A stretch of DNA of 32,954 bases from Cytophagaceae bacterium SCN 52-12 (GTDB lineage: Bacteria; Bacteroidota; Bacteroidia; Cytophagales; Spirosomataceae). A model generated the notes under the pieces. That model ran no database searches and had not been told where the DNA came from. It saw only the letters and a program-made list of their open reading frames with translations. The translations under genes were made by a program, and so were the position numbers. The stretch spans positions 1 to 32,954 of the forward strand of contig MEDT01000059.1 in the NCBI GenBank assembly GCA_001724175.1. The letters are read 5' to 3'. Shown here piece after piece: positions 1 to 32,954 of the stretch (positions within the stretch are counted from its first letter, which is position 1; every line of letters starts with the position of its first letter).

Positions 1-60
1 CAGGAAGATGCCTCCTGCGATAAGCCCCACGGTTACTTTTAAGATTCTTTTGCCCGTCAT
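1..60 (-). CDS. 5' end of an unidentified minus-strand gene (partial)
   Basis: An ATG at 60-58 on the minus strand opens a frame of 20 codons that runs off the left edge without a stop. The N-terminus has two lysines and an arginine followed by a hydrophobic glycine-rich stretch, as in a signal peptide or first membrane helix. It diverges from the membrane-protein gene starting at 172, and the two share a 111-base AT-rich intergenic region. Too little is visible to name a family; it could also be a chance frame. Confidence 0.5.
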   Translation of the reverse strand, partial: MTGKRILKVTVGLIAGGIFL

Positions 61-105
61 GGAAAACTTTATTCTATGCGCTACGCTTATTTTAAAATGT
101 AAAAC

Positions 106-142
106 AAACTTTACTTTTTATAAAATAAACTTTACTTTTATA
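106..142 (+). promoter_or_regulatory. Two direct repeats in the divergent promoter region, candidate operator
   Basis: The words aaactttacttttta (from 106) and aaactttactttta (from 127) are almost identical and start exactly 21 bases apart, about two helical turns, so a protein could contact both on one DNA face. They end 30 bases before the start codon at 172. The second copy contains TACTTTTA, one base from the Bacteroidota -7 consensus TAnnTTTG, so operator and promoter may overlap. The obvious candidate binder is the XRE regulator encoded downstream, which is now broken. Function is inferred. Confidence 0.4.
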
Positions 143-171
143 GGATCATTATCATAACATTCTCCAAACTA

Positions 172-642
172 ATGAAAAAGATCCCTTTGTTGCCCGGTTA
201 TTTCAAATGGATTGGAATAGTTTTGACTCTTCTCAGTCTTGCGCTTTACTTCTACGATAATGAGAAAGGAGGTATAGATCTGCGTGCAAAAGTATTTGCT
301 ATCGTTGATGATTCTCTTTTCCGTGAAACCAGCATTCTTAAAATTGTAGAAACGGAGATCCGTCTTACGATGATCCTGATAACTGCGATCCTGGGGCTTG
401 CGTTCATTGCCTTCTCCAGGAGGCAAATAGAAGATGAAATGATCAGATCGCTGAGATTACATTCCTGGTCGTGGTCGGTAGCAGTTATGACGCTGATATT
501 TTTATTCTTCGCCATCTTCTTCTACGGGTTATCCTTCCTGAATTTCACACTTATGTTTCCTTATCTTCTTTTGCTTTCCTATATCCTTATATTTCAAATA
601 AGCCTGCTAAGGTTAAACAGGGAGGTAATCTATGAAAAATAA
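172..642 (+). CDS. Small four-helix integral membrane protein paired with an XRE regulator
   Basis: The 156-residue product has four hydrophobic segments, at roughly residues 12-27, 64-83, 99-121 and 125-148. Short charged stretches lie between them, including an arginine/glutamate-rich loop (SRRQIEDEM, about 82-90). It has no catalytic motif. Small membrane proteins of this shape are common in Bacteroidota as the first gene of a two-gene unit whose second gene is a short YozG-like HTH regulator. That arrangement is visible here: the next reading frame begins at 632, inside the last codons of this gene. The partner is frameshifted, so this gene may have lost its control. Function is unknown; the membrane location is confident. 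Confidence 0.75.
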   Translation: MKKIPLLPGYFKWIGIVLTLLSLALYFYDNEKGGIDLRAKVFAIVDDSLFRETSILKIVETEIRLTMILITAILGLAFIAFSRRQIEDEMIRSLRLHSWSWSVAVMTLIFLFFAIFFYGLSFLNFTLMFPYLLLLSYILIFQISLLRLNREVIYEK

Positions 643-834
643 TATGCGGATCAACAGGGTTATAAAATGCTGGTTCCGGGAGCAACTGGCGCAGCTCGTC
701 TCTGTGTAAGCCGGCAGACCATCCATGCGCTGGAAGCAGGAAAATACGTTGCTTCTACGGTCTTATTGCTGAAGCCGGCAAAGTGCCGGAACAGCTCGTG
801 GGAGACACTTTTCCAGTTCGAGGAAGGTGATGAA
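632..834 (+). pseudogene. Frameshifted XRE-family HTH regulator (YozG-like)
   Basis: An ATG at 632 overlaps the end of the preceding gene by 11 bases and reads MKNNMRINRVIK..EQLAQLVSV before a TAA at 707-709. Reading continues two bases out of phase from 709 as SRQTIHALEAGKYVASTVLL, followed by KPAK and then ETLFQFEEGDE ending near 834. Joined, these two pieces make the roughly 67-residue Cro/CI-type regulator found downstream of such membrane proteins, with the recognition-helix signature VSRQTI and the C-terminal LFQxEE motif. Further unusual residues (W, C and P at normally hydrophobic or helical positions) suggest decay after the frameshift. A sequencing error could explain the frameshift alone but not these substitutions. 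Confidence 0.75.
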
Positions 835-836
835 CG

Positions 837-1000
837 GAGTGTCGCCCCTGCGGGGCTCTTAGTAATATGCATTTTCCTTCACTACCGCCGGTTCCACCGG
901 CGGCTATGCAGATATGGTCCCTGCGGGACCCGCTCTCTCAAGCGATGAAGCCGCGCAGGGGCGACACTACCTTTCATACGGAGTGTCACCCCTGCGGGAC
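837..1000. repeat. Cluster of GC-rich direct and inverted repeats
   Basis: A unit gagtgtcgcccctgcggggc at 837-856 recurs with two changes at 981-1000 (gagtgtcacccctgcgggac). Its first 15 bases (838-852) recur as a perfect reverse complement at 954-968. Between them are a hairpin with 7-base arms (885-891/897-903) and ggtccctgcgggacc at 916-930, which folds on itself. The segment lies between the regulator pseudogene and the stop of the convergent gene at 1057. It resembles dispersed REP-like intergenic repeats and could also act as a bidirectional terminator. No coding potential is convincing here. Confidence 0.6.
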
Positions 1001-1056
1001 CTGCATTCTTAACCGAATTTTACCTCAGCCGGAGTAAGCTATAACCGGCACCCCGC

Positions 1057-2049
1057 CTAGCTTCCTGCTTTCTCCTCCAGCCGTCTTTTCACGATATCTT
1101 CCGGGTAGCGGAGCGCCAGCTGCCGAATTTCATAGCTGAACTTCGTAAACGTCTCCTCCCACATTTTCGCCTCTTCTTCGGTATACTCATAGAACCCGTT
1201 TGCATTGGAAACGCCGTTGCCGCCGGACTGTACGATGTCGTCGATAAGCTTCGGCACTTCCGTACCGTTATAAAGCGTCGGGAACAGGTCTTTCATGACG
1301 GTATGATAGGCTTTGACGCCTGTCAGGTCCATCCAGCGGAATACCCCGACAAAGGTCATAAAATACCCGGCATTGTTCCGGCATGACCTGTCCACATCCT
1401 CGATGGTGGCGTACCCGTTCTCGACCAGGTTGATCGCCTCGCGGTACATGGCATACATCAGCCGGTTGGTAATAAACCCGCGGATATCCTTCCTGACCAG
1501 GATCGGCTCCTTGCGCCATTTCAGGGCCAGCTTCTGCAGGTATTCCCCCTGGCCGACGTCGCTGTCGTCCCCGCATATGATTTCCAGAAAACGTGTAGTA
1601 TGCGCAGGTTCGGCCCAGTGCAGCCCCAGAAAGCGCTTCGGATGCCTGGTGTGCTTCTGCAGAACACTGATGGGTATGGCGGAGGTATTGCTGGTCAGCA
1701 GGGCATTTTCATCGATGACCTTCTCCACCTTTTCAAACACCGATTTCTTTACGTCGAGGTTCTCAATGGTACATTCCAGTACCAGTTTTGCATCCTTCAG
1801 CAGCCCGTAGTCTTCGGTAATGGTCAGGTTTTCCAGGATCTCCTCAGGACTCCGGCTGATCAGCCCGTTTGACAGGGATTTGTCGAGGTGCTCTCTTATC
1901 CGGCTGCCGGCCAGCTTCAGATCGTCGCTTACGGGCGCCACGGCTATGACCGGGTGGCCCGCTATGAGCAGACAGGTGGTGATGCTGCACCCCATTAAGC
2001 CGAGGCCCACCACACCCACCTGAATATCGCGTGTTTCCAGCTCCGCCAT
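1057..2049 (-). CDS. 3-hydroxyacyl-CoA dehydrogenase family NAD-dependent oxidoreductase
   Basis: This 330-residue cytoplasmic protein has no signal peptide. The N-terminal Rossmann domain has the dinucleotide motif GLGLMG at residues 15-20 and SNTS at 120-123. The catalytic His-Glu pair of the family is present as H144 and E156. The surrounding loop reads LHWAEP, where classical fatty-acid enzymes have HFFNP, so the substrate may be a hydroxy acid or sugar acid rather than acyl-CoA. The C-terminal helical domain starts near residue 188 (GFITNRLMYA). Its ATG at 2049-2047 overlaps the TGA of the upstream oxidoreductase by one base (TGATG), which implies translational coupling. It is the last gene of the catabolic block. 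Family assignment is firm; the substrate is not known. Confidence 0.85.
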   Translation of the reverse strand: MAELETRDIQVGVVGLGLMGCSITTCLLIAGHPVIAVAPVSDDLKLAGSRIREHLDKSLSNGLISRSPEEILENLTITEDYGLLKDAKLVLECTIENLDVKKSVFEKVEKVIDENALLTSNTSAIPISVLQKHTRHPKRFLGLHWAEPAHTTRFLEIICGDDSDVGQGEYLQKLALKWRKEPILVRKDIRGFITNRLMYAMYREAINLVENGYATIEDVDRSCRNNAGYFMTFVGVFRWMDLTGVKAYHTVMKDLFPTLYNGTEVPKLIDDIVQSGGNGVSNANGFYEYTEEEAKMWEETFTKFSYEIRQLALRYPEDIVKRRLEEKAGS

Positions 2050-3131
2050 CAGATCTTAACGACGTTACCGGTTTTAACAGATTCGTCGCAGGCAAAGGCG
2101 ATCTGCAGGCTGTTGACAGCGTCCTGTATATGATCTGTCAGGTCGATGTCCTCGCGGATAGCCTTAAGGAAATACCGTTGCTCCCTGTTGCAAAGCTCCT
2201 GGTGATCAGGCTCGTCCTGGAGGTTGATCCAGGTATCTTCTTTGGCAAAACGCTCATTTGCGTCGAGATCGGCATGGTGGATCAGCAGCGATTCTGTTTT
2301 GGTATGCGCTTCGATCGAATCCGATTTCCCGGTACCTCCCGCATCTTTGGCTACGATCGAAACGGATCCTTTAGGACCGAATACGTCCTTGACAAAGAAA
2401 GCGGTTTCGCTCACCATCGGTCCCCAGCCTGCCTCATACCAGCCTACCGATCCGTCTTCAAACCTGATCTGGAGCTGACCGTAGTTGTAGTTGTCTGCCG
2501 GTATATCGTCCGTAAGACGCGCCCCGATCGCATTCACCTGTACCGGCTTGCTGCGAACCATCTGGCACATCACATCTATGTAGTGTACGCCGCAGTCCAC
2601 GATAGGACTCAGGCTTTTCATCAGGTTGCGGTGCAGCGTCCACATCGCCGTATCGCTCTGCTGGTTGAGGTTCATCCTCATTACAAGCGGCTTGCCCAGC
2701 TTTTGGGCTTCCTCTATAAAGCGCTCCCACGACGGGTGATGGCGCAATATATAGCCAACTACAACCTTCTTGTTGAGCCTTTTGGCGGCAGCTGCCACGC
2801 GCGCGGCGGCCGCTACCGAATCTGCTATGGGTTTTTCCACAAAAACGTGGGCTCCGGCTTCCATTGCCTGTATAGCGTAGGCTTCATGAGTATCGGGATA
2901 GGTGGATATACAGACCGCGTCGGGCTTTGTCTCTTCCAGCGCCTGCGTAAAGTCGCTGTAGAGCGCATAGCCCCCGCCAAGCTTTTCATTCAGCGCTTCC
3001 TTGCTCTTTCCTTTTGAAACAATACCTACTATTTCAAAGCCATCTTCTGTGTGATACGCCATCGCATGGGAGCTTCCCATATTACCGGCTCCTACTACCA
3101 GCACTCTCAAAGGTTTAGTTGATTCTGACAT
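2049..3131 (-). CDS. Gfo/Idh/MocA family oxidoreductase
   Basis: This 360-residue protein has the family's two parts. The first is an N-terminal NAD(P)-binding fold with GAGNMG at residues 14-19 and the EKP motif at 99-101. The second is a C-terminal alpha/beta substrate domain with the catalytic D-C-G-V-H-x-x-D pattern at 178-185. Members oxidise or reduce sugars, inositols and sugar derivatives. There is no Sec or Tat leader, so it should work in the cytoplasm on imported material. It is coupled to the following dehydrogenase by a one-base overlap and lies 77 bases downstream of the DUF1080 gene. Such genes commonly accompany DUF1080 genes in sugar-oxidation loci, which supports a joint role, but the substrate is not readable. 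Confidence 0.9.
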   Translation of the reverse strand: MSESTKPLRVLVVGAGNMGSSHAMAYHTEDGFEIVGIVSKGKSKEALNEKLGGGYALYSDFTQALEETKPDAVCISTYPDTHEAYAIQAMEAGAHVFVEKPIADSVAAAARVAAAAKRLNKKVVVGYILRHHPSWERFIEEAQKLGKPLVMRMNLNQQSDTAMWTLHRNLMKSLSPIVDCGVHYIDVMCQMVRSKPVQVNAIGARLTDDIPADNYNYGQLQIRFEDGSVGWYEAGWGPMVSETAFFVKDVFGPKGSVSIVAKDAGGTGKSDSIEAHTKTESLLIHHADLDANERFAKEDTWINLQDEPDHQELCNREQRYFLKAIREDIDLTDHIQDAVNSLQIAFACDESVKTGNVVKI

Positions 3132-3208
3132 TTCTGAAATTGAATAGTTATTAAATTAAAATGACCCTCTGATAGATTATATCAACCCAAATTTGGCGAT
3201 AATTTTTC

Positions 3209-4000
3209 TCAAAGCGGAATCAATTCCACTTTTTTGACATACATTTCCGCCCCTTCCGACTGGATTTGTATCTTCCCCTTTGAGGGCCTGACATTTACGG
3301 CCTGGTTGACGAGCACGCCGTTCAGGTATAAATCGATGCTGTCGCCTTTTGCTATTACTTCCAGGCGGTTCCATTTTCCGACCGGCTTTTCCACATCCCT
3401 GCTTCCCCTGAAATTGACCACGTCTTTCCATTCCGGGTCGCGGTAAAGCCAGTTGATGCGCCCTTTGTTAATGGTAACAAGCTCCCCGCCAGGCTGGTAG
3501 ATATAGGAAGCGCCCTGCTTTTCAGGCGCCACGGGCGCCGAAAGAGAAAACTTATCGGTACCGTCCCCAACAACGAGGAAATCGCCGGAGCCGCCTTCAA
3601 TCAACTGGCATTCGATGGAATTGATCCACACGCCGCCATACCCGCCGTCCTTGCCCTGCGAATGGATCAGCACCCCGTTGTCGCGCGCGCGGTCTACCCG
3701 CGGCGCATATGTTTTTTCTCCCCATTTGAAATCTACGGTAAGCTTATAATTCTCATATTCTTCGTTGGTGGTAATACAGCCGTATTCCTCTCCCGTTATG
3801 AAAATCATCCCCTTGGAAACGGTAAATACTCCTTTAGGATCGCTGTTCTTACCGGTGGTTTTGAGGAAGGTGTACCATCCGTCGAGATTCTTCCCGTTAA
3901 AAAGGACTACTTTTTTCTTTTTCTGGGCCTGCACCTGGAAACAAGCCGTCAACAGCCATAAAAAGGCAAATATTGCGGTAAATAAATTTCTTCTTTTCAT
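3209..4000 (-). CDS. DUF1080 / 3-keto-disaccharide hydrolase family exported protein
   Basis: This 263-residue protein is essentially one lectin-like (concanavalin-type) beta-sandwich domain of the DUF1080 family. It opens with the hallmark LFNGKNLDGW at about residues 33-42. Further family features are DNGVLIHS, GGYGGVWINSIECQ and a closing segment with VGKWNRLEV and a lysine-linked C-terminal strand. The N-terminal signal sequence is ambiguous: LTAC at 17-20 would make a lipoprotein, while VQAQ at 23-26 would allow ordinary signal-peptidase cleavage. Characterised members of the family act on 3-keto-glycosides, which would fit the neighbouring Gfo/Idh/MocA enzyme. Substrate assignment is inference. 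Confidence 0.85.
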   Translation of the reverse strand: MKRRNLFTAIFAFLWLLTACFQVQAQKKKKVVLFNGKNLDGWYTFLKTTGKNSDPKGVFTVSKGMIFITGEEYGCITTNEEYENYKLTVDFKWGEKTYAPRVDRARDNGVLIHSQGKDGGYGGVWINSIECQLIEGGSGDFLVVGDGTDKFSLSAPVAPEKQGASYIYQPGGELVTINKGRINWLYRDPEWKDVVNFRGSRDVEKPVGKWNRLEVIAKGDSIDLYLNGVLVNQAVNVRPSKGKIQIQSEGAEMYVKKVELIPL

Positions 4001-4040
4001 TATTGTTGGGTTGAATTGAGAGTTGAAAATTGAAAGTTGT

Positions 4041-5468
4041 CTACGGCTGCTTTTTCAGATCGTTAAGCAGCGGGAACAGCGTCGCGGTGATCTTTTCAGA
4101 CGCCTGTACCTCGAGGTAGCTGGAGCGGGCCCGCCAAGTTTCATAACCTCCCCAGGAATGCTGTTTGGGCGTAGGCAGGTAACCGTTGTAGCCGTTTGCC
4201 AGGGAAATCGTAAAATTGGAAGCAAACGGGCTTTTCTCCTTTATTTCAAGTCCTATTTCTACAAATACTTCACAGGGGATGGCTGAAATGGCAAGATCGC
4301 CGATGCGGAATGCCTGGATGATGAGGGGCACCTTGTCGGGATATTTGTCGATCAGCACCGACTCCCTCGCATAAATGGCCTCCCTGTCTTTTAATACCTT
4401 ATCCTGGTGCTTCGACAGGATATCGCGGGCTCTCTGCAATTCGGCCGCTGTCGGCTTTCTTACACCGAGGGAGATCTCCTTCTGAGCGGAGGCGAGCGGT
4501 ACCCAGCCGACGAATTGCATGGCGCTCACCGCCTTGTATGCCTCGCCGGCTACCAGGTTGGCCACGCGCTGCATCTGTGCATAGGCGCCGTCGGGTTTCC
4601 AGCTGCCCGATTTCCAGTCGATGTTGTTGATATCGCCGCTTGTACCGTTGGACATGATGCCTACAAAAGGACGGTTCGGGTTGCCATGCCCTACCATCTC
4701 TTTCAGACGCCCCGCGAACATCCCGAAGTAATCCGCCGAAATTTCACCTCCGCCTGTACCGCCTACATAATGCAGCGAATAGTTGGCCAGCACCGCTATC
4801 GGTTCGCCTGTCCGCGCTTTCAGGGCGAGAACGCTTACTTCCGGATCCGTAGGTCCGGCAGGCTCTTTCAGGTCAGGGTTCTTGACGCCCGGGTTCATCC
4901 TTACTTTGTCTACGCCGCCAAACGGATTGGTCATCCCTTTTTCACTTTTCATAAACCAGCGGCGGTTATGTACCTGCGACGCCTCGTAACCCTTGCCCCA
5001 TCCTATTTCGGCAGGCACCAGGTTGTTGTTGGCCCTGATCAGCGCATCGGCGATCCTTTCCGAAAGAAAATCGAGGTAGGCAGGCGAAGGGTCGCTCTGG
5101 AAAACGCTGCATGCAGTTCCGGCGCTGTGCGTATGGGTTGCCGACATCATCATGTTTTCGACGGGAATACCCGTCAGTTCATGAGCCCGCTTCTTGGCTT
5201 TATCGAGCGTCTCTTTATATACCATACACAGATCGGACACGACGATGGCCAGCTTCGTCCTGCCGTCGTCCATCACGATGGCCCTGGCGTGCGTATCGTC
5301 GTGGATATGCTTTACCAGGCCATCCTGCATATTTCCGTTTATGCTATAGCCGATGGGCGGGGTGATCACGCTGACGGCTGCACCCGCCCTGAACACCTGC
5401 TCCTGGGCATGGCCCGCACCGCCTGCAAAAGCCAGGGCGAAGACAATACAGAGTTTATTTAATTTCAT
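4041..5468 (-). CDS. Neutral/alkaline ceramidase-fold secreted hydrolase (copy 1)
   Basis: The 475-residue protein starts with a Sec signal peptide (cleavage near AHAQ, residues 19-22). The rest matches the neutral ceramidase N-terminal domain. Predicted zinc ligands are present: THTHS at 111-115, the histidine of NYSLH at 233, a glutamate in IPCE at 400, and tyrosines in GYLPTP and GGYET (430 and 442). The loop that carries the serine nucleophile in Pseudomonas ceramidase (GDVSPN) reads GDINNI at 278-283, so the serine is absent. The C-terminal Ig-like domain of full-length ceramidases (over 600 residues) is also missing. It is most likely a zinc-dependent hydrolase of another amide or ester. 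It is the most diverged of the three tandem copies. Confidence 0.85.
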   Translation of the reverse strand: MKLNKLCIVFALAFAGGAGHAQEQVFRAGAAVSVITPPIGYSINGNMQDGLVKHIHDDTHARAIVMDDGRTKLAIVVSDLCMVYKETLDKAKKRAHELTGIPVENMMMSATHTHSAGTACSVFQSDPSPAYLDFLSERIADALIRANNNLVPAEIGWGKGYEASQVHNRRWFMKSEKGMTNPFGGVDKVRMNPGVKNPDLKEPAGPTDPEVSVLALKARTGEPIAVLANYSLHYVGGTGGGEISADYFGMFAGRLKEMVGHGNPNRPFVGIMSNGTSGDINNIDWKSGSWKPDGAYAQMQRVANLVAGEAYKAVSAMQFVGWVPLASAQKEISLGVRKPTAAELQRARDILSKHQDKVLKDREAIYARESVLIDKYPDKVPLIIQAFRIGDLAISAIPCEVFVEIGLEIKEKSPFASNFTISLANGYNGYLPTPKQHSWGGYETWRARSSYLEVQASEKITATLFPLLNDLKKQP

Positions 5469-5543
5469 CCGGGTATTAAGATTTGTTATCGAATAGTTGT
5501 AAAATAATATGAGGACCTCACCCCCGGGTCTCCTTTCCTCCCC

Positions 5544-7028
5544 TCACTTCTTAAGCGCCCTTAACTGCTCCAGCTGGCGCGCCACGATTTTGCGCGAAGC
5601 CTCCTTCTCTACCCTGTTGGTCCCCAGCCATGTCTCATAACCGCCCAGCTCATGCTGCTCAGGGGTAGGCAGGTAACCGTAGTTCCCGTTGGCAAGCTCA
5701 ATGGTGAAAGTCGATTTGAAAGGACTCTTCGCCTTAATTTCAAGGCCGGTTTCCGCAAACGTTTCGAAGGGGATCGCAGCGATGCCCAGGTCGCCTATGC
5801 GCAGGGTCTGCATGACGATATCGACATTTTCGGGCCATTTCTCCTGCATCTGGATAGCCCTTTTGGCATAGGTCGGCTCCAGGGGATGGTATTTTTTGAT
5901 GCCGTCCGGGTTGGCGACGACCTCTTTCGCCCTGGCCAGCATTTCGGGAGTCGGCTTTCTTACCTTCAGGTTGAGATTGCTGTAGGCAGCGCCCAGCCTC
6001 ACGTCAGTTTGGTAGGATATCCTGCTATAGTTATCGTATATCGCCTTTGCCACATCGCGGGCTACGATCTGCATTTTCTGGTAGCTCTGCATCCGGTCTG
6101 CCGGCCCTTTTACATTGATGTTGTTGACGTCTCCGGAAGTACCGTTAGACATGATAGCGACGAACGACGGCGCTTTATTGCCGGCATCCATCAACCTTGA
6201 AAACTGCTCTGCAAAAGCACCGAAATAATCGGAAGTGATATGATCGGCAGGAACACCTCCCACATAATGCAGGGAGTAATTGGCCAGCAGCGCGATAGGC
6301 CGCCCGTCGAGCGCCTGGACAGATACGAAATACACCTCGGGGTCGGTCTTCCCGGCCGGCTTCAGCAGGTTCGGATTCCCCACCCCGGGGTTCATTCTTG
6401 CCTTGTCCTGGCCGCCGAAAGGGTTGGGTACGTCGGTCCCGTCCTTCATCAGCCATCTCCTGTTGAAAACGTGCTGGGGGACATCTACAGAGCTCCACCC
6501 TATTTTAGCCGGCTCCTTCTGGTAGATAGCCCGCCTGACGCCGTCGGCGATCCGCCTGGCGACAAAGGTCTGGTATTCGTCCAGCCCTTTGTCGTAGTTG
6601 TAGTTCATACGCTCGTCCCCCACGCTGCTCGCGCTCACGCTCGAGTGGGTATGGGTAGCGGCCATCAGCACATTTTCGGCTTTCATGCCCGTTTTTTCCC
6701 CGATGAGCTTCCTGGCATAGTCGAACACTTCCCGGTTGATAGACAGGTTGTCGACGATCACGATCGCTATCTGCTCCTGCCCATCATCCAGTACCAGGCA
6801 TTTGGCATATAATTCATCGTGGATGTACTTGGCCTCGGGAGGAATGCCGAAATTCCCGACTATTCCTCCTCCCAGAAAAGGAGTGATATTACTGAGCGCC
6901 GCGCCTGCCTGAAGCACGGGGGTCGCGGGCTGCGCCGGCAAGCTACCGGCAAACAGGCAGAGTACCGCCAATAACAGCCCCGAAGCACGATTGCTGCAAA
7001 ATTTGAATTTAAGGTAAATGGTTTTCAT
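5544..7028 (-). CDS. Neutral/alkaline ceramidase-fold secreted hydrolase (copy 2)
   Basis: This 494-residue protein has a long N-terminal leader ending near PAQP (31-34), then a ceramidase-type domain. Metal-site motifs are intact: THTHS at 125-129, NYSLH with H254, and a C-terminal IPFE...GYLPTPEQHELGGYET segment. The nucleophile loop reads GDVNNI at 299-304, with asparagine in place of the ceramidase serine. By eye it is closely similar to copy 3, sharing long identical stretches such as DGRPIALLANYSLHYVGG, so the two look like a fairly recent tandem duplication. Intergenic spacing is 36 bases upstream and 75 downstream, consistent with one operon. The substrate is unknown and an actual ceramidase activity is doubtful. 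Confidence 0.87.
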   Translation of the reverse strand: MKTIYLKFKFCSNRASGLLLAVLCLFAGSLPAQPATPVLQAGAALSNITPFLGGGIVGNFGIPPEAKYIHDELYAKCLVLDDGQEQIAIVIVDNLSINREVFDYARKLIGEKTGMKAENVLMAATHTHSSVSASSVGDERMNYNYDKGLDEYQTFVARRIADGVRRAIYQKEPAKIGWSSVDVPQHVFNRRWLMKDGTDVPNPFGGQDKARMNPGVGNPNLLKPAGKTDPEVYFVSVQALDGRPIALLANYSLHYVGGVPADHITSDYFGAFAEQFSRLMDAGNKAPSFVAIMSNGTSGDVNNINVKGPADRMQSYQKMQIVARDVAKAIYDNYSRISYQTDVRLGAAYSNLNLKVRKPTPEMLARAKEVVANPDGIKKYHPLEPTYAKRAIQMQEKWPENVDIVMQTLRIGDLGIAAIPFETFAETGLEIKAKSPFKSTFTIELANGNYGYLPTPEQHELGGYETWLGTNRVEKEASRKIVARQLEQLRALKK

Positions 7029-7064
7029 TGGACTAGTATAAAAATTAAAAAAACATCTATCCTC

Positions 7065-8546
7065 TCACTTAAATGCCTTCAACTGTTCCAACAGCCTGTC
7101 GGTGATCTTACGGGATCCCATTTTTTCCACATAATTGGTCCCAAGCCAGGTTTCGTACCCGCCCAGCTCATGATGTTCGGGAGTAGGCAGATAGCCGTAC
7201 CATCCGTTGGCCAGTGAAATTGTGAACGTAGACTTAAAAGGACTTTTTTCCTTGATCTCAAGACCTGTTTCCGCAAAGGTTTCAAATGGAATGGAAGCAA
7301 TGGCCAGGTCATCAATTTTCAAGGCAAGCATGACAGCCTTTACCTTTTCCGGCCATCGCTCCTGCACCCGGATCAAACGCTGGGCATAAAAAGGTTCCAG
7401 GGGGTGATACAATTTAATTTTATCCGGGTTTGCCAGTACTTCCCGGGCGCGTGCGAGCATTGCGGGAGTAGGTTTCCGGACTTCCAGGTCCAGTTCCGAA
7501 AAAGAAGCCCCCAGCGCTACGCTGGTCCTGTACTGAATCCGGGAATACTGCTTAAAGATCTTATCAGCTACATCCTTCGCAACAAGCTGCATTTTTTGGT
7601 AAGCGCCCATTTTTTCCGCCGGCCCCCTGAAATTGATATTATTGACATTTCCTGAAGTACCGTTAGACATCATCGCCACGAATCCGGGCGCTGCTTTATC
7701 GCCGCCCACCAGTTTCTTGAAGTAATCGCCAAATACACCGAAATAGTCGGATGAAACATGGTCGCCCGGAACGCCGCCCACATAGTGCAGGCTATAATTC
7801 GCCAACAACGCAATCGGGCGCCCATCGAGCGCCTGGACTGATACGAAAAACACTTCAGGATCGGTGGGACCGGCCGGTTTGTCAAGCGCAGGATTCGCCA
7901 CACCCGGGTTCATTCTTACCTTGTCCTGGACACCGAAAGGGTTGGTCATATCCGTACCCGGTTTCATAAACCAGCGTCGGTTAAACACGTGTTCCGGGGC
8001 GTTTACCGAGCCCCACCCTATCTGGGCGGGTTCCCGGCTATAATATGCCCGCTGCACGCCATCCGCAATCCGGCGCGCTACAAACTGCTGGTACTCATCC
8101 AGTTGTTTGCCATAGCTAAAATCTCCGGTTTGCTCTCCGGTCTTGATAGCGCTGACACTGGAATGCGTATGAGTGGCCGCCATCAGCACATTTTCTTTTT
8201 TTATTCCCGTGCTTTTCTGAATGATCTCCCGCGCCTCATCGTACACCTCGCGCGGTATCAGGCAATTATCGGCAATTACTATCGCAATCTGTTCAGAACC
8301 ATTGTCCAAAACCAGGCTTTTGGCATACAATTCGTCATGAATATATTTGGCAACCGGCGATCCGAAGCCTCCGATCAGCACATTATCCAGGAACGGCGTA
8401 ATATTGCTCATCGAAGCGCCCGCGCGCAGCGGCCCCGGCTTATGCTGAGCGGACAAGACCAGCGGGGAAACGCCTAGAATGATTGCCAGCATAGCAGCTG
8501 TGCGCCTACCGGCAGAGCGGATACGCGTTAAGGATGGGGTTTTCAT
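7065..8546 (-). CDS. Neutral/alkaline ceramidase-fold secreted hydrolase (copy 3)
   Basis: This 493-residue protein has an N-terminal signal sequence (cleavage near LSAQ, residues 31-34) and the same single-domain layout as copy 2. THTHS (125-129), H254 of NYSLH and the C-terminal glutamate and tyrosine motifs of the zinc site are kept. The loop at 299-304 reads GNVNNI. Here even the aspartate of the family GDxxxN motif is replaced, besides the missing serine. It may therefore have a different substrate from copy 2 or be catalytically impaired. It starts 27 bases after the stop of the propeller-cytochrome gene and is the first of the three tandem genes to be transcribed. Confidence 0.87.
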   Translation of the reverse strand: MKTPSLTRIRSAGRRTAAMLAIILGVSPLVLSAQHKPGPLRAGASMSNITPFLDNVLIGGFGSPVAKYIHDELYAKSLVLDNGSEQIAIVIADNCLIPREVYDEAREIIQKSTGIKKENVLMAATHTHSSVSAIKTGEQTGDFSYGKQLDEYQQFVARRIADGVQRAYYSREPAQIGWGSVNAPEHVFNRRWFMKPGTDMTNPFGVQDKVRMNPGVANPALDKPAGPTDPEVFFVSVQALDGRPIALLANYSLHYVGGVPGDHVSSDYFGVFGDYFKKLVGGDKAAPGFVAMMSNGTSGNVNNINFRGPAEKMGAYQKMQLVAKDVADKIFKQYSRIQYRTSVALGASFSELDLEVRKPTPAMLARAREVLANPDKIKLYHPLEPFYAQRLIRVQERWPEKVKAVMLALKIDDLAIASIPFETFAETGLEIKEKSPFKSTFTISLANGWYGYLPTPEHHELGGYETWLGTNYVEKMGSRKITDRLLEQLKAFK

Positions 8547-8573
8547 GTGGTTTAGGTTTAGAGTTCCTGCTGC

Positions 8574-11534
8574 TTAATTCGCTCCTTTCAGGAAAGCGAT
8601 CAGATCCAGTAAATCCTGGCTGCTCATGGTCTGCTCGAGCCCGTCGGGCATTAATGAAACACCCGGATTGTTCAGGGTCTTGATATTCTTGCGCAAAATC
8701 GTTTCTTCCGTCGAAAAGGCAGTCCTGATGGTCAGGGAGTTTTCAGTTTCCGACACGAGCCAGCCGGTAATGGTATTCCCGTCGTTCGTTTCTACATTCA
8801 GCGCCTGGTAAGCGGGATATACTTCGTAATTGGGGACCAGGATATGAAGCAGGATCGCATCCGGCGGCTGGTTGCGGATACCCGAAAGATCGGGACCAAC
8901 GTTCCCTCCTTCCATGCCTGCAAAAGTATGGCATGCCGTGCAGGTCCTCTGGAACACCTCTTTCCCGTTTGCAGCTACCGCTTTTTCGGCAAGCTTAGGC
9001 CTGAAGTCCTGGTAGACTTTCATCCGTCCGCCCGATTCGAGCTCTTCAAAATAGGCGGCAGCTTTCTTGCTGATCGACTCGTCCTTGTGCTTGATGAGCC
9101 GCTGGCGATCGTTTGAAGTAATCTCTGCCGCGCCTATCACCTTGCTTTCCAGTCCGTTAAAAAGGACGTTGATAAAATCAGGATTGGAAACCAGCGCCGC
9201 TATGACGGAGTTCTTCACCCGGGGAGTATAGGCCGACCAGGTATTCTTCGTGGTCATCAGGGCCGCTCCTTCAGGCGCTCCCAGCTTGGTAAGGGCAGAA
9301 ACAGTTTCGATCTGCAGCTCGGGCGGGTTTTTAGCATCCAGCGTCTTTTGAAGGGTAGATTTTACTTTTGCAAAATCATAATACCCCAGCAAAGCCACGG
9401 CATCTTTACGCTGCGAAACGGGAAGGTCTTCCCGAAGCGCGACGCTGTTCATGCTTTTCATAAAGGCATCGAGCTGCTTTAAGCCCGTCCGGTCGGGCCC
9501 GCTTTCCAGCAATGCCTGCAGCGCCGGCTTGTTTCCGCTGCTGATCTCGTTTCTTTTTGACACTCCTTCGGCCAGACCCAATACCGTGGCAGCGCGCCAG
9601 TCTTCTCCTCCTTTCTGGTTAAGCGTTTCGGTCAGCAGCGCTCTGCACGCATCGACCGTCGCGGCATTTCCGAAAAGCTTTCCCATATCCTGCATGACAA
9701 GGGCGTAAGCGCGTGCGTCTCCTCCTTTCTGCTTCCGGAATGCGGCCAGAAATTCGGGCAGCCTGTCGGAAATCCCGCTTAATACGGCATTCCGGCACCA
9801 CTTATCTTCCCCGTCACGTGCGGCAATTTTCGCCAACGCTTCTACTGAAGCCGGGGTTTTCTGGTTGCCCAGCGCAAGGGCGGTCATAAACCTCACCCTT
9901 TTGTCGGGATCGTCCGCTTTTTTGGCCAGTAAATCCCCCGGTAACCCATCGATCGAACTGTTCTTATCGGTCAGCCTGACGGCCTGCTCCCGCACACCCG
10001 GATCGGGGTCGTCAAGCGCCCTGACCAGCAGTGAGGCATCCAGCGCATCCAGGTGGCTCAGCAGCCATAAAGCGGCAGCCCGCGACTCTGGTACGGCAGA
10101 GTGGGCAGCCATCACTTTGAGCTCCTGTTTATATTCATTTCCCTTATCCTGCAGGATCATCCTGAACGCGGTTTCCCTGTGCCATTCGTTACGCGAGCCG
10201 AGGGCGCCCATCACTTTCTGAATACTTGAAAAATCCGGCTTAGCCAGCGCGTTTTCCTTTTGACCTTTACTGTAGATCCGGTACAGGCGTCCGTCGGTCT
10301 TGCCGCTTTCAAAATCGAGCAGGTGCCTGGCCTCTTCGGGAACGTACGACGGGTGATCTATCACTTTCCGGTACATATCCGCCAGGTACAGCGACCCGTC
10401 GGGACCGTGAGTCAGGAAGACCGGGCGGAACCATTCGTCGGTAGACGCGAGGAACTCCTTCGTATCGTAGGCCAGCGCCGAGCGGAATCCCGCCCCCTCA
10501 GGCTTCATCACCTGGCGCTGCACCAGGTTCTGGGCCGGCTCGCAAATAAAGACGTTGCCTTTATGGTCGCCGCTCATCCGGTCGCCGTTGTAGATAAGGA
10601 GCCCGCACGCCGAAGTGAAAGTGCCCGTATGCGACAGTCCCATCAGCTTGGGTATGAACTCAGCTGTAGTAACGGCCCCGCTGATGGGGAATACCTTCGC
10701 ATTGGCCTCGACATCGGAAACGTTCTGGTAGGTTTCCGTAAACATCAGGGATGGGTTTCGTTTCAGGTGCCACGGCTCGATCATCATCTGCATGACAGGA
10801 TGCCGGTTGGAAGTCCCGAAACGCCGTCCGAAGGGGTCGAATGCAAGCCCGAACTGGCTTCTCCCGCCGGTATTTTCAAATACGAAAGTTTCCGGGTTGA
10901 ACCTGCCGTCGGCAGAGGTAAAGCTTACGGCTTCTCTTTCGGGATATTTGGGAGAGGTAATCTTGCCGCCGTTCAGCCCGCTGGTCACATACACCCAGCC
11001 GTCCAGCCCCAGTATAGGGTGGCTCACCCTGATCTGCGCCGTCTTGTCGGAGTTGAAGCCGGTCAGCACCACTTCCTTAATGTCGGCCTTGCCGTCGCCG
11101 TCGGTATCCTTGAAATAGTAAATATCGGGAGCGCAGGTAACAAATACCCCTCCTTTCCAGGGGAGCACCCCGTTCGGATAAGTCAGCCCCTCCGCAAATT
11201 CGTAGCGGGTCTCGAACTTCCCGTCTTTGTCGGTATCCCTGAGCAGGGCTATCCTTCCGATCGCGGGGGCTTTCGAGCCGTCTATGGGATCGGGATAGCC
11301 CCGGTCTTCGACCACGTACAGGTCATTACGTTCGTCAAATGCAAAAGCCACCGGATCAATGACCAGGGGCTCCGAAACTACCAGTTCTATTTCCAGCCCC
11401 TCTTCCAGCCTGAAGCTTTCCAGGGCTTTCTTCAAACGGTCGGAATTGTCGTCATTCAACATCTTCACACCATGCTTGGTTGTCAAAGCAAAAGTGCACA
11501 TGCATGCCAGGAGAAATAAGATTTTAATCTTCAT
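8574..11534 (-). CDS. Secreted beta-propeller/HEAT/cytochrome c protein (PVC-type membrane-bound dehydrogenase family)
   Basis: This 986-residue protein has a signal peptide (about 1-18) and three regions. Residues about 40-425 form a six-bladed propeller of the putative membrane-bound dehydrogenase type, with calcium-loop-like DTDKDGK and DTDGDGK motifs. Residues about 440-840 are alpha-helical HEAT-like repeats. The C-terminus is a cytochrome c domain with the heme site CTACH at 865-869 and a likely methionine ligand in SLMPDG about 95 residues later. The architecture matches PVC-type heme-binding proteins. It probably passes electrons from oxidation of a sugar or alcohol to the respiratory chain. 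The natural substrate and any quinone cofactor cannot be read. It follows the sulfatase after a 339-base gap, so it may have its own promoter. Confidence 0.88.
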   Translation of the reverse strand: MKIKILFLLACMCTFALTTKHGVKMLNDDNSDRLKKALESFRLEEGLEIELVVSEPLVIDPVAFAFDERNDLYVVEDRGYPDPIDGSKAPAIGRIALLRDTDKDGKFETRYEFAEGLTYPNGVLPWKGGVFVTCAPDIYYFKDTDGDGKADIKEVVLTGFNSDKTAQIRVSHPILGLDGWVYVTSGLNGGKITSPKYPEREAVSFTSADGRFNPETFVFENTGGRSQFGLAFDPFGRRFGTSNRHPVMQMMIEPWHLKRNPSLMFTETYQNVSDVEANAKVFPISGAVTTAEFIPKLMGLSHTGTFTSACGLLIYNGDRMSGDHKGNVFICEPAQNLVQRQVMKPEGAGFRSALAYDTKEFLASTDEWFRPVFLTHGPDGSLYLADMYRKVIDHPSYVPEEARHLLDFESGKTDGRLYRIYSKGQKENALAKPDFSSIQKVMGALGSRNEWHRETAFRMILQDKGNEYKQELKVMAAHSAVPESRAAALWLLSHLDALDASLLVRALDDPDPGVREQAVRLTDKNSSIDGLPGDLLAKKADDPDKRVRFMTALALGNQKTPASVEALAKIAARDGEDKWCRNAVLSGISDRLPEFLAAFRKQKGGDARAYALVMQDMGKLFGNAATVDACRALLTETLNQKGGEDWRAATVLGLAEGVSKRNEISSGNKPALQALLESGPDRTGLKQLDAFMKSMNSVALREDLPVSQRKDAVALLGYYDFAKVKSTLQKTLDAKNPPELQIETVSALTKLGAPEGAALMTTKNTWSAYTPRVKNSVIAALVSNPDFINVLFNGLESKVIGAAEITSNDRQRLIKHKDESISKKAAAYFEELESGGRMKVYQDFRPKLAEKAVAANGKEVFQRTCTACHTFAGMEGGNVGPDLSGIRNQPPDAILLHILVPNYEVYPAYQALNVETNDGNTITGWLVSETENSLTIRTAFSTEETILRKNIKTLNNPGVSLMPDGLEQTMSSQDLLDLIAFLKGAN

Positions 11535-11873
11535 TGTAGCTGCCTGTAAATACCAGGCTTTTCAACTTTTAAATAATGTGTTTACAACCGGCCCTGAATT
11601 TTTGCAGGAATGTCGGGACAGCCGGGATTAAGAATTCCGCACCGAAAACTTCACTTGAAATTTTCTATCATAAATGCGAATAATCGTAGTGGTTCGGTAA
11701 AAGGTTATACTGAGAGTAATGCATTTTAAGGGAAAGGATTGATTATCGGGATAATATATGGGATCCATTCTAATAAAATCAACAAACCGGCTTTTTTGAT
11801 AAGTAAAGAATTTCAGCTGCAACACGCGTTGTTGACGGCAGCGTTCTTTTTACGTTATGTTTCGTCGAAAACA
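11535..11873. other. 339-base intergenic region without a supported gene
   Basis: This AT-rich gap separates the sulfatase from the propeller-cytochrome gene and is the longest gap inside the catabolic block. A minus-strand frame of 65 codons lies at 11628-11825, but its composition is basic and low-complexity and it matches nothing I recognise. I found no match to the TAnnTTTG promoter element on the minus strand and no strong terminator hairpin. A promoter for the downstream half of the block could lie here, but I cannot point to it. Confidence 0.6.
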
Positions 11874-13364
11874 TTACCTTTTATAATAATTGAATGCCTT
11901 TTTCTTTCCCGCAGGCCGCTGATTTTCACCTGGCTGTCCGAGGTCGCCCAAATCTTTTCTTCCACGCCCGGCCAGCTCATTTAGCCTGCGGACCACGTCC
12001 GGATTATCTGCTGCCAGGTTGTGCCTGGCCCCCGGATCTTCTACCACATTGAAAAGAAGAGGCTGATCGCCCTGCCCTTTTTTAAAAAACGGGTGTCGGT
12101 CGAAAGTTTCAAGAGGTAAAAAGAGTTTCCAACAGCCGCTGCGAACGGCCTGTAACTGCTGCTGCTCATAGTAAAAGAAAGCGTCATAAGGGGAAACTGC
12201 CCCTGACTTACCTTCTATCAAAGGCCAGATATTGAACCCATCCGTTGCGCGGCCGATGGTCCCGCCGGCCAGATAACTCAAAGTCGGCAGCAGATCCATA
12301 GTGCTTGCCATTTCATAGCAAGTAGTACCTGCAGGTATCCGGCCAGGCCCCCACATAATGGCAGGCACCCGGAACCCTCCTTCTGAAGTAGTGTAACCCC
12401 GTCCGTGCAAAGGCAAATTTGTACCCATTTCCACACTCTCCGGATCTTTCCCCATTGGAGAACCGTTGTCAGAAGTGAAGATCACGATCGTATTCCCCGA
12501 AATTCCCAGCTCCACCAGCTTATCCATTATTTTTCCTACAGACCAATCGAGCTCTTCCACGCTATCGCCCCACGGGCCGCCCGCGCTTTTGCCACGGAAG
12601 CCGTCTGAAGAAAAAGGCTGGGTAGTGCTGCCTGGCATAGCCTGGGGCATATACAGGAAAAAAGGAGCATTCCGGTTTTCGGAAATATATTCCAAAGCTT
12701 TTTCGGTATACTTCCTTGTGAGCATATTGCGATCTGTGCCCCATTCTACTATCTCTTCATTCACCATGAGCGGCAGCTCGGGCCATCGATCGCCGTCATA
12801 TCGTTTTCCGAGCTTCCTGCCTGTTTCGCGGGTCATATCGTCACTGTACGGGATCCCGTAGAAATAATCGAACCCCTGCTTTACCGGAAGGAAGTCCGGG
12901 TGATCTCCCAGATGCCATTTCCCGATTATTCCTGTACGATATCCCGCCGTTTTCAATACTTCCGCGATAGTTATTTCCCCGATGTCGAGTCCGTAGGGAG
13001 ACAACGGTCGAAGCACGGCTCCGTCCCGGTCGTTCCAGTGCAGCCCGACACGCTGGGCATAACAACCGGTCATGAGCGACGCCCGTGAGGGGGTGCAGAC
13101 ACCCGAGCTTACATAAAAATGGGTAAACCTGCGGCCTTCCTTTGCCATCCTGCTGAGATGAGGGGTACGGTTTACTTTCGACCCGAAAGGCTCTGTATCC
13201 CCATAGCCCAGATTGTCACAGAGGATGATGATAAAATTGGGCCGATCAGAGGGAGAGACAGCATTCGCTCTTTCATTACCGGCCATGATCCAATATGCCA
13301 GGAAAATTCCTGCTATCCGCCAGGATACAGATATACTACAGAAACCATTTGTCTTCATGAGCAT
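11874..13364 (-). CDS. Type I sulfatase (arylsulfatase A-like, family S1)
   Basis: This 496-residue exported protein has a signal segment at about 12-35. It carries the formylglycine maturation motif C90-T-P-S-R94, the GKWHLG motif at 148-153 and SDNG at 298-301, so it is a formylglycine sulfatase cleaving sulfate esters in the periplasm or at the surface. The first metal loop reads CDNLGYGD where many sulfatases have DDxGYGD. The segment that usually reads PHxxPHxPL reads PQAMPGSTTQPF (240-251), and the usual active-site lysine before the TTxEGG motif is R322. These changes suggest a distinct subfamily. M3 (13358) is an alternative start. The gene lies 14 bases after the Tat-exported hydrolase, clearly in one operon. 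Confidence 0.9.
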   Translation of the reverse strand: MLMKTNGFCSISVSWRIAGIFLAYWIMAGNERANAVSPSDRPNFIIILCDNLGYGDTEPFGSKVNRTPHLSRMAKEGRRFTHFYVSSGVCTPSRASLMTGCYAQRVGLHWNDRDGAVLRPLSPYGLDIGEITIAEVLKTAGYRTGIIGKWHLGDHPDFLPVKQGFDYFYGIPYSDDMTRETGRKLGKRYDGDRWPELPLMVNEEIVEWGTDRNMLTRKYTEKALEYISENRNAPFFLYMPQAMPGSTTQPFSSDGFRGKSAGGPWGDSVEELDWSVGKIMDKLVELGISGNTIVIFTSDNGSPMGKDPESVEMGTNLPLHGRGYTTSEGGFRVPAIMWGPGRIPAGTTCYEMASTMDLLPTLSYLAGGTIGRATDGFNIWPLIEGKSGAVSPYDAFFYYEQQQLQAVRSGCWKLFLPLETFDRHPFFKKGQGDQPLLFNVVEDPGARHNLAADNPDVVRRLNELAGRGRKDLGDLGQPGENQRPAGKKKAFNYYKR

Positions 13365-13378
13365 ACAAAGTCGTCAGC

Positions 13379-14968
13379 TCAGCTCAGCTCGGGAGCCACG
13401 CTGCCGTACTCCCAGGGCTTACCTTTGAATTCCGGGGCGGGCCTGCCTTTCGGCGCCTCGCCGGGCTTCAGCTGCCGCGCAAGATCTACCCCGATCGCCG
13501 CCATGCGTGTTCCTGCGTCGGGTACCAGGTTGCTGTACAAGGTCAGGCGGGTTTCATAGCCTCCTCCCCCGGCCGCCAGCGCCTGCTCGGTCGGTACGTA
13601 GCCTACACATCCGTTGGCCAGCATCGATATGAAGGTATATTCAAACGGGCTGTTCAATTTGATGTCCAGCCCGAACTGGCAGAAATATTCTGCGGGGTTT
13701 GTAATAATGGCTGCCGGGCCTATCTGGATAACCTGGACCTCGACCGGTACCGTCGGTTGTCTTTTGGCCATTGCGTCCAGCATGACCGTCTCCTTGGCAA
13801 AAGTCCATACCGTGGTGCCTACTTCTTCGGGCTTCTTTTTGACAATGGCCACGCTTTCCTTCACCTTTTCCGGCGACGGCAGACGGCGTTTCATATTTTC
13901 CCGGTGAACTTTATAGGCTACCGGGGCCAATGTTCCCCTGGGCATGTCCAGCAGCACCTTCACGGCTTCCGCCCCTACCCTGGCGCCCACAAAACGGGCC
14001 CATTCCTCGCCGGCACGGTTGACAAATACATTCCGGTTGTCGACCTGCGTCACATCGCCTGCCGCTCCCTGTATGAACACCACGACGCAGTCGGGCCCGA
14101 ATGCACCCCGGATGGTCTGCTCCAGGTAATAAACCCAGTTGGCCGAGGCGCCGCCCGGGTTGGTCGTCGTATGACAGGTATAGTTAACGATGCAGCCGAT
14201 GCATTTTCCCTTCTCATCCCAGGCCCCTATCACGCCAACTTCCGGGTCTATCGGGCCGGCAGGTTTTACGATCTCCGGGTTCAGCTGACCGGGATGGGTA
14301 TAAGTGAGCCCGTTTTTCATGAAAAAGCGCCTGTTAAAGGCAACTTTGTCCTCTATTCCGCGACCAATGCCCAGCTCCGCCGGACCGGCTTTGCCGTTGG
14401 CTTCCACCACTGCCTTTACCACCTGCTCCTCGACGGTTTTCAGGTAGTCGGCATTGGCGCAGGAAGACTTCTCGTATGCAAGCTCTTTCACAAGCGGATC
14501 CGCCCAGTCGAACTCCCCGGGCTGAACCATCCCGGTAGGCCCCGAAGAATGGGAATGGGTAGCGGCGATCAGGACGGCGTCTGCCGGGATCCGGGTTTGT
14601 GCCTCTATCTTTTTCCTGGCCGAAGCTACCAGCGACGCCGGCACCATCAGCGCATCTACCGCAACGACCGCCACGCTTCCCGAACCGTCCTTAAATACCG
14701 AAGCTCTTACTTTACAGGGGTCGTGGATCGTTTTATGGAATACCTTCCCGTATCCGCCCGGCTGCTCCATGCCCAGTTTGGGGGTTATGTCCTGCTCGGA
14801 GAACCCTGCCCTTGCGGCATCCTGCAATACCTGCCGCCCGGCGGAAGGCTTTACCGCAGGCCGGGCGCCGGCTTCAGACATGCCTGCGGCCGCCAGCCCC
14901 AGGACGGACGTTCCTGCCAAAGATTTTTTAAGAAAGTCCCTGCGGCTGTCGATGTATCCTTTTTTCAT
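13379..14968 (-). CDS. Tat-exported ceramidase-fold hydrolase (copy 4)
   Basis: This 529-residue protein begins with a twin-arginine leader (SRRDFLKK at residues 8-15, then a hydrophobic run to about 35), unlike the Sec leaders of the three other copies, so it is probably exported folded. The ceramidase-type domain keeps THSHS at 137-141, H266 in NYTCH, a glutamate in NPAE and a late GGGYET motif. The nucleophile loop is GDVTQV at 304-309, with threonine at the serine position. It is clearly more distant from copies 1-3 than they are from one another. It is the first enzyme gene after the SusD1 gene, separated by a strong hairpin. Confidence 0.87.
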   Translation of the reverse strand: MKKGYIDSRRDFLKKSLAGTSVLGLAAAGMSEAGARPAVKPSAGRQVLQDAARAGFSEQDITPKLGMEQPGGYGKVFHKTIHDPCKVRASVFKDGSGSVAVVAVDALMVPASLVASARKKIEAQTRIPADAVLIAATHSHSSGPTGMVQPGEFDWADPLVKELAYEKSSCANADYLKTVEEQVVKAVVEANGKAGPAELGIGRGIEDKVAFNRRFFMKNGLTYTHPGQLNPEIVKPAGPIDPEVGVIGAWDEKGKCIGCIVNYTCHTTTNPGGASANWVYYLEQTIRGAFGPDCVVVFIQGAAGDVTQVDNRNVFVNRAGEEWARFVGARVGAEAVKVLLDMPRGTLAPVAYKVHRENMKRRLPSPEKVKESVAIVKKKPEEVGTTVWTFAKETVMLDAMAKRQPTVPVEVQVIQIGPAAIITNPAEYFCQFGLDIKLNSPFEYTFISMLANGCVGYVPTEQALAAGGGGYETRLTLYSNLVPDAGTRMAAIGVDLARQLKPGEAPKGRPAPEFKGKPWEYGSVAPELS

Positions 14969-15086
14969 TTGCCAACTGTTAAAGATTAAATGGTTTAGTA
15001 CTTTTTTTCGATCATTTATTTAAAAACGATTAACTATATAATGAAAAACGTAACCGGCGCCCTACATACTCACCGCTACTTTTAAA

Positions 15087-15126
15087 ATAAACCTATCTCC
15101 TTCGTTCTGAAGGAGAATAGGTTTAT
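15087..15126 (-). terminator. 17-bp stem-loop between SusD1 and the enzyme genes
   Basis: The arms 15087-15103 and 15109-15126 pair over 17 bp with a single bulged base around a 5-base loop. On the minus strand the stem is followed by tattttaaaag, a short and imperfect U-rich tail. It sits 30 bases after the SusD1 stop and 118 bases before the next start. It fits a partial terminator or 3'-end-stabilising hairpin that would set the transporter genes at higher expression than the enzymes downstream. Confidence 0.7.
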
Positions 15127-15156
15127 CGACCATCTACCAACTATCAACAAAAAAGA

Positions 15157-16785
15157 TCACCATCCCGGGTTTTGAGTCAGCTGCGGATTGAGCGTAATCT
15201 CCTGCAAAGGAATAGGATTGAGATAAAGCTTATCGTCCCATTTCCTGGCCGTATAGCCCGGGTACAGGACCCTGTTGGCGCCCGTTGCCGGGTCTACCGC
15301 CCCCTGGATCGTTTTTGGATTCTCAAGTACCTTGCCGGCTTTCCACCGTACCAAATCATCCCAGCGGTTGCCCTCAGCGCAGATCTCCAGGCGGCGTTCC
15401 CTCCTGATCTCGTTCAGAAGCGGCGATATCGCCATACCCCAGTCCGGCCAGTTCGGATCTGTAAACCCTACCGTCGTCTTCAGGTGCGGCATGCCTACCC
15501 TGTCGCGCAGTTGGTTTACCGTTTTATCCAGCACTTCCTGTGTACATTCGTTGAGCTCGGCTTTTACTTCGGCGTAGGAAACCAGGACTTTACCGTACCT
15601 GTAGACGAAGTCGTCGGTGGTCGAAGTGCTGGGAAGCCTGTCTCGTTCATAAGGGCTGTACCCCTTGATGATGTAGTAGCTCGTAGGACAGTAATTATTC
15701 TGGAACTCCGGCATGGTTTTGTAGTTGGTCGTCCCGTCGTCGAAAATACGGTAGGGGCGCTTCTCCTGGTAGATAGACTGCTCCATGCGGGGATCCCTGT
15801 TCACAAATTCGTCCGCAAATTTCTTATCCCCTTTATAGAGCGGGCTGATCGCAATCGGGAGGCCGTCGGTACACAAATAAGATTCGACAAAGTCCTTGCT
15901 GTAGCCGGTATACGGCTCGCCGAGCTGGCGCACATTGTTGTGCATACGCTTGTCGGTGATGTAGCGCTGTACAAAAATCCCTTCCGGGTTTCCTTTCAGC
16001 TCATACTGCACAAAAAGGTCGAAATAGTCTTTATCGGGCTTGCCGGTGGACCATACCGCAAAGCGGCCCGAGCTGATGATCGACTCATAGGCGGCAGCGG
16101 CTTTTTTGAGCAGCTCCTCGTGCCCGCCGCCCACGTTGTGGTACTTCCTGAATGTCCCCTCGTACAAGGCTATGTCTCCTTTCAGGTTAAGCGCGGCAAA
16201 TTTGGTAAGACGATCTTCAGCCGAGGTTTCGGGTAAATTTTCTATCGCAAAATCGAGGTCCGCCAGCATGTTGTTCACCACGGTCTCACGCGGGTCGCGG
16301 GGAGCGTTGAGCTCTTCCGACTCCGTATCCAGGCTCCTGGACAGCCAGGGGACTTCTCCGAACTTCTTCAGCTTATCGAAGTAATAGAAAGCCCGGAAAA
16401 ACCTCAGCTCTCCGTGGGCGAGCTTCAGCGTCGCGTCTTCGGGTACGCCTGCAATTCTCTCAAGCGCATAATTGACCCTCCTGATCTGCAGCCAGTCGGC
16501 CTTGCCCCAGCTGCCGCCGGAAGAAGGGACCGGGGTTTCGTTCCAGGTATAGGTATTCCGGCTGCTGGGCACCTGGTTGTCGCTGAAATTGTCCAGCGAG
16601 TACCACGCCAGGCGGGCATCAAACAACGTAGGATAAAACTGGCTGGCGTACATTTTAAAATCCGCCCCGGTCTTCCAGAAATTGGTATCGCTTATTTTGT
16701 CTTCCGGGAATTTCTCCAGGAAATCGTCATTACATGCCGTAAGCGAAAAGATGGATACTATCCCTGCCAAAAAGTATTTTTTCAT
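15157..16785 (-). CDS. SusD-family (RagB/SusD) surface lipoprotein, pair 1
   Basis: This 542-residue lipoprotein has a short signal peptide with lipobox LTAC (Cys18). Asn-Asp-Asp follows the cysteine, the type of acidic export signal that sends Bacteroidota lipoproteins to the cell surface. The N-terminal region (DFLEKFPEDKISDTNFW) and the helical TPR-like body with ALNLKGDIALY are typical of SusD. The C-terminus contains the conserved IRRERRLEICAEGNRWDDLVRW segment, recognisable at about residues 455-476. It binds substrate over the SusC1 pore, and its gene begins 21 bases after the SusC1 stop. The ligand cannot be predicted from sequence. Confidence 0.93.
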   Translation of the reverse strand: MKKYFLAGIVSIFSLTACNDDFLEKFPEDKISDTNFWKTGADFKMYASQFYPTLFDARLAWYSLDNFSDNQVPSSRNTYTWNETPVPSSGGSWGKADWLQIRRVNYALERIAGVPEDATLKLAHGELRFFRAFYYFDKLKKFGEVPWLSRSLDTESEELNAPRDPRETVVNNMLADLDFAIENLPETSAEDRLTKFAALNLKGDIALYEGTFRKYHNVGGGHEELLKKAAAAYESIISSGRFAVWSTGKPDKDYFDLFVQYELKGNPEGIFVQRYITDKRMHNNVRQLGEPYTGYSKDFVESYLCTDGLPIAISPLYKGDKKFADEFVNRDPRMEQSIYQEKRPYRIFDDGTTNYKTMPEFQNNYCPTSYYIIKGYSPYERDRLPSTSTTDDFVYRYGKVLVSYAEVKAELNECTQEVLDKTVNQLRDRVGMPHLKTTVGFTDPNWPDWGMAISPLLNEIRRERRLEICAEGNRWDDLVRWKAGKVLENPKTIQGAVDPATGANRVLYPGYTARKWDDKLYLNPIPLQEITLNPQLTQNPGW

Positions 16786-16806
16786 TTTCTTACTGTTTAA
16801 ATAGGG

Positions 16807-19800
16807 TTAGAAATTGATATTGGCGCCCAGGGAAAGCGACTTATACAGCGGGTAGGAGCTCGGCCCCGGCAGCTCCGGATCCGAGATCTTGATCATCTTG
16901 GTGGCGGTCCACAGGTTTGCCCCCGTGAAAAATACCTTGATGCGGTCCATCCCTATTTTCCGGCTGACATCTGCCGGAATGGTATATCCGAACGTCAGCT
17001 GCTTTAATCTCAGGTAGGCTGCGTTCTGCAAAAAGCGGCTCTGAACGGCCGTGATATCGCCGGCGCCGGAAATAATCGGCCTCGGGAAAAATGCATCCGG
17101 GTTTTCCGGCGACCAGTAGTCCATCGCCGCTTTCGAAATCCCGACCCATTCGTTGGAGTACTGCGTAAGGTAGTAAAGCGTCGACATGTTAAGGTCGCGC
17201 TTCGCCACGCCCTGGAAGAACAGGTCCAGGTCGAAACCCTTCCATTTCCAGTTGGTGCGGAAACCATAGCTGTATCTCGGTGTGTTGTTGCCGATAACGC
17301 TCATGTCTCCGGGATTGCTGAGCGTTTGCGCGCCGCGGGTTATTTTCCCGTCGCCGTCCAGGTCTACCATCCACAGGTCGCCGGCCTGGCGTTTCCTCCC
17401 GTTGATATTCGACTGGTCGAGCGCGAGGGCCTCTTCGTCGGTCTGGAACAGCCCGCCGGTGGTCAGCCCCCATATGCTTCCCAGGTTTTGTCCTACATAG
17501 TAGTCGGTAATCAGCCCTGAAGGGTTACTGAATTTGGTGATTTTAGCCGAATAGTCCGAAAGGATAACCGTCGCTTCGTAGCGTACCTCCCCGATCTTGT
17601 CGCGCCATTCGATATTGAGGTCGAAACCCGACGTTCTCATATCCGCCGCATTGGCCCGCGGCTCGGTAACAGCCAGGACTGCCGGAAGGGTCTGCGACTT
17701 TGTAAGCATGTCGCGGGTATCCCTGCGGTACACGTCGAAGGAAGCGGTCAGCTTGTTCGTAAAAAGCGACAGGTCAACACCGAAGTTCATCTGGGAAACC
17801 GTCTCCCATGTCAGCGTCGGGCTTACCAGCTCGGGTGAGTAAACCGACATCGGGCGCTCTCCGTTGACCAGGTAAGGAACCTCCTGCGCGCTCAGCGTCG
17901 CGATGTACGGGTAGAAGATCGGGTTGCCTGCGGCATCTACCAGAAGTTGGTTGCCCAGTGTTCCGTACGATGCCCTGAACTTTAAATCGCTCAGCCAGCT
18001 GCTCGTCGAAGACATAAAACCCTCTTTGGATACCCGCCATCCCAATGAAACGGAGGGGAAGAAGCCAAAGCGGCTCTTTTTCGGGAAACGGGATGTACCG
18101 TCATACCGGCCGTTAAACTCGAGCAGGTACTTGTCGTCGTAGCTGTAATTGAAACGGGTAAATGCACCCCTGATCGCAAACTCGTTCAGCCCGTCGGATG
18201 CGAACCTTTCGCCGGATGCCAGGCTCATGTAAGGGATATCGTTGATGATCAGGTTGCGGCGCTCTGCCTTGGTCCATGCATAGGATGCATTTTCCTGGTT
18301 AAAGCCCACCATCAGCTTTACATAATTCTTTCCGAACGTATTGCTGTAGTCCCCGTAAGCATTGAAAACGTAATAGTTATCGTCATAGTTAGTCCTGATC
18401 ACCCTGTTCGGATTAGATCCTCCGTAGTACCCCGACACATCGCCGTTCACGTTATAGAAGGGAATAAGCGCCAGGTAAGACATTTCGGCCGTAGACTTTG
18501 TATTGAACGAATAATCGACATTGAACGTGGTATTGCGGATGGGGGTCAGCGTGGCACTTCCCGTCAGCCATACGTCATTGACTTTCCGCGTACGTTCTCC
18601 CCCGTCTTTGATGAACTGGGCGGGATTGCCGATCGATCCCTCGTGCGTCCATTTCCCGTTGGGATCATACAGCGGCTGGGTGGAATAAACGTTGGTCTGG
18701 TAGATCGTCCCGGTTTCAGGGTATGAATTACGGAACTGATCGTCGTTGGGCGGATACCGCTTGTTGCTGTTATTGACCGATATCTTGGTCCCTACCTTCA
18801 GCCAGCTCAGCACTTCGTAGTTGAGATTGGTCATCAGGTTGTAGCGGTTGAATTTCTCCTTGAACAAGTCCCTGTTGGTGAGACCGCCCTGGTAGATGTA
18901 CGACAGCGAGCTGTAATAGTCAAATTTGCCCGACCCGCCCGAAACGCTGGCCGTATGCTGCTGCATGGGATACCGCTTGTTCATCAGGATATCCTCCCAG
19001 TTGGTGTTGGCCACCCCTGTCCACTCGTTGAGGTTAGAAGGGTGAATGATGGCCGACGGCTGGCTCGGATCGTTGTAATGGGCCATCATGGCATTCACCA
19101 TGATGTCGTCATAATACGGCCGGCCGTTTATCCGCATGTAAGCCTCGTTCATATAGCCGATCCGGTCTCTGGTATCGATAAACTCGATCCGGCTCGTCGG
19201 CTCATTGGAAGTAAGGATAGAGGAGACCGATACGCTGGGCCTGTCCTTTTTCTTACCACTTTTGGTAGTAACCAGGATCACCCCATAGGCAGCCCGGGCT
19301 CCGTAAATTGCCGCAGAGGCAGCATCTTTCAGTACCGTTACGCTCTCTATATCATTGGGACTGAGCAGGTTGATATCCATCGGGATCCCGTTTACCAGGA
19401 TCAGCGGCGAGCCGCCGTTTATGGAAGTATTCCCGCGGATATTGAAGGTAGCCCCCTGCCCGGGAGAGCCTGTGCCCGGAGAAATGTTAAGGTTGGATAC
19501 AGTTCCCTGCAATCCCTGTCCCAGGTTAGTGATCGGCCTGCTTTCCAGCACCTCCGAGCCTATCGTCGATACTGCGCCGGTGAGGTTGACCTTTTTCTGG
19601 GCGCCGTAACCTACCACGACCAGCTCTTCCAGCGATTTGTTGTCTACCTGCATGCTGATTTCCAGCGACGTCTGGGAGCCTACCGTTTTTTCCTGCGTAA
19701 AATATCCCACGAAAGAAAACACGAGCACCGCGCTGCCGTCGTCGACGGTAAGCTCAAAATTCCCGTTTTCATTGGTGGTCGTCCCTTTCTGGGAACCTTT

Positions 19801-20307
19801 CACCAGGATGCTCACGCCGGGAAGCCCCTGCCCGTTTTCATCCCGGACGATACCGCGGACTACCTGGTCGGCGGGGGGCGGCGTCACCTCGAAAGAAGAC
19901 TGCGGGATAGCTCCCTCCTCCTGCGCGCGGTTGATTAACGGTACAGGTATACGACTGACGATAATATGCTTGTCCGATACTTCATAAGAAAGGTGCAGCG
20001 GCATCAGCAGCCTGTTCAGGGCGACGGACAGGGGCTCCTTCTGCGCTTTAAACGTCACCTTCTGGGAAGGATTGACCAGGTTGGAACTGTATAGAAAATT
20101 GATGCCGGTCTGCTTCTCGAGTCTGGTAAAAACGGTTCTTATCTCTTCCTGCTTCACCGATATGGTCACCCGGCGATCAAGAAGATCCTGTGTTCTGGCT
20201 TCATGCGCCTGTACTGCACCCAGAAGAACAAAGGATAGGAACGATTGTAAAACAGTGATGCGCATAATTTTAACAGCTAGCCGGTAGCCACAAGATGGTT
20301 TTTCCAT
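16807..20307 (-). CDS. SusC-family TonB-dependent outer-membrane transporter with STN domain, pair 1
   Basis: This 1166-residue transporter has, in order: a signal sequence within residues 1-35; an STN signalling domain (about 65-117); a carboxypeptidase-regulatory-like beta domain (about 148-222) with GLPGVSILVKG; the SusC plug signature ELVVVGYGAQKKVNLTGAVS (228-247); and a long beta-barrel ending in phenylalanine. The STN domain implies that ligand binding is reported to a FecR anti-sigma factor, encoded just upstream. The annotated start is preferred over M15 because the paralogue SusC2 has the same extension (MxKPxxGYRLAV). It forms a TonB-driven pore capped by SusD1. Confidence 0.95.
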   Translation of the reverse strand: MEKPSCGYRLAVKIMRITVLQSFLSFVLLGAVQAHEARTQDLLDRRVTISVKQEEIRTVFTRLEKQTGINFLYSSNLVNPSQKVTFKAQKEPLSVALNRLLMPLHLSYEVSDKHIIVSRIPVPLINRAQEEGAIPQSSFEVTPPPADQVVRGIVRDENGQGLPGVSILVKGSQKGTTTNENGNFELTVDDGSAVLVFSFVGYFTQEKTVGSQTSLEISMQVDNKSLEELVVVGYGAQKKVNLTGAVSTIGSEVLESRPITNLGQGLQGTVSNLNISPGTGSPGQGATFNIRGNTSINGGSPLILVNGIPMDINLLSPNDIESVTVLKDAASAAIYGARAAYGVILVTTKSGKKKDRPSVSVSSILTSNEPTSRIEFIDTRDRIGYMNEAYMRINGRPYYDDIMVNAMMAHYNDPSQPSAIIHPSNLNEWTGVANTNWEDILMNKRYPMQQHTASVSGGSGKFDYYSSLSYIYQGGLTNRDLFKEKFNRYNLMTNLNYEVLSWLKVGTKISVNNSNKRYPPNDDQFRNSYPETGTIYQTNVYSTQPLYDPNGKWTHEGSIGNPAQFIKDGGERTRKVNDVWLTGSATLTPIRNTTFNVDYSFNTKSTAEMSYLALIPFYNVNGDVSGYYGGSNPNRVIRTNYDDNYYVFNAYGDYSNTFGKNYVKLMVGFNQENASYAWTKAERRNLIINDIPYMSLASGERFASDGLNEFAIRGAFTRFNYSYDDKYLLEFNGRYDGTSRFPKKSRFGFFPSVSLGWRVSKEGFMSSTSSWLSDLKFRASYGTLGNQLLVDAAGNPIFYPYIATLSAQEVPYLVNGERPMSVYSPELVSPTLTWETVSQMNFGVDLSLFTNKLTASFDVYRRDTRDMLTKSQTLPAVLAVTEPRANAADMRTSGFDLNIEWRDKIGEVRYEATVILSDYSAKITKFSNPSGLITDYYVGQNLGSIWGLTTGGLFQTDEEALALDQSNINGRKRQAGDLWMVDLDGDGKITRGAQTLSNPGDMSVIGNNTPRYSYGFRTNWKWKGFDLDLFFQGVAKRDLNMSTLYYLTQYSNEWVGISKAAMDYWSPENPDAFFPRPIISGAGDITAVQSRFLQNAAYLRLKQLTFGYTIPADVSRKIGMDRIKVFFTGANLWTATKMIKISDPELPGPSSYPLYKSLSLGANINF

Positions 20308-20350
20308 AAATTTAAATGGTTTGTTGGGTCCACAAAATTTGACAAACGAT

Positions 20351-20413
20351 CTCCGGCCCAGTGCCAGTGAGCCCGGAGAACTTTCAGATGCCGGCCGGGA
20401 AACCGGCCGGCAT
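20351..20413 (-). promoter_or_regulatory. Two adjacent hairpins between FecR and SusC1
   Basis: One hairpin has a perfect 11-bp stem (20388-20398 paired with 20403-20413) closed by a four-base loop. A second, weaker one pairs ctccgg at 20351-20356 with ccggag at 20373-20378. Both lie in the 189-base gap between the FecR stop and the SusC1 start. No U-run follows on the minus strand, so a simple intrinsic terminator is unlikely. RNA processing, attenuation or protection of the abundant SusC mRNA 5' end are possible roles. Confidence 0.6.
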
Positions 20414-20496
20414 TCTTAGAAAAGGAAGTTATTTTGATATCATAGTGTCAGGTTTTAGGTTCAGGAATAGATTTATTTCATATAGGAATAGCCGAT

Positions 20497-21573
20497 CTAA
20501 GTACAACCTTCTGAATCTATCACGATCTCGCCATCGACCACTTTATAGGTCGCTCCCAGGCCCTTACATATCAGTCTTATTTTCTCATACAGTGTTTCAT
20601 TGACGAAAGAAGCGGTGATCCTGCAGTCAGACAGCAGGTTATCGGGATAGCGGATCCTGATATCGTAAGCTTTTTCCAGCATATCGAAAATATCCGATAC
20701 GGGCTTATCGTCGAAGAAGTGCAAAAGCTGCTCATCCGGTATTTCCGGCTTTTCCAGCTTTTCGAGCGACAGCTGCATCTTATTCCGGTCCAGCACTATC
20801 CTTTCATCAGGATTGACAATCTCTCCTCCCTGTTCCGTTCCTTTCAGGCCGCTTATACCCGGCGCAAAAACGGTCACCCTTCCCGTCCTGACCACTACCT
20901 CGGCCTGCTCATCGTCGGGAAAGGCCCTGACGTTAAAGCTGGTGCCGAGGACCTTCGTGGTGAACCCGCTGGTATAAATATAGAACGGGGATTCCCGGTT
21001 GGGAACTACTTCGAAAAAAGCCTCCCCCGAAAGGTGTATCTCCCGTTTCCCGTTCGTCCCGAAATCGTGCAGGTCATAGCTGACCCGGCTGGCAGACGCC
21101 AGCAGCACGGTGCTCCCGTCGGGAAGGTCAACAGGAAACACGCTCTTCCTGTCGTTTACGATTTCTTCGAAACGCGATTTCTGAGCGACCTCCACGCCGG
21201 CCCCGGCGTCGCCTTCTGCGGCAGTATCCCGGTACATCCGCAATACGCTTCCCGCTATGAGAACCAATGTAGCCGCTACCCACCAATACCTCGAAACAAA
21301 CACCCGCCATGAGCGCAGCTGTCCTTCCTCCCTGCCTTCTATGTTTTCCTCTATCCTGTTCCACAACACCTGTTTCCTTTCATCTTCCAGCGTCTGCCCG
21401 GGAAACCGCTCTGATGCCAGCAGGATCAGCCTGGCTGCCGCCATGGCTTCCCGCCGCTCCCAGTTGGCCTGCTCATATTCTTTCCACTGTCTGTCTTCTC
21501 CACCCGTTTTCACCAGCCGGACAAAAACCGGATCGGATAAGAATTTTGCTATGTCGGGGTCCTGAAATTCCAT
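20497..21573 (-). CDS. FecR-family anti-sigma factor
   Basis: This 358-residue protein has a cytoplasmic sigma-binding N-terminal region rich in W, E and R, one transmembrane helix at about 96-112 and a periplasmic FecR domain. The FecR domain (about 142-240) has the typical LPDGSTVLL, GEAFFEV and VLGTSFNVRA motifs. A C-terminal domain (about 275-358) resembles the small STN-like module usual in Bacteroidota FecR proteins. It relays the state of an STN-containing SusC to the ECF sigma factor. It lies between the two SusCD pairs rather than next to the sigma gene, which is unusual. A decayed copy of its first codons is present near 26594-26634. Confidence 0.93.
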   Translation of the reverse strand: MEFQDPDIAKFLSDPVFVRLVKTGGEDRQWKEYEQANWERREAMAAARLILLASERFPGQTLEDERKQVLWNRIEENIEGREEGQLRSWRVFVSRYWWVAATLVLIAGSVLRMYRDTAAEGDAGAGVEVAQKSRFEEIVNDRKSVFPVDLPDGSTVLLASASRVSYDLHDFGTNGKREIHLSGEAFFEVVPNRESPFYIYTSGFTTKVLGTSFNVRAFPDDEQAEVVVRTGRVTVFAPGISGLKGTEQGGEIVNPDERIVLDRNKMQLSLEKLEKPEIPDEQLLHFFDDKPVSDIFDMLEKAYDIRIRYPDNLLSDCRITASFVNETLYEKIRLICKGLGATYKVVDGEIVIDSEGCT

Positions 21574-21665
21574 TTAAAATCAAAAAGTATGTTGTGGGCC
21601 TTCTTTGAAAGTACCAAAGAGGCTGCTGCCGGATTTAACTCATCATCTTTTATTTTTTTTTATAG
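21574..21665 (-). promoter_or_regulatory. FecR leader with conserved inverted repeat
   Basis: The leader of the FecR gene contains cttctttg (21600-21607), a 7-base spacer aaagtac and caaagagg (21615-21622), an inverted repeat with one mismatch. It is followed by the block ggatttaactca (21631-21642) and a T-rich tract. All of these elements recur in the same order and spacing at 26635-26719. Conservation over a duplicated and otherwise decayed segment suggests either a functional control site or simply shared descent. It begins right after the SusD2 gene. Confidence 0.55.
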
Positions 21666-21680
21666 AGATCAGGTTTCGTT

Positions 21681-23159
21681 CTAATATCCGTTATTCTGCT
21701 TCAGCCTGCCCTGGCTGTCATCGATTTCAGTTTGCGGTATCGGCAAAACCTCGTTGATCCCCTCCTTGAAATTCGCGCCTTTAACCGTATTGTACTTCCG
21801 GGCATAGGCTCTCAGCACCTCTCCTGCCCTCCCCTGCCTGACAAGGTCGAAGAAGCGATGATTTTCCATGCTGTACTCCACACGCTGCTCGTGGTAGATC
21901 GCCTGTCTTAATTCTTCTTTGCTACCGGCTGCGATATCGGGCAAAACCTGCTGGTTTCCCTGCCTTGCCCTGCGCCTCACCTCGTTGACGCTATTGACGG
22001 CCGCCGGGCCGTTACCGTTTTCATTGGCCGCTTCGGCATACCACAAAAGCAGCATTCCGTATCTCAGCTTTATTTCATTCCTGCCGGAATGGATCGGGTC
22101 GCCGGTCGGAGGAAAATCGGAAGCGACCAGATACGCTTTTTTGCTCATATAGCCCGTCTCGCTGTTCCCGATGTCCGCGATCTTTCCGTCAGGCATCAGG
22201 TCTCCCTGCTTATAGACGGTTTGCCATAACCGGGGATCGCCTTCTTCAAACTCATCTACCAGGTCCTGCGAAGGGTTGGCAAACCCGTATCCATACATCC
22301 CGGCGCTTCCCTGCCTGATGGAGGCCAGGTTCCTGGCAGTCAGGAACTGGGCGCTGTACAGATGATTTATTTCAAAAATATTCTCATCGCCGAATTCCCC
22401 CCCGATGGTAAAAAGGGATGCATAGTCACTGACGAGCCGGTACTCATTGGAATCGATCACCTTTTTGAACCAAATCTCGGCATTGGCGAAGTCCCCCATA
22501 TAAAGAAACACCTTCCCCAGGTAAGCCTGCGCAGCGCCTTTCGTGATGCGGCCGTTTTCTGCCGCGGGCATTGCGCTTTTCGCCGGCAGGACATCGGCTG
22601 CGGCGGACAGATCTTCCCGGATAAACTGGTAGACATCGGCCTTCGGATCCCGGGCTACCGTTTTTACATCTACCTGGGAGGTCTTGATAAGCGGCACGTC
22701 CCCGAAAAGAGTGACCAGGATGAAATAGTAATAAGCCCTTAAAAACCTGGCCTCGGCCAGTATCCTGCTTTTCTTTGATTCGTCCATTTCGATACCGGGT
22801 ACGTTTTCCAGCACGAGATGCGAACGGAACACGCCGAGGTAGCTGTTCCTCCAGACCTGCAGCGCAACGGTATTGGTCGACGCTATGGTAAAGTTTGCTA
22901 TGTCGTTGAAGTAGCTGCCGTCGCTCGGTCCTTCACCGCCCTTTAACGCATTGTCGGTAACGATATCGTATATAGAATAGCCGTCGTAGCCGGGATAATT
23001 ATACAGAGGGTTATAGGCGGCGGCGAGCGCCTTCATGGCGTCGGCTTCGGTCCTGTAGCCCGATGCCACCGAAAGAGTCGCCAGCGGATCTTTATTTAGA
23101 AGGTCGTCACACCCCAGCAGGAAAAAACCCGCAACCAGTAGTATGAAATGCTTTTTCAT
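21681..23159 (-). CDS. SusD-family (RagB/SusD) surface lipoprotein, pair 2
   Basis: This 492-residue lipoprotein has lipobox LLGC (Cys17), directly followed by two aspartates as expected for surface export. The N-terminal DLLNKDPLATLS, the TPR-like segment GAAQAYLGKVFLYMGDFANA and the C-terminal EQRVEYSMENHRFFDLVRQG followed by LPIPQTEID are typical of SusD proteins. It should cap the SusC2 pore and bind the incoming ligand. It starts 41 bases after the SusC2 stop. By eye it is only distantly similar to SusD1, so the two pairs may bind different ligands or different parts of one. Confidence 0.93.
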   Translation of the reverse strand: MKKHFILLVAGFFLLGCDDLLNKDPLATLSVASGYRTEADAMKALAAAYNPLYNYPGYDGYSIYDIVTDNALKGGEGPSDGSYFNDIANFTIASTNTVALQVWRNSYLGVFRSHLVLENVPGIEMDESKKSRILAEARFLRAYYYFILVTLFGDVPLIKTSQVDVKTVARDPKADVYQFIREDLSAAADVLPAKSAMPAAENGRITKGAAQAYLGKVFLYMGDFANAEIWFKKVIDSNEYRLVSDYASLFTIGGEFGDENIFEINHLYSAQFLTARNLASIRQGSAGMYGYGFANPSQDLVDEFEEGDPRLWQTVYKQGDLMPDGKIADIGNSETGYMSKKAYLVASDFPPTGDPIHSGRNEIKLRYGMLLLWYAEAANENGNGPAAVNSVNEVRRRARQGNQQVLPDIAAGSKEELRQAIYHEQRVEYSMENHRFFDLVRQGRAGEVLRAYARKYNTVKGANFKEGINEVLPIPQTEIDDSQGRLKQNNGY

Positions 23160-23200
23160 CCGAATTGAGTTTGTGGTTTGAACATCTTACCCGCCTGGTA

Positions 23201-26200
23201 TCAAAGGCTGAAATTCACACCGCACGAGAAAATCCTCGGCTGCGGGTAGTAGCCTTCGTCCACCCCGATCCTGAAGGAGGAATCGGGACTTCCGATCTCA
23301 GGGTCAAATCCTTTGTAACGGGTTATTGTAAACAGGTTCTGAAAGGAAAAATAAATCCGCAATTTCTGGATAGCACCCGATGAAGCGACCGGTACGGAAT
23401 AGCCTACCTGCAGGTTTTTCAACCTTAGATAGTCGCCTTTTTCAACGAAATAGGAGGAAGCCCTGAAGTTGTTGTTAGGATCGTTCACATTCAGTCTCGG
23501 CACGGTATAGCTCGAACCTTCCCCGTTCCATGCATGCAGCATTTCGGTATCAAAATTGTAGAAGTTGCTTCCCTGGGTAAAATATTTCCAGTTTGCCACG
23601 ATATCGTTTCCGCTGACGCCATACAATAAGGCGTTCAGGTCAAAATTCTTCCAGGCCAGGTTGGTGGTCAGGCCATAGCTGATGTTCGGCCAGGGATTTC
23701 CTATTACGGCGCGGTCATCCTGGTTGATCACCTTATCGCCGTTGAGGTCCCTGAACCTGATGTCGCCCGGGGAAGTCCCGCCCGCCTGGTAAGCATGCCC
23801 GGTCACCTCTTCCTGGTTTTGAAAAATACCATCCATCACATACCCGTAAAACGACCCAATGGCGTTTCCGACCGAGGCAATGGAATAGGTTCCCGAAAAC
23901 AGCATGGACTGGTTGTTGTTGAGCGCCGTTACCTCATTTTTGTTTCTTGAGATATTCCCCGAAACCTCGTAGGAAAAACCGCCCGCTGTCTTATTCCTAT
24001 AAGAAACCAGCAGCTCCACCCCGCTGTTCCTTACGCTTCCCCCGTTCACGAACGGAGCCGTCTGGATCCCCGTAAAAGCCGGGATAGGAGCCCTCAGCAA
24101 CATATTGGTGGTATTTTTTATGTAATAAGCCGCAGTAACGAAAAGCCTGTTGCCAAATCCTGAAAAATCGAACCCTACCTCCGTTTCCCTGATCGATTCC
24201 CATTTCAGGTCGGGGTTCCCCACGCTCGTCGAGGCTTGTCCCTGCGCTATCTGGTTTCCGAAGGCATATATGAGATTAGGCGTCAGCGAGTTGGCAAAGG
24301 CATAGTTGGTGAGGGAATTCTGGTTTCCCAGCATGCCCCAGCCGCCTTTGATTTTCAGATCATTGATGAAAGTCGCATCTCTCAGGAATTCTTCATCCGA
24401 AATACGCCACCCCACCGAAAATGACGGAAAGACACCGAACCTGTTGTTCTTCCCGAACTTAGAAGATCCGTCCACGCGCAGGTTCCCGGTCAGGAGGTAT
24501 TTGTCCTTATAGCCGTAATTGATCCGGCCCAGGTAGGACAGCATTCCGTAGTCGCCCGCTCCGCCTCCTACGGTGTAACCATCCGTAGAAAGGTCGAGGT
24601 ACCGGAGATTTTCGTCAATATTGGCATTATCGGGCAGGTTTTGTCCTTTTGCATACATGCTCTCCGTCTTATAGGATAAAGCCGTAATGCCCGCCAGCAA
24701 CTCAAGCGAATGATCGCCGAAATCGCGCTGGTAATTCAGGGTATTCTGCCAGTCCCAGTTGACCGACTGGCCGGTCGTACCCTCTATGGAGCTCACCAGG
24801 TTACGCTGCAGGGGGAAAATGTCATAGACGGGCGTAAAGGTTTTCTGGTTTGAAAAGCCGGTATTCAGGTTGAGCTGGGTCCTGAAAGTCAGGAAGCTGA
24901 AAAGATCCGCCACCAGGTAGACGGTCCCGTTCATCAGGTAGTTCCTTGAAGTATTGTGATTGTAATAAGCCTGTGCGACGGGATTTTTGGTATCCGAAAA
25001 GTTGGGATACCCCCACGACCCGTCGGGATTTTTGACCGGGACCGTAGGATCCATGTACCACGAATTAGGAATGATATCGCGTGCTCCGAACTCCGGGATG
25101 TGGTTTCGTTTCCCGTAAGAAACCAGCAGGTTTTCCCCGATCCTTACCTTCGGTGAAACCTTGTATTCCGAATTTACCCTGAAATTGATGCGGCCGTAGT
25201 CCGATTTTATAACGATCCCGTCCTGGAAGAAATAGCCGCCCGAGATATAAAAAGTCCCTTTTTCGCTTCCTCCGCTTGCTGAAATTTCGGCGTTGGACAT
25301 GGTCGCGGTCTGAAATATTTCCTTTTGCCAGTCGGTGCCGGTTCCCAGCGACGAAACATCCTTAAACAGCGGTTCCTTCCCGCCGTTGACCAGGGCTGTA
25401 TTGTACAATTCCGCATATTGCCTCGCGTTTACCACGGGCAGGGTTTTATGTACCTGCTGCACGCCTGTATACGCATTCAGCTGGATGACGGTACGGCCTG
25501 CTCCTCCTTTCTTAGTCGTAATAATGACTACCCCGTTAGCCCCCTGCGCACCGTAAATTGCCGAGGCAGAAGCGCTTTTTAAGATCTCGATCGATTCGAT
25601 CTGGTTGGGATCCAGGCTGGCGGGGCTCGCACCCAGGTTCCCGTCGATGACATATAGAGGATCGCTGTTGTTGATCGTTCCCGCCCCCCTGATCCGCACC
25701 GTCAGCGATGCGCCCGGAGAGCCTGAATTCTGGACCACCTGCACGCCGGCTATCTTTCCCTGTAACGCCTGCCCGACCTGCTGGACCGGCTGATTGGCGA
25801 TTTCTTTGTAATCTATCGACGCGATCGAAGAAGTGATATTCCGCTTGCTCTGTTCGCCGTAGCCTACCACAACCAGCTCATCGAGCGACTTGGTATCTAC
25901 CTGAAGGGCTATTTCGATGGTGTCCCGGCTGCCGACAGGCACTTCCTGAGTCAGATAGCCTACAAAAGAAAGGACAAGCACCGCGTTCTCATCATCTACG
26001 GTCAGGGTAAAATTCCCGCCCGCATCTGTAGTGGTACCGCGCTGGGTACCTTTGATCAGGATACTTACTCCCGGCAGTCCCGAGCCGTTCTCATCCTTTA
26101 TAACTCCGCGGACGATACGTTCCGGAGAGCTGACGGACAGTGGCGCATACATAAACTTATTGGCTGCTTCACCCGGGGTGTCAGATAACGGTCTGGATAT

Positions 26201-26557
26201 ACGATTAACAATTATATGCCTGTCCGAAACTTCGTAAGTCAGCTGAAGCGGGCGGAACAGCCTATCGAGCGCAACCGACAGCTGCTCTTTTTTCACTTCG
26301 AGCGAAACCTTCTGCTCCGTATTGACCAGGTTGGAGCTGTACAAAAATTTCACACCGGTTTGCTTCTCTATTCTGGAAAAAACAGATTTGATATTTTCCT
26401 GCTTGACAGAGATGGAAATACGCATGTCCAGAAGCTCCTGCGTTCCGGCCTCGTGCGCCCTGATGATGCCGGGAAAGAGAAGGAATAGAAACGATTGCAA
26501 AACAGTAATGCGCATCGTATTAACAGCTAGCCTGTAGCCGTAAAACGGTTTGTCCAT
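23201..26557 (-). CDS. SusC-family TonB-dependent outer-membrane transporter with STN domain, pair 2
   Basis: This 1118-residue transporter has the same order of parts as SusC1: leader, STN domain (about 65-117), regulatory-like beta domain with GLPGVSILIKG, plug signature ELVVVGYGEQSKRNITSSIA and a beta-barrel ending in SL. The leader and STN region are strongly alike in the two paralogues (shared GYRLAV, MRITVLQSF and YSSNLVN), whereas the barrels differ, as expected for duplicated receptors with different cargo. The 5' leader also shares ggtttgttgggt with SusC1 (26568-26579 and 20318-20329). Upstream there is only a remnant of a FecR gene, so signalling must use the FecR downstream of SusD2 or one encoded elsewhere. 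Confidence 0.95.
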   Translation of the reverse strand: MDKPFYGYRLAVNTMRITVLQSFLFLLFPGIIRAHEAGTQELLDMRISISVKQENIKSVFSRIEKQTGVKFLYSSNLVNTEQKVSLEVKKEQLSVALDRLFRPLQLTYEVSDRHIIVNRISRPLSDTPGEAANKFMYAPLSVSSPERIVRGVIKDENGSGLPGVSILIKGTQRGTTTDAGGNFTLTVDDENAVLVLSFVGYLTQEVPVGSRDTIEIALQVDTKSLDELVVVGYGEQSKRNITSSIASIDYKEIANQPVQQVGQALQGKIAGVQVVQNSGSPGASLTVRIRGAGTINNSDPLYVIDGNLGASPASLDPNQIESIEILKSASASAIYGAQGANGVVIITTKKGGAGRTVIQLNAYTGVQQVHKTLPVVNARQYAELYNTALVNGGKEPLFKDVSSLGTGTDWQKEIFQTATMSNAEISASGGSEKGTFYISGGYFFQDGIVIKSDYGRINFRVNSEYKVSPKVRIGENLLVSYGKRNHIPEFGARDIIPNSWYMDPTVPVKNPDGSWGYPNFSDTKNPVAQAYYNHNTSRNYLMNGTVYLVADLFSFLTFRTQLNLNTGFSNQKTFTPVYDIFPLQRNLVSSIEGTTGQSVNWDWQNTLNYQRDFGDHSLELLAGITALSYKTESMYAKGQNLPDNANIDENLRYLDLSTDGYTVGGGAGDYGMLSYLGRINYGYKDKYLLTGNLRVDGSSKFGKNNRFGVFPSFSVGWRISDEEFLRDATFINDLKIKGGWGMLGNQNSLTNYAFANSLTPNLIYAFGNQIAQGQASTSVGNPDLKWESIRETEVGFDFSGFGNRLFVTAAYYIKNTTNMLLRAPIPAFTGIQTAPFVNGGSVRNSGVELLVSYRNKTAGGFSYEVSGNISRNKNEVTALNNNQSMLFSGTYSIASVGNAIGSFYGYVMDGIFQNQEEVTGHAYQAGGTSPGDIRFRDLNGDKVINQDDRAVIGNPWPNISYGLTTNLAWKNFDLNALLYGVSGNDIVANWKYFTQGSNFYNFDTEMLHAWNGEGSSYTVPRLNVNDPNNNFRASSYFVEKGDYLRLKNLQVGYSVPVASSGAIQKLRIYFSFQNLFTITRYKGFDPEIGSPDSSFRIGVDEGYYPQPRIFSCGVNFSL

Positions 26558-26593
26558 AACTTTGAAAGGTTTGTTGGGTTCTGATTATTTAAA

Positions 26594-26634
26594 AGTCAGA
26601 TAATAATCCTGCTATGCGGGTTCCGGAATCCCGT
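26594..26634 (-). pseudogene. Remnant of a second FecR gene (first codons only)
   Basis: Read on the minus strand from 26634, acgggattccggaacccg then catagcaggattattatc aligns with the start of the intact FecR gene (atggaatttcaggacccc then gacatagcaaaattcttatcc). The ATG is now ACG and one base has been lost. Homology ends after about 14 codons, so roughly 1 kb of an ancestral FecR gene is missing. The SusC2 start follows 36 bases later. This supports an ancestral order sigma-FecR-SusC-SusD for this copy. Confidence 0.75.
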
Positions 26635-26719
26635 ATAAAATCAAAAACGTACGTTGTATCGCCTTCTTTGAAAGTACCAAAGAAGTAATCCCGGGATTTA
26701 ACTCACTTTTTACATTTTT
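26635..26719 (-). promoter_or_regulatory. Second copy of the FecR leader with perfect inverted repeat
   Basis: This copy matches the leader at 21574-21665. cttctttg (26663-26670), the spacer aaagtac and caaagaag (26678-26685) form a perfect 8-bp inverted repeat, followed by gggatttaactcac (26694-26707) and a T-rich tract. The coding part of the FecR remnant next to it has decayed while this block has stayed close to identical, which argues that it may still be used, now upstream of SusC2. Confidence 0.55.
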
Positions 26720-26816
26720 TTATTGCATCCTGGAGAGAAGAAATAACACGGGTAGCAGGTATATGACTTGCCGCAATTGTAAATCGGCTGCCAGAGCAGG
26801 TTGCGCGTTTGACCGG
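26720..26816 (-). pseudogene. Remnant of a second ECF sigma factor gene (3' end)
   Basis: Read on the minus strand from about 26815 down to the TAA at 26722-26720, this segment aligns with the last 30 codons of the intact sigma gene at 27452-28048. Allowing one deleted base, it encodes RNLL...IYKLRQVIYLLPVLFLLSRMQ-stop, against RNLLQRSIYKLRHVMYLFP and LLFLLFRT in the intact gene. The two are clearly diverged, so this is an old paralogue and not a recent target-site duplication. The 5' part is missing, and the toxin-antitoxin promoter begins where homology stops. Confidence 0.78.
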
Positions 26817-26838
26817 TAGCATTTATTTGTTATCTTTG
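26808..26838 (+). promoter_or_regulatory. Promoter of the toxin-antitoxin pair (Bacteroidota consensus)
   Basis: TTTG at 26808-26811, a 19-base spacer and TATCTTTG at 26831-26838 match the Bacteroidota primary-sigma pattern TTTG-N(17-23)-TAnnTTTG exactly. The start codon of the antitoxin follows 23 bases later. The TTTG lies within the edge of the decayed sigma remnant, so the promoter may be a junction product of the insertion. Confidence 0.65.
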
Positions 26839-26861
26839 ATTAAAAAAAAAGCGGTATTACG

Positions 26862-27095
26862 ATGAGCACGGCAGAATTGAAGATCAGCCTTATAAACAAA
26901 ATAACAGGTCTTACAGACAACGCGTTGCTGGAGGAGATCATGCGTATAGTGAATTTTGAAACCGATAGCGTAAAATTCGAGCTTAACAGCGACCAGAAGA
27001 ACGCAATAAATATTGCCCGGGCCCAGATACAGAACAATGAATATCAAACCAATGAGCAGGTGGAAATAGAAATGCAAAAATGGTTAGAAGAATAA
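26862..27095 (+). CDS. Antitoxin of a type II toxin-antitoxin module
   Basis: This 77-residue protein is acidic and mostly helical. Its N-terminal segment (MSTAELKISLINKITGLTDN) and C-terminal helix ending in EIEMQKWLEE are typical of short antitoxins in Bacteroidota that precede RelE/ParE-type toxins. It overlaps the toxin gene by 16 bases, which supports the pairing and implies coupled translation. It would neutralise the toxin by direct binding and may repress its own promoter at 26808-26838. It is on the plus strand, opposite to all surrounding genes, as expected of an inserted module. Confidence 0.75.
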   Translation: MSTAELKISLINKITGLTDNALLEEIMRIVNFETDSVKFELNSDQKNAINIARAQIQNNEYQTNEQVEIEMQKWLEE

Positions 27096-27376
27096 TCTGG
27101 TCTAAAAGAGCTGTGCTCGAAAGACAGGAAATCTTACTATACTGGGTTGAAAGAAATAAATCCAAAAGCTACAGCATAAAACTCAATAAGCTTATAAGCG
27201 AGGAGATAAAGATACTGGCGAAAAACCCCTTTATCGGACGTGAAACTGACGATGCTGACATAAGGATAAAGGTTGTAAGGGACTATCTGTTGTTTTATGA
27301 AGTAAGAGACAATGAGCTGCATATCCTGTCCTTGTGGGATAGCAGAAGAAATCCGGGATCATTCCAGCTAAAATAG
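27080..27376 (+). CDS. RelE/ParE-family toxin
   Basis: This 98-residue protein shows the RelE/ParE layout. An N-terminal strand (RRIIWSKRAVLE) is followed by two helices with ILLYWVERN, then a central NPFIGRETDDADIRIKVVRDYLLFYEV and a final strand ILSLWDSRRNP. Members inhibit translation by mRNA cleavage on the ribosome (RelE) or block gyrase (ParE); the sequence alone does not decide which. It starts inside the antitoxin gene and ends 75 bases from the stop of the convergent sigma gene. Confidence 0.85.
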   Translation: MVRRIIWSKRAVLERQEILLYWVERNKSKSYSIKLNKLISEEIKILAKNPFIGRETDDADIRIKVVRDYLLFYEVRDNELHILSLWDSRRNPGSFQLK

Positions 27377-27414
27377 AGATTACCTGCCTGCTTTTCTAAA
27401 GTGGAAACCTCGTA

Positions 27415-27456
27415 CTCCGTCGTCTACGCGACCCGGTCTACGCAACCTGGTCTACG
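27415..27456. repeat. Short tandem repeat at the 3' end of the sigma gene
   Basis: cgacccggtctacg (27429-27442) is followed directly by caacctggtctacg (27443-27456), two mismatches in 14, and preceded by a partial unit cgtcgtctacg. The stop codon of the sigma gene (27452-27454) lies in the last unit. It may be a slippage product at the edge of the inserted toxin-antitoxin segment. Confidence 0.5.
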
Positions 27457-28048
27457 TCCTGAAAAGGAGAAATAACAGGGGAAACAGATACATAACGTGC
27501 CGCAATTTATAAATCGAGCGCTGGAGCAGATTGCGGACCGACTGCTCGTTCATCTCCATGATCCGCGCAATGCTGCCGTAGTCGAACCCTTCAAAGAAAT
27601 GCAGGCGTATCGCTTCCAGCTGCCGCGGCGACAGTTCCAGGAGCGCGGTCCTCAGCACCCGCAGCTGGTATTGTTCCGATTCGCTTTCCATCAGCTGCAT
27701 CTCTATCGACGGCTCCTGCTGACGCTCTGACAGGAAATCAGGCTGTCCGAGCCTCTCCATGAGGGCATCCTTCCCCGACAGCCTTACGATCTGCCGCCTC
27801 AGGCTCCGGAATAAATAGTATTTAATGGAAGTAGTATCCGATAAACGCTCCCTGCTTTGCCAAAGCGTGACAAAAAGATCCTGTATGGCATCTTCTACGA
27901 TATGCCGCTCGTTCGTAATGTGAAAGCCGTAATTGTAAAGCACTCCTGCATATCGTTCATACATTTCTGCAAACGCGCGCCTATCCCCCGATTTGAAGCG
28001 AAGCCACAAGCCGGATTCAAGTTCAGTATCTGTAGAATAAAGGCTCAT
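27452..28048 (-). CDS. ECF-type RNA polymerase sigma-70 factor
   Basis: This 198-residue protein contains sigma region 2 (about 20-90, with FAEMYERYAGVLYNYGF and EDAIQDLFVTLW) and region 4 (about 132-183, with LSPRQLEAIRLHFFEG and the helix-turn-helix up to RNLLQRSIYKLR). It ends in a hydrophobic tail (MYLFPLLFLLF). It directs RNA polymerase to the SusCD genes when released by FecR. It is separated from its presumed targets by a toxin-antitoxin module and by the remnants of a second sigma and FecR gene. Confidence 0.93.
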   Translation of the reverse strand: MSLYSTDTELESGLWLRFKSGDRRAFAEMYERYAGVLYNYGFHITNERHIVEDAIQDLFVTLWQSRERLSDTTSIKYYLFRSLRRQIVRLSGKDALMERLGQPDFLSERQQEPSIEMQLMESESEQYQLRVLRTALLELSPRQLEAIRLHFFEGFDYGSIARIMEMNEQSVRNLLQRSIYKLRHVMYLFPLLFLLFRT

Positions 28049-28072
28049 ATATGCAGTCTTCCGATTTTTTGG

Positions 28073-28105
28073 CCAACTTATTCAATACACATTCAGCTAT
28101 TCAAA
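28073..28105 (-). promoter_or_regulatory. Candidate promoter of the sigma gene
   Basis: On the minus strand TTTG (28105-28102), a 21-base spacer and TAAGTTGG (28080-28073) fit the Bacteroidota promoter pattern with one mismatch in the -7 element. The start codon at 28048 follows 24 bases later. AT-rich DNA produces such matches by chance, so this is a suggestion only. The rest of the 278-base gap up to 28326 shows no gene. Confidence 0.35.
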
Positions 28106-28326
28106 AAAATTATGGACAAGCCCGATTTATCCTCTCCGATCAGCACCCTGCCGGAGAGAAGATGCGAAATATTATATCACAAAAACGAAAGAAAAGAGAA
28201 GAAAATCCGGCAGAAAAAACTAGTAATATCCTGATTAACGCTCTTTTCCCTATCTTTTCAACAAAATAACATTTAAAGTTTAAAAACAAATCCGGGCCCC
28301 GCGCTACGGAGCGTCGACAGGTCTTT

Positions 28327-30684
28327 TTACCTGGTGCTGAACCAGTCCAGCGCCGTAGCTCTCATTTCCGGAGAAAACCTGTTGTAATCGTCAGGATATA
28401 CCGGCGCGAGGTTTCCTTCCTTCCCGTAGAGCCTGTATATGCCTCTGGCCTTGTCTACACTGGCTGCCACGTCCGTCCTCAGGTTATCTTTGTCCCACAG
28501 GGGTGCTATGACCAATACCGGGCGCGGCGCGACAGCAGCCATGATATGCTGAAAATCAAAGGGAAGGCTGCCTTTTTGTCCGGGAAAAAGGCCCGGCCTG
28601 GAAAGGCCCAGCCTGGGCAACAGTCCGTGCAGGTGCGCATAGGTCTTTATAACGACATCTGAACGGGCGGGCGTCTCCGGGAAAAAGGGGGTCACACCGC
28701 ATACCGAAACTACGCCCGCTATACGGTCGTCCAGGGCCGCGCTTAACAGGCCGACCGTACCGCCAAGCGCATAGCCGGCCGTATAGATCCTCTTTTTATC
28801 CAGGAACTCTATGTTTTGCAGCGCGTCTACCGCACCCCGGACATCCTCTACCATTTTACCCATTTTAGACCATTCCGGGTAACGCTCATAGAAGCGGGTC
28901 CCTTCCTCGATCCTGTTGCCGCATCCCAGCATGTCGAACGAAAAAACAGCGTACCCCTTCGCTACCAGGCTTTCAAAAAATGACTGTATCTCGTGATCGC
29001 GCCCTATGGTTCCGAAACCTTTTGAATAGTCGAATTCGTGCAGGTAGATCACGACCGGCAGAGCTTTGCCGCTCGCGGCTGCGCCCCCTGTCGGATAATA
29101 CAGGTAACCGAACAGGTTATCTCCGAAGCCGTGGTACGGACTTACCGGCATGACCTTCATCCCGCCGCTTTCCCGCGGACGCTGAATGAAGCTGCCGAAG
29201 CTGTCCTCTCCTGCGCCTGCATTTTTCAGGGAAACCGGCCCCGGGTTGACGACGCCGGGAGGCTTTTCGCCCAGCAGCCACGAGATCTGCGACTGAACCA
29301 CTTCTTTTTCCGCCTCCCATTCGCGTAGTGAAATGCCGGCAAAATCACCGGATTGCGCCCTGCTTTTCCCCCCGCTACGGGGCATACCCGCCCTCATCCG
29401 GCTTTCATCGTTCTTTTTCAGCCAATTTTCAAAAGAATAAGGATAATTGAGCCTGTTCTCCGGCTTTGCCTGCGATCTTCCGAATACGTAGTCGAAAAAA
29501 TCGACATAATCCTCGATATCCCGGGCGCTTACGCTGTGCTTCCCCTGGCGCGATCTCATCGCGAGCCTGCTGTCGTCTCCCAGGAACCGGTACACCCTGC
29601 GGGCATCCAGGAACGCCTGCTCTATCCCCCACGGGTTGCTGGCCGTCTCGTTGATGGCCGTGCTCAGCATCAGCCCCCTGGGCGCTACAAGCGCCATAAA
29701 AGAATTCTGATCAACCGGCAGACGGTCTTCCCTCCCTGTAAAATACCGTAGCCTGGGATGGAACCACGACGGCTGGGCACAGGTAAGAAGCGCTACATCC
29801 TCAACATCGTAGGGGTGTGTGCAATACCTCCACGGGAGCTCGCCGCCGGTTCCCGAGCTGCTGGTATTGACAGCGGCTATCCGTTCATCGAGCGCTGCGG
29901 CCATCAACGACATCTTACCGTTCCTGGAATGACCGGTCAGCGCGATCTTTTCCTTGTCTACGAAAGGCTGGGAAAACAGGAAATCAACTGCTCTTGACGT
30001 GCCGTAAACCCTCCTCGCCAACCGGGAAAAATCGTGCTCCGGCCACCAGATACGGGCATACGCTTCGGTATCGTCCTTCGAATCGGCAGCCGCATATACG
30101 CAGCCGACATATCCTCTTCTCACCGCGATCTGCGCCCATTCCCTGTGATTCCACTGCGTCAGGAAAACCGGGAAAGGCCCTTTACCCGGAGGTATCATCA
30201 GCTCCACGGTCAGTTTGGCGCGATTGGAAGGACCAAACGACAGTTCGACCATCCTCAGCGTCACGGCGCCTTCTTTCCGCTCGCTGAGCATACGCGAACG
30301 AAGATTGCCCGGAGGCGGCGGACAGCTGCCCAGGATATAATAACGAAGCTGCTCCTTCATCCGATTACGCTTTTCCTCCCACTGCCCTGGCGTAGTGACG
30401 GGAATGTTCCTGCTCCCCTCGTCGATAAGCAGCGGATCAGGAAGAAAAGGGATGGAAGGCAACTGATCAAAATCCGGCGGAAGCTCTCCCGTCCTTTTTA
30501 CCCAATCGCGGAAAGTCGCATCCGCGGCGGAAACATTGCCCTTTCCTGCTTCGTCTTCCGGCAAAACGCGCAGGATCCAGTCGCGGATCTCCTTCCGGCG
30601 GGTCGAGTCGGGGGCGGCGTTCAACAAAAAGGGGGTTGCTCCCGATAAGACAAGGATCAACAGCAGGCGAATTTTCATGTACAT
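28327..30684 (-). CDS. Secreted two-domain alpha/beta-hydrolase (CE15-like esterase fused to a serine-less hydrolase domain)
   Basis: This 785-residue protein has a signal peptide (about 1-23) and two alpha/beta-hydrolase domains. The first (about 90-405) carries GHSRNGK at 251-257, close to the GCSRxGK nucleophile motif of CE15 glucuronoyl esterases, and a candidate catalytic histidine in GKHS (381-384). The second (about 505-785) resembles dienelactone-hydrolase or acetyl-xylan-esterase domains, but the nucleophile elbow GxSxG reads GYALG (637-641), with alanine (codon gcg) for serine, and I see no clear catalytic histidine near its end. It probably removes an ester from a glycan through domain one, with domain two structural or substrate-binding. 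MYM allows a start at 30684 or 30678. It is transcribed separately from the sigma gene. Confidence 0.8.
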   Translation of the reverse strand: MYMKIRLLLILVLSGATPFLLNAAPDSTRRKEIRDWILRVLPEDEAGKGNVSAADATFRDWVKRTGELPPDFDQLPSIPFLPDPLLIDEGSRNIPVTTPGQWEEKRNRMKEQLRYYILGSCPPPPGNLRSRMLSERKEGAVTLRMVELSFGPSNRAKLTVELMIPPGKGPFPVFLTQWNHREWAQIAVRRGYVGCVYAAADSKDDTEAYARIWWPEHDFSRLARRVYGTSRAVDFLFSQPFVDKEKIALTGHSRNGKMSLMAAALDERIAAVNTSSSGTGGELPWRYCTHPYDVEDVALLTCAQPSWFHPRLRYFTGREDRLPVDQNSFMALVAPRGLMLSTAINETASNPWGIEQAFLDARRVYRFLGDDSRLAMRSRQGKHSVSARDIEDYVDFFDYVFGRSQAKPENRLNYPYSFENWLKKNDESRMRAGMPRSGGKSRAQSGDFAGISLREWEAEKEVVQSQISWLLGEKPPGVVNPGPVSLKNAGAGEDSFGSFIQRPRESGGMKVMPVSPYHGFGDNLFGYLYYPTGGAAASGKALPVVIYLHEFDYSKGFGTIGRDHEIQSFFESLVAKGYAVFSFDMLGCGNRIEEGTRFYERYPEWSKMGKMVEDVRGAVDALQNIEFLDKKRIYTAGYALGGTVGLLSAALDDRIAGVVSVCGVTPFFPETPARSDVVIKTYAHLHGLLPRLGLSRPGLFPGQKGSLPFDFQHIMAAVAPRPVLVIAPLWDKDNLRTDVAASVDKARGIYRLYGKEGNLAPVYPDDYNRFSPEMRATALDWFSTR

Positions 30685-30838
30685 CTTTAAAGCAGGTTTA
30701 GATATGTCTTTCAGCCCGGCCTACCGGCCTCCGGACCTTACGCTAGTTATATAAGAGCACACAGCATGTCTCAGATACCCGGAAAATTCTTAAAACGCAA
30801 AACTTTTTACCTACCTTAGAGTTCCTAAACCGACTCCT

Positions 30839-32257
30839 ATGAACGAATTCTCTCCGCAGGAAAATGAAATGCGCCGCGAGCTGGGACTGCTCGACGCCAC
30901 GATGCTTGTCGCCGGATCCATGATCGGGTCCGGGATCTTTATTGTCAGCTCCGATATCGTCCGTAACGTCGGCAGCGCCGGCTGGCTGATCTTTGTATGG
31001 GCCCTTACGGGTGTCATCACCCTGATCGCGGCCTTGAGCTACGGCGAGCTGTCGTCTATGTTCCCCAATGCCGGGGGGCAATACGTATACCTGAGAGCGG
31101 CCTATGGCAGGCTGGTTGCTTTCCTTTACGGGTGGTCCCTGTTTATGGTGATCCAGACCGGAACGATCGCGGCGGTGGGCGTGGCTTTTGCAAAATTTAC
31201 TGCCTATTTATTCCCGGCGGTCGGAGAAAATGTTATCCTGTTCGACGCAGGATTTACCAAAATCACCGCCGCGCAGGTATTGGCCATTTCCTCTATCGTC
31301 CTGCTTTCCTGGCTGAACAGCCGCAGCGTCAAAAGCGGGAAAATAACGCAGACCATTTTCACGATCGTGAAGATCCTCTCGCTGGGCGGGCTCATCGTGC
31401 TCGGGCTGACAGCCGGCTTTAAAGCGGAAATATGGCAATCCAACTGGACCGATGCCTGGAAAAGCATGCGTTGGGACATCGGTACGCAATCTGCCGTACC
31501 CCTGGCCGGCGCTGCCGTTTTTGCCGGCATCGTATCGGCTATGGTCGGCACCATTTTCTCGAGCGACGCATGGAACAACGTTACTTTTATTGCAGGCGAG
31601 ATCAAGAACCCCAGGAAAAACGTGGGGCTGGCCCTCTTCCTGGGCGTCCTTATTGTGACCATTATTTACCTTTTAACCAACCTGATGTACCTGGCCACGC
31701 TTTCCCTCCAGGAAATAGCGTACGCCCCATCCGACCGCGTCGCCATCGCGGCTGCCCTGAAAATATTCGGCGCGACGGGCACGGCAGTTATTGCCGTGAT
31801 GGTCATGATCTCGACCTTCGGCTGCAATAACGGCCTGATCCTTTCGGGCGCGCGGGTCTATTACACCATGGCGAAAGACGGGCTCTTTTTTGAAAAGGCG
31901 GGGAAACTGAACCGGAACGAAGTCCCCGGATGGGGCCTGTGGATACAATGCGTATGGGCCTCTGTCCTGTGCCTCACCGGACGATACGGAGACCTGCTCA
32001 ACTACGTCATCTTTGTCGTGCTCATTTTCTATGCCCTTACCATTGCCGCCGTTTTTATCTTACGGAAAAAATACCCGGATATGGAGCGGCCCTACAAGGC
32101 CCTGGGCTACCCGGTTGTCCCGTTCCTGTACGTAGTGACCGCGGTCACCATAGGCGTCGGATTGCTGATCTACCAGCCGACCTATACCTGGCCGGGGTTT
32201 GTCATCATTCTGCTGGGTATCCCTGTCTTTATGATCTGGAACCGTGAGAAGCGGTAA
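30839..32257 (+). CDS. APC-family amino acid permease
   Basis: This 472-residue protein has about 12 hydrophobic helices. The first carries the APC substrate motif GSMIGSGIF (residues 27-35), and helices 2-3 show ALSYGELSSMFPNAGGQYVYL, typical of the amino acid/polyamine/organocation superfamily, LAT/YbaT-like branch. It imports or exchanges amino acids across the inner membrane. The gene lies on the plus strand, divergent from the two-domain hydrolase. TACCTTAG at 30812-30819, one base off the -7 consensus, could be its promoter. It converges on the AraC gene with 32 bases between the stops. No evident link to the SusCD locus. Confidence 0.9.
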   Translation: MNEFSPQENEMRRELGLLDATMLVAGSMIGSGIFIVSSDIVRNVGSAGWLIFVWALTGVITLIAALSYGELSSMFPNAGGQYVYLRAAYGRLVAFLYGWSLFMVIQTGTIAAVGVAFAKFTAYLFPAVGENVILFDAGFTKITAAQVLAISSIVLLSWLNSRSVKSGKITQTIFTIVKILSLGGLIVLGLTAGFKAEIWQSNWTDAWKSMRWDIGTQSAVPLAGAAVFAGIVSAMVGTIFSSDAWNNVTFIAGEIKNPRKNVGLALFLGVLIVTIIYLLTNLMYLATLSLQEIAYAPSDRVAIAAALKIFGATGTAVIAVMVMISTFGCNNGLILSGARVYYTMAKDGLFFEKAGKLNRNEVPGWGLWIQCVWASVLCLTGRYGDLLNYVIFVVLIFYALTIAAVFILRKKYPDMERPYKALGYPVVPFLYVVTAVTIGVGLLIYQPTYTWPGFVIILLGIPVFMIWNREKR

Positions 32258-32289
32258 CGGTCATACACTTCATCCCGGCACTTATTACC

Positions 32290-32954
32290 CTAATGCACAT
32301 GCCTCCTGCGGAAGGCCTCGGGCGTCATGCCGACAGCTTTCTTAAAAGACCTTGAAAAATACGAGTTGTCTTTATAATTAAGTTTGTATGCGATCTCGGA
32401 GACGCTCAGGTCTACGTTGATCAGCAGCCTCTTGGCTTCCAGGGTAATCCTGTCGCGGATCAGCTGTCCGGCCTGTACACCCAACTGCTCCTTGCAAAGG
32501 GCGTTGAGGTGATTGGGCGTTATACCCAAAAGCGCTGCGTACTCACCCGGGAGGCGCAGCGTCAGGAAATGCAGCTCAATCAGCTTCTGGTAGCTCCTGA
32601 GCCATAAATTTCCCTTCGGAAGTGCTCCTGTTTCTTTTCCTGCTTCTACGCTATCCTGCACGACAATAAAAACCTGGAGCAGCAGGGTGCGGATCAGGTC
32701 ATTCCGGAACCGGGGAGAAAAACCTGCCGTATCTATGATCTTTTCAAACAGGAGGCTAACCTCCGCGCCCGTTTCTCCGGCCAGGTTGAGGACACTGTTT
32801 TCCGGCTGTCCCTGCAGGAAAGTGAATGAATCCAGGTAATCCTGCCTGAGCAGGAACGATTTGAAAAAAGCCTCGGAAAAGTTTACGATATAGCCGTCTG
32901 TCCTGCCTTCGAAATCCCAGGAGTGCACCTGTCCCGGAACCATGAAATAAACCT
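32290..32954 (-). CDS. AraC-family transcriptional regulator (partial, N-terminus outside)
   Basis: At least 221 codons are visible and the frame stays open to the right edge (VYF precedes the first methionine in the window), so the methionine at 32943 is internal. The visible start (VPGQVHSW) is the end of an N-terminal cupin-type sensor domain. The C-terminal ~100 residues are an AraC/XylS DNA-binding domain with two helix-turn-helix units (LPGEYAALLGITPNHLNALCK and VSEIAYKLNYKDNSYFSRSFKK, recognisable motifs) ending MTPEAFRRR. It probably activates a nearby operon in response to a small molecule. The target is unknown. Confidence 0.92.
   Translation of the reverse strand, partial: VYFMVPGQVHSWDFEGRTDGYIVNFSEAFFKSFLLRQDYLDSFTFLQGQPENSVLNLAGETGAEVSLLFEKIIDTAGFSPRFRNDLIRTLLLQVFIVVQDSVEAGKETGALPKGNLWLRSYQKLIELHFLTLRLPGEYAALLGITPNHLNALCKEQLGVQAGQLIRDRITLEAKRLLINVDLSVSEIAYKLNYKDNSYFSRSFKKAVGMTPEAFRRRHVH

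Follow-up and report, generated by a model that had tools for sequence, protein, structure and literature searches.

A SusCD locus with ceramidase-fold and propeller-cytochrome c proteins in a Dyadobacter relative, and a possible oxidative route for glycoconjugates

How might a nutrient-uptake locus degrade its substrate when its genes include no classical glycoside hydrolase? This question is raised by a run of genes on contig MEDT01000059.1 of Cytophagaceae bacterium SCN 52-12, a relative of the soil bacterium Dyadobacter. The genes lie in a window of 32,954 nucleotides, which is the whole stretch of DNA that was analysed (Table 1). An earlier note on this DNA had proposed a catabolic system in which a sulfated and acylated glycoconjugate is oxidized, for example to a 3-keto sugar, and cleaved by a DUF1080 protein. 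Our own answer is close to it but tentative, namely, that this may be a SusCD nutrient system, controlled by a sigma/anti-sigma pair, which degrades an amide-bearing and sometimes sulfated glycoconjugate via oxidation, a reading to which we give slightly less than an even chance.

Gene content and conservation of the locus

All the listed genes lie on the minus strand in a single run, with intergenic gaps from SusC1 to the 3HCDH gene of -1 to 339 bp. Each gene family previously named was recovered at its place by Pfam or NCBIfam domain matches. Both SusCD pairs are present, with SusC and SusD adjacent as in a polysaccharide utilization locus (Pfam TonB_dep_Rec/Plug/STN and SusD_RagB); however, the interval first drawn, ending at 23159, keeps SusD2 and cuts off SusC2. 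The sigma factor and the CE15-like esterase genes lie upstream of that interval. A PADLOC scan added nothing.

Table 1. Genes of the locus, in order of position, with the evidence for their assignment.
Feature	Position	Strand	Evidence or remark
3HCDH-family dehydrogenase, no leader	1057..2049	-	1 bp overlap with Gfo
Gfo/Idh/MocA NAD(P) dehydrogenase, no leader (cytosolic)	2049..3131	-	domain match
DUF1080, candidate 3-keto-glycoside hydrolase	3209..4000	-	3keto-disac_hyd (PF06439) 106 bits
cerD, ceramidase-fold, partner of DUF1080/3HCDH module	4041..5468	-	Ceramidase_alk domain
cerC, ceramidase-fold, core	5544..7028	-	77% in CY323, 74% in G042
cerB, ceramidase-fold	7065..8546	-	68% identical to cerC; recent duplicate
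PVCcytc, DUF7133/TIGR02604 propeller-type + HEAT + cytochrome c, core	8574..11534	-	DUF7133 401 bits
Sulfatase, formylglycine type, accessory	11874..13364	-	Sulfatase (PF00884) 176 bits
cerA, ceramidase-fold, Tat-type leader, core	13379..14968	-	Ceramidase_alk 29.1 bits
SusD1, core	15157..16785	-	82-84% in CY323 and G042
SusC1, TonB-dependent transporter, core	16807..20307	-	78% in CY323 and G042
FecR anti-sigma factor	20497..21573	-	FecR, FecR_C; 48% in CY323, between sigma and SusC1
SusD2, surface lipoprotein	21681..23159	-	SusD_RagB, SusD-like_3; 71% relative in L121
SusC2, TonB-dependent transporter	23201..26557	-	Plug, STN, b-barrel; 62% relative in CY323 L121
ECF sigma factor	27452..28048	-	Sigma70_r2/r4_2; 70% relative heads CY323 core operon
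Two-domain alpha/beta hydrolase, CE15-like (glucuronyl esterase) + DLH-like	28327..30684	-	GCE_fung 129.5 bits; DLH/AXE1 weaker

Dyadobacter sp. CY323 (L028, on contig C8) has the core of the locus, sigma-FecR-SusC1-SusD1-cerA-PVCcytc-cerC, in unbroken order, with proteins about 77-82% identical and the regulators less so, and the core order is repeated in genome G042. Few genomes have this core, namely 3 of the 222 in the family. A near-complete set, sulfatase included, occurs as one run in G595, a member of another family, at identities of 66-67% for the sulfatase, 74-81% for 3HCDH, 60% for DUF1080, 61% for cerD and 51-52% for PVCcytc. Together with the short gaps, these repeats argue that the run is more than chance, and the view of a coherent, recurring and partly conserved catabolic locus is thus upheld. 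Our whole-genome searches covered Bacteroidota only (the host's own family, order, class and phylum), and a search of genome contigs with PVCcytc as query returned CY323 only. In CY323 the core has no adjacent DUF1080 gene, and the DUF1080 copies are on other contigs, with two DUF1080-PVCcytc loci on contigs C13 and C46; at L121 of this strain, a SusC2 relative is followed by SusD2-PVCcytc-DUF1080.

Two further enzymes lie outside this core. First, the sulfatase is of S1 type, with a C-x-P-S-R motif (CTPSR; SGVCTPSRASLMTG), and its nearest solved structures are steryl-sulfatase, arylsulfatase A and GALNS. Since it is absent from the core in both CY323 and G042, the sulfated substrate of the earlier note cannot be kept as a core property of the locus. 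Second, the CE15-like hydrolase, which carries a GHSRNGK motif, is probably an upstream member of the locus: in G1021, its 62% relative adjoins a SusCD pair, and a PVCcytc of 49-51% identity lies about 15 kb away. This gene had been missed in the earlier note.

Oxidation or hydrolysis of the sugar

The PVCcytc protein, 77% and 75% identical to its relatives in CY323 and G042, scores 270.9 bits against TIGR02604 (cut-off 122.2) and 109.5 bits against TIGR02603 (cut-off 68.15), both above the curated cut-offs, and its cytochrome domain carries CxxCH. AlphaFold gave no reliable model of its propeller (pLDDT about 25), and no solved propeller was matched when its sequence was compared with solved structures. 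The DUF1080 protein has a leader with a lipobox-like LTAC, as expected of an exported member of the family, whereas the two dehydrogenases have none; this division of the locus proteins was read by eye.

Close relatives of DUF1080 occur in 22 of the 222 family genomes. At 15 of 19 loci with DUF1080 relatives, a PVCcytc gene lies no more than three genes away, on the same strand. The pairing takes several arrangements and involves two divergent PVCcytc subfamilies. Loose PVCcytc candidates number about 36 per genome at most, so that, as a rough estimate, about 0.5 of the 19 loci would be expected to pair by chance. Moreover, the three genomes with cerA (G000, G042 and G171) are all among the 22 (hypergeometric P about 9e-4, relatedness ignored).

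Such closeness is what one would predict for a 3-keto route that is fed by a cytochrome-linked oxidase, and to this extent the route proposed earlier gains support. The Gfo gene, however, is weak evidence for it: relatives at E<=1e-100 occur in 205 of the 222 family genomes, that is, nearly universally, which rules it out as a pathway-specific marker, and it scores 36-42 bits against the BT_2158 and BT_2159 models, whose cut-offs are 650-750. An oxidative route in this locus is plausible. The window has no LacABC, and it is adjacency alone that makes PVCcytc the candidate glycoside 3-dehydrogenase. To our knowledge, no enzyme of the PVCcytc type is a demonstrated 3-dehydrogenase.

The best of the alternatives is that the locus is hydrolytic, with PVCcytc, DUF1080 or both acting as unconventional glycoside hydrolases, a GH20/GH67-like protein encoded elsewhere completing the set, and no 3-keto chemistry. 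Lac161_ORF7, the one tested relative found, shares the TIGR02604-HEAT-cytochrome c architecture, and hydrolysis of lactose with a Km of 1.8 mM was reported for it (PMC5342196); THTE_1561, a DUF1080 protein, was described as an endo-xanthanase/lichenase (PMC9007349), so DUF1080 proteins need not act on 3-keto sugars. Also, while the scan of the 19 main ORFs agreed with the earlier note, in that Pfam detected no glycoside hydrolase or polysaccharide lyase, genes of glycoside hydrolase type do adjoin the locus in relatives, so that an outcome which that note had named as counting against it has come true in part. A GH20/GH67-like gene directly follows cerD in G042 and G142, with a 59% homologue elsewhere in the present genome (contig C50), and two GH106 genes adjoin the G042 copy. 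Together with the lactose-hydrolysing protein, these findings weaken the argument from missing hydrolases. Nevertheless, we consider a hydrolytic locus unlikely, as neither the conserved CxxCH cytochrome domain nor the NAD dehydrogenases beside DUF1080 would then be accounted for, and the GH20/GH67-like protein is missing from the window and from the core neighbourhood in CY323.

Ceramidase-fold proteins with a replaced serine

The Ceramidase_alk scores of the four cer proteins are 44.6, 49.3, 49.0 and 29.1 bits, the last, that of cerA, being just below the Pfam cut-off of 32.1. Relatives of cerA at 75-78% were found in CY323 and G042 only, and the gene occurs in 3 of the 222 family genomes; relatives of cerD, at 61-62%, lie next to DUF1080 or close to it in G042, G595 and G142. 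About fifteen ceramidase-fold genes are present in this genome. The AlphaFold model of cerB matched the fold of neutral ceramidases only (E 6e-21), and profile comparison with these enzymes gave 2e-32 (2zws) and 8e-28. In the profile alignment with 2zws, the zinc ligands H97, H204, E411 and Y448 of neutral ceramidase are kept, and the invariant H128, R190, Y452 and Y464 correspond to His196, Arg257, Tyr579 and Tyr591, the catalytic residues of human ASAH2 (PMC6952831). The serine of the GDVSPN motif (Ser354 in human, Ser274 in PaCD) is replaced by Asn in cerB, cerC and cerD, and by Thr in cerA.

This replacement, together with the NCBIfam neutral ceramidase equivalog, to which cerD scored 27.9 bits against a cut-off of 1200 and cerA, cerB and cerC gave no match, led us to reject these proteins as true ceramidases. 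Loss of activity was considered too, and dropped: Ser354 of ASAH2 serves to place Arg257 (PMC6952831), and cerA-D retain the positions of the zinc ligands and of the catalytic His, Arg and Tyr. Judged by these residues, cerA-D are probably zinc amidases.

Could their substrates be lipids all the same? In this alternative, which we find improbable, cerA-D act on true sphingolipids or other N-acyl lipids (e.g. sulfated glycosphingolipids or the glycosylinositol-phosphoceramides of plants), while the head group, a sugar or inositol, is handled by the remaining genes. The exclusive fold match would suit it, as would the sulfatase, closest among solved structures to steryl-sulfatase and arylsulfatase A, and the related cer clusters with a PfkB kinase, a LacD-type aldolase and Gfo, which resemble inositol-type catabolism. 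However, besides the lost serine, cerA-D have only 475-529 aa, aligned to the catalytic part of the ceramidase, and the resemblance of the sulfatase to arylsulfatase A is family-wide. Furthermore, the fold is not tied to lipids, since a second large group of proteins that have it is encoded alongside aminotransferase, M19 dipeptidase and 3HCDH genes.

We also give little credence to an amino-compound or aldonate route, in which PVCcytc oxidizes C1 or another position of the sugar, a ceramidase-fold protein opens the lactone or amide, and 3HCDH, comparable to L-gulonate and carnitine dehydrogenases, oxidizes the hydroxyacid. In its favour, 3HCDH (relatives at E<=1e-50 in 111 of the 222 family genomes) keeps its His/Glu/Asn positions and is nearest, among solved structures, to the non-CoA enzyme FHMPC 5-dehydrogenase, and PVCcytc adjoins 3HCDH, with no DUF1080 beside them, in the small-genome relatives L055, L056 and L104, but the frequent DUF1080-PVCcytc pairing is left unexplained and a lactonase-type activity is not known for the ceramidase fold here.

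Proposed function and comparison with known systems

Under the preferred reading of oxidative degradation, the two TonB transporters would import an amide-bearing glycoconjugate, from which cerA-D, as exported zinc amidases, would strip N-acyl groups or comparable amides or esters; in loci that have one, the sulfatase would take off sulfate, and the CE15-like enzyme may take off an ester. Periplasmic PVCcytc would oxidize the sugar, its electrons presumably passing to cytochrome c, and the exported DUF1080 would next split the oxidized, perhaps 3-keto, glycoside. The products would then enter the cell, where Gfo and 3HCDH may reduce or further oxidize them toward central metabolism. Any substrate class, be it sphingolipid, iridoid, flavonoid or algal, is a guess, and so are sulfated lipochitooligosaccharides, plant glycosylinositol-phosphoceramides and sulfoquinovose-type catabolism as candidates.

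It is tempting to generalize. PVC-type propeller-cytochrome c proteins might be respiratory glycoside 3-dehydrogenases feeding DUF1080, and so a second way, unrelated to LacABC, of joining the 3-keto route to electron transport; the serine-less ceramidase-fold proteins might form a new class of zinc amidases, which remove acyl groups from glycoconjugates either ahead of this oxidation or following it. We regard this larger proposal as rather unlikely. Proteins of both families for which no substrate is known are numerous in these genomes. In the named strain CY323, the compact core, with one SusCD pair, two ceramidase-fold proteins and one PVCcytc, links the two families to one uptake system, which makes both functions genetically testable, and the DUF1080-PVCcytc pairing yields a concrete biochemical prediction.

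The locus shares SusC/SusD pairs, ECF sigma/anti-sigma control, a sulfatase and an esterase with classical polysaccharide utilization loci, but in place of a Pfam glycoside hydrolase or lyase its run has ceramidase-fold and redox enzymes. In Bacteroides, BT2157-BT2160 reportedly form a 3-keto-glycoside pathway. These genes likewise combine DUF1080 with a Gfo/Idh/MocA protein in Bacteroidota, and BT2157 is a 3-ketotrehalose hydrolase (PMC9007349); unlike them, the window has a Gfo far below the BT_2158/BT_2159 cut-offs, a near-universal gene, and a cytochrome-linked protein instead. In Caulobacter, DUF1080 and the electron-transfer dehydrogenase LacABC support the use of 3'-ketolactose, and this route, also known from Pedobacter, similarly joins periplasmic, electron-transfer-linked sugar oxidation to an exported DUF1080, followed by reductases and epimerases (PMC9007349). 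Here, in contrast, LacABC is lacking, a propeller-HEAT-cytochrome c protein takes the place of candidate oxidase, and the locus has SusCD import, ceramidase-fold enzymes and a sulfatase in addition. Lac161_ORF7, with its beta-galactosidase activity, is likened to PVCcytc by architecture alone (TIGR02604, HEAT, CxxCH cytochrome), and comes from a Verrucomicrobia metagenome, where no SusCD locus is reported around it (PMC5342196). Finally, cerA-D share their fold, zinc ligands and catalytic His/Arg/Tyr positions with neutral ceramidase (PaCD 2zws, human ASAH2 4wgk), and differ from it in being shorter, with an alignment over the catalytic part only, and in the change of Ser to Asn or Thr. Our searches of the open-access literature turned up no paper that describes ceramidase-fold proteins from loci of this kind; here, four copies stand together in a sugar-type locus.

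Gene content of the locus and conservation of its core

The window is a single contig (C59) of a draft genome (5.1 Mb, 79% complete), and the nearest named organism found was Dyadobacter sp. CY323 (Spirosomataceae, Cytophagales). Its minus strand encodes, in order of transcription, a CE15-like/alpha-beta hydrolase, sigma, SusC2, SusD2, FecR, SusC1, SusD1, the ceramidase-fold protein cerA, a sulfatase, the propeller-type cytochrome c protein PVCcytc, three further ceramidase-fold proteins (cerB, cerC and cerD), the candidate 3-keto-glycoside hydrolase DUF1080, and the dehydrogenases Gfo and 3HCDH, with intergenic gaps of -1 to 339 bp from SusC1 to 3HCDH. We could confirm the gene families that the earlier note assigned to a SusCD locus, but its end coordinate leaves SusC2 out.

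CY323 has the whole core, namely, sigma-FecR-SusC1-SusD1-cerA-PVCcytc-cerC, with proteins 77-82% identical to those of the window (sigma 70%, FecR 48%); unrelated convergent genes follow, and the neighbourhood holds no DUF1080, sulfatase or glycoside hydrolase. The same core in the relative G042 adjoins SusC-SusD-PVCcytc2-DUF1080-Gfo-3HCDH-cerD, PVCcytc2 being a divergent second type, while G595, from another family of the same class, has a single run of SusC-SusD-cer-cer-sulfatase-NCS1 permease-PVCcytc-cerD-DUF1080-3HCDH. The order of the core genes is kept elsewhere. The core is rare: cerA occurs in 3 of 222 Spirosomataceae genomes, and the close PVCcytc was matched in 3 of 395 genomes of the phylum and in 4 of 150 from the family of G595, own genome and distant matches counted. 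This distribution looks like patchy inheritance or transfer.

Relatives of SusC2 and SusD2 (62% and 71%) lie on a separate CY323 contig, where relatives of PVCcytc (55%) and DUF1080 (61%) follow them, so that the window seems to combine modules kept apart in CY323. The SusC2-SusD2 pair, with relatives at L121, looks inserted between sigma and FecR, which adjoin in CY323. The gap from sigma to SusC2 (40% GC) holds two small genes, for a 77 aa product and a ParE-family toxin (PF05016, 36.7 bits); the pair is a type II toxin-antitoxin module and an insertion in the locus.

Coordinates of features in the window and at related loci
Feature	Location	Strand
SusCD locus of the earlier note	1057-23159	
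Gfo/Idh/MocA	2049-3131	-
SusC2-SusD2	21681-26557	-
Small gene pair	26862-27376	+
Pfam-silent family	L120:14377-16701	
Pfam-silent family	L030:7422-9743	
Pfam-silent family	L133:9486-14263	

The proposed oxidative route

Read by eye, the leader peptides assign SusD1/2, cerA-D, PVCcytc, DUF1080, the sulfatase and the CE15-like protein to the space outside the cytoplasm; Gfo and 3HCDH, which have no leader, would be cytosolic. Such a division fits the proposed sequence of steps, in which substrate import would be followed by deacylation/desulfation outside the cytoplasm, cytochrome-linked oxidation, DUF1080 cleavage and, last, cytosolic reduction or oxidation. Oxidative breakdown of a glycoconjugate that is both sulfated and acylated is partly supported; the CY323 and G042 cores lack the sulfatase, however, so that sulfate cannot be a core property.

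Of the 222 family genomes, 22 have close DUF1080 relatives. The neighbourhood was read at 19 loci, and at 15 of them a PVCcytc lies at most three genes away on the same strand. One module, SusC-SusD-PVCcytc2-DUF1080-Gfo-3HCDH, accounts for nine of the 15, which are therefore not independent; the other arrangements are at L061, L119, L120, L121, L122 and L124. The own genome also has DUF1080 copies that are more distant: two of these have a PVCcytc 2-3 genes away and three do not. Gfo (205/222, mostly 74-82% identical, without a fixed neighbour in the contexts read) and 3HCDH (111/222) are genes general to the family that the module has recruited.

Glycoside hydrolases

The 19 ORFs scanned in the window gave no Pfam glycoside hydrolase or lyase, but the claimed absence of classical glycoside hydrolases is not safe. 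Directly behind cerD in G042 and G142 lies a Tat-leader protein of 773-774 aa, whose profile weakly matches GH20 lacto-N-biosidases (E 1e-3), whose paralogue touches GH67N, and which has a 59% homologue on contig C50 of the own genome. The G042 locus has two GH106 genes next to it, and elsewhere in G595 ceramidase-fold genes lie beside GH115 and GH88. Moreover, lactose hydrolysis has been reported for a protein built like PVCcytc (PMC5342196), and PMC9007349 describes a DUF1080 protein as an endo-xanthanase. Beside ceramidase-fold clusters there recurs a Pfam-silent family, with proteins of 770-970 aa and weak GH20/GH67 resemblance, which may be an undescribed glycoside hydrolase family.

The ceramidase-fold proteins

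Searched against solved structures, a profile of 17 family members matched neutral ceramidases only (2zws, 2.1e-32; 4wgk, 7.7e-28), as did the predicted cerB model (mean pLDDT 71). Positions H97, H204, E411 and Y448 of PaCD align with conserved residues of cerA-D, and the GDVSPN serine is replaced by Asn in cerB, cerC and cerD and by Thr in cerA. A review of the human ceramidase structure (PMC6952831) gives His196, Arg257, Tyr579 and Tyr591 as critical and Ser354 as the residue that positions Arg257. Since the four critical residues are all kept in the window, cerA-D are expected to be active zinc amidases or esterases, with a substrate other than that of ceramidase.

The fold also accompanies class III aminotransferase, M19 dipeptidase and 3HCDH genes (L036, L064, L065, L068, L069), and is therefore not tied to lipids. 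A cluster of 3HCDH-class III aminotransferase-3HCDH-M19 dipeptidase-ceramidase-fold protein recurs in several genera (the same loci, L074 and L075; some copies lack one or two members), which suggests that amino compounds are also among the substrates of the fold. At L033 (own contig C250) and L120 (G142), genes for a PfkB kinase, a LacD-type aldolase and Gfo adjoin PVCcytc and ceramidase-fold genes, gene sets resembling those of inositol-type catabolism.

Follow-up and report, generated by a model that had tools for sequence, protein, structure and literature searches.

The four ceramidase-family genes described here, cer1 to cer4, encode members of a carbohydrate-associated subfamily of a known superfamily, and the name ceramidase does not suit them. 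They lie in a stretch of 32,954 nucleotides from a contig of Cytophagaceae bacterium SCN 52-12, which we refer to as the window (Table 1). The subfamily occurs in Bacteroidota, Planctomycetota, Verrucomicrobiota and Acidobacteriota. We consider it probable that its members form a large group of exported, periplasmic zinc hydrolases whose targets are acyl or lactone bonds in carbohydrates. The evidence comes from the predicted catalytic pocket, the loci in which the genes are found, and their fusions to other enzyme domains.

Table 1. Positions and annotation of the cer genes and their neighbours in the window.
Feature	Position	Strand	Length	Annotation
3HCDH-type (3-hydroxyacyl-CoA dehydrogenase-type) dehydrogenase	1057..2049	minus		PF02737; 73% identity, L062 cluster
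Gfo/Idh/MocA oxidoreductase	2049..3131	minus		PF01408; 81% identical orthologs in L021/L022 cluster
3-keto-disaccharide hydrolase domain protein	3209..4000	minus		PF06439/DUF1080, 106 bits
cer1	4041..5468	minus	475 aa	Predicted ceramidase-fold zinc hydrolase, Sec signal; PF04734 44.6 bits
cer2	5544..7028	minus	494 aa	Same family as cer1; PF04734 49.3 bits
cer3	7065..8546	minus	493 aa	Same family as cer1, duplicate of cer2; PF04734 49.0 bits
PVC-type heme-binding protein	8574..11534	minus		PF23500 401 bits; TIGR02604 271 bits
Sulfatase	11874..13364	minus		PF00884 176 bits; CTPSR formylglycine motif
cer4	13379..14968	minus	529 aa	Divergent member, twin-arginine-type leader SRRDFLKK; PF04734 29.1 bits
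SusD-type outer-membrane binding protein	15157..16785	minus		PF07980 153 bits; upstream of and co-directional with the cer genes
SusC-type TonB-dependent transporter	16807..20307	minus		82% identity in L061

Predicted fold and catalytic pocket

A sequence-only reading of the window had taken the products of the four open reading frames for ceramidase-fold hydrolases. Searches with the Pfam profile PF04734 (neutral/alkaline non-lysosomal ceramidase; cut-off 32.1 bits) bear this out, with cer1–3 above the cut-off and cer4 slightly under it, and the predicted folds agree. The NCBI equivalog profile for neutral ceramidase, NF041649, gave cer1 a score of 27.9 bits, where the cut-off is 1200, and did not match cer2, cer3 or cer4. 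AlphaFold2 models of cer1 and cer4, made with input alignments built from related loci, reached pLDDT values of 94.9 and 88.8 respectively. Foldseek searches of the PDB with these two models returned 2zws and 2zxc, both Pseudomonas aeruginosa neutral ceramidase (PaCD), and human ASAH2 (4wgk) as top matches (E 1e-25 to 1e-30). The match to 2zws had E-values of 1.3e-30 for cer1 and 7.4e-28 for cer4, that of cer1 to 4wgk 1.7e-28, and no fold neighbour other than neutral ceramidases scored better than E 3e-4 in these searches. Likewise, 2zws was the sole sensible PDB match of both proteins in phmmer. By these models cer1 and cer4 are predicted to adopt the neutral ceramidase fold (TM by query to the P. 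aeruginosa enzyme 0.72 and 0.63), although identity over the structural alignment is only 18–19%.

As had been noted from the sequence, the cer proteins are short: they comprise 475–529 residues, in contrast to the 630–646 of the P. aeruginosa structures, and the matches stop at about residue 470 of the 2zws chain, so that the C-terminal domain of the ceramidase is missing. Human ASAH2, unlike the cer proteins, also has an additional subdomain of 30 residues and an Ig-like domain at its C-terminus (PMC6952831). A Pfam match limited to the N-terminal part is a previously noted feature of short PF04734 proteins (PMC4443539); cer1–3 belong with such short bacterial proteins, annotated 'neutral/alkaline non-lysosomal ceramidase N-terminal domain', and show no structural difference from them. 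Leaders were recognized by eye rather than with a predictor, and are Sec-type in cer1, cer2 and cer3 and twin-arginine-type in cer4; four of five Bacteroidota cer4 orthologs carry an SRRxF leader, again judged by eye. From these export-type leaders, all four proteins are predicted to be exported.

The 2zws chain carries H97, H204, E411 and Y448, which we take to be its zinc ligands, along with H99, R160 and Y460 in the pocket. Alignment places H112, H233, E400 and Y430 of cer1 at the four ligand positions and H114, R169 and Y442 at the three pocket positions, and all seven residues are identical in cer2, cer3 and cer4. The earlier statement that the zinc ligands persist is thus upheld at the level of the alignment, and the full predicted catalytic set is present in all four proteins. 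The ligands are also nearly invariant across 142 superfamily sequences (first His in 142, second His in 141, Glu in 135 with Asp in the other seven, Tyr in 142). None of the 142 lacks the second pocket histidine. A review of the human crystal structure gives His196, Arg257, Tyr579 and Tyr591 as proposed catalytic residues (PMC6952831). Equivalents of all four were found in cer1–cer4; His99, Arg160 and Tyr460 of the Pseudomonas enzyme correspond to human His196, Arg257 and Tyr591, and the likeness of the cer proteins to human ASAH2 in fold and in zinc and pocket residues was mapped through the PaCD alignment.

The position of the motif serine

The ceramidase amidase-motif serine, in G(D/N)xSPN, is absent from all four proteins. 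The corresponding loops read TSGDINNI in cer1, TSGDVNNI in cer2, TSGNVNNI in cer3 and AAGDVTQV in cer4, so that serine is replaced by asparagine in the first three (N281 of cer1) and by threonine in the fourth. These strings agree with those first read from the sequence (GDINNI, GDVNNI, GNVNNI and GDVTQV). The Pseudomonas motif had been given there as GDVSPN, which is instead the human and plant form: phmmer pairs the cer1 loop with NAGNLSPN of 2zws, whose motif serine is chain position 250, and human ASAH2 has NLGDVSPN (PMC6952831).

Across the 142 sequences the serine position is occupied by Asn in 106, Ser in 8, Ala in 8, Thr in 7, Arg in 4, Met in 3 and Val in 2, with Glu, Gly or Lys in the few others. 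These tallies combine a set of related loci with HMM searches of the own genome and of the phylum. The related-locus set is skewed to what we call the N-clade, because its DNA patterns derive from NRRWFMK-like stretches; the two HMM searches have no such skew. Serine is scattered over the 142-row tree, with eight changes for eight rows. Ser277 of the TSG(D/N) loop, a candidate replacement for the motif serine, is conserved in the N-clade (105/142 rows) and is Ala in PaCD.

In the human crystal structure, as reviewed, Ser354 sits at the base of the pocket, where it stabilizes and positions Arg257 (PMC6952831). The pocket arginine is missing from five of the 142 homologs; the same five, and no others, have Val or Met in place of the serine. 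Since these five form a single clade, the association represents one or two evolutionary events; we read it as support for a positioning role of the serine site. It is improbable that the motif serine acts as the nucleophile of neutral ceramidases, and the survey lends sequence support to this structural view.

Gene neighbourhood, fusions and phylogeny

On the minus strand, the genes run in the order sigma factor, SusC, SusD, FecR, SusC, SusD, cer4, sulfatase, PVC-type heme protein, cer3, cer2, cer1, 3-keto-disaccharide hydrolase, Gfo/Idh/MocA oxidoreductase and 3HCDH-type dehydrogenase. The PVC-type protein combines a DUF7133 beta-propeller with HEAT repeats and a single CTACH (CxxCH) heme site, and the nearest solved structures to the sulfatase are steryl/arylsulfatases and carrageenan sulfatases. 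That the cer genes belong to a SusCD locus, as first suggested, is supported by the SusC and SusD genes upstream on the same strand and by their conservation in Dyadobacter (locus L061). There, a SusC-SusD-cer4-PVC-cer2 unit is found at 77–82% identity, with cer4-PVC-cer2 following a SusD protein 82% identical to that of the window. The set of cer4/cer2/cer1, PVC, DUF1080 and Gfo genes recurs, whole or in part, in the Bacteroidota loci L021 and L022 (Chitinophagaceae), L036, L040 (Lunatibacter), L061 and L062 (Membranihabitans). Additional neighbours in the own genome include GDSL/GCE-like esterases, GH28 and a polysaccharide deacetylase that also matches CBM6 weakly.

Association with PVC-type (TIGR02604) genes extends beyond this locus. 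Of the 68 PF04734 genes present in four genomes, 36 lie ≤ 10 kb from such a gene and about half do not; proximity at this distance is commoner than expected in each genome (p 0.0014, 0.0005, 0.03 and 0.003), values that are approximate because they were taken from search tables with contig ends ignored. The two families also co-occur in 8 of 14 cases among 198 Bacteroidota genomes (Fisher p 8e-6); like the linkage p values, this one is approximate and ignores phylogenetic kinship.

Several family members are fused to other domains. In Lunatibacter, one 765-aa open reading frame (L143:11088-13382) joins a cer1 ortholog, 64% identical to cer1 over 466 residues, to a C-terminal DUF1080 domain, which shares 65% identity with the 3-keto-disaccharide hydrolase of the window. 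Pfam matches revealed more fusions of PF04734 members: the partner is a glucuronoyl-esterase-like domain in one from Dyadobacter, a BD-FAE esterase domain in one from Verrucomicrobia, and laminin-G/ConA-like domains in two more. Linkage and fusions indicate a shared pathway; they do not indicate the reaction.

We placed the cer proteins in two trees, one of 142 rows and a 54-row IQ-TREE tree. cer1–3 fall within a strongly supported clade that spans Bacteroidota, Planctomycetota, Verrucomicrobiota and Acidobacteriota and has mostly TSG(D/N)xNN loops; within it, cer1 clusters with orthologs from Chitinophagaceae, Membranihabitans and Lunatibacter, and cer2 and cer3 group with one Dyadobacter gene. 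cer4 sits in a distinct clade with GDVTQV-type loops. The proposal that the genes arose by tandem duplication holds for cer2 and cer3, which are 67% identical, and fails for cer1 and cer4, which are old lineages with orthologs of their own elsewhere. The cer2/cer3 duplication is recent and the remaining splits are old; the trees rule out a simple tandem expansion that includes cer1 and cer4. Nor do the four genes form one tandem array, as the PVC-type gene and the sulfatase gene lie between cer3 and cer4.

Copy number is high in some hosts. The own genome has 22 PF04734 matches (assembly 5.1 Mb, 79% complete), Lunatibacter and Membranihabitans have 18–19 and Dyadobacter has 10, and the family is present in just 14 of 198 sampled Bacteroidota genomes. 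No bona fide ceramidase above the NF041649 cut-off was found in these 198 genomes; the best match to that profile is a 777-aa protein with Glu at the serine position.

Candidate function

The proteins are predicted to be exported, are encoded in SusCD loci next to PVC-type, 3-keto-disaccharide hydrolase, Gfo/Idh/MocA and sulfatase genes, and have fused relatives; for these reasons ceramide is disfavoured as the substrate. The sugar-locus context and the fusions also carry the earlier suggestion that the family name misleads and that these are probably zinc hydrolases of a non-ceramide substrate. Under the explanation we favour, the SusCD pair would bring in a glycoside or an oligosaccharide. 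Zinc and a bound water, aided by His114, Arg169 and Tyr442, would then cleave an acyl-oxygen or acyl-nitrogen bond of the imported carbohydrate in the periplasm. This bond might be an O-acyl ester, an N-acyl bond, or a lactone formed when the PVC-type heme protein oxidizes a sugar. Asn281 (Thr in cer4) would assume the positioning role of the serine beside Arg169, with no nucleophile replaced, and the 3-keto-disaccharide hydrolase and the Gfo/Idh/MocA enzyme would complete glycan breakdown by oxidation and elimination.

In a special case of this explanation, the PVC-type protein would oxidize C1 of the sugar to give a lactone, which the ceramidase-fold protein would open in the periplasm. The physical linkage and co-occurrence of PF04734 and PVC-type proteins are in line with it, as is the conserved cer4-PVC-cer2 unit of Dyadobacter. 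However, the adjacent 3-keto-disaccharide hydrolase suggests oxidation at C3 rather than C1, and the esterase-domain fusions are equally consistent with ester cleavage; we regard lactone opening as the specific reaction as doubtful.

It is unlikely that the cer proteins have genuine neutral ceramidase or lipid N-acyl amidase activity that accepts Asn or Thr at the motif position, with sphingolipids or N-acyl lipids of bacterial or environmental origin as substrates. Such activity would fit the identical fold and the full catalytic set, and the absence of the serine is compatible with it because that residue is probably not the nucleophile. Several hosts, however, carry about 18–22 PF04734 matches per genome, the genes occur among SusCD, sulfatase and 3-keto-sugar genes and are fused to carbohydrate-enzyme domains, and NF041649 scores are ≤ 28 against the cut-off of 1200. 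Bacteroidota are able to make sphingolipids, so lipid amides are possible substrates for some paralogs.

The sequence-only reading had taken the missing serine for a lost nucleophile, and hence for a sign of zinc-hydrolase chemistry unlike that of ceramidases. The residue is indeed substituted in all four proteins, and the review in one place speaks of the 'previously identified active site Ser354', an assignment made in earlier work (PMC6952831). In the crystal structure as reviewed there, by contrast, Ser354 supports Arg257 from the base of the pocket; ten different residues occur at the site (N, S, A, T, R, M, V, E, G, K) against nearly invariant zinc ligands, and serine itself is scattered over the tree. 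Because the serine probably has a positioning role, its site varies and the catalytic set is complete, its absence says little about chemistry, and the argument for new chemistry is not supported. A changed reaction through loss of the nucleophile is therefore improbable, and the superfamily-wide variability together with the complete catalytic set rules out a history of pure serine-to-asparagine loss. That some members are non-catalytic and use the fold only to bind carbohydrate or metal is very improbable: paralogs are many and some distant ones have lost pocket residues, but all zinc ligands and pocket residues are kept in the four proteins and are nearly invariant across phyla.

A parallel to the explanation we favour comes from a fungus. 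Trichoderma reesei JGI 64397 is a secreted protein of the PF04734 family that straw induces alongside the carbohydrate-active enzymes (CAZymes), and its authors suggested, without going further, a role in cell-wall breakdown (PMC3750697). For the bacterial clade, we found no paper on function in the literature searched, which left out most subscription journals.

More broadly, and tentatively, ceramidase-fold zinc hydrolases may have been recruited widely to periplasmic oxidative glycan breakdown, in which oxidation by PVC-type proteins would be followed by lactone opening or deacylation and by cleavage through 3-keto-glycoside hydrolases. The label 'ceramidase' reflects a profile match, and nothing found here ties the group to ceramide; some genomes carry about twenty of its genes. 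The fusions and the linkage offer a concrete candidate function instead, the hydrolase step of oxidative sugar catabolism. If this is true, the subfamily would represent an unrecognized carbohydrate-esterase or lactonase family built on a lipid-amidase fold.

Sequence variation at the ceramidase pocket

Among the Bacteroidota proteins found, a 777-aa protein (L101, genome G101) scored highest against the neutral ceramidase equivalog, at a value far under the cut-off; it carries Glu at the position of the motif serine, within GSEGDVEPN. The equivalent of the pocket arginine (Arg160 in Pseudomonas ceramidase, Arg257 in the human enzyme) has been lost in one PF04734 clade (L019, L141, L106, L112 and L136), in which the loop reads GGMV or GGLM. 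Members of this clade may perform a different chemistry or be inactive.

Other genes in the window and around PF04734 genes elsewhere

Features in the window and in related loci
Feature	Locus	Position	Strand	Remarks
Two-gene unit	window	26862-27376	+	77-aa ORF and ParE-type toxin (PF05016)
785-aa protein, two alpha/beta-hydrolase units	window	28327-30684	-	first unit matches PF22244
Formylglycine-generating-enzyme-like protein, PF03781	L040 (Lunatibacter)	4936-6093		directly upstream of PF04734 gene
Cytosine/purine-type permease, PF02133	L143 (Lunatibacter)	8127-9485		in cer cluster
Cytosine/purine-type permease, PF02133	L062 (Membranihabitans)	3581-4963		in cer cluster

The two-gene unit, located between the sigma factor and SusC2 genes on the strand opposite to both, is probably a ParDE-like toxin-antitoxin pair. 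Its toxin matches the Pfam profile at 36.7 bits, and the overlapping 77-aa ORF has no Pfam match.

The profile matched by the 785-aa protein is that of fungal glucuronoyl esterases, and PF04734 genes with adjoining or fused GCE-like domains occurred repeatedly (L144, L150). No sulfatase was seen in the Lunatibacter stretch encoding the PF03781 protein. The permeases of the Lunatibacter and Membranihabitans clusters hint that the product contains nitrogen or is small and polar.
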